Below, one piece after another: positions 1 to 64,000 of a DNA stretch of 64,000 nt. Positions within the stretch are counted from its first letter, which is position 1; each line of letters starts with the position of its first letter. Under the pieces are notes generated by a model. That model was not told where the DNA came from. It worked only from the letters and a program-made list of their open reading frames with translations, and searched no databases. The position numbers were made by a program, and so were the translations under genes. This DNA comes from Entophlyctis helioformis (taxonomy: Eukaryota; Chytridiomycota; Chytridiomycetes; Chytridiales; Chytriomycetaceae): NCBI GenBank assembly GCA_025526915.1, contig JAHLKH010000074.1, forward strand, positions 54,487 to 118,486, read 5' to 3'.

Positions 1-440
1 CAAACGCGGTGGCATCATCACCATCAGCCACAGCAACCTGCCGTCCCGCTCAGGACGCAATTCCAATGCATCAGCTGCCCCGATGCTGCGCATGAAGCAG
101 GCCATCATCCGTCGTGCCGTCTTCATCTGCACGCTGTGCCAGTCAGCCACGCATTCGTTGGTGTCGCCTCTCTTGGCAACCCTTGTCTTGTGGACAGCAA
201 GCAGCGTCTCGTCTGTCAATCCACTCACCCTCTTCATCGTCGACTGCAACTACCGCGAGTGCCTGCTGGACATGGCGTGTTCAAGTGGATCCGGCCGTCG
301 ATGCTCTCAAGCCCTTGTGGATCAAAGCTCGCTGCCAGCATTGCCCAACCAGCCTCACGGCGCAACTCTGAGCCACCAATACGACCCGTGTCCCCAACCG
401 TGGCTGCGGTGTCTGTGGCTGCAAGCATGGACGACTTGAT
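1..440 (+). pseudogene. Truncated rhodopsin-like GPCR copy (3' part)
   Basis: The frame running through 83-300 matches the C-terminal third of the intact receptor at 560-2079: the LLRMK start of the post-loop segment, the IIRR stretch, the ICTL..THS extracellular turn, and the TM7 motif NPLTLFIVD followed by a Leu-Asp-Met tail. Compared with the intact copy about 15 residues are missing in frame, including the CWxP core of TM6, so the sixth membrane helix cannot form normally. The 5' part lies outside the window. After about position 300 similarity to the intact tail fades. I call it a decayed tandem duplicate; a divergent expressed receptor is unlikely because TM6 is gone. Confidence 0.7.
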
Positions 441-559
441 GCCATGGACTTTTAAGCTCTGGGTTCCATAGCCTTTTATACCTTTTGCGCCATTCCAATC
501 ACCCTTTCTGCAGACAAGCAATCCATCTGCTGCAAGCTGCTGGCCGACCATCATCGGCC

Positions 560-2079
560 ATGACGGCCGATGGCGCGTTTGACAAGGCACTTCTGGTCGT
601 CTGCATCTGTGGTGTCGTCCTCAACCTGCTGCTCATTGCCAGCATCGCCGGCTCGCAGCGTCTCCGGCCGCAGCCAGAAACCATCCTCAACGCATCCCTC
701 GCATGGAACGATCTCGTCTTTGCCCTGACAGTGGCTGCAAAGCATGCCATGATCCTCGCTCTTGGACGCGAGAACACGTTTCTGAGCAGCAGCTTTGGAT
801 GCAACGTTGATGCTGGCGTCATCAAAGGTCTTGCCATCACGTCCATCGCCACGCTCACGTAAGTCGCTGTCTGTTTGTGTCTTTCCATGGCGGTTCTGTG
901 GCTGCTGCGGCGGCGTCGACTGTCAGCTTGCCAGAATCAACGACGGCACCGTCTGCCAATCAGCCACCATCCAACAGCGGCGTCGGTCTGGATTCGCTCA
1001 GCTGGACTGACACGCGATCTCGTGGAATCTTTGTGCCGCGTCGCTGGCCGTTCTGCAGGTCGATTGCCATCTACCACTTCCTGCTCATCGTGCCAGACAC
1101 AAAGCGGCCGCCATCCATGCGGTCCATGTACATATGGGCAGCCAGCCTGTGGGTCTTTGGCGGCACGTGGTCTTGCCTGCCCATTCTCGCTGGCTCAGGC
1201 TACGTGATCCAGCCATCCAAGCTGTTCTGCTCCATCGACTACAGGTCGGCTGAAGTCAGTGTCCTCGTCGAGACAACGCTCGACGTGATCCTGTTCGCGG
1301 GATGCCTGATCGTCATTGCCGTCTGCTACGGCCTCATCCTGCTCAAGTTCGTGCGCATCAGCAACCGGATTGATGCTGCCTTCCAACGCATCAGTCGGCA
1401 GCTCGAGACAGCCGGGCTCGCTCTGAGCAGAGACTGCATAGTGTCGCCTGTTGCGAGACCACTCATGGCGAATGCTGCCGATGCTGCCGACCACCACCGC
1501 CTGCCGATCACCATGACATCTCAACCACCGTCCCTTGTGCTCGTCCAGCTGCCGCCATCTGCACAAACCGTCATGCCACATGCAACCAACACCAAGACAG
1601 CCGCGTCTGGCGTCCGCACTGCTGGAGTCTGGCCGGCACAGTCCAGACACAACAGGAAAGCAAGCAACTCGGCCCTACTGCGCATGAAAGTGGCCATCAT
1701 CCGTCGCACCATCGCGATCACAGCCGCCTTCAGTGTCTGCTGGATACCCTTCCTCATCTGCACGCTCTACCAAACATTCACGCACTCGTTCGTGTCTGCC
1801 ACCACGGACTCGCTCGTGATCCTCATGGCAGGCTCGGCCGTCGTGGTTAACCCCATCACCTTCTTCATCGTCGATGTGCGTTACAAGGCGTCGCTGGCCG
1901 ACATGGTGAGGTCGACGTGCAGAGGGCGGCTGGCAGGACAGTCGCTCTCGTCGCTCGATCCCTCCAGATCTTCAAGGCAGTCCTTGAGTGTTGCTGATCA
2001 GTACTCGTCTGACACTGACGGCGACGACTACAGCGCATTCGCTGCGGACATGGCGCTTGGTGCCTCACACGTGCAATGA
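560..2079 (+). CDS. Rhodopsin-like (class A) seven-helix receptor
   Basis: Two exons, 560-858 and 1059-2079 (439 aa), joined by a phase-2 intron with GTAAGT donor and TTCTGCAG acceptor. The start is the first in-frame ATG, placing TM1 at about residues 9-30. TM2 has N.SLAWND, close to the class A LAxxD signature. TM3 begins with a Cys that can pair with a Cys in the second extracellular loop (LFCSID). TM6 has CWIPF and TM7 has NPITFFIVD, the NPxxY-type motif with Phe for Tyr. The DRY triplet at the end of TM3 is not conserved. There is no Lys in TM7, so retinal binding as in opsins is not expected. The third intracellular loop is long (about 150 aa). It is likely a plasma-membrane receptor; ligand and G protein are unknown. 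Decayed copies flank it on both sides. Confidence 0.8.
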
Positions 2080-2149
2080 AGGTGGATGGGGCATTGCATC
2101 CAGATCGTGTCTGCAGCCAAGGATCTGGGCTCTCTGCGCTTAGAACCAG

Positions 2150-2375
2150 CCTGGAAATACCCGCCGACACTTTTGAGCATCCGCTACTGTGGGTCTCGGT
2201 CGCTAGTGTGGTGTTCAACTCGCTGTTGATAGCGAGCAGCTCTCGCATGCGCCGATGCGGTGTTTGCGATGCCATGAACACACGCTCTTGGCGAGCAGGT
2301 CTGGCTGCGACGTCGATGCAGGCGTGCTCAAAGGGCTTGCGATTGCATCCATTTCCACGCTCATACTGCGTCCTT
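2150..2375 (+). pseudogene. GPCR first-exon remnant
   Basis: Reading frames around 2180-2235 give a TM1-like stretch (HPLLWVSVASVVFNSLLIAS) that aligns with TM1 of the intact receptor. 2303-2372, in another frame, gives CDVDAGVLKGLAIASISTL, matching the end of exon 1 of the intact gene. The middle of the exon (TM2) is missing, the frame is broken, and no second exon follows. This is a third, heavily decayed member of the tandem receptor group. Confidence 0.65.
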
Positions 2376-3080
2376 GAAGCCAAGGATACTGCGACGAAGC
2401 AGTGCTGCTGTTGTGAGTGCAGCAGCAGCAGCAACTCGACACTGATCTGGCCGGCTGCAGGTGCCTTGCATGGTGCTGCCTGCTCAGTGAAAGCCGCTCG
2501 TCGCTGTGAAGCTGCTGCTCGATCGGTGGTGGTGAAGGAGAAGGAGAAGGGGCAGCTGGCCAAGACAAACGTGCCACTGCATGGATCGTTGACGGATCTG
2601 GCCGCCATCGATGGCACGAGGGGAGTCGACCCGGAAGGGAGCATCACGAGACCAGCAGGGCCAGCGAGGCGGGCGACGATGAGACGCAGATCCGACGAGC
2701 GAGCCTTTCAGGATGGGCGGAGATGGCAGCTGCGGTGTGGCACACGTCACGAGGGAGCAGCAGCGGCGGACAGAACGTGCGCCTGTCCACGCTGCCAGAC
2801 CGACGGCATCGATGGGCTGTGGCACACGCCATCTGCTGGCATACGCTCTCACCTGCAGGCGGCACTGCAATCCAGCCAGTCCAGCCAGGCCAGCCAGTGG
2901 GCGGCAGTGTGGCGCAGTGGGCGATGGATGCCGATGTGCCGAGGCGACACGAGCAGCGATCAGCCGCCACAGAGACTGCCTGTGCACTGGGATCCGCTGC
3001 TGGCACACAGCTGCGCGTCCAAGTGCAGCCAGTCGAGCCGCTCGCAGTCGGTCTGCGTGCCAGCCAGCCCTCCCGACTCC

Positions 3081-3121
<41 letters not shown>

Positions 3122-3270
3122 CACACTCGCAGCAGAGCAGCACCAGCCTGCACAGCGTCGGATCTGTGACAGGCAGTGATGCAACACTGCCGGCACCTTG
3201 CAGCCAGCCAGCAGCCAGCCAGCCGGCCAGTTGAAGGCCAGCCAGATGTCACATGCGTCGGCTGACCACG
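2376..3270. other. Non-coding stretch upstream of the hexose transporter
   Basis: No frame here shows family motifs. The open frames on both strands are rich in Ala, Arg, Trp and Ser because of repeated CAGC, GCCAGC and GGCT words, and they change frame along the stretch. It separates the receptor relic from the transporter promoter. Confidence 0.6.
3084..3121. repeat. (TGGC)n tetranucleotide microsatellite
   Basis: About nine perfect TGGC units. Related GCCAGC words are scattered on both sides, and similar GGTT/GGCT tracts occur in the promoters of the duplicated beta-lactamase-fold gene. Confidence 0.95.
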
Positions 3271-3274
3271 TTTG

Positions 3275-3447
3275 GGCGGACGCATTTCCCGCCAGCCTCG
3301 CACAAATGTGCACAGAACGCGTTGCAGATGACATGCAAACGGCAGCCACGAGCAGCCGATGGCACGCCGATGGCACGCCGATGCGCCTGCAACAGGAGCG
3401 AGCGGCAGAGCAAACAGCATTGTCAGCGGGCGGGAAATGCGTCCGCC
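3275..3447. promoter_or_regulatory. Perfect 19-bp inverted pair of E2F-like sites
   Basis: 3275-3293 reads GGCGGACGCATTTCCCGCC and 3429-3447 is its exact reverse complement. Each contains TTTCCCGCC/GGCGGGAAA, the consensus bound by E2F/DP-type factors (SBF/MBF in many fungi recognise a related CGCG core). The pair lies 160-330 bp upstream of the transporter ATG. A regulatory role is inference from exact conservation and position. Confidence 0.5.
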
Positions 3448-3532
3448 AGCCAGTGTCACGCCTGCCCGCCCGTTCCGCTGCGTCAGTCACTCTCGCGCAG
3501 CCAGCCGACGCCTCTCCTGCAAGAGTCGCCGG

Positions 3533-3540
3533 CATATAAA
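3533..3540 (+). promoter_or_regulatory. TATA box of the hexose transporter gene
   Basis: CATATAAA lies 65-72 bp before the ATG at 3605, a usual place for a TATA element with a short leader. Similar TATA elements precede several other genes in this window. Confidence 0.6.
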
Positions 3541-3604
3541 GCCAGCCCGGCATCCCGCCCTGTCGTGCTCTCCAGTCAGTCACAGCAGCTCAACAACCAG
3601 CTCA

Positions 3605-5282
3605 ATGGCGACCAACACGTACAGTTTCGTCGTTGCTTTCGCCGCCGGTGTCGGCGGTCTCCTCTTTGGTTACGAGATCGGTGTCATTGGGTACGCACGC
3701 CATGCTCTTGAACGCTGCCACTCGCTCTGCCATTCGCTGTGCCGCCTGCGTGATTCAGCGACTGTCTGCCATTGCCAGTCACTGACACTGCCTGCCCACT
3801 CGCTGTGCCCACTCGCTGTGCACACGATCTGTCCGTCCTCTCGCCTCCACGCAACCTGCCACCACCAACAGTCAGGTTCTGTCCATGACGTCGTTCGCCA
3901 GCTACTTTGGCTACAAGTTCCTCAACGACAAGGGCGCTTGGGCCGAGTGCACGCCCGACAACTACCCCGCCGCCTGCACGGGCTACGCCGAGGACGTCAC
4001 CGGCTGGATCACGTTCACCTTCCTCATTGGCTGCGCTCTCGGTGCTCTCCTCGCGTCGATGATGGCCGACGGTCTTGGCCGCAAGTGGTCGATTCTCGTT
4101 GGTGGCTTCTTCTTCACGCTCGGCTCCGTCTTCCAGTGCATTGCCACCAACGTCCCGTTCCTGTACGCCGGCCGCCTGGTTGCCGGCTTTGGTGTCGGCA
4201 TCATGTCCATGTCCGTGCCGCTGTACATCTCCGAGACTGCGCCGACTGCCATCCGTGGCCGCCTCATCACGGTCTACCAGCTCATGATCACCATCGGCAT
4301 CTTTGTCGCCTCGGTCATCAACTCGATCATCATCCTGACCGCCGAGGGCAAGGGCGACATTGAGTGGCGTGCGGCCCTCGGTGTGCAGATGATCCCCGGT
4401 GTCATCCTCATGATCATCATGGTCTTCATGCCTTACTCGCCCCGCTGGCTCGCCAACCGCGACCGCGACACCGAGGCCATTGCCGTCCTTGCCAAGCTGC
4501 GCTCGCTCGACGTTGCGTCTGCGGCCGTGCAGGAGGAGTACCGCGAGATCAAGTCTGCCGTCGAGCTCGAGCGCCAGGTCGGCACCGCCTCGTGGCCCGA
4601 GCTCATGCGTCCCGGCATCATCAACCGCGTGTTCCTCGGCATCATGCTCCAGTTCTTCCAGCAGTGGACCGGTATCAACGTCATCCTGTACTACCAGTCC
4701 AACCTGTTCGAGCGCATGGGCATCGACGAGCGCCAGGCCCGCCTCACGTTCCCGCTCGCGTCCAACTTTATCAACTTTGTCGCCACGTTCCCGGGCATGT
4801 ACCTCATTGAGCGCATCGGCCGTCGCAAGCTGCTGCTCTTTGGTGGTGTCGGCATGGGTCTCTCGCACTTCTCGGTGTGCCTGTGGGTCGGTCTGTCCAA
4901 GACCACCCCCGCCCTCGCGTGGCTCGCCATCTTCTCGGTGTACTTCTTCTTCTTCTTCTTCGCCTCCACCTGGGGTCCCGTTGTGTGGGTGTACCAGTCC
5001 GAGATCTTCCCGCTCCGTGTCCGCGCCAAGGGCACCGGTGTGTCGACCATCTCCAACTGGTCGTGGAACGCCGTCATTGCCAAGATCACCCCCAAGATCA
5101 TTGCCAAGGTCGACTTCCTCGTCTACCTCATCTTCGGCTCGACCGGCATGCTCATGGCGCTCTTTGTCTACGTCTTCGTTCCCGAGACCATGGGCAAGTC
5201 GCTCGAGGAGATGGACGAGCTCTTTGGCTCTACCGGTGCCAAGAAGTCCGACGTTGAGTTTGCTGCCAAGCAGGCCAACTAA
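3605..5282 (+). CDS. Sugar-porter (MFS) hexose transporter
   Basis: Exons 3605-3690 and 3872-5282 (498 aa). The phase-2 intron splits the GVIG/QVLSMTSF junction at the TM1 loop. It is a full-length 12-helix major facilitator protein of the sugar porter family and moves hexoses across the plasma membrane. Visible signatures are GLLFGYEIGVIG in TM1, GRKWS in loop 2-3, YSPRWL before the central cytoplasmic loop, QQWTGINVILYYQ in TM7 (sugar-contact region), and PETMGKSLEEMDELF after TM12. No glucose-sensor-type long tail is present, so a transporter rather than a sensor. A 536-codon open frame on the other strand is a codon-bias shadow. Confidence 0.93.
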
Positions 5283-5391
5283 GCGATCGAGCATATTACC
5301 TGGCTTGATCGGTCTGTTACCTTCTACATACTATCATCACCCCCCTTCCACATTTAGTGTATTGCAACGATTGCCAATGAGAATAAACGGT

Positions 5392-5397
5392 CTGGCA
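5392..5397 (+). terminator. Poly(A) signal AATAAA of the hexose transporter
   Basis: AATAAA lies 110 bp after the transporter stop codon, before the antisense acyl-CoA-ligase relic begins. Confidence 0.5.
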
Positions 5398-5478
5398 CTC
5401 GAAACAACCAAGCTTGGCATTGCGGGTGTGATGGGGAACAGCAGTGGCCTTGGCTGTCATGGTCATCGTCGATCAGCA

Positions 5479-5752
5479 TCACTGTTGGGCAGAGGCAGTG
5501 GCAAGTTTGTCGCGGAGCACACGGCGCAGGATCTTGCCAGACGCCGCACGCGGGATGGCGTCGATGAACTGCACACCGCCACGCAGCTGCTTGTGCTGGG
5601 CGGCGTGATTCCGCGAGCTGGTCTGCAGGCTTGTCTGTCAGCTGGCATGTGGGACTTGGAGATCAGCGTCGGTGATGAGCAGCTTGGGACAGTCGACGAT
5701 GATCAAGCAGCCGTTGGCAGAGATGATCGCCAGCAAGAGGTTCGCTGATCCA
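5479..5752 (-). pseudogene. 4-coumarate-CoA-ligase-like (ANL superfamily) C-terminal relic
   Basis: On the minus strand 5640-5720 encodes a piece matching the A8 hinge region of acyl-CoA synthetases (NGCLIIVD..KLLI....QVP). After a splice-like CTGCAG at 5623-5628, the stretch 5622-5479 encodes HKQLRGGVQFIDAIP followed by SGKILRR, the A10 motif with the catalytic Lys, ending at a TGA. About 40-50 residues expected between these motifs are missing, as are the hinge Arg and the whole N-terminal domain. This is the broken end of an adenylate-forming enzyme. The hinge part is included in the inverted duplication and the A10 part is not. Confidence 0.7.
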
Positions 5753-5913
5753 TGGACAGGCATGCGGACATCCAGCCGGTGACTGCTGCTGCAACTGCTC
5801 GTGCAATGCGGATCATGCAGCCAGCCGGCAGCCACACAGCGGCTGTTGCGTTGCGTGGCTGGTGGCCGCTCACGGCAGACACTTGCTCGCATCCAACCAA
5901 CCGGCTGCTGTGG

Positions 5914-5952
5914 ACCAACCAACCAACCAACCAGCCAGCCAGCCAACCAGCC
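5914..5952. repeat. (ACCA)n/(AGCC)n tract
   Basis: Tetranucleotide run just upstream of the beta-lactamase-fold gene promoter. The corresponding GGTT/GGCT run in arm B differs in unit number, as expected for slippage since duplication. Confidence 0.9.
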
Positions 5953-6024
5953 GGCTGCTGTGGCCAATCGGCTGCGTGCGTGTCGGCAAAACGGATTTGG
6001 TGGCACAGACACTGCAGACACCGC

Positions 6025-6034
6025 GATATAAAAG
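6025..6034 (+). promoter_or_regulatory. TATA box, beta-lactamase-fold gene copy A
   Basis: GATATAAAAG about 95 bp before the ATG at 6128. It is identical in the duplicate copy on the other strand (16309-16318), so both copies keep a promoter. Confidence 0.65.
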
Positions 6035-6127
6035 CGGCTGCCCGGTTGCCTGCTCTGCTCCAAACCACCGCTCTCCACAGCCAACCACCTGCAATCCACA
6101 CCAACAACCACAATCCCACAACCAGCA

Positions 6128-6934
6128 ATGACCATCACGCTGCAGTCGTTCCCCGCCGGTCCCAACGGCTTCTTCCGCGCGCCGGTCCTCCTCACCGGCC
6201 CGACCGAGGCCGTGCTCATCGACGGCGGCTTCACGCTCAGCGACGGCAAGGCGGTCGCCGACGCCATCACGGCCAGTGGCAAGACGCTCACGACCATCTA
6301 CATCAGCCAGAGCGACCCGGACTACTACTTCAGCCTGCTGCCCATCAAGACGCTGTTCCCCAACGCCAAGGTGCTTGCGGCGTCGGCCACCATCGCCGCC
6401 ATCAACGCCAGCGTGCAGAAGAAGCTCGACGTGTGGGGTCCGCAGCTCAAGACCAACGGCCCGCAGACGCTCGCCGACGTGGTGATCCCGACGGCCTTTG
6501 ACGGCACGTCGCTGACCGTCGACGGCGAGACCATCGACATTGTCAGCGTGTCGATCCCCAACCGTCGCTACCTGTCTGTGCCGAGCCTCGGCGCCATCGT
6601 GGGCGGCGTGCTGGTGTTCTCTGGCGTGCATGTGTGGGTGGCCGACACTCCCACTCCCGAGCAGCGCGCCGTGTGGGTCGGCATCCTCGACGGTATCCTC
6701 GCACAGGGACCCAAGGTCGTTGTGCCGGGCCACATGAAGCCCGACGCGGCCGTCGGGGTGGATGCCGTGCGGTACACGCGCGATTACCTGGTTGCGTTCG
6801 AGGCGGAGCGCGCCAAGGCAGCCACCAGCGCCGAGCTCAACGCCGCCATGAGAGCGCTGTACCCGAATGCCGGCATGGAGGTTGCCCTCGACATTGGCGC
6901 CAAGGTCGTGCTCGGCGAGATGAAGTGGGGCTAA
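6128..6934 (+). CDS. Metallo-beta-lactamase-fold protein, copy A
   Basis: Single-exon gene, 268 aa. The start is the first ATG after the TATA box. The order of elements is that of a metallo-beta-lactamase fold hydrolase: EAVLIDGGF (first strands), the metal-motif strand ending IYISQSDPDYYF, a central LVFSGVHVWVAD, and VVPGHMKPD. In active family members the third strand carries THxHxDH; here the positions read SQSDPDY, so at least two metal-binding His are replaced. Only the Asp and the later PGH remain. The protein may be a non-canonical or non-hydrolytic member; some bacterial small-hydrolase relatives have a similar DPDYYF motif, suggesting bacterial ancestry (inference). The duplicate at 15409-16215 encodes an identical protein. 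Confidence 0.75.
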   Translation: MTITLQSFPAGPNGFFRAPVLLTGPTEAVLIDGGFTLSDGKAVADAITASGKTLTTIYISQSDPDYYFSLLPIKTLFPNAKVLAASATIAAINASVQKKLDVWGPQLKTNGPQTLADVVIPTAFDGTSLTVDGETIDIVSVSIPNRRYLSVPSLGAIVGGVLVFSGVHVWVADTPTPEQRAVWVGILDGILAQGPKVVVPGHMKPDAAVGVDAVRYTRDYLVAFEAERAKAATSAELNAAMRALYPNAGMEVALDIGAKVVLGEMKWG

Positions 6935-7895
6935 GCATGCCGTCTGTCTGTCCGTCAGTCAGTCTGTCACTCTGTCTGTCTCGCCCATCACAACCGCTCA
7001 TGAGCATCCGTACATATCATTCCCCCCCAATGAACCCATCGCACGCAATGCAAACTGCTCTGCTACCTTGCTCTGTCGTCTGGCTGCTCTCCAGGCTGTT
7101 CTCCAGGCTGCTCTCCAGACTCCTGATGCACCAACCAGCCACTCGGATGGCACTGCACATGCACTCACAGCAACTGCTCAACAATCTGCTCCATTGCGAC
7201 TGATCGGATGCCGTCATTGGCAGTCCTTGCAGCCACCGCATGCACTTGCAGCCCATTCACATGCAGCCAATGCTCGGATCGCCTGCCTGCCACACACACA
7301 CACGTCTGCGACTCGCACGCCAGCGACTGGCAGCACAGTCGATGGATGCCAGACTGGCCGTCCAACCACGAGTGGCAATCTCACTCAAACTCCGACGATG
7401 AGTTGACTCACCAGCCAGCCAATCAATGCTTTTCTTGTGTCTGTCCATGGCCGACACTCTGCCAAACTCCGACTGAGATGGATGGTTCGCTGGCATGGAT
7501 TGCTGTGTGGTGATCACATCAACCATGCAAGTGCAGTGTTGGCTGCTGGCAAGCGTCGCAGTCGTCCTTGCATCCACTCTCGGCCCATCATCGCTGTTGT
7601 GGAGCCGTTTGAGCAGGCGATGCGTGACACTGAGACATGCACGGACATTGTCGCAGTCGATGCCACACTGCCTCGCTTGCAGTGTCTGCCCTGATGGTCC
7701 GTGCAGCCAGCCACTCCATCCACATCCAGCAACACACCCCATCAAGTCAGCCAATGAGAATTCGGCGGAGTTGGGTCCAGATCCAGCAACACCAAAGTCG
7801 TCGCTGCAGCCAGACAAGCCAATGAGAATTCGGCAGACGCACAGTCGTGATGTGAATATTCATTGGTCTGTAACGATCGCCTCTCTCTCATCCCT

Positions 7896-9404
7896 CTATG
7901 CCTTGTCGGGATATGCCTGTCGACCAACAGTCAGCCAGCTTCCATGGCACTCATCACAGCAGATGCAAACACTCGTCTCGCTCACCTCCTTGGAATACGC
8001 GACCAGATCCGTGAACGACGGTCCAAGGTTGACCGTCAACGAATGGAACTCTTCGGGGGCCAGCTTGCTTCCCTTGTTGTAGATGACGTATCCATGGCGA
8101 TCAAAGAACTCGAGCATGTCCGTCGGCTTGCGACCAACGCGGATGATCCAGTTGGGTGCATACTCAAAGAACACCTGGTCGACGCCGTATGTGTCAAAGA
8201 GCGTCGTGGCACCTTCCAGCGCAAAGATCTCATAGCCCTGTGCGGTGTGAGGCGGGGATGCAGGAATGAACGGATGCATGGATGCAGGGATGCAACATGC
8301 AGCATGTCAGTCGCCAGCCTGTTCACGCTCAAGCAATCACTCATCGCTGCGTGCCTGGCAGTCCATCTTCATGTATGCGATCCGCTCCTTGACGACCGTG
8401 TCGATCGGCACAGTGTGGATCTCTTGTGCAAGGAACTTTTCGGGTCCGCCCTGGAAGACCCCAACCGACATGATGTTGCCGGGCTGGCTGCCGTCGGCCC
8501 GTGCACCTTCGTTCTTGGGCAGGATGATGCTGTTGCCGTAGTTGCCAATCTCAGAGTAGATGGTGCTCGAGTCTTCAACCACGCCTGCTCCCGCCGGAAC
8601 AAGGTACACCGACGACTCGCCCGACGTCTGGAACAGGCCCTCGTCGATGTTGGCCTGGATGCTTGCTGCGAGCATCTTGTAGTTGGACGGGGCCGGCTCG
8701 AAGCTGTACACTCGGAATCCCATCGCAGCAAAGAAGAGCGTGCACGAGCCGATGTTGCCACCAATGTCGACCTTCGCATCCAGGTCAGCCATCCAGGATC
8801 AGCATCAGGATCAGTGTCAAGGATCAGCACCAAGGCCAGCGTCACATCCCATGCTGTGGATGCTTCGCTGCAACGTACCACAGTCTTGGACTTGCCAGGC
8901 GTGTTCTTGATCAGCTCGAGTGCCTCCTTCTGCTTGATGCAGTCCTTCCAGAACCCAAACTCGCGAATCTCGGAGCTCACGACATCAAAGTTGTGGTGCA
9001 GATACATAAAGTACGATGGCTCGCTGCGTGTCTTGAACTTCTCGTACGTCGTGTCTGTGGTGTGTCCATGGCGGATGTGGCAGCAGCAGTCAGCTTGCTG
9101 TGCAGGATACACAGCTGCAGGACACACAGCTGCACGACACACGCACAACAGCAACACGCGAGCATGCTCACTCACTGTCATGCACGACTTCGTTGGACAG
9201 CTCGCGCAACAGCTTGGCGCGCCAAAAGTCGGGCGACTGGTATCCCGACGACACTGGCGTGACTGGACGGGCAATGAGCTTGTTGATGTGAGGGTGCCAT
9301 GCCCAGATGGCCGAGAACAGGACTGCGCACGCGACGGCAACGAGCACGGCTGCGCGGCGGTTGATGGCAAAGCCAGCAGGAAGAAGCTTGCGTCCCTTTG
9401 ACAT
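7896..9404 (-). CDS. FkbM-family SAM methyltransferase, type II membrane protein
   Basis: Five exons on the minus strand: 9404-9176, 9054-8879, 8771-8355, 8237-7986 and 7916-7896 (364 aa). Residues about 15-35 form a signal anchor, so the catalytic part faces the Golgi or ER lumen. The S-adenosylmethionine motif VDIGGNIGSCTLFF and the acidic strand VYSFEPAPSNY are followed by YMKMDCQ/GYEIFALEGA, the FkbM hallmark (normally KxDxEGxE). FkbM enzymes O-methylate sugars or other small substrates. Intron 3 starts with GC (CAG/GCACGC) rather than GT. The last exon is only 21 nt and adds AYPDKA; reading through gives another tail that ends at the same stop. It is divergent from the GT31 gene with a 281-bp shared promoter. 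Confidence 0.8.
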
Positions 9405-9685
9405 GACGGTGTGAGACAGAGTCACGGATGGATGGATGGATAGATAGATAGATGAAGGCAAGGACAGGCGCGACAAGATCATTCCATCTCGGTTTTATAT
9501 GGCACGACAAGTGCCAAACTCCGCTGTTGGGGCTGGTGGGCAGCCAGCAAAATCCCATCGCAACAATGATCACTCATCGAAATGCAGTCCCGAGCGTCCT
9601 TCCAAGGCTTGTTTGCCCGCCTGTCTCGCCCACAATAAGAATCGCCAAACCCACGACCCCTGCGCACTTTGCTGTTTCGACCACA
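9405..9685. promoter_or_regulatory. Divergent promoter, FkbM methyltransferase / GT31
   Basis: The two ATGs are 281 bp apart. A minus-strand TATA element (ATATAAAA, 9500-9493) lies about 90 bp upstream of the methyltransferase start. No clear TATA is seen for the plus-strand gene. A short GGAT/GATA-type tract lies at 9427-9452. Confidence 0.5.
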
Positions 9686-10780
9686 ATGCTGTCTGCAAAG
9701 GCGCTGACGATACAAACACGGGTCGTGGCGCTGCTGGCTCTGCTGGTCGTCCTGCTGGTCGGCGGATACCTGTGGCGAGATGAGACGCTGGAAGCGCCAT
9801 ACAGCGTGATAAGGAAGCTTGCCGGCGCACCCGCATCTATGCCAACAACGCATCTGTTGGCGTCCACCTATCCCGACGCCGTCAACAAGTCAACTGCAAA
9901 GGCACTTTGGGACCACAGCCACGATCCAACAGCGTTCGAATGCCCGCGACACAAGCGGCTGCTCTTGGCCGTGCTGTCAACAGCATCCTCGCGGTCCGCT
10001 CTGCTTCGCCACTTCCTTCGCACATTCTACAGCTTCTCTCGCCCCGTCTCGACCGTTGATCTGCTGTTCATCATTGGCCGTCCCAAGGTTGACGAGAAGG
10101 ACCCAGCCATCCAGCAGCGCCAGATCGCCAACCTGCGTCTCGAGCAGGCGATCCACAACGACATTGTCGTTCTGGACATGGACGAAAACATGAACGAAGG
10201 CAAGACGTACATGTCGTTCAAGACCGTCGCCGACATGGCGTCGGCTGGCACTGGCCGCACATACGACTTTGTGGCCAAGTGCGACGACGACACGTTTGTG
10301 CACCTGCCACGGCTGTCCATCTACCTCGATCGTCTGAGCAGGAACACGACCGACGAGCATCCCAACATGTACATTGGCCGGCAGCTGACCGACCAGTTCC
10401 CGCACCCGTTCCCCAATCCGGCCATGTCTGGCATGATGTACATCCTGTCGTGGGATCTCGTCGTCTGGCTGTCCACGTCGCCATTGCCACGCGACGACAT
10501 GTATGGCCACGAAGATCGCAAGATGGGAGACTGGCTCGCAGGCAGCGGCCGGCCGATCAAGTACATCAGCAACGACAACGACTGGTTCGAGCATCGCTGG
10601 TACGGACAAAACTGGGCCAAGGAGTACTCTGACAACTTCATCGCCGTGCACCGATGCAAGGACATTGACTGGCACTGGGACGCCTTGAACCATGCCTTTG
10701 GCAGCCTGCTTCCGCAGCGACCTCCACAAAACTACCGACTGGACTCTACTCCCGATTGCAACATTGTTTATCCTTCATAG
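9686..10780 (+). CDS. GT31-type galactosyltransferase-like enzyme
   Basis: Single exon, 364 aa. The ATG at 9686 is chosen because it puts a typical signal anchor at residues about 13-30 (VVALLALLVVLLVGGYLW); an earlier in-frame ATG would bury that helix. The lumenal domain follows the beta-1,3-glycosyltransferase (GT31) pattern: LLLAVLST.....R...R.TF, then DLLFIIG, E..IHNDIVVLDM.E, YM.FKT, and FVAKCDDDTFV, the DDD metal-sugar motif. GHEDRKMG, near the C-terminus, corresponds to the conserved ED(V/R)xxG. It is expected to add a hexose or N-acetylhexosamine from a UDP-sugar in the Golgi. Neighbours are methyltransferases and other glycosyltransferases. Confidence 0.85.
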   Translation: MLSAKALTIQTRVVALLALLVVLLVGGYLWRDETLEAPYSVIRKLAGAPASMPTTHLLASTYPDAVNKSTAKALWDHSHDPTAFECPRHKRLLLAVLSTASSRSALLRHFLRTFYSFSRPVSTVDLLFIIGRPKVDEKDPAIQQRQIANLRLEQAIHNDIVVLDMDENMNEGKTYMSFKTVADMASAGTGRTYDFVAKCDDDTFVHLPRLSIYLDRLSRNTTDEHPNMYIGRQLTDQFPHPFPNPAMSGMMYILSWDLVVWLSTSPLPRDDMYGHEDRKMGDWLAGSGRPIKYISNDNDWFEHRWYGQNWAKEYSDNFIAVHRCKDIDWHWDALNHAFGSLLPQRPPQNYRLDSTPDCNIVYPS

Positions 10781-11161
10781 CCAAAGCCAAATACACCTGC
10801 AAATGCCACATGGTGCTGTGTGTCTCCCCCATCCCGTTTATTCAGTGTCGGCAGTCATGATTATTATGTATGCTGTAAAACGCAGTCAGCCAGCCAAGAA
10901 ATTCGCTCATTGGCCAGCATTGCGGAGTTGGATATTCGCATCGATGCGACAACAGCCGCTGCAACAACAACCAAGCGTGCGCAGCCAAGCGAGCGAGCGC
11001 ATCTCCGTTCAATCCAGCCGTCAAGTGTGGCAAGGCGGCTCGATGCCACAACACACGCTCCCTCCAACAACAAATGCACTGCCCCTGCCTTAAATTCAAC
11101 TCGAGGTGCCCAAGCAGCTTGCAACATTTGGGACCGCTCGCCGCATTCCACGCCGTCCATC
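10781..11161. other. Intergenic region
   Basis: Between GT31 and the second methyltransferase. No gene-like frame. The 3' half has AAC/CAA-rich words and serves as promoter for the gene starting at 11162; no convincing TATA box is seen. Confidence 0.5.
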
Positions 11162-12580
11162 ATGAGCAAAGCCAACATGCGCATGACACTGTTGGTGTCG
11201 TTCCTCGCTGCCCTGATTGTCATCTTCACGCTGAACTCGAAGCGCGAGTACTCGGCTCTGGACGATGGCAAGCCGCTGTCCCAAAGCGCGTCCCAGTCGA
11301 CGTTTCCGGGCTTCTCTCGCCCTGTGCCGGCTCTTGACCGCGAGGTGGCCGAGCTGTCGCAGTGCATTATGAAGACAGCCGACTTTGACCGCAACGAGGT
11401 GTGCTGGTCCGACTTCAAGCACAAGCAGATGCTCAAGGTCCTTGACCAGCTGGACAGCGCATCTCGTGAGCATATCGAGCACTTTGCAAGCATGAACGTG
11501 TGTATGGCTCACGCAGCCTGCTCTGCCGACTGCATTGTGTGTTTGTGCGATGGCTGACACGGATCCGTGTTGCAAACAGTCTCACTCGGCACACGCGGCC
11601 ATGATCCCGACTCATCAATGCGACATGCTCAAGATCCAGCGGTGAGCAGTTGCTGTCGATGCGCCGTCGATGCGCCGTCTATACGCTGCCCCATCCACTG
11701 TCCCATCCACTGTCCCATCCACTGCACCGATGGATATCTGACCACCGCCTGCCATGCCAGGTTTGGCTCGACCAACGAGATCGCGTATGCCAGCAACCCG
11801 TCAGACAGACACCCCGACGGCCCCAAGTGGATGTGCCCCGAGTACCTGCAGACAAGCGAGAGCGAGCAATGCACGATCTTCTCCATTGGCAGCAACGGCG
11901 ACTTTAACTTTGAGGAAGCCATGCACAAGTTTGTTGGCAACAAGTGCAAGGTATGATGCCGGTGGCAACCACACTTCATGAGTGTGCGTGTGTGTGTGTG
12001 AGTGCGGATCGACTGACTCGCCGCCTGCTGCATCCCAAGATCTACACGTTCGACTGCACTGGCAACTGGTCCAACCCCACGACCGAGTTCCACCCGTGGT
12101 GTGTCTCTGACACCAACGACATCGTGGACGGCCGCCAGTACAAGACTCTGACGACGATGATGAAGGACCTCGACGTCAAGAAGATCCACCTCTTCAAGGT
12201 CGACGTGGAAGGGTGAGACACCGCTGGCACTCTTGCTGCACACGGCTCGCTGCATACTTGAGCTGACGCACTGCGACCCATCTCATCTCACTCCATCACT
12301 CCATCACTCACTCGCTCACTCACTCAGCTACGAGTTCAAGATGTTCAAGTCGCTCGAGAAGGAGCCACTCGCGTCCCTCCCCAAGCAGATCCTGCTCGAG
12401 GTTCACTGGGGAACCAGATGGCCCGGCCAGCAGTCCTTTGACCAGGACAAGGAGACTTGGCTGCCGTATGCAACGTCTTTCTACCGCGGCATCGACAAGA
12501 TGGGTTACAGGATCGCGCTTCGAGAACGCAACATTTACAACGACTGCTGTGCTGAATATGTCTTGGTTCGTGATATCTAA
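11162..12580 (+). CDS. FkbM/METTL24-like methyltransferase, type II membrane protein
   Basis: Five exons: 11162-11497, 11580-11641, 11761-11950, 12040-12212 and 12328-12580 (337 aa). A signal anchor follows the start (MTLLVSFLAALIVIFTL). Family features are KIQRFGSTNEIAYA....WMC, the substrate-side motif seen in animal METTL24-type proteins; CTIFSIGSNGDFNFEEA for the SAM-binding strand and loop; IYTFDCTGNW for the acidic strand; and HLFKVDVEGYEFKMFK for the FkbM core. A HW.....P pattern and a Cys-containing tail end the protein. It is longer at the N-terminus and more diverged than the FkbM gene at 7896-9404, and has no GC-AG intron. It is likely a lumenal O-methyltransferase acting on a glycan. 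Confidence 0.8.
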
Positions 12581-12810
12581 TGAAGTGGCGTCTCTCGTAC
12601 CGTATGCCTTGCGTGCCATCAAAGGACGATGACTTGCGTCTTGCCTTTCATCCCATACCGATGTTTGAGCTGTGATTCTTGCAATCTCGGCACGGCGACA
12701 GCGGCTCGGGCCGTCTCTCTCTCCTTCCACCTTCCCTTCCTCCCTCTCCTTCTCCCCCCATTGCTGCACACATACACCAGATGCCATTCACAGGATGCTG
12801 CGTTCATTGA

Positions 12811-13947
12811 TCAGTCCAGCTCGCCTTCCACAAACCGAGCAACGCCGCGGGTGAAGCTTGTTTGGCGCTCGAGGATCTTGGCCACAGTCAAGTCCTTCAG
12901 GTACTCTTCCGCAATGTGGTGCCAGGCGTGCCACAGCAGCTGCTTGTACATTCGCCGGCCGTCGCCGTCCACAAACGACTCGCCGCCAAACACCCAGCTG
13001 GTGCTGTTGTGTGCCAGTTGGACGCCGTGTGGCTCCCATGTCGGGTAGAAGAAGCGGCTGTGATGCACAACGCGGATCCGCTCTGGGTCCTCGAGCCACA
13101 TCTTCTTGGGCAGATGCACCGAGTGCTCGGCCCATTCGGTGGACTGGAAGTCGCGGTAGCTGTTGAGCCAGTCGGTCATGAACGAGTGGCCCGGCGTGGC
13201 AATGATCACCGCATTGCACAGTCCAAACGCTCCACCGAACCCCTCTTCGCCAAGTGTCAGGCCAGGTGTCTTGCTGTAGTACTCGGCCGGGAACGGGTGG
13301 AAGCTGATGACGTCCATGTCCATGTATATGCCGCCATACTTGAGAATGGCTTGCATGCGCACCTGCGACGCAGACGAGTGCGTGTGAGCATCACGAACAC
13401 ATACACTCAGATAGCATGCGGCTACATGCATGACTGCCGCCTTACGATATCGGCCATGTGGGCAGCCTCGACGAGCTTGTTGCCAAACACGCTCTCGACA
13501 GGCTGCACTTGAACGAGCGTGATGTACTTTTGCGACCGATCCCACCACTTGCCCGTGGGCTTGTACACGTGGTAAAAGTAGATCGCCTCTGGTTTGTGGA
13601 CCATAAAGGCAGACTTGCAGCACCGTGTCAGCAGCCAGCAGATTTAGAGTGCCACGCATGTCGTGAGTGTTGCCAGCAAAGCACCAACGCAAGCAGCACA
13701 CCTTGATGGCAATGTAGTGCAGCAGCGTGAACTTTGGGTCTGGCTTCAGGCCATGGATGAAGTGGATGATGTTGGGCACGCCGTCGTCGTGGCTGGTGCT
13801 TATTGGCGGCAGCTGTGGCAGCATGGCGTCTTCCATGACAACACTGCTCGCTTCGCGGACCTCTGTCCACAGTGACGCCACAAGCAGGATCATCACGAGG
13901 ACGGTGCCAAACATGGCACGCTGCAGAAGCGATGGGAATTTGGACAT
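12811..13947 (-). CDS. GT32-type glycosyltransferase (DXD), first copy
   Basis: Three exons on the minus strand: 13947-13702, 13613-13446 and 13362-12811 (321 aa). All introns are phase 0. Signal anchor at residues about 8-27. VPNIIHFIHG opens the catalytic domain, as in OCH1/A4GALT-type enzymes. AAHMADIVRMQAILKYGGIYMDMD carries the glycan-transferase DXD-containing motif that holds the nucleotide sugar and metal. The C-terminal part ends with a HAWHH pattern common in the family. It is convergent with the methyltransferase at 11162-12580. Donor and acceptor cannot be told from sequence; GT32 members transfer mannose, galactose or related hexoses. Confidence 0.82.
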   Translation of the reverse strand: MSKFPSLLQRAMFGTVLVMILLVASLWTEVREASSVVMEDAMLPQLPPISTSHDDGVPNIIHFIHGLKPDPKFTLLHYIAIKVCCLRWCFAGNTHDMRGTLNLLAADTVLQVCLYGPQTRGDLLLPRVQAHGQVVGSVAKVHHARSSAACRERVWQQARRGCPHGRYRKAAVMHVAACYLSVCVRDAHTHSSASQVRMQAILKYGGIYMDMDVISFHPFPAEYYSKTPGLTLGEEGFGGAFGLCNAVIIATPGHSFMTDWLNSYRDFQSTEWAEHSVHLPKKMWLEDPERIRVVHHSRFFYPTWEPHGVQLAHNSTSWVFGGESFVDGDGRRMYKQLLWHAWHHIAEEYLKDLTVAKILERQTSFTRGVARFVEGELD

Positions 13948-14509
13948 GGCTGTGTGTCGAGACCGGTGAAGGATGCGTCTGGGCTGTTGAGGGTGGCGAC
14001 CGAGACGTTCAAGGAACGCACGGAATGACGGGGTTGAGGAAGACGCGGAAGAAGTGATATTGAGACCAGAACGCGATATGGATGCGATGTGGCTGGGACG
14101 CTGTGCTCGAACAGACGGGTGATTGGACGCTGGATGCAGATGGGTCATACGAGTGTCGACGGAGGCCGAATGCAGAGGACAGCCAGCCAGCTGTGGATGG
14201 AGATGCGACTGTGGGTGACGATGAACGTGATTGGTGATTGGCTGGATGGCGACGGGAGAGTGACGGTTGCAGACACTTGGCGGCACCAGGTGGGATCAAG
14301 TTGCAGTGTGGACTGCCACTTGCTGAGACACGAAACACAGTCAAGTGTCCAGACTCACTCGAGCCACGCCGATGCGAACATCTGGCCCGACTGAAACGAG
14401 TTTCAACGAGATGCTGGGGTTGCAGATGTGAACCGACAACATCGACGGTCATGATCAGGCGATGCGTCGTTGTGTTTGACAAGCGGACAGACACGTTCAA
14501 GCTGGCACT
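13948..14509. other. Intergenic region before repeat arm B
   Basis: Promoter side of the GT32 gene. No gene-like frame. From 14463 the sequence (GTCGTTGTGTTTGACAAGCG and following) is shared with the left end of repeat copy C at 19279 but not with arm A. Confidence 0.5.
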
Positions 14510-15408
14510 GCCGAATTCTCATTGGCTTGTCTGGCTGCAGCGACGACTTTGGTGTTGCTGGATCTGGACCCAACTCCGCCGAATTCTCATTGGCTGGCTT
14601 GATGGAGAGTGTTGCTGGATGTGGATGGAGTGGCTGGCTGCTTGGACCATCAGGGCAGACACTGCAAGCGAGGCAGTGTGGCATCGACTGCGACAATGGC
14701 TGTGCATACCTCAGTGTCACACATCGCCTGCTCAAACGACTCCACATCAGCGTTGATGGGCCGAGAGTGGATGCAAGGATGACTGCGACGCCTGCCAGCA
14801 GCCAACACTGCACTTGCATGGTTGATGTGATCACCACACAACAATCACTGCCAGCCAGCCATCCATCTCAGTCGGAGTCTGGCAGAGTGTCGGCCATGGA
14901 CAGACAACAAGAAAAGCATTGATTGGCTGGCTGGTGAGTCAACTCATCGTCGGAGTTTGAGTGAGATTGCCACTCGTGGTTGGACGGCCAGTCTGGCATC
15001 CATCGACTGTGCTGCCAGTCGCTGGCGTGCGAGTCGCAGACGTGTGTGTGTGGCAGGCAGGCGATCCGAGCATTGGCTGCATGTGAATGGGCTGCAAGTG
15101 CATGCGGTGGCTGCAAGGACTGCCAATGACGGCATCCGATCAGTCGCAATGGAGCAGATTGTTGAGCAGTTGCTGTGAGTGCATGTGCAGTGCCATCCGA
15201 GTGGCTGGTTGGTGCAGCAGGAGTCTGGAGAGCAGCCAGACGACAGAGCAAGGCAGCACAGCAGCCAGATGACAGAGCAAGGTAGCAGAGCAGCTTGCAT
15301 TGTGTGTGGTGGGTTCATTGGGGGGATTGATATATACGGATGCTCATGATCGGATGTGATGGGCGAGACAGAGTGACAGACTGACTGACGGACAGACAGA
15401 CGGCATGC

Positions 15409-16215
15409 TTAGCCCCACTTCATCTCGCCGAGCACGACCTTGGCGCCAATGTCGAGGGCAACCTCCATGCCGGCATTCGGGTACAGCGCTCTCATGGCCG
15501 CGTTGAGCTCGGCGCTGGTGGCTGCCTTGGCGCGCTCCGCCTCGAACGCAACCAGGTAATCGCGCGTGTACCGCACGGCATCCACGCCGACGGCCGCGTC
15601 GGGCTTCATGTGGCCCGGCACAACAACCTTGGGTCCCTGTGCGAGGATACCGTCGAGGATGCCGACCCACACGGCGCGCTGCTCGGGAGTGGGGGTGTCG
15701 GCCACCCACACATGCACGCCAGAGAACACCAGCACGCCGCCCACGATGGCGCCGAGGCTCGGCACAGACAGGTAGCGACGGTTGGGGATCGACACGCTGA
15801 CAATGTCGATGGTCTCGCCGTCGACGGTCAGCGACGTGCCGTCAAAGGCCGTCGGGATCACAACGTCGGCGAGCGTCTGCGGGCCGTTGGTCTTGAGCTG
15901 CGGACCCCACACGTCGAGCTTCTTCTGCACGCTGGCGTTGATGGCGGCGATGGTGGCCGACGCCGCAAGCACCTTGGCGTTGGGGAACAGCGTCTTGATG
16001 GGCAGCAGGCTGAAGTAGTAGTCCGGGTCGCTCTGGCTGATGTAGATGGTCGTGAGCGTCTTGCCACTGGCCGTGATGGCGTCGGCGACCGCCTTGCCGT
16101 CGCTGAGCGTGAAGCCGCCGTCGATGAGCACGGCCTCGGTCGGGCCGGTGAGGAGGACCGGCGCGCGGAAGAAACCGTTGGGACCGGCGGGGAACGACTG
16201 CAGCGTGATGGTCAT
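15409..16215 (-). CDS. Metallo-beta-lactamase-fold protein, copy B
   Basis: Encodes the same 268 residues as the gene at 6128-6934. The few nucleotide differences I find (for example a C/T in the ACxCCCACT codons, GTC/GTT in PKVV, and GTG/GTT in ADVVIP) are silent. It has the same TATA element, the same changed metal motif (SQSDPDYYF) and retained PGH. Either gene conversion or selection keeps the proteins identical. The gene sits between GT32 and GT34 of the glycan cluster. Confidence 0.75.
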   Translation of the reverse strand: MTITLQSFPAGPNGFFRAPVLLTGPTEAVLIDGGFTLSDGKAVADAITASGKTLTTIYISQSDPDYYFSLLPIKTLFPNAKVLAASATIAAINASVQKKLDVWGPQLKTNGPQTLADVVIPTAFDGTSLTVDGETIDIVSVSIPNRRYLSVPSLGAIVGGVLVFSGVHVWVADTPTPEQRAVWVGILDGILAQGPKVVVPGHMKPDAAVGVDAVRYTRDYLVAFEAERAKAATSAELNAAMRALYPNAGMEVALDIGAKVVLGEMKWG

Positions 16216-16308
16216 TGCTGGTTGTGGGATTGTGGTTGTTGGTGTGGATTGCAGGTGGTTGGCTGTGGAGAGCGGTGGTTTGGAGCAGAGCAGGCAACCG
16301 GGCAGCCG

Positions 16309-16318
16309 CTTTTATATC
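16309..16318 (-). promoter_or_regulatory. TATA box, beta-lactamase-fold gene copy B
   Basis: GATATAAAAG on the minus strand about 95 bp before the ATG at 16215, identical to copy A. Confidence 0.65.
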
Positions 16319-16579
16319 GCGGTGTCTGCAGTGTCTGTGCCACCAAATCCGTTTTGCCGACACGCACGCAGCCGATTGGCCACAGCAGCCGGCTGGTTGG
16401 CTGGCTGGTTGGTTGGTTGGTTGGTTGGCCACAGCAGCCGGTTGGTTGGATGCGAGCAAGCGTCTGCCGTGAGCGGCCACCAGCCACGCAACGCAACAGC
16501 CGCTGTGTGGCTGCCGGCTGGCTGCATGATCCGCATTGCACGAGCAGCAGCAGCAGTAGTCGTCGGATGGATGTCTGCA

Positions 16580-16707
16580 TGCCTGTCCATGGATCAGCAA
16601 GCCACTTCCCGTCGATCATCTCTGCCAACGGCTGCTTGATCATTGCCGCCTGTCCCAAGCTGCTCATCAAGGACGCTGATCTCCAAGTCCCATCAGGTGT
16701 GCGCTGA
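16580..16707 (+). pseudogene. Acyl-CoA-ligase hinge fragment, copy B
   Basis: The plus strand encodes NGCLIIAACPKLLIKDADLQVP, the counterpart of the hinge region in the relic at 5640-5720, then a stop. The A10 region with SGKILRR is absent here because the duplication ends at about 16694. The Asp-Arg pair of the hinge has been lost, and differences from copy A change amino acids, so it is not constrained. Confidence 0.6.
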
Positions 16708-16774
16708 CGTACAAACAGGTTCATTCTATCGTCGTTGCCCGACTGAACACCTCCCTCCATGGCGACTCTGGCGG

Positions 16775-17676
16775 CTACAGACCAACGACCTTGTCCTTTT
16801 CGTAGTCGAGCAGAAGGTTCTCAAAGCCAGAGTACTTGCCGACAGACGGGAAATGCACCAAGAGATCGCCAAGCTGCCAGATGCCATCGGGTTTGCTGCT
16901 GCACACGCCGGGGTGGTATGCGTTGATGTCGCGCTGCGGCAGGGACTTGAAGTGGCTCATGGCGTCGGGCATGGCTTGCAGCACCTCGAGCATGGCTGCG
17001 TTCTCTTCCCAGTACGTCGGTGTCGCAATGCGGACCATGTAGACTGCGTGCCGTGTGTCAGATCTCGCATGAGCAGAGAGCCATGCGGGCAGGTGTCATG
17101 CATACCTTCTTCGAAGAACTGCTGCGACCACTTGGACACGCGGACAAGGAAGCTGCCGGCATTGAGGATCACGTTGCAGTCGGGCGACGCCATGAGATCA
17201 AAGCTGTCGTCGAGCAGGTCGGTCACTTTCTTGGAGTGGTTGGTGATCATCGTGTCCATGTCCAGCGACCAAATCCACTCGTGCCGCGCAGCCTTGATAT
17301 GATTCGAGATGGCGCGGATCTTGGACCACACAGCAGGCCGCTTGTCGTCCAGCAGCTCTCGCTGGAAGTACAGGCCGTACCCGTGCTTGGCGGCATACTG
17401 CTGCTTGTTCTTGATGCTGATGTCTTGCCACGTTGGGTATCCCGGCGGCGTGTTGAGCAGCACGATGCCCAGTCGGTTGCGGTTGAGCTGCTGCTCATAA
17501 GTCAGGCCGGTCTGGAACGAGTCGAGCGTGGTCCGCACGACGGCATGCAGCGACGGCAGCGACGCCATGTACATGGACAGACAGACAATCGCCGCAACGA
17601 GAGCGGCGCGAATGATGGCTTGCGGCTTCTTCATCAGTCGCAGCTGGCCTGCCCATCCCGTTACTCGAATCATCAT
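16775..17676 (-). CDS. GT34-type (GMA12/MNN10) glycosyltransferase
   Basis: Two exons on the minus strand: 17676-17106 and 17043-16775 (279 aa), phase-1 intron with GTATGC donor. A signal anchor follows a short basic tail (IIRAALVAAIVCLSMYMASL). The catalytic domain shows the GT34 order: IVLLNTP at the first strand, NKQQYAAKHGYGLYFQ, WSKIRAI, and EWIWSLDMDTMITN, the DXD motif that binds UDP- or GDP-sugar and metal. NAGSFLVRVSKWSQQFFEE is the downstream acceptor region. The family comprises alpha-1,2/1,6-galactosyl-, mannosyl- and xylosyltransferases of the Golgi. The protein is shorter than yeast members (about 390 aa) but contains the full core. Confidence 0.85.
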
Positions 17677-17978
17677 GATGGACTGTGTGTCTGGCGGTGC
17701 GGCTTTGTGGAAGTCGGTGCGGCTTTGTGGCAGTCGGTGAAGACGGCGACAACAGCCTCTTATCCGGTCTGTGTTTGTGTATCCTTGGCGGCCCGTTCGT
17801 GTTTTCGACGCGTGTTTGTTATGCTGGCATTTTGTGACATTGCGTGACACGCACGCATTTGTCGAGCTTGTTGTTGCACTGGACGCCAATAAAATCACCA
17901 GCCAGCCTGCCTGCAAGCTATTTTGTGCTTGCCTCCAACCAATTGGCAATCAATATCTGCGTTACATCGACTGGTTTA

Positions 17979-19201
17979 TTATACATCGCCCTCCTTCTTG
18001 TCTTCCTCCTTCTTTTCCTCCTTCTTGTCTTCTTTCTTGTCTTCTTTCTTGTCTTCCTTCTTGTCTTCCTTCTTGTCCTCCTTCTTGTCTTGCTCCTTTG
18101 GCGGCTCGTCCTTGTGCAGTCCCCGCTCGGTGTGGATGTGCGGGTTGTCGTATCCCCACGAATGCGTCCAGAACGTGATCGCAAGAGTGCGGTCGGGAGT
18201 AACACCCTCCTTCCACTCGGGCTTGCGTGGCTTGTCGTCCACAATCGTGGGCACACGGTCGAGCGGGAACAGGGGTGGCGAGCGAATGAACTTCTCCTTG
18301 CACTTTTGCTCGTTGAAGTCGTTGGACTGACCGGAGCAGATGCCGCCGTGAGTGGATCCGTTGTGCTTCCAGCTGTACGGGAAGATGATCTCGGGACCAA
18401 AGATGGTGATGGGACTCTGCTGGTCGAGCGGCAGTTGGCGGTAGGCAAGATAAGCGTTCTGGATCATGACGGGGCCGGCGACTTCCTCGACCCACGACTC
18501 GAGGTGGAACTTGCTCAGCCGCGACTCGATGTGTTTCATGCAGAACAGCCAGAACGGATGCCGCGGACGAGAGGCCATCCACGCATTGGGGATCGAGTCG
18601 GAGAAGTGCAGGATGTCGTCAACGGCTCCCATCGATGCAAGGATGAGCTCGTGGCCATGGAGGTAGTCGTCCAGCGGCGTGATGGAGAGGACGTCGAGGT
18701 CCGAGTACACGCCGCCAAAGACGTACAGATACACCAGCCGAGACGCGTCGATGCGCATGATGTTCTTGGGCAGGGCGTCGTATGTGGGGAGGAACCACGG
18801 CACCTTCTTCTCCACAAGCAGCCTGTTGTCGCTGTCGGTCCATATCTTGTGCATCCACAGCGGATGGTTCTTGAGCCACGACGACGACCATGCCTCGAAT
18901 TTCTGGCACGCCGGCCAACGCAACGCAGCGTTCATGGTGTGTGTTTGCTGTCAGCACTTGCGTGCCACCTTGGCAGCACGATAGCCGCACGACAGCAGCA
19001 CGGCACACTCACCTTTGGAAGGACAGTGCTCTTCCAGCTCTGGTGGATGATGTGGGGGATTGAACGATCCACACTGCCAGCGTCCCTGTGAGACCGGTAC
19101 CTTGCGCTGCTCAAGCTGATCAGCGAGCGAACCATGAAGATGAAGACTGCGGCGGCAGCGAACAGGATGCCCAGCCTCGAGATCCGACGAAGGACCTTCA
19201 T
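17979..19201 (-). CDS. GT32-type (OCH1-like) glycosyltransferase with charged tail
   Basis: Two exons on the minus strand: 19201-19013 and 18947-17979 (385 aa). Signal anchor at residues 8-30. SIPHIIHQSWKS begins the OCH1-type domain, then SWLKNHPLWMHKIWTD, ASRLVYLYVFGGVYSDLD (DXD), ASRPRHPFW, and GP..IQNAYLAY. The C-terminus after HSWGYDNPHIHT is a run of Lys-Lys-Glu-Asp units encoded by near-perfect 12/15-bp tandem repeats (17995-18110). The tail is highly charged, unlike any standard GT32 C-terminus, and would be lumenal. An 18-bp CCAAT-containing motif of repeat C lies 123-140 bp upstream in the gene's own orientation. Confidence 0.83.
17995..18110 (-). repeat. In-frame tandem repeat coding (KKED)n
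   Basis: Imperfect units of CTTCTTGTCTTC/CTTCTTGTCCTC on the plus strand, translated on the minus strand as KKED/KKEE blocks at the end of the GT32 protein. Unit number is likely variable between strains because repeats of this kind slip. Confidence 0.85.
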
Positions 19202-19278
19202 TCCACACGTGGCGTTCGCGAGTTTCGTGGTAACAGGATAAAGTGAGTGCCTTGCGTTCTTATGGTTGAATGCATGGA

Positions 19279-20075
19279 GCGTCGTTGTGTTTGACAAGCG
19301 GACTGACACGTTCAAGCTGGTCTGCCGAATTCTCATTGGCTTGTCTGGTTGCAGCGACGACTCTGGTGTTGCTGGATCTGGACCCAACTCCGCCGAATTC
19401 TCATTGGCTAACTTGATGGAGAGTGTTGCTGGATGTGGCTGGAGTGGCTGGCTGCTTGGACCATCAGGGCAGACACTGCAAGCGAGGCAGTGTGGCATCG
19501 ACTGCGACAATGGCCGTACATGTCTCAGTGTCACGCATCGCCTGCTCAAACGGCTCCACATCAGCGATGATGGGCCGAGAGTGGATGCAAGGACGACTGC
19601 GACGCTTGCCAGCAGCCAACACTGCACTTGCATGGTTGATGTGATCACCACACAACAATCACTGCCAGCGAACCATCCATCCCAGTCGGAGTCTGGCAGA
19701 GTGTCGGCCATGGACAGACAACAAGAAAAGCATTGATTGGCTGGCTGGTGAGTCAACTCATCGTCGGAGTTTGAGTGAGATTGCCACTCGTGGTTGGACG
19801 GCCAGTCTGGCATCCATCGACTGTGCTGCCAGTCGCTGGCGTGCGAGTCGCAGACGTGTGTGTGTGGCAGGCAGGCGATCCGAGCATTGGCTGCATGTGC
19901 ATTGGCTGCATGTGCATGCGCTGGCTGCAAGGACTGCCAATGACGGCATCCGATCAGTCGCAATGGAGCAGATTGTTGAGCAGTTGCTGTGAGTGCATGT
20001 GCAGTGCCATCCGAGTGGCTGGTTGGTGCAGCAGCAGCATGGAGAGCAGTCTGGAGAGCAGCCTGGAGAGCAGCC
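19279..20075 (-). repeat. Repeat copy C (truncated)
   Basis: Same orientation as arm B and matching it from about 14464 to 15240. It holds the two 18-bp CCAAT motifs (19324-19341 and 19392-19409, again 68 bp apart) and the non-coding part only; it stops before the beta-lactamase-fold gene. It occupies the space between the GT32 promoter and the GT90 gene. 20076-20316 shows nothing gene-like. Confidence 0.9.
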
Positions 20076-20316
20076 ATACAGTCCCATGCATGGGCTGTCA
20101 TGATGGTCCACTCAAGCCAGTCACGTCCGCTTTCGTGACTCGCGTTCAACTCAGGATTCCCTGGATCGGAGATACTGTCGGTCTACCAGAACTGCTTCGG
20201 CATTGTCAGTGGCATGCTTGCACATGTGCATCGTCTACTGGTGGTGCATGCAGGCCGCTGACTCGCTGGTACCGCATGATATGCTGGCCACAAAGGCGTG
20301 ACCATTCTTCTTAGAA

Positions 20317-21940
20317 ATGAGGCGTCTCCTGAGGCAGGCTGCATTGGTGCTGATGGCCAGCTTGGTAACGCTGGCCCTTCTGCTCGTGGCCACAGACAGC
20401 AACAACACTATCATCGAGGCAAGCAGTGGCATGCTGGACGACATCAGCAGCAGCTTTGTGCAGTCCAAGAGCAACCTTCTGCCTGAAAACGAGACCAGCC
20501 GCTCGCCTGAACTCAAGGAGGCTCGAGCAGCCTACTCGCTCAAAACCGGCCGTCTGCCGCCACCAAACTACGACGGCTGGTACAGCCGTGCTGTTGCCAA
20601 ACAGTGCTTCATCCATGAGTACGACCAGATATTCGACGACCTGGCACCTTTCTACCAGCTTGGGTCCGCCGAGTATCGCAGACGCTTGGAGGTCATCAAC
20701 GCTCGGCCGGATCACATGTTTACTGTCAACATTGTCAACGGCAAGACTCGTGCTGGCCAGTCTGGTGTTTTATGGAAGAAGATGATCGCCAAGGCAAGCC
20801 TGCTGGAAAGCCTGCTGGCATGCATGTCTGATCAGCAGTGCGGTGCAGTGTGGTCGGCTGACACTCGCTCTCTCTTGGCAATCGCAGGTTGTTGCCAACG
20901 TTCCAACGACCAAGGTGTTTCTAAACGGACTGGATGAGCCGCGGATCCTCTTCAACATGGATGCCAACACAAGCATTCCTGCCGAGGCTGCTGTCACTCC
21001 AAAGGATGCCGACTGGCTCACACTGCCACGCGGCGAGCACCAAGCGTTTGTTGCAAAGCAATGCCTGGTGCACAACCCAAAGAAGCCCAACGACACTCTC
21101 AATGGCAAGCACGGCTTCCTGATCGAGCCAGACCGTGGTCCTACTCTACGTAAGTCGCATGTGAGCGCCTTGGACATGTCCTGACACGTTTCCTCGACAG
21201 ACATCTGCTGCCTGTGCTCTCGCAGACGCGCATCACGCCATGCTTTGCCGACATCCTTGTCCCATCAACGTACTACTACCCAGTGGGAGCACCGACATAT
21301 CCAAGTTGCCTTCCTGGACGGAGCGCCAGTCCAAACTGTATTGGCGCGGATCGACAACCGGCGGCCATGCCACCAACGGCAACTGGCGCGAGTTTCACCG
21401 CCACCGCCTGATTATGATGACCAAAGACCAACCAGCGCTGTTCGATGTGGCGTTCACCAAATCACGCAGTGCGATCCAAAGGACTGTAAAGATATCGCCA
21501 AGGAGATACCGATATCCCCGCCATCGCCGTTCACGGATGTCTACAAGTACAAATACGTGCTTGACATTGTAAGAGGGCGGCTGCATGATGCTTCCTCTTC
21601 CACAGACTGACGTGTCTGCGGTGTTGCGGATGGGCAGGACGGCAACTCATTCAGCGGTCGCTATCTCAAGCTGCTGACGAGCGGCGCACTCGTGTTCAAG
21701 ATGACCATCTTCAGCGAGTTCTTTGATCGGTGGCTTGTGCCGTACAAGCACTACATCCCAGTGCAGCCCGACCTGAGCGACCTCGAGGAGAAGGTGCTGT
21801 GGGCAAAGGAGAACGACGCTCTCGCGCAGCAGATTGCACGCGACGGCCGCGAGTTTGTGCTGCGGCACATTAACGAGGAACAGACCGAGTGTTACCTGGA
21901 GCTGCTTCTGCTCGAGCTGGCTCGACTGGGCTCTGATTAG
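20317..21940 (+). pseudogene. GT90 (CAP10-like) glycosyltransferase with three frame changes
   Basis: Exons 20317-20793, 20888-21149, 21201-21568 and 21638-21940. Signal anchor at residues 7-25. The GT90 landmarks are in order: GRLPPPNYDGWY, EYDQIFDDLAPF, LDEPRILF, H.LLPVLS...CFADILVPS, SKLYWRGSTTGG, QCDPKDCKDI, KYKYVLDI/DGNSFSGRYLKLL, and FDRWLVPYKHYIPV. In exon 3 the motifs fall in three successive frames (shifts near 21201, 21280 and 21450), each equal to one missing base. The sum is three, so the spliced frame stays open but about 80 residues would be scrambled. Two shifts sit at CCC and AAA. Intron 1 has a GC donor (AAG/GCAAGC). Either a decaying gene or consensus errors in a working enzyme; GT90 members include fungal capsule xylosyltransferases. 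Confidence 0.75.
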
Positions 21941-22014
21941 TCGCAAGACGTCAATCGAATAACATGTGATTGATATGATGAGATCCCATGTGCAGCTGCG
22001 AAAAAGAATCGCCT

Positions 22015-22149
22015 TGTGAGTGTGTACTCATTCATAGAAGAGCATCATCAGAGCAGGGCGGCATACCTGGCAAGCCTGTAAGTGTGTAGACCACTGCATG
22101 GCTTGCCAGGCGGCGAGATGAGTGGCAATGATCGGCGCCACTCATTACA
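22015..22149 (-). repeat. 3' LTR of the Ty3/gypsy element
   Basis: On the minus strand it starts TGTAATGAGTG directly after the polypurine tract and ends CACTCACA, giving the TG...CA ends and a short imperfect inverted repeat typical of LTRs. Length 135 bp. The matching 5' LTR is missing, so target-site duplication cannot be tested. The pol stop codon lies inside its first bases. Confidence 0.65.
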
Positions 22150-25100
22150 GCCCCCCTTGACGAGAGATCCCAGTGTCATGGTTCCTCAGCACAAGAGAGA
22201 GAGGCAGCATGAGCATTACCAAGCCGAACGCCTGCAATACGATTGCTACGACGCAGGGAACAGAGGCGTTGCGATCCACGGGAGGAGGCACGCGGCGAGT
22301 CGGTTGAAGTGCGGGTGGTCGGGCATCCAATAAAGCAGCCAAGTACTGGTTCAGCATATCAGGTGCAGTCTCGCGCAACTCGACCTCTGAGCAGTACTCG
22401 TTGTGTTGCGGGCCGTAACCGAGGTACAAGACCACAAAGGAGCGGCGGCCGTTGCGAGCGACCTTGTGTCCCACAATCGCGTCAATCTCCCATTCAGCTG
22501 CTGCAGGGTCCTCAGCAAAGGCGACTGCAGGCGGCTGAACAGGCAGTGGCCGGCCAGGGAAAGCGGCTGCCGGATCGCGGTACGGCTTCAGCAGACGGAC
22601 GTGGAACCACGGATGCAGACGCTGCATGGTCGGATGCAGAGCCAGCTTGCAGTTGAGACCATCCAGTGCGGCATTGACCTCTGTGATCGGGAATGGACCC
22701 AACCAGTTGGGCAGGAACGCATTGGGGCGATGCGTGTCGGTGGGCCACACAATGCTGGCGGCTTGCAGCATGACCATGTCGCCGACAGCGTAGGCGGGAG
22801 CATCTCGGCGGTGGCGATCGGCGTTGCGCTTCTGTCGTTCTTGAGCCTTGGTCAGGTTGGCTGTGGCATCCACGCGAGCCTTGTCAATGGCAACGAGCAG
22901 GTCGCGGACAGCAGGCGGCGACGATGCTGCAGGTTCGTGTGGCAGCGTGCGAGGCTCGAGACCAAAGGCGAGGAAGTACGGAGCATAGCCGGTCGATGCA
23001 CTTGGTGCAGAGTTGAGGGCGTGGACAGCCGCATCCAGCATGTGCTCCCAGTTGCTGCCGCGGTGGTTGGCGTACTTGGACAGCAGGTCCTTGAGCGTGC
23101 GGATGGTGCGTTCGGACTGGCCGTTGGTCTCCTGGTGGCGGGCCGTTGCCATGACCTGCTCAATGTCCAGCGCCGCACAGAGCGCCGTCCAGAAGGCAGA
23201 CAGGAACCGAGCGTCGCGGTCCGACACGATGGACGACGGCAGGCCGTGGCCAGCAAGCACGCATCGGTTGAGGAACAGCGCGGCAAGATCCTCGGCAGTC
23301 GCATCGCGTCGCGTCGGCACGCACTTGACAAGCTTTGTCAGGCGATCCACAACCACAAACAGAGCGTCGTTGCCCTCGTCCGGCATGGGCAGCAAGGCAA
23401 TGTCGCAGGCCACAGACTGGAAGCGGTCGGCAGGGATGGGCAGCGGGTGCAGCAGACCGTCAGGAGCCTGTGTCGACGAGTTGAACCGCTGGCAGGCGTC
23501 GCTCGAGCCCACAAAGCGGCCGACCGACGCAGCCATGTCTGGCCAGTAGTAGTGCGCACGTAGACGGCGAGCAGTGCGTGCTTGTCCCTGGTAGCCAGCA
23601 TGAGGCGGCTCGTGGGCCAAGGTGAGCAGGTCGGTGCGCACTTGACCCTCTGGGATCTACATGCGGCCCTCGTGGAACCACAGGCCGTCGACCAGCTCGA
23701 GCTTGGCGGCCAACTGACGCTCGTGTGCAGCAGCATCAGCAGGATCAGCCTTCCAGCGAGCGACGTTGAGCAGGAACGGGTCGGCAGCCAGCAGCGGACG
23801 GATGCGAGCAGCGATGCCAGAGGTGACCGTCGTCAGGGCATCCACTTCAACCTTTGCACGGCAGCGGGCACAGTGCGGAGCAACAGTCACATGGCGCGAC
23901 AGCATGTCAGCCAGGTGGTTCTCACCGCCTTGGATGTACTGGACCACAGCATCAAACTCCTGCAGCTCCATGATCCAGCGAGCCTGGCGGTACAACAGCT
24001 TGGGCTGCGTCGAGATCCAGCGCAGCGATGCATGGTCGGTGTGGATGGTGAAGTGCACGCTGAGCAAGTAGTGCCGGTACTTGTCGCAAGTGTCCACGAT
24101 CGCCAGCATCTCGCGCTCGTGGGTCGGGTAGTTGCGTTCCGCATCATTGAGCTTGCGCGAGTAGAACGAGACCGGATGGATCTTGGCCGTGCCATCCGCC
24201 TCGACATGCTTCTGGCCAATCCAGCCACCAATGGCAAACTCGGATGCGTCCGTGTACACGTGCGTCTCCAGCGATGGGTCAAAGTACTTGAGCACCGGAG
24301 CGTTCGTGATGGCGTCCAGAATAAAGTCCACAATCGCCCACTTGGCCTCGTCCATCACAAAGGGCACGTCTTTGCGCAGCATGTCCGTGAGCGGCACACA
24401 GATGTCGGCGTAGTCTTTGATGAAATCCTTGACCCACACGACTTGCCCAATGAAGCGCCGCAGATCGCCAACAGACCCAATGATTGGCCGAGTCTTCAGT
24501 GCCAGCCGATGCTTGTCCTGGATTGAGTAGCCATCACCCAGCAACAGATGACTGCAGAACTCGAGCAGCGACGAGAAGAACTCGCACTTGGACATCTTCA
24601 GGCGGAGCGATTCGGCGCGCAGACGATGGAACACTTCCTCCAGGTGCAGCAGGTGGTCTGCATTGGTCTCCGAGTAGATCAGGATGTCGTCCATGTAGGC
24701 GACAACGTAGACGTCCAGCAGGTCGTGGAAGATGCGGTTCATCATGGCGTTGAAGGTGGCAGGAGCGTTGCAGAGCCCAAAAGGCATCACCTTGAACTCG
24801 TAGTGGCCGTAGCGAGTCACAAACGCCGTCTTGTGGATGTCGTCCTCGTGGATGCGGATGTTGTAGTAGCCGTCCCGCAGATCGACCGACGACATGAACG
24901 GCTTGCCCGCGACGCGGTCAATGAGCGACTGGATACCGGGCATCGACGCGCGATCCTTGACCGTGATGTTGTTCAGCCCACGATAGTCGATGCACAGACG
25001 CAGACCGCCGTCCTTCTTCTTGGCGATCATGATACCCGCGGCAAATGGCGACACAGAGCCGCGGATCATGCCACGCGCAGCGAGGTCGTCCAGGAACGCC

Positions 25101-25378
25101 TTGACAGCATCCTGGTGCTCAGTCGGCAGCTTCTGCACAGGGCGACGCGGCGGCGGCTTGGACTCAGGCACCAGCTTGATGCGATGATCCTCAGGCCGCG
25201 ACGGCGGCAGGTTGCCCGGTTGGAAGAGGTCCTGGAACTTGATCAGCAGCGGATGGACAACCTCAGGCTGCGTCTCCAGGCTCAGATGGTCGAGTGGATC
25301 CGCCTCGTCAATCGCCGCCATGGCCGCGTCGGTTGCCGTACCTGCTTCCCCATAGCCGGTCAGAGCCACGATCTCGAC
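22145..25378 (-). pseudogene. pol: reverse transcriptase, RNase H, integrase, chromodomain
   Basis: The reverse transcriptase shows LRLCIDYRGLN, SSVDLRDGYY, MPFGLCNAPATF and the catalytic YMDD (AYMDDILIYS). RNase H starts with VYTDASEFAIGGW. The integrase has the D,D-35-E residues in ACDIALLP, VSDRDARFLS and ETNGQSERT, and a GPF module. The chromodomain-like end is EWEIDAIVGHKV....LGYG, with a weak aromatic cage. One in-frame TAG at 23657-23659, between the RNase H and integrase parts, replaces the Tyr codon common in this linker. In the integrase zinc finger the first Cys of the CxxC pair is Ser (GSSDACQRF). Both changes fit a dead copy. Confidence 0.88.
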
Positions 25379-25980
25379 ATATGATGATCGTCCGCATGGA
25401 AATCCTCGTAGCTGACGAACTCAATGCCGTGCTGCGCAGCAATGGCCTCAAGGGACATCGGAGCATTGTCGCAGGGTGGTTCTGGTGCTGGTTCGGGTGC
25501 TGTTTCGGGTACTGGTTCAGGTGCTGGTTCGGGTGCTGGTTCGGGTGTCGGTTCAGGCTCGGGTGACGCTGAGGGGTGCAGACGCCATACAAAGTCGCTC
25601 CCCATGGCCTTGTGGTGGAATGCAAATGAGCAGTCGGCCATATCGCCCTTGGTGATCACCACCTCAGCAAACCACGGCGTACCCAGGATCACATCGGTGC
25701 TGATGTCTGCGACAAAGAACTGCAGCTGCTGCGCGTATTCCCCAACCGCGAGCGCAATGGTCACCGCTTCCGCAACGCGATGGCACTCCTGGTTGGCATA
25801 CTCGACCGTGAACGGCTCAATGGAGCAGGTCTGTGCACCAATCCGACGCGCGAAACTGCGCGACATCACCATACCAGATGCGCCGGTGTCCAGCAGGGCC
25901 ACGCACGGGAACCCATCTGCGGTTGCCATGACGTGCGATCGGATAGGCGAGCGGACCGGCGGCATGGGTTTAGACAAGCA
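25360..25980 (-). pseudogene. Retroelement aspartic protease segment
   Basis: VALLDTGASGMVMS holds the DTGA catalytic motif and VILGTPWF the second conserved strand. A Glu-Pro repeat linker follows. The frame ends at 25360 and the pol frame begins one base back, so a -1 shift in the overlap (25360-25378) would join protease to reverse transcriptase. The N-terminal side is lost at the junction with repeat D. Confidence 0.8.
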
Positions 25981-25982
25981 TT

Positions 25983-26762
25983 GGCATCGACTGCGACAAT
26001 GGCCGTACATGTCTCAGTGTCACGCATCGCCTGCTCAAACGGCTCCACATCAGCGATGATGGGCCGAGAGTGGATGCAAGGACGACTGCGACGCTTGCCA
26101 GCAGCCAACACTGCACTTGCATGGTTGATGTGATCATCACACAACAATCCATGCCAGCCAACCATCCATCTCAGTCGGAGTTTGGCAGAGTGTCAGCCAT
26201 GGGCAGACAACAAGAAAAGCATTGATTGGCTGGCTGGTGAGTCAACTCATCGTCGGAGTTTGAGTGAGATTGCCACTCGTGGTTGGACGGCCAGTCTGGC
26301 ATCCATCGACTGTGCTGCCAGTCGCTGGCGTGCGAGTCGCAGACGTGTGTGTGTGTGGCAGGCAGGCGATCCGAGCATTGGCTGCATGTGCATTGGCTGC
26401 ATGTGCATGCGCTGGCTGCAAGGAGTGCCAATGACGGCATCCGATCAGTCGCAATGGAGCAGATTGTTGAGCAGTTGCTGTGAGTGCATGTGCAGTGCCA
26501 TCCGAGTGGCTGGTTGGTGCAGCAGGAGTCTGGAGAGCAGCCTGGAGAACAGCCTGGAGAGCAGCCAGCCGACAGAGGAAGGCAGCAGAGCAGCTTGCAT
26601 TGTGTGTGATGGGTTCATTGGGGGGATTGATATGTACGGCTGCTCATGATCGTGTGTGATGGGCGAGACTGGCAGACAGACTGACAGGCAGACAGACAGA
26701 CAGACAGACGGCATGCTTAGCCCCACTTCATCTCGCCGAGCACGACTTTGGCGCCAATGTCG
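25983..26762 (-). repeat. Repeat copy D (truncated by the retroelement)
   Basis: Same orientation as arms B and C. It matches arm B from about 14682 to 15460, has lost the CCAAT-motif end at the retroelement junction, and stops just inside the beta-lactamase-fold gene. Its right end therefore differs from copy C. Confidence 0.9.
26717..26762 (-). pseudogene. Last 15 codons of the beta-lactamase-fold gene
   Basis: The minus strand encodes DIGAKVVLGEMKWG and the stop, identical to the end of the genes at 6128 and 15409, then similarity ends abruptly at 26762. It proves that copy D derives from a unit that carried the gene. Confidence 0.85.
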
Positions 26763-26941
26763 GGGACAGTGATAACGAGAGCATTGGCCGCTTCGCGTTT
26801 TTGTTATCATAGCCGCTCGTCTCGCTTTCCCCGGCCCACCGACATCACGCAGCCCAGCAGAACTACGTCTGAAACCGTCCAGACCATAGCGCTTATCTCA
26901 GCTGTCGTCTTGGTTGTACACAGCCTTGCATAGGCACGACA

Positions 26942-29213
26942 ATGACACCACGGTCCGAGTGTAGCGCATGGCCGGATTCAGCGTCTCAAGGCACGCCGCA
27001 CGATAACAACTCTGCTCATGTCCAGCCGTCCGTTGAAGAGCACCATCACCGCAACGCAGATGGCACAGTCAGAGGGTTTCAGCCAGCACACAGGCACTCA
27101 GCAAAACGACAGCGACCCTTATCGATACGCCAGTGTTTTGCAGTGTCTGCAGTTCTGTCGCTGGTTGTGCTGGTCGCGAATGTGTGGCTTCTCGTCCATG
27201 GCGGCCGCGCGATTTCAAAGTCGGGCTTGTCGGCATCGGAAACAGATGCCAAGCCGATTGCGATTGCAGACCCAAACGTTGCGCCAACGCTCGCCGGCTC
27301 GCTGTTTGCAACAGGCCGTCATGCACACGCCATTGTGGTTTGCGATGCCGGCAATGTTGACCGTGCACTCGTCCTTTTGGCCGGTCTTGCTGACACTGGG
27401 ACGACAGCCGCTCGACTCCTGATCGTATCTACTGATACAGCAAGCACGATCGCGCCACTGCTTGACCGTATGCAACGACCCGTCGAAGTTATCGAGATTC
27501 CACATGTGGAAGGAGCGGCAGAGCAGAGCAACAGAGCGGCTTGCATCAACAACGCACTCGTTCACGCGTGGAACGTGACTGCCTACTCTCGCATCGCTCT
27601 TGCCAACCCGAGCATCATGGTGCCTGTGCAGCAGCCCGACACCGTCTTTCTACTGCCGCATCTGTCGGGCACACGCGACGAGCGCGACAACCTGGACGGC
27701 GGCCTGCTTGTGTTTGCTCCCGATGCATCCATCGCCACTGCGCTCGCTGCTCGCTTTGCAGAGACACCTGCCGCTGTGAGCGCAGGGACGGATACCTTGA
27801 CTCGCGCTCTCGCCGTGCTTCAAGCGACGATCGCCCAGTCACTGGCCAAGGGAAAGACCGCTGGATCACACAATGGCCCGTTCACGGTCCCGTCCCGCCT
27901 TGTCCCACCCATCGCGCTGTACGCTTCTGACCCAGATGTCCGCAGCTCGGCAGCCTTTGTGCGTCTGTCGCCGTCGGTCAATCCATGGACAGTGCTGACA
28001 GCCGGCGATGCCTCTTGGCAGCGACATGCTGATATGTCCGTCTTTGGTATTTGGACGTCACGGCATCATCAGATCCGCCAGCATGTCCGTCTCGCCAGCG
28101 ACAACGATCTGGGCAGTCTCGGCCTTGGCAACATTGACGGCGGCGATGACAAGGTCAAGCGCAAGATGGAGCAGTGGGCGTATAGCAACCGCAGCGATCT
28201 CGTCTGCCGGCCGTTCATGGCCAGCATGCACAAACTGAGTGTCGCCCGTCAGCAGCCGGCGTCGGCATTCCGCTCCAGCCTCGTCACAGACCGGTTCTCT
28301 GTCCTCATGTCCACGTTCAACCGCATCGAGACAGTCAGGCGGCTCATCAAGTACTACAGACGGTCGCCGCTGGTGGATGCGCTGTTCCTCACGTGGCACA
28401 ACCCGCATGCAGAGCCGCCCCAAGCGCTCCTCGATCTGGCCGATGCGGTTGTGTTTGACAATGCGTCCGAGGTCGATTGGGACGCCATTGCTCAATCGCG
28501 AGCAGCCAAGGCGGACCAGAAGCAGCAAGGCAGCGATGCGTACCTGGCAACCGTCATTATTGTGCGCCAACAAACCGATACCCTCAACAACCGCTTCAAT
28601 CCGATTGCGGGCATCCGCACACCGAGCGTTCTCATGATCGACGACGACATCCGCATTCCTCTGAGAGACCTGCAAGTCGGGTTTCATGCATGGCTGGCCC
28701 ACACTGACCGCCTCGTGGGTTTCTTTCCGCGCACACACGAGGTCACGGACACACACAACACAAGTGACTCTACACGCTGGGACTACAAGTATCACTACGG
28801 CCCGATCGCCGCACACCGCGACTATTCCATGATGCTGACCAAGGGCATGTTCCTGGGCACGGATCTGCTGTTTGCGTACACGTGCCTGCTGCCGCCGCGC
28901 GTGCACGCCTACATTGACGCCATCAAGAACTGCGAAGACATTGCCATGAATTTCGTGGCGTCGGGTCTGTCCGGCACTCGCCCATGGCCGTCAACACGCT
29001 ACGCGACACTCGGATGGTATCACCGACTTTGGACGCGATGATGGGATATCCGTCAAGACAGGACACCAGGACGCGCGGTCACGGTGCCTGCGCGATCTGG
29101 CTGTGCTGTTTGGCAAGATGCCGCTACAGAGTACCAGCATCGAAGTCAACCGGTACACTGACAATGCGCCGTTTGTGTTTGGTGAGCTGCGCGACTGGCA
29201 GTCCGACGAGTGA
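26942..29213 (+). CDS. GT64 (exostosin-like) glycosyltransferase with two frame changes
   Basis: Intronless. Type II membrane protein with the anchor at residues about 64-88. A middle domain (RHAHAIVVCDAG...ARLLIVSTD) resembles a GT-A-like fold without a clear DXD. The C-terminal GT64 domain, as in exostosin and EXTL3, is well preserved: DRFSVLMSTFNRIETVRRLIKYY, TLNNRFNPI.GI.TPSVLMIDDDI, VGFFPR, YSMMLTKGMFLG, and NCEDIAMNFVASGL. Near the end the frame must change twice (at CCC about 28981 and GG about 29012, one base lost each) to continue through DDGISVKTGH to the TGA at 29211-29213; without these the protein stops at 29041. EXT-type enzymes polymerise or start glycosaminoglycan-like chains, an unusual activity in fungi. 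Confidence 0.78.
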
Positions 29214-29325
29214 ACCCATTGGTCGTTTCTATATCCTGCACTTTGAAAACATTTTTGAATCAGGTAGTCCCCTGATCGACCGAAAGGGACAAAGTCAGTC
29301 TTTCCATACCAAAAGAAAATCAATA

Positions 29326-30182
29326 ATGAGCCTGTCGGCCGACTGCCAGGCGCTCAATGCCGCATTCTCGACGACCGCGTTTACTGTGTCAGGGGAATGC
29401 TGCAAGACGTCGCCGCGGAGCGTGTATGCAGGGCTCGCTGGCTGCAGCAGCGTGGCTGGAGTACCTCGCGTTATCGCCGTGTGAGTATGGCGGTTTTCGC
29501 TTATCGCCTCTTATCGCCCCTCCCCCAACCGCTGCCGTCTTGTCGAGCGCGCTGACTGACCAAACGCAACCGTATAACGCGCAATGTGCTGCTGCGCGTG
29601 CTTGGCGTGCGGCCGACGTCTCCAGCAAGGCCCATGGCAAGGGACTGAGCGGCTCGTTTCCGAACCTGAGCGGTCTGACTGCCCTGCAGTCCCTGTAAGT
29701 CGCACTTGCTGCTGCCTCTGTTTTTCTTACTTGCTCTCTCTCCGTCCCTCGCTCAACCACTCATTCGCTTGACCACTCTCGTCCGCTCAACCACTTGCCC
29801 ACTCCCGCGCAGCGATATTGGAAACAATGCTCTCAGCGGGCCCGTGCCAAACTGGTTTTCGTCGCTATCGCGTCTGCAAGTTCTGTACGTTGCATTTGCC
29901 CGCGTTCCGTCGCGTTCGTGCCCATTGTTTTCATTCGTGTCTGCCTGTTCGCGGAACCCCCCCTGACTGACGTGACACGGAATGACGTGCGACGCGTTTT
30001 CCGCTCCCGCCTTCAGCGATGTGTCGGGAAATGCTGATCTGAGCGGCCCAATCAGCCTGCCAGATTCAGTCACGTCCTGCAGTGCCAGAAACACCAGAGT
30101 GTGCGGTTCGACAGGTGTCGACAGCGTCACGTGTAGTCTCTCGCAATGTACGCTGTCGGCGGTCGCCTGTGGTGCTTATTGA
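29326..30182 (+). CDS. Short leucine-rich-repeat protein
   Basis: Four exons: 29326-29480, 29626-29694, 29813-29884 and 30017-30182 (153 aa). Every intron is phase 2 and lies at the same point of an LRR, one residue before the LxxL start. The N-terminal cap (DCQALNAAF....CC) is the same type as in the next gene. Repeats read GLSGSFPNLSGLTALQSL and NNALSGPVPNWFSSLSRLQVL. The last exon codes a Cys-rich cap with CGSTG and SQCTLSAVACG. No signal peptide is visible after this ATG, so the true 5' exon may be missing, or the gene may be a truncated paralogue of the larger LRR gene. Confidence 0.6.
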
Positions 30183-30333
30183 GCCGTGCTGACGCGACCC
30201 GTCGCCATTGCAGGCCCAGAGGTCCTCAAGCGGCTCTGGGATAAGGCGGACGACGAGAGCAACAAGCTTGGTCTCAACAAACGCGTTCTTTACAAGCGTG
30301 ACGGAGAATGTAAGAAATCACGCGTATGGCGGT

Positions 30334-33300
30334 ATGTTGAGAGGAGCGGTGCTGATGCATTCGATGGTAGCGTCGTCGTCGACTGTTCCGCCACCGACTT
30401 CGACTGGCGTCCCACCAACGGCCTCAGCCCCTCCGACTTCGACTGGCCCAGCGCCGCCTCCCACTTCGACCGGACCGGCTCCCCCACCGACAGCGACTGG
30501 CGTCCCACCAACAGCCTCAGCCCCGCCACCTGTCAACACGTACGGCCCGCCGCCCTCGGCAACATCGACTGGCCCAGCGCCGCCTCCCACTTTGACCGGA
30601 TCGGCTCCCCCACCGACAGCGACTGGCCCTCCACCTGTCAACACGTATGGCCCACCGCCTGTAACATCAACGTCCTCGCGTTCTTCCCGCCCACCTACAT
30701 CGACCGGCCAACCGACCTTGACTGGCGTCCCACCAACTGCCCCGGCCAACACGTACGGCCCGCCCGTCCCTCCGCCAACGACCTCGTCGCGCACCGCGAC
30801 CGAGACGTTTGTGCCGCCCGTCGGCTACCCGGCACCGTCGCAGGTCCAGTCCATGACGTACCGCCCCATGTCGCGCCCGTGGACGGCATCCGCACCGGCG
30901 CCAACCGCGACCCTCACGAACACGGTGCCGGACTGCGGCGTGCTGTACAACCTGTTCCCTGGACGTCTCACGGGAAGCCCGACGTGCTGCCAGAACGCGA
31001 GAGTCAACTGCACCACGTTTGGATACAATGTCCGTGTGACCAAGCTGTGAGTGAACACCTGCTGGTTGTGTGATCGTGGCAATGGTGGTTGTGCTGGCGC
31101 TAACTAGTGGGGGTCTGCGTGTAGGAACATGAGCGGCCAGAACCTCACGGGCCCGATCCACCTTGACATTGTCAAACTTGACGCCCTGCGCGAGCTGTAC
31201 GTGCACTCAATCGCGTATGGTGTTCTGGTGGTATGAGACTAACACATGTGTGTTTGTGTGTGTGCGTGCTTGTATTGGATCGGGGACGCAGCTACCTCGC
31301 TGATAACCAGCTGCTTGGCCCCATCCCGCTGGACTTCCGTAACCTTACGCAGCTGCGTGTCCTGTACGTCAGCTTGGTTTGCAATGTCCATCTCTGGTTC
31401 TGCGACTGACAGGAACCACTGTTGTTTTGCCATGTCATGCCATGCCATGCCATTTCATACAGCGATGTTAACAACAACCGCTTGTCGCAGAACTTTACTG
31501 GCAACAACGCTAAACGGTCGCTTCACCGACGGTTCGTTGTTCTCTATTTGTCCAATGCCGGTTTCCTTGCATGAGCTGACTGTTTTGGTGTGCCTAGTGA
31601 CGACTCGAACGTCGTCCCGGATCTCAGCACGCTCGTCAATCTGATCACGTTGTAAGTAACAATGTGCACACAGCATTAGCAGTGACGACGTCTGACACAT
31701 CTACACCGACTGTCCAGCAAACTGGGCGGCAATGCTCTGTCGGCTGCTGCGCTTACCGTTGTCGCGCGTATCTCGAATCTCAAGGAGCTGTATGTATCAA
31801 GCCTTGCGTGTATGCATGTGTTGGCTGCGTCTAATGCCGTCTGCTCACCTGCTCTTAACCAGCGATGTGTCCAACAACAACATCACGACGATCCCTGCCG
31901 AGCTTGGTACCCTCCGTCTCGAAGCATTGTAAGCCAGCTGCATGGTTTGCAGCGTTTTTTGTCGAGAGCAACAACTGACAGATGGAACAAACGGACAGCG
32001 CGCTCGGTGGTAACGGTTTGACGGGTGCTCTTCCCGCGGCTCTCATCAACATGACAAGTCTTCGCTCACTGTGAGACTCGTGTGTCTGTCACTCTGCCAC
32101 GCGTCAGCAACTTCTGACACGTCAATGTGCAATGTGCAGCGACCTGACGGGCAACAAGATTACGACGATCCCTGCCGGTGCTGCTGCCCTCACCAGTCTG
32201 CAGAACCTGTGAGTTTGGTAGTGCCCGGCACGCATACAGTGTCAGCCGTGCTCACTCACACACACGCACTGCAGGAAACTTGGCGGCAATAACATCACCG
32301 GCGCCATCCCTGCAGCACTCTTCAATATGACGGCGCTGGTTTCACTGTGAGTCTGTCTGCGCATATGTGTTTGGGCCATGTCTGGGATGCATACTAACGG
32401 GCCGGTGGATACAGGGACTTGTCGGGCAACGTGATCACATCGATCCCGGACGGCATCGCCTCGCTCACGGGCCTCAAGTCTCTGTGAGTCTCATCTAGCA
32501 GCAGTGCACAGCCACGCGACGGTGCAGTCGACTAACACGATGCGACAACAACAGCAACCTTGCCAGCAACTCGATCACTGGTAGCCTGCCGGTCGCCCTT
32601 GCTTCGCTCACGCTTCTCGAGAACATGTACGCCCTTTGTTTCCATGTGCACATGCGACGCGCATCTGGCTAACACGATGGCGTGTCGCGCGGTTCGCAGC
32701 AAACTGTCCGACAACAGCTTCAGCGGCGTTATCCCGCCTGCTCTGGCAGCACTTACCAACCTCAAGACCTTGTACGTACTACTTCCTGCTGATCGTCTGT
32801 TGAGCATACTGTATCATCACGACTCACACTGCGGCACTCGACACACAACAGCGAGATTGCCAACAACACCATCACGGGCGGTCTGGAAGTGCTTGCCAGT
32901 GCCACTGCGCTTCAGCAAGTGTAAGCACAAAACAGACACATGCATCCACGTCGCGATAGGCACCGACTAACACTGCATGCCGCATACAGCGATATCTCGG
33001 GCAACTCCAACCTCTCGACCACGTCCATCCCAGGGTTCCAGCCGTGCGCCAACGACCCCACCAGACTGTGCGCGATCGTCAACTCGACCTCATCGACGAC
33101 CAGACCCGCAACGACATCGCCCAGTAAGCCCCTGCATCTCATGCTCTCATCCACCACCCCATGAGTGCACTAACCCAACGCATCCTCTCTCACGATCACG
33201 CACACGAATGCAGCCGTGTCGCCCACTCCCTCGCCGACACCGCCGCAGTACCAGTCGCCCACGCCCAACCCCGTCGTGACGCCGACCCCAGCAGCGACAA

Positions 33301-33422
33301 CGACAGCCAAGGCGACGGGCCAGGCATCCGCCGGCTACCGCCCCACGGCCGGTGGCAGTGGCGGCAAGATCCCGTTCCTCTCGTTTGTTCTCGCGGTCCT
33401 CCTCCCACTCTTCCTGTTCTAA
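30334..33422 (+). CDS. GPI-anchored leucine-rich-repeat surface protein
   Basis: Sixteen exons: about 30334-31046, 31125-31196, 31292-31363, 31463-31531, 31598-31651, 31718-31789, 31863-31928, 31999-32070, 32140-32208, 32275-32346, 32415-32483, 32555-32626, 32700-32771, 32852-32920, 32990-33123 and 33214-33422. Introns are phase 2 throughout except the last (phase 1). Exons 2-14 each code one repeat of 18-24 residues, for example NMSGQNLTGPIHLDIVKL and KLGGNNITGAIPAALFNM. Exon 1 codes a long Pro/Thr/Ser stalk (PPTSTG, NTYGPP) and the cap PDCGVLYNLFPG..CC. Exon 16 ends with a Gly/Ser linker and FLSFVLAVLLPLFLF, a GPI-attachment signal. The start is uncertain; no good signal peptide follows the ATG at 30334. 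Exon 4's donor is the weakest call. Confidence 0.75.
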
Positions 33423-33966
33423 AATCGCCCCACCACCAATCACCTCTACTCTCGCACGGGCGTTCCCCTGTTACTCTTTCTTTCCCCCCTCTTTATCCCC
33501 CCTCTTTATCCCCCGTATCCCCTTTGGCACCCTTACCCATCTTGTCTCCCATCGCTAATCCCGCTACAAGTGTTCCTGTCTCGTCTCTAAACCCTATCTG
33601 AAAAGTGTCCAACATTGTCTCCATCTCCCTCACTCTCACACACTATCTCTCACCACCCATAATATTCGTTCATGACACAACACTCGGCACGCTAATAATA
33701 TGCCCTTTACGAAAATATGGCCGTCGTTTGTCGTGAGTTGCAAGCACGGATGCTTTTATGGTCGAATCTGTCTATCCACTCATCGCCCGACTTCACAGAT
33801 CATCAGTCCCACGACCATCCGCGCAGTGGAAGAGAGCGTCCGCAGTTGCAGATGGCATTGAGAAGCCTGCTTGCAAGGGCATCGCGGCCATCGCCACGCG
33901 GCTTCCAGCAAGTTTCAGTGTGTTGGGAGTAAGATCAGACCGGATTGGAATAAAATTGGGCTTGTA
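33423..33966. other. Intergenic region between convergent genes
   Basis: 3' ends of the LRR and bZIP genes. The first part is a CT-rich tract (CCCCCTCTTTATCCCCC, about 33480-33520). No coding frame is convincing. Confidence 0.6.
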
Positions 33967-36867
33967 TTACAGTAGCCGGTTAAACATCGACTCGGGCGAA
34001 AAGGCATGGACAGCAGACGGTGTATGCACAGCACCCGCTGCACCAGAACCAGTACCAGAAGCATCATCATCTCCAGTAGCACCACCGGCAGCACCAACAC
34101 CGCGTTGATCAAAGTGCATCGAACGAGCCGTCTCTGCGACAGCAGCCTTGGCCACAATCGCCTTGTCGGCCACCGCCGGTGCAGCACCCGTGGTCGGCAG
34201 ATTCGGCCGCGGACGGAAGGGACTCGCGAGCGGCGCTTCGGGAGCAAGCGTCGGATCCTGCAGTCCCGGTTTCGGTGCCGGCAGGCCAATGAGCGGCGTG
34301 TACACGGGCGTCGAGGCTGAAGTCGTAGACAGCGCGCCAGGAGAGTTCAAGTGGAGCGTTGGAGGAGGTGGTGGCGCGCTGGTCGGGGACGTGAACATGT
34401 CAGCACGCGGCGTGCCGTTTGTGCTGCTGGCGGATCCGTTGGCACCGAGGACCGACGACGACGCGGCGGGCGAGAACCCGGGGCTGTGCCAGCTGGTCGG
34501 CGCGATCATCGACCCGAGCGCGTCCGATCCTGTCGCGCCGGGGGAGTGGTTGGGCGGCTCCGCGGTCGGCGCCTGATGGTACGTCTGGGCATCCTGCGAC
34601 GGCGACACCGACGCAGGTCCGGACGCATGGTACGAGTACTGCTGAGGCTGCTGCTGGCTTGGCCGAGGCGACCAGTCCGATCCAGTGGGCGACTGCAGGA
34701 AGCTGGCGGGATCAAACGGCGTGGGCGGGCCAGCGCCAGCAGCCGCGCCGCTGTCGGACGGGTTGGACCCGCCTGAGCTGACCGTCTGGCTGGTGGTTCC
34801 GCTGCCGATGCTGGTGATGCTCGCGATGCTGCCGGTGCGGTGGATGATGCCGCTGCGGAGTAACGCGTCTTGCGCAAAGCCGTGCAGTCCGGCGACACCT
34901 GCACAGGCAGCAGACTCGAATCCCGACTGGCCGGCCATGGCTGCAGACGACATGGCCGCAGCCGAGCCCCACGCCGCCAGACTGAGAAGCGGCTCTGGGT
35001 TTTTGTTGGAGCCGTTGGTCATGGCCGTGGCCGTGGTCGTGATCGTGGCCGTGGCCGCGACTGGTGCAGTCGATACGGGATGGCCGTGGTTGTGCAGATT
35101 GCTCAGGTTGCTGTGGACAGCGGCAAGCTGTGCAGACGGCGCAGCAGCGCCGGACGGCAGCAGCGTGTGAGAGGATGCCGCCAGCTTGCTCGGTGCGTGG
35201 TGGTGCTGGTTGTGGTGCGGGCCGTGCACCGCAGATCCAGGCACAGGCGACGACTTGACGGACAGCGGCTCGTGTGCCTTGACGACGTGGTGCAGGTGAG
35301 CGTGCTGGTCTGGCGGCGACCATTCGAGCACCGGCTTTGTCGACGACGAGCCAGGGCCGGATCCAGCAGCTGCTGCTGCCGACAACGACGACGATGACGA
35401 CGATGCAGAGGACGACGCTATCCGCTGAGGCGGACGCATGGGCAGGCCAAAGCCGCTGCCGCCCTTGACGGTGAATTCGTGTGCAGGCGTGCTGGAGCGG
35501 TCGGCGCGGGCAGGCGGCCCAAACGACGTGGCCGAGGATGCATGGGCCAGGCCGGGCGCCGAGTGATGCTGGTGCTGGTGCTGCTGGTACTGGTGCTTCA
35601 AGTGCGGTGCGAGCAGTGACGCAGTGTGATGCGAATGCTGCGGCAGCGGGATGTGCGGAGGAGCGGTGGACGAGATGGGGCCGGGCACGTGGAGGGCAGT
35701 GGGCGGGCCGAACCTGGGCGGGGCGGCGTGGTGGGCGGCCGGGTGGGCGGCATGTGCGGCATGTGCGGCATGTGCGGCGTGGTGGGCAGCCGCAGCAGTC
35801 GCAGCAGCAGCCGATGCCGACGCCGACGCCGAGGCCGTGGACGGTTGTGCACCAGGCTGCATGGGCGGGGGCGGCGGCAGGATGGACGGCATGGGCGGCG
35901 ACGGCTGGTGCGGCTTGTACTGGTGCTGGCCGTAGGGCTGGTACTGGTGCGAGTGTGCGCTGTGGTACTGCTGCTGCTGCTGTTGTTGTTGCTGCTGCTG
36001 GTGCACAGCCTGCTGCTGCTGCTGCTGGATCGACGACGACGACGACGATGACGACGACGACGGCTGCGGCGGCTGCGGCTGCGGCTGCGGCTGCGGCTGG
36101 TGGTAGCGATCCGACTCGAGGCGCCGCAGCCGCTCGTTCTCGGCGTAGAGCGACGAGTGGTCTGCGCGCAGGCGGTCGATGGTCGCCAGCAGCGTGTCGC
36201 GCTCGCGCAGCAGGCTGGCGTTGTGTGTCTTGTAGTCGTCGAGCTGCGCGGCGAGCATCTTGGAGCGCTCGTCGACGTCGGCCTTTGCGCGCAGCTCGTC
36301 CGTGAGCGCCTGCACCTGGTCCTGCAGCTCGCGCACGTGGCGGTCCTTGCGCTCGCGGAACGCCTGCTGCGCCTTGCGGTTCTGCTCGGCGCGCCGCGAC
36401 GTGGCCCGGCGGCGCTTGGCGTCGGCGTCGTCGCCGTTGCTGTTGTTGCCGGTGTCGTTGCTGTTGCCGTTGCTGTTGCCGTTGGCATTGTCGTTGCTGT
36501 TGCCGTTGGACGCATGCGGCACCTCGGGCACGGCTGCTGCTGCTGCTGATGTAGACGACAATGACGACGACGACGACGACGCAGCCACGGCCACCACCCG
36601 CCGCTTCTTGGCAGGGGCGGCCGTGGGCAGCACGAGCGTCGACAGCGGGCCGTCGAGCACCGGCGAGCGGGAGCCTGGGCGGCGGGCGGCCTTGGCCGTC
36701 GTGGCCGTGGTTGTTGCCGTGGCCGTTGAAGCCGTTGAGGCCGTTGAAGCAGCGGCGGGCGGCTTGGCAGAGCGCTTGCGGCCCGCCAGCGGCAGCGAGT
36801 GTGCGGCCGTGTGTGCGGCCGTGTGGGCGGCAGCCAGAGCCACGCTCGCCTCGTCTGCCGTGCGCAT
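33967..36867 (-). CDS. Yap-like bZIP transcription factor
   Basis: Single exon, 966 aa, minus strand. Basic region at about residues 151-175 (KRRRATSRRAEQNRKAQQAF RERK split by my limit), with the NRKAQQAFRERK pattern that marks the fungal Yap/Pap1 family (N..AQ.AFR), followed by a heptad zipper to about 250. The N-terminus is Ala/Thr-rich. After the zipper come long runs of Gln-Pro, Ser, Gln and His, then a Ser/Pro/Gly-rich C-terminal half. The paired Cys-rich domains that sense oxidants in Yap1 are not evident, though one Cys pair lies near SAACAG. It acts in the nucleus, probably on stress genes. The long plus-strand frames opposite are shadows of the low-complexity codons. Confidence 0.85.
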   Translation of the reverse strand: MRTADEASVALAAAHTAAHTAAHSLPLAGRKRSAKPPAAASTASTASTATATTTATTAKAARRPGSRSPVLDGPLSTLVLPTAAPAKKRRVVAVAASSSSSSLSSTSAAAAAVPEVPHASNGNSNDNANGNSNGNSNDTGNNSNGDDADAKRRRATSRRAEQNRKAQQAFRERKDRHVRELQDQVQALTDELRAKADVDERSKMLAAQLDDYKTHNASLLRERDTLLATIDRLRADHSSLYAENERLRRLESDRYHQPQPQPQPQPPQPSSSSSSSSSSIQQQQQQAVHQQQQQQQQQQQYHSAHSHQYQPYGQHQYKPHQPSPPMPSILPPPPPMQPGAQPSTASASASASAAAATAAAAHHAAHAAHAAHAAHPAAHHAAPPRFGPPTALHVPGPISSTAPPHIPLPQHSHHTASLLAPHLKHQYQQHQHQHHSAPGLAHASSATSFGPPARADRSSTPAHEFTVKGGSGFGLPMRPPQRIASSSASSSSSSLSAAAAAGSGPGSSSTKPVLEWSPPDQHAHLHHVVKAHEPLSVKSSPVPGSAVHGPHHNQHHHAPSKLAASSHTLLPSGAAAPSAQLAAVHSNLSNLHNHGHPVSTAPVAATATITTTATAMTNGSNKNPEPLLSLAAWGSAAAMSSAAMAGQSGFESAACAGVAGLHGFAQDALLRSGIIHRTGSIASITSIGSGTTSQTVSSGGSNPSDSGAAAGAGPPTPFDPASFLQSPTGSDWSPRPSQQQPQQYSYHASGPASVSPSQDAQTYHQAPTAEPPNHSPGATGSDALGSMIAPTSWHSPGFSPAASSSVLGANGSASSTNGTPRADMFTSPTSAPPPPPTLHLNSPGALSTTSASTPVYTPLIGLPAPKPGLQDPTLAPEAPLASPFRPRPNLPTTGAAPAVADKAIVAKAAVAETARSMHFDQRGVGAAGGATGDDDASGTGSGAAGAVHTPSAVHAFSPESMFNRLL

Positions 36868-37106
36868 GTCGGTTGTCGTCGCTGGTGTTGGCGCAGGTGT
36901 TGCGGCCGCTGCTCGTGCAGCGTCTGTTGGAAAGTCGCCGACGCAGGATCGTGCGGCGACACCGACGCCAATAAAAGCCGGCCGGTCGCCGGCCTTGCCA
37001 ACAATCCTGGCGACTTACTTGTCCAGCTTCACCAACTTCTACTTGTCCAACTTCTGCTTGTCCAACAACTTCACCAACAACAACTTCACCAACAACCACG
37101 CACAGC
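36868..37106. promoter_or_regulatory. Divergent promoter, bZIP factor / MAPEG protein
   Basis: 239 bp between the two ATGs. A TATA-like AATAAAAG at 36970-36977 points toward the MAPEG gene. The stretch 37018-37095 repeats ACTTCACCAAC/ACTTGTCCAAC words, likely its leader. Confidence 0.5.
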
Positions 37107-37917
37107 ATGCCCGTCACCGTCTCGCTCACCCGCGAGCACTCGTACGTGCTCGGCGTCCTGGTCGCCAAGGCGCTGCTGACCTTCTCGTTCGCCGCAAGCG
37201 TCGGCAACGCCCGCCGCAGAGCCAAAGTGCCGTACCCGTACAGTGCGTGTCTTGTCGCTATTGTCGCTATACTCGTGTCGCTATTGCCATGCCATGCCGT
37301 GCCTTACCATGCCATCAACCCGCCTGCCCGCCTGCCCGCCTGACCTCTGCTCGCCTGCCCGCCTGCCTGCCCGCCCAGTGTACGTCGAAAAGGCCGAGGC
37401 CGAAAAGGACGCCGCCAAGCACATCTTCAACTGCACGCAGCGGGCCCACCAGAACACGCTCGAGTACATGCCCATCTACCTCATCGTGTGCGTCACTTTG
37501 CCACTCTGTCTGCCACTCTGCCACTCTGCCACTCTGCCACTCTGCCACTCTCGGCCGTTTCGCACGACTCACACGATCCCTTGTTCAACCCTGGCTTGAA
37601 TGTGCCGCGGCGCTTGCTCGGCCGAAACGCGCTTCTCCCGCCTGATCTCCCGCCTGATCTCCCGCTTGATCCCACTGGACCCAACTCGATCCCAACTCGA
37701 CCCCGGCATGCACAGTCAGACGATCGGGTCCATCGAGCACCCGACCATCGCCGCTGCTCTCGGCGCTCTGTACGTCGTCGGCCGCTACGTGTACGCTCAG
37801 GGCTACTCGTCCGGCAAGGTCGAAGCCCGCAACCGCGGCGCCTTTGGCTACATTGGCCTGATCGGCCTCCTTGCCCTGTCCTGCAAGGCCGTCGCATCGA
37901 TCGCCTTGTCTGCCTAA
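37107..37917 (+). CDS. MAPEG-family protein (microsomal glutathione S-transferase 3-like)
   Basis: Three exons: 37107-37242, 37379-37485 and 37720-37917 (146 aa). Four membrane helices. FNCTQRAHQNTLEYMP is the MAPEG signature; the Arg-His-Asn residues take part in glutathione binding. ALYVVGRYVYAQGYSSG is the second conserved block, with Tyr residues typical of MGST3. The length agrees with the family (about 150 aa). It conjugates or peroxidises lipid substrates with glutathione in the ER or outer mitochondrial membrane. Confidence 0.92.
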
Positions 37918-38114
37918 TCCTTGATCTGCCTGTCTTCATCCCTGCCTGTCTTCATCCCTGCCTGCCATCTCCGGTCCTTGGCCTGCCGCAATGAACCGCT
38001 TAGCCTGGCCAGCATCACACGACCGTTTCGCGCGGCAAATTTGTCACGTCCTCTGTGTGCGTTCGTTATGCGCCTCCCGCCAAACTTGCCAAGCCCACGA
38101 TCCATCCCGCCCCC

Positions 38115-39120
38115 ATGTCGCCTGCACGCCGCTTCTTTGGGCTCGACACTCCGCCTGGCACGCTGGCCACCATCACAGGCTCCCGCCTGCTCCGATCGCC
38201 AAAGACGCTGGCCATCTTCCGTCTGGTTGTCGCCATCTACGTCCTGGCGAGCGGCCTGCTGGCCGTCTCGCTGGCGCCGACGGTGTACTTCCGCTTCCTG
38301 ACCAACCTGTCCTGGATGGGTATCGCCGCCTACTTTTTGTAAGCACCCGCCTTGCTTCTCTTGTGCAGCTTCCTCTGTCCTGCCCTGTCCTGTGGATCCT
38401 GTCGTGTCCTGTCCTGTCCTGTCGTGTGGATCATGTCCAACTGCCCCTCTTTGACTGCCCCTCTTTGACTTGTAACCATTATTAACGCCGCACTGGTTAA
38501 ACGCACCTCGTTTTCCCGCCAAATGGCGCAATAGCGTCGCATCCTTTGCCAGCTTCTATGCCCTCAAGCACGGCCCCTCGGCCCAGGCACCAAAGGGCCT
38601 CGTCTGGACCGTCGAGAACCTCTTTTCCCTCTCCTACTGCCTCTCGTGGGTCGTCTCGCTCATCTTCTGGACGCTCCTCGTCGGCGTCCTGGCCACATCC
38701 AGCCCGATGCAGTTCTATATCCGTGTGAACGCCCACGCCCTCAACTTTGTCTTTATGCAGGCCGACCTCTGGCTCAACAACATCCCCGTGCCGCTGTTCC
38801 GCGTCTTTGTGTTTACCGGCACGCTGTTCCTGTACTCGGGACTGACGTACCTGCTCAAGTACGCGTTTGACACGCCGTGGCCGTACCCGTTCTTCAATGC
38901 CCTCGACATCAAGGACAAGCCGGCCCCTGCTGTCGTCGGCATCCTCATCTTTACTTTCATCTTCACCATCGTGTTTGTTCTTGCATGGGCGGAAGCGAGG
39001 CTGCGCGACAGCATCCTCAACCGTCGCGTTGCGGCCGCGGCTGTGCACGCAGAGTCGGACACTGAAGCTGCTGGCACTCAGGCCAAGGAGACTGCTACTG
39101 GTGCTCCTTCTATTGCATAG
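38115..39120 (+). CDS. AIG1/rolling-stone-like multispanning membrane protein
   Basis: Two exons: 38115-38338 and 38535-39120 (269 aa), phase-2 intron. About six membrane helices. TVYFRFLTNLSWMGIAAYF resembles the YFTNWS...Y motif of the FAR-17a/AIG1 and rolling-stone families, and NAHALNFVFMQADLWL matches their conserved His-Asn segment. In animals AIG1-type proteins are Thr/His-dependent lipid hydrolases; whether this one has that activity is not clear. The tail is short, Ala/Glu-rich and cytosolic. Confidence 0.65.
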
Positions 39121-39232
39121 TAAATCTCCATCGCATCAGGCAGTTGAACGTGTTGTATCAGTCTTATCGTTGTATCAGCAGCGCATCCCAGGGACACGAT
39201 CATGCAGCCACGCTCCGGACAAGAACGCTTCA

Positions 39233-40234
39233 TTACAACAGATTGGCCTCGCGCAAGAACGACACAATGTCGGCAACAACAACGTCGGGAGCCTCTGCTT
39301 GGGGATAGTGGCCCGTGGCAGGCACAAGCTTGGCAACCACAAGCGCGCCTTTGCCATTGTCGGCAATGCCCTTGCGCACCGTCTCCAGCTCGGCCTTGGT
39401 GTCGCCAAAGTCGGGGTCCTGCTCGCCGAGCAAGATGAGGGCCGGGCACGACACGCGGCTGGCAGCATCCCATGCCGCAGCCTTGGATGCACGCACATAG
39501 TGTCCCACAATGACGGCGCGTTTGCACTCGGCAGACATGGACTTGCCCATGGCGCTCACGTAGGCCTCGTGGTCAGATGGCAGGGTGGGTGTCTTGAACA
39601 GCGTGCGGTAGTATGACATCCACATGGCCTTGCCGTAGAGCGTCGTGAACATGAGATGCGAGACGGGCCGGAAAACCGTGTCGTTGGGCATGTCTCTGTA
39701 AAAGCCCGAGAGGCCAATCTGTAGTCGGGGGACGTCAGGAGGCGTGGAGGTCAGCATGCATGAACACACACACGCACGCACAAAAAGACATCCACGGCTG
39801 GATCCATTGCATTGTGCACGACGTACCACGGCAGCAATGCGATTGGCGTGGTTTCCAGCCAGGAACACGGCGACCGCAGCCGAGAACGAGTTGCCAAGCA
39901 TAATGGCAGGCGTGGACGTGTAGCCTTCGGCGTCCAACACAGCAAGCACATCGCTGGCAATGGCATCCACGCCAAAGGACGAAAAGCTCGTGGTCGAGTC
40001 GCCCGTGCCGCGCAGGTCGACGGCAATAAACGTGATGCCCTGCTCGACAAGCTTGGGCCCAACGAAGCGGTACGTCTGGCGCAGATCGCCGAGACCCGGC
40101 AGCGCAATGGCCACGCGGCCCGTGTCGACACCTGCGGCGGGCTTGCCGACCTCGTAGGCGATGCTGCCCTTGTCGATGGCGAGTGTCTTGTGCGGTGCAC
40201 CAAAGATCGGGGCGTAGACGGGAGTGCTGGCCAT
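39233..40234 (-). CDS. Alpha/beta-hydrolase
   Basis: Two exons on the minus strand: 40234-39827 and 39718-39233 (297 aa), phase-0 intron. The triad is visible: nucleophile Ser in LGNSFSA (GxSxS form), Asp in LLGEQDPDFG, and His in ATGHYPQAE. The oxyanion strand reads ALPGLGDLRQTYRFV, and AVDLRGTGDST is the usual DxRGxGxS turn. It lacks a signal peptide. Related enzymes are small-molecule esterases or epoxide-hydrolase-like proteins; with LRGTGDST and no Asp nucleophile an esterase is more likely. A minus-strand TATA (CATAAAAG, 40286-40279) lies about 45-50 bp upstream of the start. Confidence 0.85.
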   Translation of the reverse strand: MASTPVYAPIFGAPHKTLAIDKGSIAYEVGKPAAGVDTGRVAIALPGLGDLRQTYRFVGPKLVEQGITFIAVDLRGTGDSTTSFSSFGVDAIASDVLAVLDAEGYTSTPAIMLGNSFSAAVAVFLAGNHANRIAAVVRRAQCNGSSRGCLFVRACVCSCMLTSTPPDVPRLQIGLSGFYRDMPNDTVFRPVSHLMFTTLYGKAMWMSYYRTLFKTPTLPSDHEAYVSAMGKSMSAECKRAVIVGHYVRASKAAAWDAASRVSCPALILLGEQDPDFGDTKAELETVRKGIADNGKGALVVAKLVPATGHYPQAEAPDVVVADIVSFLREANLL

Positions 40235-40278
40235 GGCTGCTGAATTTGTTTTGCTGGGCAGGTGGCTGCAGCCCCGCG

Positions 40279-40286
40279 CTTTTATG
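40279..40286 (-). promoter_or_regulatory. TATA box of the alpha/beta-hydrolase gene
   Basis: CATAAAAG on the minus strand just upstream of the ATG at 40234. The divergent PPR gene shares this 345-bp region. Confidence 0.5.
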
Positions 40287-40579
40287 GCCGATCGTGGATG
40301 CCCGACGGCCCCACGTGGGCCGAGCGCGGTGGAAATCACAACGTGTCAGGTTGGCCGCGGCCAGCGCCGCGGGAATGGCCGCGGCCGTGGCTGAACGGGG
40401 GCGTGGTGGAGTGCGGCTGCATGGCTGCTGGCGCTGGCGCTGGTGCACCGACGGCCCCACGGGGCTGCATGGCTGCATGGCTGCTGCTGCTCAGGCTGGA
40501 TGCGCTCGGTGCCACAACGATCTCAGCGTTTGCGCCGCACAACGCAACGGCCGCACACGGACTGGCGGCTGTGCACCGC

Positions 40580-43500
40580 ATGCCCCGACCGCCGCCACCG
40601 CTGCGCTCGCTCTGCAGCAGCGTCTTGAGCGCCGTGAGCGTCTTGAGCGCCAGCCAGCGTCACCGCACGCATGCGCCAACTCGCAGCACCAGCAGCAGCA
40701 CCAGCAGCAGCACCAGCAGCAGCACCAGCAGCACCACAAGCAGCAGCCATGCAGCCGCCCGTCCAGCCGATCCGCCGCTGACGACCTTCCACGCCATCCA
40801 GCGGTGCCTGCTGCCCTTCAGCCCCGCCCAGCTGCAGCGCATGGCCTCGTCGGCCGCCTTCCCCGCTGAGCAGCGCCAGGCCGCCATCGGGGCCCTGGTC
40901 GCCCGCCGCATGGCCACCGACCGCCACGCCTTTGCAGACTGTCTGGCCGTCTGCCAGCCGCAGCAGTCGCTCGCGCTCTTTGGCGTGTCGGCATCGGCCC
41001 GCGTGCTCGAGTCGCTCATGCTCGCCGTCTGTGCGCTGGACGGCTTCGACAATGTGCGCTCGGCCGAGCAGCTGGTGCGGCTGGCGGGCGGCGCGCTCGC
41101 CTCGGACAGCGGCACAGACAGCGGCGCAGACACCGGCTCAGACACGGCCGCGATCCTGCATGGGCATGGACGTGGACATGTGCGTGCACGGCCGGCCATC
41201 GGCGAGCACGCCTGGTCGGGCCTCTTGGTCCTCTTTGGCCGCCACGGGCACGCTGCTGGCGTCGATCAGGTGTGGCAGGCACTCGTGGCCGCCGATGCCC
41301 GAAGCATCAACAAGCTCTCCGTCGAGGCGTCGGCCGTGCTGCTCAGATCGCATCTCCGCAGGCTGGTCAGACCCAAAGAGCGGCAGCTGGACGCGCTCTT
41401 TGGCGTGCTCGGCCCGGCGTCGGCATCGACCGCACCAGCAAGCCAGGCAGTACCAGAAACAGATTCCTTGGCGGAACGCTTGCTGCGCGCGTCAACGGTC
41501 GGCGACATGGACGTGCATGCGATTGAGCACGCTATCCATCGCCTCATTCAGGCTGACATGCTCCTCGAAGCCATCAACGCCGTCCGCGTTCGCCGATTTG
41601 CCTTTCGGCCGCAGTCCGAGTTCACGCCCATGGACGCTGTCAAGGACCAGCTGGCCCCCTTGCTCGGCGTCCATCGGATATCGTGGAAGAAGCTTGGCGA
41701 CGAGCGGTGCATCACCATGCACAGCAACACGATTGGCGATGTGTCTGCTGTCGTGCGATTGGCCAGGACGCTGCTGGACATGGGATGGACGGATGCTGCT
41801 CGGCAAGCATTGCTGGCGTCGGGACTGGCGTCGCTTCCGTCTGAGCTGGACAAGGCTGTCGCCTTTGCATCCACCTTGTCTGCCAGTCTCGCGCAGTTTA
41901 TTCTTGATACCATGCCCGCGTCATCGCGTGCACCTCCATCCGCTGCGCCTGTAAAGCCTGCACGACCTGCGACTGCCTCTCCTCCTGGTCGGTGCATCTC
42001 CTGTTTCCATGATCGTGTGGCTGCTCACTCACCGAGCCATGCACCTGGACAGATCCGCAAACACAGCCGGCCGCCTCAACCACGTCTTCCGCATCAGACA
42101 CTCTTTACTTCGGTGCCCGCCTTTCCAGCTGCAAGACCGAGCAAGATATCCAGGCGGCTGTCGACCACATTACTCGCCTGCGCGTCAATGTTCCGTACTT
42201 GGTCTTTGAGACGCTTCTTGCTTGGGCGGCCAAACGAGGAGCCTTGCATCAGGTGGTCGATCTGGTCGGCTGGCGCACGCAATCGTACAACGATACCAGC
42301 ATACTCACGGAGCTTGCCGTGATTGACGCCATCATCGAGTCAAGGAGCCCGACAAGCCACATTCTCTTTGTGTTGCAGCATCTGCCGGTCGCGTCTTCAG
42401 CACAGGGCTCTCACAGAGAAGGCAGGAGCCGGGATGGGCCGTTGCATTCCTCGGATCCAGCTGCGATTCTCGAGGGGAGGCTTGATGCGGCCATTGCAAA
42501 CGGCCAGGCCGGTGCCAGTTATTCGTATTTTCGGCTCATGGCCAAGCACCGCATCCCGATCCGCGGCGACCTCGGTCTGATGACTGCTGCTCTCCTCGCC
42601 GCAAGGAGCGTGCAAAAGGACAGCTTTGAGAGGACGGTGGTCGGCACGCTTCGTGCCAGCGCTGTTATGCCACTGTCGGACTCTGCCCCGATCGACTGGC
42701 TCATGCTTCGCACTGGCCAGGCAGGCACCGCGCGACGCACACGGCTGCAGCTGGTACTGAACCTGGTCAGGTCGCTTGTTGAGCACGGATGTCTTGGCGA
42801 AGCCGGCCGCCTGCTGTTCAAGCCAGTCGTCCTCAAGGCGGTCACAGAGCTCGCCGACGGTGCGTGCACGGCAGTCGGACCGGACGAGTCGTCTGAGCTG
42901 GTGTCGCTCTGGCGTAAAGGCCTGTCCATGCTGAGCGAGGCAGTCATGGCACAGATCAAAGCCGGGTCATCGAACAGCCGGCTAGCCGACAAGCTCTTGC
43001 GCAGTCTAGAGACGCTGATCGAAGGCTCAACGCGGCTGCTGGATATCCACGCCGTGAATGATGCGGCGTTCTTGTGTCTGGCGCGTGATGGATCTGGCTC
43101 GGCGCGCTACTTGTCGCTGCTGTGGTCGCACGTCCAGGCTCGGCAAATGGTTCCGGACGAGTGGACCGTCAGCAGCATCTGCTCTCCGCAGGCACACGGG
43201 TCCGACATGCGGATGTTTGAGGAGATGCTGGCGTATGTCGACAGTCTCCCTGACGAGATTCTGGCAGCCGCTTTCCGTTCAAGGCAGCCTGTGCCATCCC
43301 TGCTCAGCGACGCAGAAGCAGCCGCCCGCGTGCGTCGGTTCATGGCCAAGAACATCCGCTACAAGCTCGGCGACCTGCAAGAATCGGTCTCTGGCACACT
43401 CCTGTCGGGATTCACGGCGAACGAGTTGTTTGGCAGGATCCCTTCTGCCGTGCGCAGCATGGATGCCGAGCTGCTGTCGCAGATCATGCAGGCCTTGGCC

Positions 43501-45922
43501 AGGCACGGCATTGAGTCTGCAAGGATCCGCGGTGCAGTCGTGGCGCAGATCGTCAAGGCCATACACTCATCGCCGTCCGTCGCGCGACTGCTGGAAGCCA
43601 TTCCCGAAATCCCATACTCGGCGTCAGTCCTCACGATTCAGATCAAGGCGCTCTTGCACAACGCTGACCGGCGGGCGGCGTTTGATCAAGCGCGTGCCAA
43701 GCTGGAGCTCGCCAAGACGGATCCACGGGTCAAGCTGAGCGCGTGGCAGTACAACGCGCTGCTCCACCACGCTGGGCGAGTGCTTGGCGACGCGGCAGCC
43801 ATGGACGAGCTCTGGACGGATATGACGGGACAGGGGATCAAGCCCGACCGCGTGTCGTTCACGGCGTACATGCTCTGCCAGGGCGGCAAGGGCAAACCCG
43901 ACCTGGCGCATGCCAGCCGCGTGTTTGATCTGGCGCTCGCCTCTGACGTTGTGCTCGATGCGCAGTTTGTGCAGACGTACATGGACATTGCGGCGAGTTT
44001 CGGAGATCTGCGGGCGATGGAGCAGTGTCAGGCTGCTGCCCGCCAGCGCGGTATTGCGTTCACGCCGTTCATGGCACGCGCCAATGTCAAGAGCCTGGCG
44101 ATGGCTGGTGAGCAGAACGGCAGCCTGCGCGATGCCGTTGCAGCGTATCGCCGCATGATGCGCGCGCCGATCATGGACATGGTTGATGAAATGGCGCAGG
44201 CTCTCCGCCCCCAGTCTGCAGGTGCAGGTGCAGGTGTGGAGACTGCGCCAAACGAGTCGGTGACAGCGGGTCGTGTCCTGCAGATTGCGAGAAACGTGTG
44301 CTCAACGACAGCGATTATCGTCAGTGCGCATGTGCGGCTGCACGACAATGTCGGTGCACACGACCGGTTCCGCGAGTTCTCGGCATGGTGGTCAGCCACA
44401 CTCGGCCACATTGAGCCACACCTGCAGCACGCAGCGCACCGAAAGCGCCAGTCGGGCACGGACCACGAGGTCAGCAGCAACGCCATCGACACCTTCCTGC
44501 TGCCCATCCATGTGGCCTTGCTGCGTGGGTTCGCGAGCGCCGGCGACGCGACGGGTGCAGTCGAGTGGTACAATACGCATTTCGCATTGGACGGGTCCAA
44601 GTTGACGCCGAATGCCAACGTGCTTGCATGGCTGGTGCGTGCCCATGGTGCCGCCGGCGACTCGCAGGGCGTCTGGACATGGTACAAACATCGCCCGCGG
44701 ATTCCTGGACCACGTGTCGCCTGCCGTGTCGGCCGCCATGCTTGGCTGGCTGTGCACAACAGGCAGTGCGCAAGCTCGCAAGATCGGAGACGCCACCAAG
44801 ATCGACTTTGAAAATGCCATTGCGTTTTTCGACGAGACGGCAGATGCGTCGCCGCATGTGTGGAACGGGCCGGATGCGGTCACGCAGGTTGTCGTGGCTG
44901 TCGGCGAGGTGCACGGACCAGCGGCCGCGCGCGAGTGGTTCGACCGGTTCCTGGCGCACCATCTCAAGACGACGGGCCAGCCGCTGGATGTGCGGTGCTG
45001 GACGGCGCTTGTGGCGGTCATTCAGACGGATGCCGAGCAAGCTGTGCGCGACGGCCGGCGACAACAGCGCAGCAGCCGCAAGCAGCCACCGTCATCGCCA
45101 CCAGCCGCTGCTCAGCCTGTCGATGAGAGGCTGGACCCGGCGGCCATTCTGAGCGAGATGCAGTCCTACGGGCTTGCTCTCAACAACGATATCATGCTGC
45201 CCGCGCTCGACTATTACGCGGTGACGGGCGATCCTGACCGCTGCGAGTCGCTGCTGGACGCGGTCATAGGTGCCGGCGTTCCTGTCAGCAACCAGTTCAT
45301 AGGTGCTCTCCTCAAGGCGTACACGTACGCGGAGCAGTTTGACAACGTCGCACGTGTGTGGCAGGCATGCGTGGACCAGTCCTGGCGCGGACAGACGGTG
45401 CGCGGAACAGGCTGCCCACCTGCCGCCAGAGCGGGCCACGGCCAACGCCGGCCGGTCATCACGCCAGGCACGGTCTCCACATACCTTGATGCCATTGGCT
45501 TTGATCCGCGCTCGGACCGACGCGCACTCGACGACGCATGGTCGTTTATCCTGTCGCGCCGTGACCTGGTGCCCGCGATCACGCCGTCCATCATCAGCTC
45601 CTACTTTGAGGCGCTCTGTCGCAAACGGTGTTACGCAGACGCGCTCGAACGCATGCTCCAGGTGCACACGCTGGCGCGATCCGACGGAGCGCTTGTTGGT
45701 GCGGAGATGGACAGCAAGCTGCTGTTGACGGTGCTGGTGCCACTGTGGGCCAACGATCCGCAGCGGTGTTGGGCGCACCGCCGGGCGATCCGCGACGCGG
45801 TTGCCCATGCTGCGCGAGTGTCGAGTGCCCGAGCCGACCGAGCGCGGCTGCAGACGCTGGCTGACACACTTCCGAGACGTTTTCTTGTTGATGATGACGG
45901 TGATGCTGCTGTTGGGCAATAA
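40580..45922 (+). CDS. Large pentatricopeptide-repeat (PPR) protein, probably mitochondrial
   Basis: Exons 40580-41987 and 42053-45922; the 65-bp intron is the best phase-1 solution joining the two frames. The start chosen gives a basic, Ser/Leu/Arg-rich presequence (PPPPLRSLCSSVLSAVSVL) suited to mitochondrial import; earlier in-frame ATGs exist at 40298, 40421 and 40469. Helical repeats of about 35 residues run through the C-terminal half, for example YNALLHHAGRVLGDAAAMDE followed by MTGQGIKPDRVSFTAYM, FVQTYMDIAASFGDLRAMEQ, and PALDYYAVTGDPDRCESLLD. PPR proteins bind organellar RNA for expression or processing. At about 44690 the frame moves by one base at AAA (WYK/NIARGF); one A less restores the repeat. 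About 1,750 aa. Confidence 0.75.
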
Positions 45923-46203
45923 AACAGGCTGATGCGTGTCGACTGTAGGCGGGCAGTGCAGCGAGGGCAGCAAGGGCAGTGCACACAGAACACGGTCCCT
46001 GATCCAGGGTCACAGGATCACGTGGAGCGTGCGGTGCGTGACCCACGCGCGTCGGAGCAAACTCCGACGCATCCTCCGACGCAGATCGCAGCCAGATCTG
46101 GGGGCCGGCCGCCCGCCATCCACACGCCGCCCGCTGCCTGCTGCCTGCTACTGTTCGCCTCCGACAAGTGGGCGGTTCCCTGGCAACCCAACAACGAGCA
46201 AGA

Positions 46204-49200
46204 ATGTGGTCGCCGCTCCGACGACCGCCCAAACAGCAACAGCAACAACCACAACAGCAGCAAGACCCAACGACGACGACGACGACGACAGCCAGCCGCA
46301 TGAACGACCGGCTGTTTGTTCTGCGTCCACAGAGCCCGCGGGCACCGAGCGAGCACGGCGGCAGCGAGGCGGCGGACGAAAGCTTTGCGAGCATCACCGA
46401 CCAGCCGGTGGTGCGTCGCCACAAGAGCCTGGTGCGGCCAGAGCGCGCGGGGATGCAGTCGCCAAGAAGACGGCCGTTGCTGCGCGATGTGGGGGCCGAG
46501 CCGCCAACGGCACGCACAGGTAAGGCATCGCACTGTGGTGCACACTCGCACTTGCACTCGCACTCGCATTCAGCTGTTGTGGTCTGACGTGTGTGTGTGG
46601 GCGGCGGTGTGTGCACATGCAAACGACGACGACGACGGCTTGGACGGCTTGGACGGCTGCTAGGCGCGACTCGCACCCCTGGCCGTGGCGATGCGGCCAC
46701 AAGGGCCACGACGACAACGACCGTGCCGCCATTCAGGCCGCGCAACCAGGTGTCACGGGCGACAGCGACAGCACCGCCGCCGCCACAACCAGCACCGACA
46801 TCCGCACCGACACAGTCGTCGCAGCCTCCGCCGCTCCGGCACGGATACTCGAGCTCCGACATGTCGATCGACGTGGGCAAGCTTTCGAGCAGTGGCAGTG
46901 GTCAGGCGACGGGCACAACAACGACGACAACAGCCGCGACGACGGCGGCGGCGACGGCAGGCGGGAGGAAGGCGGCAGGCAAGACAGGAGCGCTCGCGGC
47001 CAAGCAGAAGACGGTGGATTGGTGGACGCAGATCTCGCAGGCCGCCACTTGGTGTTTCTTTCCCGTGTGTCTGCACGGCTGCGGCATCAGCGACGCGGTC
47101 GCGCAGCAGGCATGGCGCGAGAAGGCGAGTTGCTCTTGTTGCTCATGTTGACGTGCACACTGACTGCCTCGCACAATGCTGACCACAAACGACCACAACA
47201 CACAACCACGCTACCACACACAGGTGACGCTCTGCATGATCATTGCCCTCATGATGATCATCGTCGGCTACTTCACACTCGGTCTCAAGAACAGTCTGTG
47301 TCCGGACACGACGGCGAGCCTGACCAACTGGGCATTCAACCAGTCGGTTCCAACGGGCACGGGGGCTCGCGTGTTCCACGACGGGCAGGTGATTATCCAA
47401 GGGTCGCTGTTCCGGTTCAGCGAGGTCGCCGCGGTGCTCAAGAGTCGTGGGGGCATTGAGTTGACGGCCGACTTTGTGAGCCAGGATATCAGCCGGTTGT
47501 TTGCGGGCGACGGTGGCGGGGATGCGTGCGATCGGTACATGGCGACATCATCATCAGCAGCAGCAGGTGGTGGCGCGATGTGCACGGTGCCGAACCCTAT
47601 CGTGGGGTCGCCGGCGCTGGGACCCGGGCCAGGGTCGGGCGGCAAGTGTCCGACGGTGGACTGGATACGGGGGCTGGCGCCGACGGGGCGGCTGTTTTTC
47701 GAGTGGAGCGAGGTGGCGAGCCATCCCGCGCCGCCGCACACGCTCGTCGCGTACAACAACGGCGTGCTCAACCTCACGGATCTGCTGGCGAGCGGCGGCG
47801 AGCTGGAACGGCTGTTTGTTCCGGCGGCCAGCCAGCCGCTCGGGAACGTCACGGCGGAGATGGTGCGGCTGGTAGCGCGGCAGGTCGGGACGGATGCCAC
47901 GGTCGTGATGTCGCGGACGTACGAGCGACGAGCGCTGATGGCGTGTCTGCAGCAGCGGTACACGGTCGGGTACGTCGGGTCGCAGAGCGTCGGGTGCGGC
48001 GCGTACAATGTGATTATGAGCGCAGCGCTCGCGGTCATTCTCGGCGTCATTTTCGTGCGCTTCTTTATGGCGCTCGCGTTCCACTGGATCGTGTCGCCCA
48101 AGCTCACGTCGTCCATCTCGCGCCTCGGGCGGTCGGATGTCGGGTACCTCCGTCCACAGCCGCTTCCCCGCCAGATTTCCGGCAGTGGCAGTGGTGGAAG
48201 TGGTGGGCGGTACGGATCGGTTTCCGGGATGAACACGAGCGTCGTGGAGGACGGGCCGGTGTACAAGTACGCGTACAACCACCAGGCGGCATCGCCCAAC
48301 GACATGTACACGATCATGCTCGTGACGTGCTACTCGGAGGGCGAGGCCGGGATCAAGGGCACGCTGGACTCGCTCGCGGACACGGACTACCCGGACGACC
48401 ACAAGCTGCTGTTTGTGATTGCAGACGGCATGATCAAGGGCGACGGCAACGACAAGCTCACGCACGAGTACATTATCGACATGCTGGTGCAGGACGAGAC
48501 GGTCAGCGAGCCGCCTGTGGGGTCAGAGCCTGGATCGGGTGCCGGCCGACCCGGTCCGCCGCCGAAATCGTATCTCGCGATAGCGCACGGGTCCAAGCAG
48601 CACAACATGGCGCAAGTGTACGCGGGGCACTACATGGTGCACGGCCGGCCGGTGCCGATGATTGTGGTGGTCAAGGTGGGCACGCCGGCCGAGTCGGCGG
48701 GCGGCAACAAGAAGGCGGGCAACCGCGGCAAGCGGGACTCGCAGCTCATTCTCATGAATTTCCTGTCGCGGGTGACGTTCAACGACCGCATGACGGCGCT
48801 CGACTACGACCTGTTTACCAAGATCTGCCAAGTGACGGGAGGCGTGACAGCGGACACGTACGAGCTCGTGCTCATGGTGGATGCGGACACGTGCGTGGCG
48901 CCAGACTCGCTGCGGTACATGGTGCAGGCGATGAAGAACGACGAGCGGGTCATGGGGCTCTGCGGCGAGACGCGGATCGCCAACAAGCGCGACTCGTGGG
49001 TGACGATGATCCAAGTGTACGAGTACTTTACGTCGCACAACCTGGGCAAGGCGTTCGAGTCGCTCTTTGGCGGCGTGACGTGTCTGCCGGGGTGTTTCTG
49101 CATGTACCGCATCAAGGCGAACAAGGGCGGCGGCACGGCGGTGCCGCTCATTGTGAATCCGGAAGTTGTGGAAGAGTACTCGGAGAACGTTGTCGACACG

Positions 49201-52200
49201 CTGCACAAGAAGAACCTGCTGCTGCTGGGCGAAGACCGGTTCCTGTCGACGCTCATGCTGCGGTCGTTTCCGAAGCGGCGGATGGTGTATGTGCCGCAGG
49301 CGATTTGCCACACGACGGTGCCAGACACGTTCAAGGTGCTGCTCTCGCAGCGGCGGCGGTGGATCAACTCGACGATCCACAACCTGCTCGAGCTTGTGCG
49401 GCTGCCCGACCTCTGCGGCATCTTTTGTCTGTCGATGCAGTTTGTCATTGTGGTGCGTCTTTATGCGGTTGTGGTTGTGGGCTGTCATGATATTGTTTCT
49501 GTGTGTAGAGAGGACGCGGCTGACATGTAGTGTGTTTCTGTGTCTGCATCTGCATCTGTATCTGTATCTGCGTGCACAGCTCGAGTTGATTGGCACCGTC
49601 GCACTGCCGGCGGCGCTCATCTTCATGTACTACCTGCTCTTTGACGCGATGGTGTCGGGCAAGCCACAGACACTGCCGCTGCTCCTGCTCGTGCTCACGC
49701 TCGGCCTGCCAGGCGTTCTCATTGTGATTACGACGCGCAAGGCTGTCTATGTCGCGTGGATGGGCGTGTACCTGCTCGCGCTGCCCGTGTGGAGCTTTAT
49801 TCTTCCGCTGTACTCGTTCTGGCACTTTGACGACTTCACGTGGGGCGATACGCGGAAAGTCGAGGGCGAGGTCAAGCAGGCGGACCATTCTGGGCAGCAG
49901 GGCGACTACCAGATTGGGTCGGTGCCGCTCAAAAAGTGAGTGGCTCGTGGTGTGCTGTGGCTCGTGGTGTGGTGTACTGCGGTTCATGAAAGGCTGACCT
50001 TTGTGGATGCTGTGCTCAGGTGGGCTCATTGGGAGCAGATACGTCGCCGCGAGATTGACGAGACGGGACGCAGCCGTGGTGGCAATAGTGGTGGTGGCGG
50101 CGGTGGTGGTGGAAACCAGCGATCGCAACCAGACGCCGAGCGGTCCATGGCAGCACGGCCATCCCAAGCCAACCTCTCGACGGCCAGCACCAGTGTCGGC
50201 ATGACGGCCGCCAACATGTCACTGGCTCGGCCCTTGTTCCAGCAACAGCAACAGCAGCAGACTCATCATCATGGGCCATCGGCACGCAACAGCACGTACC
50301 TGCCGTCCACACACGACACGACGGGCGACGACTCCATGTCCAACCATGTGCGGTTCGCTCAGCAGCCGTTTACAGTGCACGATATCTCGCGCATCACGTT
50401 GTCTGCGAACGCGACTGGCGGTGAGCAGACGCGGTCGGCTCTGCAAGAACGGCGAGAGCAGCAAGAGCAACAAGAGCAACACATGGCGTCCATGTCCATG
50501 GCGTCGTCTGCATCTTCGCTGTCGCTCAGCCTTGGCGCATCGTTTATGCAGCCCTCGTCGACCACGGCAACAGGCACGGCGGCCGGCATGACGAGCATGG
50601 CAAGCGATGCCGGGATGCGCAGTGCACGCGGGATGCCGCCTGTGCAGACACACGAGCGTATCGTGCAGCATGCGGAGACGGCGTCTGTGACCAACGCGCG
50701 GCTGAGCCTGCCGGTCTGTATCCAAGACGCGAGTGTGACGGACGATGGTGACCGTGATGCGGGGCGATGGAAACGCCAAGGCATTATGCTGACGGCGTCT
50801 GGCGTGCCCGTTGTTGAGCCGAGCCGGACGACAACGGCAACGACAACGACAACGACAACGACGGGTGGGTACCAGTGGGGTGCCAGCCAGCCGAGCCAAG
50901 GGAGCCTGAGAGGACACACGAACCGATCGAGCGTTGCGTCGACGCTGTCGGCGGCAGCAACGTCGTGGTACGGGACGACAGAACGCGCGCCACAGCAGCA
51001 GCAGCAGCCTCCGCCACCGCCGCTACCGCCCCGACGCGAGGCATCGTCGACGAGTCTGCGTGCGGACCAGCACCACCATCAGATCTACCAGCAAGCGAGC
51101 CGGCAGCATTCGCGAGGCGATACGGCGGGAACGACGGACTCGGCCGAGACGCTCCGAGCGGGCGGACGCGGTGTCGGTGGCGAGAGCGCTGTGCTGCACC
51201 AAGCGCCGCCCACGCAGATCTCGCTGACGGCGGGGCTGCCGGCCAATGTGCCCGTGTTCAACCTGTCGTTTGAGTCGGACGGCGAGGAGGCGGTCGACGT
51301 GGACGACGATGACGGTGCCGGCGCGTCGTTTCTGGCTGGGGATGTGAGCGGCGGCAGCGGGATGCTGGACGAGTCGTCGTTGTCGATGGAGTTTTCGGCC
51401 GAGATGCAGGAGCTGCTGGGCACGAATGTGTATGGCCGTGCTGGAGGCAGGGGCGAGCTGGGCGGCAGTGGGTACATTGTTGGTGGCGGTGGCGGTGGAG
51501 GGCAAGGTGGTGGTGGTGGTGGTGGATCGCGGCTGTTGCTCGACGAGTCCGAGGTGTCGATTGAAATGCCGAGTTTCGGCGGCGGCGGCGGCGGTGGTAG
51601 CGGCGGGACGCCTGTGCAGGCTGGACACAGCAGCAGCAGCAACAGTCGGGTGCACGGTGGCGGGACAGACGACGGCAGCTTCATGACGGCCAACGAGGAC
51701 GCGTCGGGCATGTACGGATATGCCCATGGTGGTGGTGGTGGCAGCGGCCTGTACGGATACGCACACGGCTCGGGCCGACGCGCCGACTTGAACGTCACAA
51801 ACAGTTTCCTTCGCGGTGGTGGTGGCGGGCCGCCGTTGCCGCCCAAGGAAAACTCGCAGCCGTCGACGCAGGACACGCGCAACACGTCGTGGTTCACTGC
51901 GCCAGAGTCGTCAACCTCGCCGTCTGGCATGTACGGTTCCCACTCGCAATCGCAATCGCAATCGCAATCGCAGCCATACCAGCAGCAGCAGCAGCAGCAG
52001 CAGCAGTTTGTGTTCCAGACGTCGTCGCGGCGGGCTGGCGATGAGTACGACCCGCACCAGGGCTACAGCTACGGGCAGAGCCATGTGCAGCCGCTGACGC
52101 ACTACGCGGATCGGCCGGGGCTGGCGCGGCTGAGCGTGCAGTCGATGCGATCGGCGCGGTCAGAGCAGCAGGCGATGGAGGCGAGCTACACGGGGAGCCA

Positions 52201-52306
52201 CGAGTCGAGCCACAGCCACAGTCACAGTCATAGCCACAGCCGCAACAGCGCTGTCAGGGGGCCGCGACCGATGCCGTTTGGCATGCCGGCTGGTGGGCCG
52301 CAATAA
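46204..52306 (+). CDS. Chitin synthase, class IV (CHS3-like)
   Basis: Five exons: 46204-46519, 46664-47124, 47224-49452, 49580-49935 and 50020-52306 (about 1,880 aa; the ATG at 46300 is an alternative). The N-terminal KSLVRPER and QQAWREKVTLC motifs belong to CHS3-type enzymes. A cytochrome-b5-like segment (RVFHDGQVIIQGSLFRFSEV) follows the first helices. The GT2 core shows VTCYSEGE.GIKGTLDSLA, LVMDADTC-type DADTCVAPDSL, GEDRFLSTLML, and QRRRWINSTIHNLLEL with the catalytic QRRRW. Helices at the C-terminal end form the chitin channel. Exon 5 adds an unusual tail of about 750 residues rich in Gln, Ser, Gly and His. Intron 2 has a GC donor (AAG/GCGAGT). The TAA stop overlaps AATAAAA. Confidence 0.92.
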
Positions 52307-52353
52307 AACGACTTTGTGATTTCTTGGTTGCTCTTTCGCCACAAACGCACACA

Positions 52354-54770
52354 ATGACTTCGTTGCTGCCGACGCTGGGGCTGTTTACGAGCCCGTTTGA
52401 CGACCTGGTTGGTGAGTGGGCGGTGGTGGTGGTGGTGGTGTGTGCGTGGTGGCGGTGATGATGGTGGTGGTTGTGGTGGTGTAGGACGTCGCAGCCGAGC
52501 TCATCGACCCTGGCACTTGCGTGTCGATGCTGCTGCCGTGCCACCACATGGTCCGACGACAACGACGACGACGACGGCGACGACGACGACGGGCAGACAA
52601 GGCGACGTCGGAGAACCTGCCGGTGGGCACCGAGGACATCGCCGCCAACCTGGACATTGCCGACAAGATCAAGAGCAAGGAGGTGGCGGCCCGCGCGGCC
52701 GTGCAGACGCTCAAGCGGCGCATCAACCACCGCAACCCCAACGTGCAGCTCATGGCGCTCAAGGTGCGTCTGCTGCGTGTGGTGGTGGTCGGCATGGTGG
52801 TAGTGGTGGTGGCCGTGATGGTGGTGGTGGTGGCAGTCGTGCTGACCCGTGCCGCCAGCTCACGGACACGTGCGTCAAGAACTCGGGCAGCCACTTCCTG
52901 GTCGAGGTGGCCTCGCGCGAGTTTATCGACAACCTGGTGTCGCTGGGCCGCTCGCTGGTAAGCCGGGGCTGCCTTTGCTGTCTGCGTGAGTGTGTCTACG
53001 TGCGTGGGCTGATCGCTGCGTGGGCTGATCGCTGCGTGGACGGCGTGGCAGACGGCCAACGCCGAGGTCAAGAGCAAGACGCTCGGGCTCATCCAGTCGT
53101 GGGGCATTGCGTTCAAGTCGCGGCCGGAGCTGTCGTACGTGTCGGAGATCTACGAGACGCTCAAGCGCGACGGTAGGCCGCATCTGCATCTGCATCATGT
53201 CGTGTCGCATCGTATCATGTCGTGTCGTGCTGTGTGCGATGGCTGACGCGAGTGGCAGGCGCCAACTTCCCGCCCGTCGAGTCGGCTGCGTCTGCGGCTG
53301 CCATCATCGACACCAAGACGGTAAGTGGTGGCGGCTGCTCACATGCATGCAGGGATGCGTCTTTTTCCAACTGGCGGTGGGACTGACACGGATGGCCAGG
53401 CACCCGAATGGACCGACAGCGAGATCTGCATGCGCTGCCGCACGGCATTCACGACGTTCAACCGAAAGCACCATTGCCGCAACTGCGGACAGACGTTTTG
53501 CAACGACTGCTCGTCGAAGCGGCTGCCGCTGCCGCTGCTTGGCGTGACCGAGGCTGTGCGTGTATGCGACTCGTGCCACACCAAGCTGACGTCCAAGAGC
53601 GCGTCGGCGGGCGGCGACCGCGTGTCGGTGAGTGCCACGAGCGGCAGTAGCAGCAGCAGCAACGGCACAACGCGGGCACAGGAGCTCGCACGCAAAGAGG
53701 AAGACGACCTGGCGAAAGCCATTGCAGCGTCGCTGGCGCTCGAGAGCGGTGGACGCAGCAGCAGCAGCACGGCATCGTCGACGCCTGCCAAAGCACCGGT
53801 CAAGCAGCAGTCGAGCGTGCGGTTCAGAGACGAGCGGTCGCCGTCGCCGCCCGCCGCGTCGGCTGGTCACGGCGACGATTCGGACGACGAAGATCTCAAG
53901 CGTGCGATTGCCGAGTCGCTGCGGTCGTCGCAGGCCACGCAGCCGACCCGGCAGCCCACATCGTCCGTGTCGTACGGCTCGACAGCAATGAATGCGACGT
54001 CAGCTGCTGCTCCTGCTGCTGCTCCTGCTGCACGGGCTACGGTCACGGCCAGCACGACGGCCACGGCACCCGAGATTTCAGCGACGGAGCTGGAGACGAT
54101 CCGGCTGTTTTCGGAGCTCGTCGAGCGGCTCGAGGCGGACGCGGCGGCGGCGGGGATGGGGGCGAGCACGCTCAACCCGACGCAGCTTGCGGCGTTTTAC
54201 GGGCAGGTGGCGCCGATGGCCGGCAAGCTGCACGCGGGGCTCGAGCAAGCGGCTGCGCGGTACCGCGGGCTGTACGACATGAACGAGGGGATCAACGAGG
54301 CGGTGCGGGCGTACGACGCGCTGTTGAAGGCCCGTGTGGATCTTGCGGCGCAGCGTGCCGGTGGTGGTGCGCCGTATTACGGTGCAGTGGGTGTTGCGCA
54401 GGGACAGCCGCAGCCGCAGCCGCAGCCGTGGGGTGCACAGGGACAGGTGCAGGTGCAGCCGCAGCCGTACTCGTATGGCGTGCAGCCTGGCCACCATGAG
54501 GCGGCCGTCCAGCCGCAGCAGCCGCAGCCGCAGCCGCAGTACGCGTACGGACCGCCTGCCGGATACGCCCCCCAGCAGCCGCCATACGGCCAGCAGCCCG
54601 GTGTGCCCGTGTATGCCAGCCAGCCATATGCTCAACAGCCACTGCCACAACAACAGCAGCAGCAACAACCGCTGCAGCAGCAGCCGGTGTACGGCCAGCC
54701 GCCTGTCCAGCACCAGCAGGCACCGCCACCGCAGCCGGTTGTGCAGGAAGCGCCGCTGATTGAGCTGTGA
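52354..54770 (+). CDS. VPS27: VPS27-like ESCRT-0 subunit (VHS-FYVE-UIM)
   Basis: Six exons: 52354-52411, 52597-52763, 52859-52957, 53052-53172, 53259-53320 and 53400-54770 (625 aa). The VHS domain fills residues 1-150 ([37 protein letters not shown]). The FYVE finger at about 172-235 is complete: [19 protein letters not shown] and VRVCDSC, so it should bind phosphatidylinositol 3-phosphate. Two ubiquitin-interacting motifs follow ([14 protein letters not shown] and [15 protein letters not shown]). A helical [18 protein letters not shown] segment matches the HSE1-binding core. The tail is Gln/Pro-rich and ends LIEL, a clathrin-box-like motif. It sorts ubiquitinated cargo on endosomes. The first intron is long (185 bp) and rich in GTG/ACG repeats. 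Confidence 0.93.
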
Positions 54771-55036
54771 ATGGGGGCAGCACCTTGACCTGGACTCTGC
54801 CTTGCGATCGCGTTCGCGTCGTGCTGCGGCCCGTCACGCGTCGCTGCCGGTTGCCCCGTTGCCCCGTTGCCCGCCACCCACGCCATGGCCAGCATGTACC
54901 GACATTAAGAAAATGAACAGTTTCATTGAGTGCAGCCAGAGCAGCCAGTGCCGCCAATGGCATGCAAGGGACAGAAGAATGGACAGAGAGAGTAAGTGTG
55001 CGTGTGTAAAAGAGAGACGCGACACGCGACGCGCTG

Positions 55037-58000
55037 TCAGTCGTCGCCGTCACCGCGGCCAGTCTTGAGGTCAACGGCGACCAGACCCACGAGGTACTTG
55101 TCACCAAACGGCGGCGAGTATTTGCGCGGATGGTTGCGGTCGGTCGACACGCCGCCGGCGACGCCCGCAGCAGACATGGTGGCGCCGAGGCGGCCCATGC
55201 GCATAAACACGGACCGCGGCACGCCCACGTCGGCGAGAAACAGGTCGCCGACGAGGCCGCCGGCGGCAGCGCGCAGGTGGCCCGTCTTGGGCAGGCCCAT
55301 GGCGACGGTCCATTTGGGGCGGATGTACGACAGGGGCGACGAGACGTAGCCCGTGGCGGCGTGCACGCCGGACGGCATGTCGATGGACAGCGTGAGCGTG
55401 GACTTTGACGACCCGGCCCAGAGGATCATGGCCGTCGTGGACTGGCGGTCTAGGTCTGTGGGGAGGTCGAGGAGCGTCTGGTGCGAGCCGAGGAGGGCGT
55501 CGATGATGGCGTCGACGGGGTCCGAGACGAAGTCGGGCAGGTCGCTTGGGGACTTGACGAGCACGCCCCCCGTGGGCAGGAATATCTTTTGCTGATACGC
55601 GATGATCTGCAGGTGGGGGCGAGGGTGGGTTAGGCCAAGGCGTGTGCGTGCGTGCGTGCGTGCGTGTCTGCGTGTCTGCGTGTGTGCGCAGTCCAAGTGG
55701 CGCGGCGCTTACATTGGCAAGCTCGGCGTCTTGGCCGACCATGCACACCATGACACGGCACTCGTGGTTGGCAAGGTGGCGTGCGGCTGCAAGGCCGTAT
55801 GCCCCCGTCTTGTTGTTGCCGGCGAGCACCACGACAAAGGGGCGGTCGTTGTGGTTGCCTGGCCGGATGCGCCGACTGCCGCCCAACGCCTGCATGACCA
55901 TCATGGCCACGCCACGCCCGCCATTCTCCACCATCTGCTCGTCGTTTGGCCCTGTCTCGTTGACTGTTCCAGCCCACCGCGTGCTCTCCGTGTCAGTCGC
56001 GCAACGCGAGTCTCTCGTGCACAACAACAGCAGCACCAAGCGGCTGGTTCATGCAGCGGCGTACCTGCAATCCGCTCAATCTCGAGCATCTCGGCGGGCG
56101 TGACGGTGGGCACATACACGCCCGTGGTGCTCTGCAAAAAGAGTCGCGGCCCTCCAGGTGCATCCGGCACGCCGTCCCTTGGAATCCGGGGCGGGGCCGA
56201 TCCATCGCTCGGCATCTGATCTGCGCGGCTGTAGACATCATAGTCATCGTCGCTCGCGTCGACGCCTGGCCGCTCATCCACAATCAAGTGCCGCGGCACG
56301 TCGCTCTCGAGCTCTGATGCATCCACCTCTGCCTCGTTTCCCGTCTCGTCGCTCGATGTCGAATCCAGCACGTTCTGAGTGTGTGGCATGCGCTGCATGA
56401 GGTTGTGCTTGACAGGCGCAGCAGCCGAGGCAGACGGCGGGAGCATGGCTGGACCTGCGTCTTTCCGTTTGTTGTGGCTGACGAGTCTGCTCTCTGGCGC
56501 GACGGGATCGTTGACGCGCATCTCGGCAAAGATGCGGGTCTTGTCAAAATTGGACAGCGACGCCTGAAAGTCAAAGTCTTTGGCGAATCTGTGCGGGTCG
56601 ATGAATCCAAAAGCCTCGGTGGTCGGCTCGGCACGGTGCTTCCTGCGCGACCGTGGCGAGTCCTGTAGGGAGGTGGCCACGGACAAGACGGGAGGGCTGG
56701 TTCAGATACAGACACGACAAGGACACCAAGGCGGGCTGGCAGCACGACAGAGTCAACGTACAGCTCCGACCTTTGAGGGCTGATGTTGGTGTTGGTGTGG
56801 ATGAGGGGATGACATTTTCCGGGCCGGGTAGTTGCTGCCATTTGCGCTGCCGTTGTGATTAGCATTTGGATTGGGACTGGCGTGGGTATAGTTATGGGCG
56901 TGCAGGCTGGGCTCTTGGTCGGCATTCAAGTGGCTGCTGCCTCTGCGCGATGGCGTGGCTCTTGCCGACGGGTCCTTTGAGCGCCTGCCAGAGGCCGAGC
57001 GAGGGCGGTCGCCACGGGCAGGCTTTGACGTTGGTGCGGCGGATGGCGGGCGATCGATGACGGGCGGTGTGCCGCTAAAGGCAAACTCTGCAAAGTCGAT
57101 GGATGCGATGGCCTGCTCGATGGACGCGTCTGGGTTTGTGTTTGTGTTTGAGTAGGCTGTGTTGGCTGTGTTGGCTGTGTTGGGGCTGTGGTGGTCGGGG
57201 TCGGTGTGCCTGGAGCGCTGCGACGAGTTTTGGCGCGACAGCCGCGGCGGGTCGAGAGGGATGACGGGCGGCGCGTACTGCGGGTGGGGGAGATGCGATG
57301 GATTTGTGTGAGAAAAGGAAAAGGAGAAGGAGAAGGAGAAGGAGAAGGAGAAGGAGAAGAGAAATCGATGTACAAATGGATAGATACACATCAATATATG
57401 TATAAATGTGTATATAAAAGTATATATAAGGGGCATGAGACACTTACCGAGACAATGGCGGGATCGCGCAGGACGGCGGCTGTTGCAGCCGCAGCCGCAG
57501 CGGCTGTGGAGGACGGGGAAGGGGAGGAGGGCAGCGGCGATGACGCCGATGCTGCCGGCAGCGACCACGAGTGCTGGCGAGAGTAGACGGACGACGGCTG
57601 GTACTGCAGCAGGTGCGGGGGAATGAGCAGGTGCGGCACCTTGAACGGTTGCTGCTGCTGCTGCTGCTGCTGCTTGGCGAGAGGCGGCACGCCTGCAGGA
57701 CCCACCGCAGGACCCACCGTTGGACCAGGGCCAGCAGGGCCAGCAGGGCCAGCAGGGCTTACGGCACCAACCGCAAGCGACGAGTCGTGCAGAATGGCCA
57801 GGTCGGCCACGAGCGAGCCTGCCACGGCGTGCCGCTCGAGCCGCTGCTCGACGCCGTGCACGCACAGGCGCACTGTCGGGTGTGGAGGGGGTTGCCGTTG
57901 TGGCATGCATGCGTGAGACACGGCGGCACGGTGAGACACGGCGGCACGGTGAGACACGCACCGTTGACGAGCGACAGCTGCGAGGTGGCCGGGTCGACCG

Positions 58001-58202
58001 CGCTCACCACGCCCTCGACCACCACGCCCGTGGTCAGCGACAGCCGCACGGCCAGCCCGACAAACGACTGTTGCTGCTGTTGCTGTGGTTGTTGTTGTGG
58101 TTGTTGTTGCTGTGGTTGTTGCTGTGGTTGTGGTGGCCGTGGTTGCAGCCGCTGCTGGTGCTGGTGGTGGCCCTGCGAGACGGGCGGCGGGACGGCGGGC
58201 AT
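55037..58202 (-). CDS. EDC3: EDC3, enhancer of mRNA decapping
   Basis: Six exons on the minus strand: 58202-57962, 57872-57448, 57277-56762, 56662-56065, 55951-55713 and 55606-55037 (862 aa). After a Gln-rich start, an Lsm-like domain runs at about 45-95 (SFVGLAVRLSLTTGVVVEG, SQLSLVNG), which binds DCP2 and DHH1. The FDF motif at about 420-440 reads FDFQASLSNFDKTRIFAEM. The C-terminal YjeF-N domain from about 595 shows VVVLAGNNKTGAYGLAAARHL and SIDMPSGVHAATG, as needed for dimer formation. It is a cytoplasmic P-body scaffold. The linkers are Pro/Gln/Asn-rich, in line with phase-separating P-body proteins. Its ATG is only 84 bp from that of EF-1beta. Confidence 0.92.
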
Positions 58203-58286
58203 GGGCCGTGTTGCGCCTGCGTGGGCAAGATGCCCAACGAGTGTCTCACGCTGTTTCTGCACTTCCCCCTCCAGATCACTGCCATT
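58203..58286. promoter_or_regulatory. 84-bp divergent spacer, EDC3 / EF-1beta
   Basis: Only 84 bp separate the two start codons. Just before the EF-1beta ATG the sequence CTGTTTCTGCACTTCCCCC TCCAG (58249-58274) looks like a strong splice acceptor, so EF-1beta may have a 5'-UTR exon further upstream, inside the EDC3 gene on the other strand. Confidence 0.45.
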
Positions 58287-60135
58287 ATGGGTTTCGCTTC
58301 GCTCGACACTGCTGCCGGCCACGCCCAGCTCAACTCGTTCCTCGAGGACAAGTCGTACATTGAGGGGTGCGTCTGCCGCCTGTCGCCTGCGTCGCTGCTC
58401 TCTTGTCTCTTGTCTCTCGCCTGCCTCTCCATCCACCTGCGCCTGCACCCTCCTGCACCCTCCTGCTGCGTCTGCGTCTGCCCCCAGCCGCCGCCGCCGC
58501 CCTGATCTCTTTTTTTGGCTGTCTGCGTCTGCGTCTGCGTCTGCGTCTGCTGCGAGCCAGCCAGCCAGCCTTAGATCACTTGGCCGTGCGTGCGTCCGTG
58601 CGTGCTGGTCTGCAGTATGCGCTGCTGTAGGTGCTGCTGGTCTCGTGGCTGCTGCCTACCCCCGCTGCCCACCCCCTACCCTATCTCCCCCCTCTTCCCT
58701 CCCACCGACCGACCGCCCGCCCGCCCGCCCGCCCGCTCGCTGCCTCGCCTTGCAACCACCGACGGCCGCTGCTTCCAAAACATTCCTGGGCAGGCTTGGG
58801 CGGGACGAGCCTGTGCATGGCTCTGCATGGCATGGGACGGCTCTGCAATGCTCTGCAGGCATGGGACGGCACAGGACTCGCAGTGATGAATACCTTTGGT
58901 CCGTGTTTCGGAGCGGGCGTAAGACCCCCGCATCTGACCGACACCACAAAGCCGCAAGGCATCTCTGAGCGCTGTCTCTCTCGCTGTCTCTCGCCGTCTC
59001 TCGCTGTCTCTCTCTCGCCGTCTCTCTCCCTCTCTCGCCATTCGACATGCACTGACCCTCGTGTGACTCGCTCCCGATGACTGCATCCGTCCGTCCATCC
59101 ATCCAGCTTCGTCCCCTCGCAGGCCGATGTCGCCGTCTTCGAGGCCGTGAAGAAGGCTCCCGCCGCCACCTACCCCCACGCTCTCCGCTGGTACAACCAC
59201 ATTGCCTCGTTTGGCGCCGAGGTCAAGACGTACGTGTGCACTCCGCCTGCTCTGCTATCCTCTGCTCTGCTACTGTCCTGATCGCTCGGATCTCGGCTGC
59301 TGACACTTGAACTCTATCGCCCTGCCCTTGCCCCTCGTCTGCAGCTTCCCTGGCACCAAGAAGGCTGCCTCCGCCTACGGCCCCGCTGCCGCCGCCGCCG
59401 CCCCTGCCGCTGCCAAGGCTGCCCCCGCCGCTGCCGACGAGGACGACATTGACCTCTTTGGCTCTGACGACGAGGAGGAGGATGCCGAGGCCGAGCGCAT
59501 CAAGGCCGAGCGTCTTGCCGAGTACAACGCCAAGAAGCTTGCCAGTAAGTCGAGTCGCCCGCACTCTGGCCCAGCCAGGCCCAATGCCCGTCTGTGGATG
59601 CGATGTGGGAGGACTGGCGGCCAAGCAGATGTGATGATCCCGGCATTTGTCTCTGGCTTTTTGCCGATGACGACAAACCACCGGCTACCTAAACTTTATT
59701 CTGATCGCAGTCGCCGCCACTCCACGCCTTGCCTGGCTGTCTGGCTACCTGGCTGGCTGGCTGTCTCTCGGCACTCTGCTACTCTCTACTGACTGACTGA
59801 TCAACCGCCTGCCTGTTGCACTCTGAATCCATCCGCTGTCTGACGCGTCTGCAGAGCCCAAGCCCGCTGCCAAGTCGCTCATCATCCTCGACGTCAAGCC
59901 CTGGGACGACGAGACCAACATGACCGAGCTCGAGGCCGGTGTCCGCGCCATTGAGCTGGACGGCCTCGTGTGGGGCAGCTCCAAGTTTGTTGCCATTGGT
60001 TACGGCATCAAGAAGCTCCAGATCACCTGTGTCGTTGAGGACGACAAGGTCGGCACCGACGATCTCTCTGACCAAATCGCTGCCCTTGAGGACTACGTCC
60101 AGTCTGTTGACATTGCCTCGTTCAACAAGCTCTAA
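58287..60135 (+). CDS. EFB1: Translation elongation factor 1-beta (eEF1B alpha)
   Basis: Four exons: 58287-58366, 59107-59229, 59345-59544 and 59855-60135 (227 aa). The N-terminal GST-like part ([20 protein letters not shown]) is followed by an Ala-rich hinge, the acidic [20 protein letters not shown] casein-kinase-type stretch, and the guanine-exchange domain ([53 protein letters not shown]). The protein reloads eEF1A with GTP during elongation. Codon use is strongly biased (GCC, AAG, GAG), as for a highly expressed gene. The first intron is 740 bp, the longest in the window apart from none larger, and hosts a snoRNA. Confidence 0.96.
58876..58943 (+). ncRNA. SNR18: U18 box C/D snoRNA in EF-1beta intron 1
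   Basis: Box C GTGATGA at 58883-58889. The guide TTGGTCCGTGTTTC at 58896-58909 is exactly complementary to the universally conserved large-subunit rRNA segment GAAACACGGACCAA. A degenerate D' box (CGGA, 58909-58912) follows the guide at once, and box D CTGA is at 58934-58937. TCG (58878-58880) and CGA (58939-58941) can close the terminal stem. U18 directs 2'-O-methylation of neighbouring A and C in this rRNA segment (25S A649/C650 in yeast), and yeast U18 is encoded in the intron of EFB1, the gene for the same protein. Guide, boxes and host gene all agree. Confidence 0.85.
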
Positions 60136-60263
60136 GCGACTGCCTCAATCCAATTGCATTATACACCACCTCCCTGCTTTTATGGACATTCACTTTCGAG
60201 ACGCTTGTCAGTTGGCTGTCTGAGGGCCACACGAGAAACCCACTGCATCCTTTCATTCATGCA

Positions 60264-62454
60264 TCACCAAGGCACAAAGTCAATATCAGGGAGCTTGGCG
60301 GCCGTCTCGTCAAGAGGCGGCGCAGATGGATCGGCAATGGATGCATAGGCGTCCGTCATTGCCTCCAGACACTTGATATGGATCTTGAGCCGATGCGTAG
60401 CCGGTAGACTCATCAACGTGCCAAGAAACGAGACCGTCAAACGCGCAATGTCGTGCACTGTCAACTGGTCGAGGTAGTTCTTGAGAAGAAACCGGATCGC
60501 CTTGGCATTGCGGCATTTGATTACAAGGTCGATTGCCTTGCGCGTGAATCCCTCTTGGCGATGCACAAGCAGCCACTCGGCAACCTCCACTACTTCTGGG
60601 TCATACAGACGATCCAGCACATGATCCATTGCCTTGGTCGTGCATCCTTCGGTGCGGTTCTCGTGGAGCCAAACAACAACATCCAGTCGTCCCCACAACA
60701 CTGCATCGTCCATCGCGTCCGTTGTACATCCATATCCGTGCTCGTGCAACCACTTGACTCGTGGCAGGTCGCCAAGACGAGCAGCAAGGTCCATCGCGCG
60801 TGTCGAGCATCCCTCGCCTCGGTTCTTGTGGAGCCACTCGAGCATCTCCAGCCCCTCCCTGCTCTCTTGCTGAAATCGGTCCTTTGCAATTCCATCGAAA
60901 ATTTTGTAGCCAAGCTTGTTCCATCCCAAACTCGTGCATCCCTCTTGCCGATTGGCGTGGAGCCACTTGGCCATGTCATAGTGCGCATACTGCAAGGCCC
61001 AGTCCATCGCCTTGGTCGTGCATCCATATCCATACTCGTGCAGCCACTGCACCACTGCCATTCGTCCACAACCAGCAGCACGATCCATTGCGTCTTCAGT
61101 CCCCTGGTATCCCTTGCCGTGCAGCCAGATGACAACGTCCAGGAACCCGCCCTCTGCCGCCCATACTATCGCCCACTCGGTGCAGTCCAACTGTGTGTTG
61201 CCCCATAGCCACTCCAGGATGTCCAGTCGCCCACCCATTGCCGCCCAGTCCATCGCATTGTCTGAGCACGCGTCGCTGCCCGCCTCGTGCAGTAGCTTGA
61301 GCACATCGAAATGGCCGCGATACGCCGCATAGTCCATCACGAGGACATTGCGCTCATAGCCGCTGTACTGATCGTCAACAAAACCGTAGATGAGCCGCAA
61401 ACGCCGCACATCGACCGTCTTGCGCTCGAGAATGAGATGCCGGAGGAGATCCGTGTAGCCGTACTCGATGGCTGCGCGTGCCATGTTGATGGAGATATCA
61501 AAGTCCAGCAGGTCGAGCCAGCAGTTCCGCATCGGGACATGGATCAAACGATACTCTCCAAACGTATGCCCCAGAGGCTTCTCCGCTTGCTGCTCGTTTT
61601 GCTGCTGCTCATCGTTGTCGACTGCCGCAGAACCGTCATCGGGGGTTTTCGACTGGCGCAGGGCCGTCCTCGGGGTTGAGCTGGAGCGCCTCGACGCCTT
61701 GCTGCAGCTGATCGTCGAGATTGTTGACAACCGCCTCGTCGCCGTAAACGTTCGCCAAACGGTCTCGATCCTTGTTCCGAGACGGCTGATTGTCATTAGG
61801 TGCCACCAAGCAGAGTCGCTCGTACATGGACCGAGTCTGCACGTATTCCAAGCAGTTTTCGTTTGCATAGTAAGCATGCCGCCGGTGCAGACGAGGAGTG
61901 TGGCAACGATAACAGCTGTTTTTGGCGTATTCAGGCAGCCGCGCCAGATCGCCCTGCCACTCGAGCTTGAATGCGTCGCACCACACGAGTGTATGAAAGA
62001 ATCCATTGGCGGACTTTGTCTCGGCGAGTGTTGGCTCGTCGCCGCACAGGAACCGAGTGAGCGGGCCCGCGAATCGCAAGATGAGCAGCTGCAGCTCCCT
62101 GGGCAGCCTGTCCCAGCGGTTCGGCAGCGGCTGGCCGACTTGCTCAGCGGCCAACGCCGGTGTGCGGACTGGCTGCTGGGATATCTGCGACTTATGTTCC
62201 TCGTCATAGTCAATGAGGGTATGGCCGATAACGATACACTTCTCAACGAGTGACACGCTGTGGAGCAATGAGATGCCGCTGTCGCCGAGGATGAGCAAGG
62301 GTCCTTGGACGCCAAACAGCGCAAACGAGGCATTGCCGAGGAGCGGAAACAGCGTGTCGTAGAACCACGCCAATGCGCGTATCATTTGGTAGGCTCGCTC
62401 CGGCTTGTGCTGCTGCAACACGGCTGCAAGCAGCCTGGCCGTCCACGGCTTCAT
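60264..62454 (-). CDS. F-box-like / ankyrin-repeat protein, one frame change
   Basis: Minus strand, intronless. Residues about 113-135 (WDRLPRELQLLILRFAGPLTRFL) form an F-box-like helix. From about residue 330 there are ten or more ankyrin-type repeats in a degenerate form common in chytrids and giant viruses: AMDWAAMGGRLDILEWLW, AMDRAAGCGRMAVVQWLHE, AMDLAARLGDLPRVKWLHE. Each repeat starts near CTT.AMD and ends with a WLHE helix. At about 61660 the frame changes by one base at a CCCCC run (ENP/DDGSAAVDND); one C fewer joins both parts, giving about 730 aa. Such proteins often recruit targets to SCF ubiquitin ligases; the target here is unknown. Confidence 0.72.
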
Positions 62455-62612
62455 CGTCGTCAGCAGTTACGCGACTGTCGTCGACCTGGTTGAATTCGAA
62501 AACAATAACGAAACCGAGACCACAACACGTGACTTCGAAACACGGCCAACAGTCGCGCGCCGCATGCAAGCCACCTCTCCTGAAACATTCAACAGAGCCA
62601 CAGACGCCGGCA

Positions 62613-63695
62613 ATGGCAGTGGCGCTTGCATGCCAATGGCTACTGCTCGCTCTGCTCGCCTTGCATGCCCTCGACGGTACACACGCCCAGCCCACGCTGC
62701 CCGCCGGGCTCTGTCCGGCTCGCACTCTGGCGACAGTTCCCTTTGCGCGACCCGACTCGCTGGCCGTCTGTCTGTCTGGCCCGCCCGCCTCGCCAGCCCC
62801 GTGCGAAGCATCGCTCGCATTCCAGTCGCCAACCACGGCCGTTTGGCGCCGAAACGGAAACTCGCAGTGTCTTGGTGCCAAAGACGCCAGCCCGGCTTCG
62901 TACGTCGCCCGTGTTTTAGCCTGTTGTGTATTCTGCGGGCCACAGCTGCTGACCATCAGTGTGCACCGACAGGGGAATATCCGCCTCGCGTCTCATCAAG
63001 CTCGTTTGTGGCGGCTCCACTGACCCGGACGCGCTGTGCATCGTCAGTCTGCGCTACGTGCTGCCAGATTGCACAGGCCCGTTCGAGTCTGTGTCCTTTT
63101 CGACATTCGAGTGCGTGGGCTGCGCAAACACCAGCTTGAACAAACTCACGCCGTCGGCAGATGCACGCGGTGTTCCACGCGTCCCTCCTGCGCCATCCGC
63201 CGAGATCCTGCGCAAACTGGCCATCCCGGGCGTCTGCGATATCGATCGCACCATCATTCATGTCCTCACAGCCGCCCAGGCCAATGCGTTGCCATCCGAT
63301 GCTCCGCCCGACCTGCCCAGCTCAGTCGACGCGACGCCGCGATCGCCACAGCTGGGATCGACACAGGGCGTGCCCAAAGTCCCCGTCTCCAACACGTCAA
63401 CGCCGTCACCCGACAAGGACGGCGACAGCTCGTCCGCTGCCCGCACCGTGTTTGACTCGCTGTCCAAGCCCAACCTCATCTTCATCTGCGTCGTCGGTGC
63501 CATCACGCTCATCTTTATTGTGCTCATGGTCCTCTCGTGCATCTACGGGCCGCGCTTCCATTACTCGAAACGCACGTGTAGGCCAGGCGGTTGCTTCCCG
63601 TTCGTGCGTCGCCGCAACAGCGTCTCGGCGGAACACGGTAAGGCGCGTACAGCCGTTCTGCCAACGTCGACGCAAGACGTTGCAGTGCAAGGGAA

Positions 63696-63729
<34 letters not shown>

Positions 63730-64000
63730 ACAGCGTTGGACGAGAGCCCCGGCGCCGTGCCAGCCGCGAAGCTGCAGCCAAAGGGCAAGCGGCCGTCGCT
63801 CGCAGCCAATCACCCGTACGGCCCGCACGCCATCAACAAGGCACGACTCAAGGAGCTAGAGCAGCTGCCCAAGCTCGGCCCGTTTATTGATCTCCCAGAG
63901 CGGCCCACCCTGCCGCAGACGGCTGCACGCAGACGCGGCTCGCGGGTCGGCGGCAACGGCAACGTCGGTGGGGGTGGGGGTGGGGGTGGCAGTAACAACG
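62613..64000 (+). CDS. Type I single-pass membrane protein, partial at the window edge
   Basis: Exons 62613-62899 and 62973 to beyond 64000; phase-2 intron with GTACGT donor. A clear signal peptide (WLLLALLALHALDGTHA) opens the protein. The ectodomain of about 260 residues has several Cys (LVCGGSTD, LPDCTGPF, CVGCANT) and a Ser/Thr/Pro-rich stalk. One membrane helix follows (LIFICVVGAITLIFIVLMVL), then a basic cytosolic tail with an Ala-Ser repeat and a Gly run at the end. I do not recognise the family. The layout suggests a cell-surface sensor or adhesion-type protein; this is inference. Confidence 0.7.

Follow-up and report, generated by a model that had tools for sequence, protein, structure and literature searches.

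In eukaryotes, to our knowledge, Golgi glycosyltransferase genes of unrelated families are seldom found clustered. An interval in the chytrid fungus Entophlyctis helioformis raises the question of whether such genes form one pathway or only share a place. The window, meaning the whole stretch of 64,000 nucleotides that was analysed, is part of contig C74. Its positions 7896-29213 encode six glycosyltransferases predicted to be membrane-anchored (GT31, GT32 twice, GT34, GT90 and GT64), together with two methyltransferases, one FkbM and one Methyltransf_22 (MT22). The interval also holds a metallo-beta-lactamase-fold (MBL) gene and a Ty3-type retrotransposon (Table 1). The cluster genes occupy both strands, and all eight cellular genes other than MBL are glycan-active. 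Co-located genes of one pathway class are a criterion for a functional fungal biosynthetic gene cluster, and the locus has such genes.

Table 1. Features of the cluster and its neighbourhood, in window positions.
Feature	Position	Strand	Details
MFS sugar transporter beside cluster	3885..5282	+	PF00083 397 bits
Second MBL copy within window	6128..6934	+	
First of the four R repeats of this cluster copy	6948..7836		
FkbM-type methyltransferase	7896..9404	-	several exons (read by eye), N-terminal anchor; PF05050
GT31 (Galactosyl_T) glycosyltransferase	9686..10780	+	one exon; PF01762 37.3 bits
Methyltransf_22 methyltransferase, anchored	11162..12580	+	five exons as read; PF13383 42.7 bits; NCBI protein P0002, same contig
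GT32 glycosyltransferase a (Gly_transf_sug)	12811..13947	-	PF04488 27.4 bits
R repeat between GT32a and MBL	14508..15399		
MBL-fold gene, Vmh-like kind, intronless	15409..16215	-	NCBIfam NF040580 E 3e-76
GT34 glycosyltransferase	16775..17673	-	PF05637 65.3 bits
GT32 glycosyltransferase b	17979..19201	-	PF04488 57.1 bits
R repeat in interval between divergent GT32b and GT90 genes	19322..20076		
GT90 (CAP10/POGLUT-type) glycosyltransferase	20317..21940	+	PF05686 73.5 bits; NCBI P0015, 456 aa
Ty3-type retrotransposon: protease, reverse transcriptase, RNase H, integrase	22145..26013	-	
R repeat upstream of GT64	25982..26699		
GT64 glycosyltransferase	26942..29213	+	PF09258 140.4 bits; NCBI P0001; present in copy 2 only

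The locus was scanned with Pfam profiles as 19 reading frames between 7.9 and 29.2 kb of the window. The scan backs each of the six glycosyltransferase assignments that a sequence-only reading of this DNA had made. That reading also proposed two FkbM-type methyltransferases. Two methyltransferases are indeed present, and one is FkbM (PF05050 at window positions 8337-8798, 26.5 bits, above the curated cut-off of 22.7), but the other belongs to PF13383. The FkbM and GT31 genes lie head-to-head, with start codons about 280 bases apart.

Hydropathy supports the anchored topology of the sequence-only reading. A hydrophobic N-terminal stretch is present in 7 of the 7 proteins for which hydropathy was computed (best KD19 from 1.99 to 2.52), that of GT64 beginning at residue 67; in the eighth protein, FkbM, the anchor was judged by eye. 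Motifs that we take to be DxD/DDD and SAM-binding motifs are present in the cluster enzymes, such as KCDDDTF in GT31 and YMDMDV in GT32a.

The nearest solved relative of GT34 is xyloglucan 6-xylosyltransferase 1 (E 2e-6), and the only solved match of GT32b is an initiation-specific alpha-1,6-mannosyltransferase (E 4e-5). POGLUT1 is the nearest solved relative of GT90, which shares the PF05686 domain with this animal protein and with Cryptococcus CAP10/CXT1. The GT32 and GT34 proteins have the same Pfam families and anchored topology as the yeast-type outer-chain mannan enzymes (OCH1 in GT32, MNN10/GMA12 in GT34). In yeasts the genes for these enzymes are scattered, whereas in Entophlyctis the GT32 and GT34 genes are clustered with methyltransferases and with GT31, GT90 and GT64.

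Likeness to EXT1/EXT2 and EXTL2 is seen in the GT64 domain, which matches EXTL2 and the C-terminal half of EXT2. Exostosin polymerases combine GT47 and GT64 in one protein, whereas no GT47 was found in the 722-residue GT64 frame at E 0.1 or in 367 submitted N-terminal residues at E 10. Of the exostosin-like polymerising domain proposed earlier, then, GT64 is present and GT47 is not found. About 450 residues, anchor included, precede the GT64 domain. For most of this N-terminal part, submitted as 367 residues, neither Pfam nor PDB gave a match at E 10, and a GT8-like domain was rejected for that reason. A search with the protein returned the window's own NCBI protein as the sole hit among the matches listed.

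The rest of the genome holds few genes of the cluster's families, and for this reason the grouping is not attributed to chance. The same families are not found in many random windows, though GT31-like genes are fairly common, with 10 of 14 matches lying off C74. For eight genes to fall within any one interval of 21.3 kb, the chance bound is 1e-16 if 29.57 Mb contain 20 loci of these families, 6e-16 after a recount to about 24 loci, and 2e-9 if, as a guess, 20 Mb contain 100 glycosyltransferase genes; these bounds are indicative only, because the families were picked for being at this locus. Chance co-location is rejected on these low bounds, and the cluster stands as real and non-random. A telomeric setting was also rejected, since the outermost 1.5 kb of C74 contain neither TTAGGG nor CCCTAA, at one end or the other.

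To the left of the cluster, 2.6 kb from the end of FkbM, is an MFS sugar transporter. An identical 498-residue MFS reading frame is found on contig C55, near peptide-synthetase domains, and the two places share, at 97%, a segment of 6 kb that includes MFS and 7tm genes. The transporter was rejected as a cluster member because of this identical-protein copy, and is probably a passenger.

In the flanks that were read, no such cluster surrounds the paralogues of FkbM, GT90 and MT22, and no second cluster family was found beside paralogues in the flanks fetched. Their neighbours are housekeeping genes, namely MutS (C113), a cullin and ribosomal protein L22/L17 (C164), a chromate transporter (C281) and KTI12 (C179). 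The FkbM paralogues are on C113, where FkbM is doubled again. The MT22 paralogue (C281) and a GT34 paralogue (C69) are at contig starts, with the flank visible on one side only.

Trees join the cluster copy with a dispersed paralogue for GT90 (100/99; 12 of 120 proteins) and for MT22 (97/98 in the 8-row tree), and both pairs are Entophlyctis-specific. The MT22 tree took 12 of 13 proteins; some of its branches were flagged as long, and the rerun kept 8 of the 12 rows. The 12-row tree does not resolve the Entophlyctis pair. Outside Entophlyctis, the best GT90 matches listed are from chytrids at no more than 53% identity, followed by Mycena and other basidiomycetes.

The sequence-only reading had counted orthologues scattered in related species, with no co-expression, against a pathway, and this is partly what is seen. 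In all three of the species with usable locus tags (Batrachochytrium dendrobatidis, B. salamandrivorans and Polyrhizophydium stewartii), the tags of the closest relatives of MT22 and GT90 are far apart, and this concerns one gene pair of 28. The tags suggest that MT22 and GT90 are unlinked in these three chytrids. The cluster appears to be young and specific to this lineage.

The MBL-fold gene had been described as duplicated. There is more than one copy, but C74 carries five, not just the two in the window. The gene matches NF040580 (Vmh-family MBL hydrolase) at E 3e-76, but with 256 bits, below the curated cut-off of 430, and no solved relative was found by sequence. Its identity to bacterial genes is 64-70% for the best 80 of 287 loci. 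On this identity, it may have come from bacteria by transfer. A degenerate metal site was rejected, as the stretch QSDPDYYF also occurs in 80 of the 80 bacterial loci fetched, though it was also among the six patterns by which these loci were retrieved.

MBL-R and R repeats sit between gene modules. At the repeat upstream of GT64, the longer unit matches as far as 26765, and a piece of the 3' end of MBL is part of this match. On other contigs, the allelic C285 excepted, the searches found no match to R longer than about 50 bases.

Seven of the eight glycan genes occur again 38 kb upstream on C74, in the same order, on the same strands and with 97-98% identity. This repeat (FkbM-GT31-MT22-GT32-MBL-GT34-GT32-GT90-TE) is at C74:22286-43521, outside the window, and the retrotransposon has the same place in both copies. 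GT64 is absent from copy 1 and has an allele at C305. Between the copies, 24 of 1374 synonymous and 11 of 4728 nonsynonymous sites differ (dN/dS about 0.13), a sum that leaves out GT90 exons 2-4, the GT32a middle exon, FkbM exon 1, MT22 exon 2 and non-gene frames, and whose blocks for GT31 and GT34 reach upstream past the start codon by about 150 and 76 bases. Purifying selection acts on the coding sequence in both copies. Motifs are kept in both, and a wholly decayed gene block was rejected on this and the coding constraint. The GT31 of copy 1 is frame-broken, split over three frames, and GT90 has single-base indels in both copies; these come from assembly error or decay.

The reading preferred here, with about an even chance of being right, is a young, lineage-specific eukaryotic cluster whose anchored Golgi-type enzymes act in turn to give a methylated surface heteroglycan. 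Its core would be seven such enzymes (FkbM, GT31, MT22, GT32a, GT34, GT32b and GT90), with GT64 attached at one of the two copies. They would act one after another on a protein- or lipid-linked acceptor. The OCH1-like GT32 steps may place an inner sugar, probably mannose. GT34 could add alpha-linked and GT31 beta-linked branches, GT90 xylose or glucose, and GT64 N-acetylhexosamine, while the two methyltransferases would O-methylate outer sugars. The product would be a methylated heteroglycan at the surface of the zoospore or of the sporangium. The single pathway is a putative one, as are each linkage and donor and the Golgi and surface locations. A capsule-like product is less likely than the decoration of glycans linked to protein or lipid.

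A tentative and somewhat improbable extension is that the cluster has been caught forming. Dispersed duplicates of Golgi glycosyltransferases and sugar methyltransferases would have been assembled in one chytrid lineage, interleaved with the bacterial-type MBL gene, itself multiplied into repeats specific to the locus, and the block copied whole, giving a new O-methylated surface heteroglycan pathway.

Whether the second copy is a real duplication is a separate question, compatible with the other explanations. C74 may join both haplotypes of a diploid at MBL-R repeats, in which case the cluster would be real but single; this has a little less than an even chance. C285 is colinear with the left flank and breaks off within the MBL-R repeat; C305, which follows the right flank in the same way, starts within GT64. 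The part searched (window 12600-20000) is found at full length only twice on C74 and nowhere else. The flanks of the two copies differ on both sides, which speaks against a join, as does the additional 1.6 kb or so that copy 1 has between GT32b and GT90. The dS between copies (about 0.017) nevertheless falls in the allelic range, with divergence of 0.030 for CDC48, 1 of 644 sites for a bZIP gene and 0 of 121 for a GT64 piece.

It is unlikely that a duplication-prone locus, in which MBL-R repeats and retrotransposons drive the changes, captured and kept glycosyltransferase genes of unrelated pathways, proximity being a by-product of recombination. Random capture would hardly be expected to gather eight cellular non-MBL genes that are all glycan-active, and the coding sequence is constrained in both copies. 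Such capture is consistent with the repeats between gene modules, the short R matches elsewhere (allelic C285 apart), the MFS/7tm segment shared with C55, the doubling of FkbM on C113 and a linkage seemingly not conserved in other chytrids.

Very improbable is the idea of the sequence-only reading, a bacterial-capsule-like pathway to a polymerised exopolysaccharide: GT90 is of the CAP10 family and GT64 of the exostosin C-terminal family, but GT64 has no detectable GT47 partner, the enzymes resemble single-anchor Golgi types, and the analogy is weak because the traits of bacterial capsule loci (flippase and polymerase or ABC exporter, nucleotide-sugar genes) were not seen among the 19 scanned frames.

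For a methylated surface heteroglycan made by clustered genes, a fungal comparison is the galactosaminogalactan (GAG) cluster of Aspergillus fumigatus. In the portion of PMC4817252 consulted, its genes are co-regulated and comprise the Uge3 epimerase, the transmembrane glycosyltransferase Gtb3, the Agd3 deacetylase, the Ega3 hydrolase and Sph3. Both are fungal gene clusters for a surface glycan, here a predicted one. The Entophlyctis locus differs in having six anchored glycosyltransferases and two methyltransferases, with none of those five GAG genes seen; no GAG-type epimerase, polysaccharide deacetylase, hydrolase or Gtb3-type transferase is among the Pfam matches of the 19 frames. No account of the locus was found in the portions consulted of the literature on the glycosyltransferase clusters and genomes of chytrids, on zoospore coats and on fungal FkbM (including PMC8887899).

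If the genes are co-regulated, the locus would be a way into the chemistry of chytrid zoospore coats. It would likewise be a case study of a eukaryotic gene cluster built from scattered duplicates.

The cluster consists of eight enzyme genes and lies on C74, a contig of 118,486 bases whose right-hand 64 kb make up the window, in the 29.6 Mb assembly of Entophlyctis helioformis. NCBI taxonomy places this species in Chytriomycetaceae, which confirms the chytrid source supposed in the sequence-only reading. Gene boundaries were set by eye from translations, and the GT64 protein matches NCBI BC831DRAFT_550894. Pfam supports all the gene families named in the sequence-only reading, with the correction that the second methyltransferase is a Methyltransf_22 protein (PF13383; MT22) and not FkbM. 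Two gene pairs are divergent, FkbM/GT31 and GT32b/GT90. The glycosyltransferases had also been called membrane proteins, and the N-terminal stretch is strongly hydrophobic in all seven enzymes computed (hydropathy score KD19 of 1.99-2.52), in contrast to 1.17 in the metallo-beta-lactamase-fold (MBL) protein; that of FkbM, judged by eye, is hydrophobic too. Among the enzymes, both SAM-binding motifs and acidic motifs of the DxD or DDD type occur.

Features of the cluster, its surroundings and related loci (window positions unless a contig or locus is named)
Feature	Position	Strand	Remark
Cluster, copy 2	7896-29213		FkbM -, GT31 +, MT22 +, GT32a -, MBL -, GT34 -, GT32b -, GT90 +, Ty3 element (retrotransposon) -, GT64 +
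MT22	11162-12580	+	PF13383
Cluster, copy 1	C74:22286-43521		colinear with 5817-25497
MBL-fold gene, bacterial kind	6128-6934	+	five copies on C74
MBL-fold gene, bacterial kind	15409-16215	-	
R repeat, ~0.9 kb, 3' of MBL	6948-7836, 14508-15399, 19322-20076, 25982-26699		eight copies on C74
Rhodopsin-family 7tm_1 receptor ORF	811-2079	+	PF00001, E 2.4e-14; copy on C55
MFS sugar transporter	3885-5282	+	
MFS sugar transporter	C55:87409-88902		
bZIP-like protein	33970-37014	-	below Pfam cut-off
Chitin synthase	47164-49527	+	Chitin_synth_2 with CHS4 domain
TnpB-like protein	L011:8622-9293	-	PF07282; adjoins dispersed GT90 gene of C164
FkbM exon copies	C113:13944-14384, 63567-64007		equal score, 50 kb apart

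The co-location of these genes is not due to chance. The genome holds about 24 loci of the cluster's families, eight of them here, and the chance bounds are 1e-16 for 20 loci, 6e-16 for 24 and 2e-9 for a guessed 100 glycosyltransferases. The whole-genome six-frame searches, run exon by exon and giving lower bounds, point to few places outside C74: at least one place each for GT90 and MT22, at least two each for GT32 and FkbM, at least two GT34 genes and, for GT64, only an allele at the edge of contig C305. GT31 is commoner, with six of seven Pfam matches off C74; a protein search gave 14 matches, ten off C74 and four on it, three of the latter being fragments of copy 1. The GT31 matches on C174 and C335 resemble two haplotypes (96.5% identity). 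The FkbM exons of the cluster itself escaped the PF05050 search; in a protein search both came up, together with two copies of equal score on C113.

Copy 1 repeats the cluster in three pieces at 97.0-98.2% identity. Seven of the eight enzyme genes are present, and the position of the missing GT64 is occupied by R-MBL-MFS. Motifs are retained in both copies, differences are mostly intergenic, and the exon blocks that were compared differ at 24 of 1374 synonymous and 11 of 4728 nonsynonymous sites (ratio 0.13). GT31 of copy 1 is broken across three frames, and GT90 has single-base indels in both copies, at least two within homopolymers; NCBI holds an intact GT90 model of 456 residues with two member sequences on C74. 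The frame breaks in copy-1 GT31 and in GT90 are likely assembly errors.

The two copies may be a true segmental duplication or two haplotypes joined in C74. Duplication is favoured by flanks that differ on both sides and by copy 1 being about 1.6 kb longer between GT32b and GT90. The dS of 0.017 between copies falls inside the allelic range seen (CDC48, 0.030; bZIP gene, 1 of 644 sites; a GT64 piece, 0 of 121). C74:83012-90913 has a colinear counterpart in C305:1-8000 (97.1 and 95.8% identity), and the left flank has one in C285 (96.6% identity over 7.2 kb), a contig that ends within the MBL-R repeat. Haplotypes were thus kept separate in parts of the assembly, and the other haplotype's cluster is absent between C285 and C305 while two stand on C74. 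The paired FkbM on C113 likewise points to large segments of this assembly having been recently duplicated or to haplotypes having been joined. Gene order is common to both copies and so is unaffected by this question.

The MBL gene is intronless and, among the best 80 of 287 loci, 64-70% identical to bacterial proteins, mostly of Proteobacteria by title, the top one from an acidobacterial metagenome-assembled genome. In a collection of bacteria and archaea only, such matches suggest acquisition by transfer. Where the usual HxHxDH metal site would be, the protein has SQSDPDY, a stretch shared, apart from S/T exchange, by the 80 bacterial relatives that were retrieved. One comparison of copies gave four synonymous and no nonsynonymous changes. 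Searches with parts of R, skipping simple repeats, found matches on C285 and, on the remaining contigs, nothing longer than about 50 bases. Copies of R sit upstream of GT32a, GT32b/GT90 and GT64, and may have mediated rearrangements or share regulatory sequence.

Other genes lie nearby. Fungi seldom have class A receptors such as the 7tm_1 ORF. The same MFS transporter protein is encoded three times, by two inverted reading frames on C74 and by one on C55; the C55 frame is near AMP-binding and Condensation domains (peptide-synthetase type) and an acyl-CoA-ligase-like gene. The bZIP-like protein, right of GT64, and the chitin synthase are not treated as cluster members.

Paralogues of the cluster genes are dispersed: FkbM on C113 (about 87% DNA identity), GT90 on C164 (90%) and MT22 on C281 (72%). 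Neighbours around the first C113 copy include coiled-coil-like and MutS genes; on C164 they include ERp29, a helicase, a cullin, ribosomal protein L22/L17 and a TnpB-like gene, and on C281 LRR genes and a chromate transporter gene. A GT34 on C179 lies beside KTI12, a kinase and an oxidoreductase, and neither of two ORFs next to the C69 GT34 matches any Pfam family. In tblastn of the cluster proteins against 8-23 kb at each of these five contigs, no second cluster family was found; C281 MT22 and C69 GT34 sit at the contig start. In trees, cluster GT90 pairs with the dispersed Entophlyctis copy (support 100/99), and the corresponding MT22 pair is recovered with 8 rows (97/98) and not resolved with 12. 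The nearest MT22 and GT90 genes of B. dendrobatidis (BDV3_000660, BDV3_005693), B. salamandrivorans (BSLG_008605, BSLG_006626) and P. stewartii (HK105_202063, HK105_201639; one further gene of each exists beyond these) have tags far apart and differ in the longest contigs listed, from which we infer that they are unlinked. Conserved co-location in other chytrids, which the sequence-only reading had named as support for a pathway, does not seem to hold in these three species for this pair, one of 28. Because of the dispersed paralogues, the pairing within Entophlyctis and this inferred non-linkage elsewhere, the cluster most likely arose in the Entophlyctis lineage, as judged from the one gene pair of 28 tested.

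Surface-glycan genes can be clustered in fungi, as the GAG cluster of A. fumigatus shows (PMC4817252), but its enzymes differ from those found here. Chytriomyces zoospores are reported to have a polysaccharide cell coat in a 1983 title cited in PMC8887899. For papers naming E. helioformis in the library searched, no listed title concerned glycans, and literature joining Entophlyctis with glycosyltransferase gave only work on Rhizoclosmatium globosum development.

The nearest solved relatives are EXTL2 and EXT2 for GT64, xyloglucan xylosyltransferases for GT34, initiation-specific alpha-1,6-mannosyltransferase for GT32b, POGLUT1 for GT90 and, weakly (E 0.004), beta-1,3-galactosyltransferase 6 for GT31. 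By sequence likeness, these suggest linkage types rather than donors. The sequence-only reading had proposed a capsule-like or other surface polysaccharide; since no polymerase, exporter or nucleotide-sugar gene was seen among the 19 frames scanned at the cluster, stepwise assembly is a better fit than a capsule polymer. The enzymes would then work in the Golgi and build a glycan step by step, with a protein or a lipid as acceptor.
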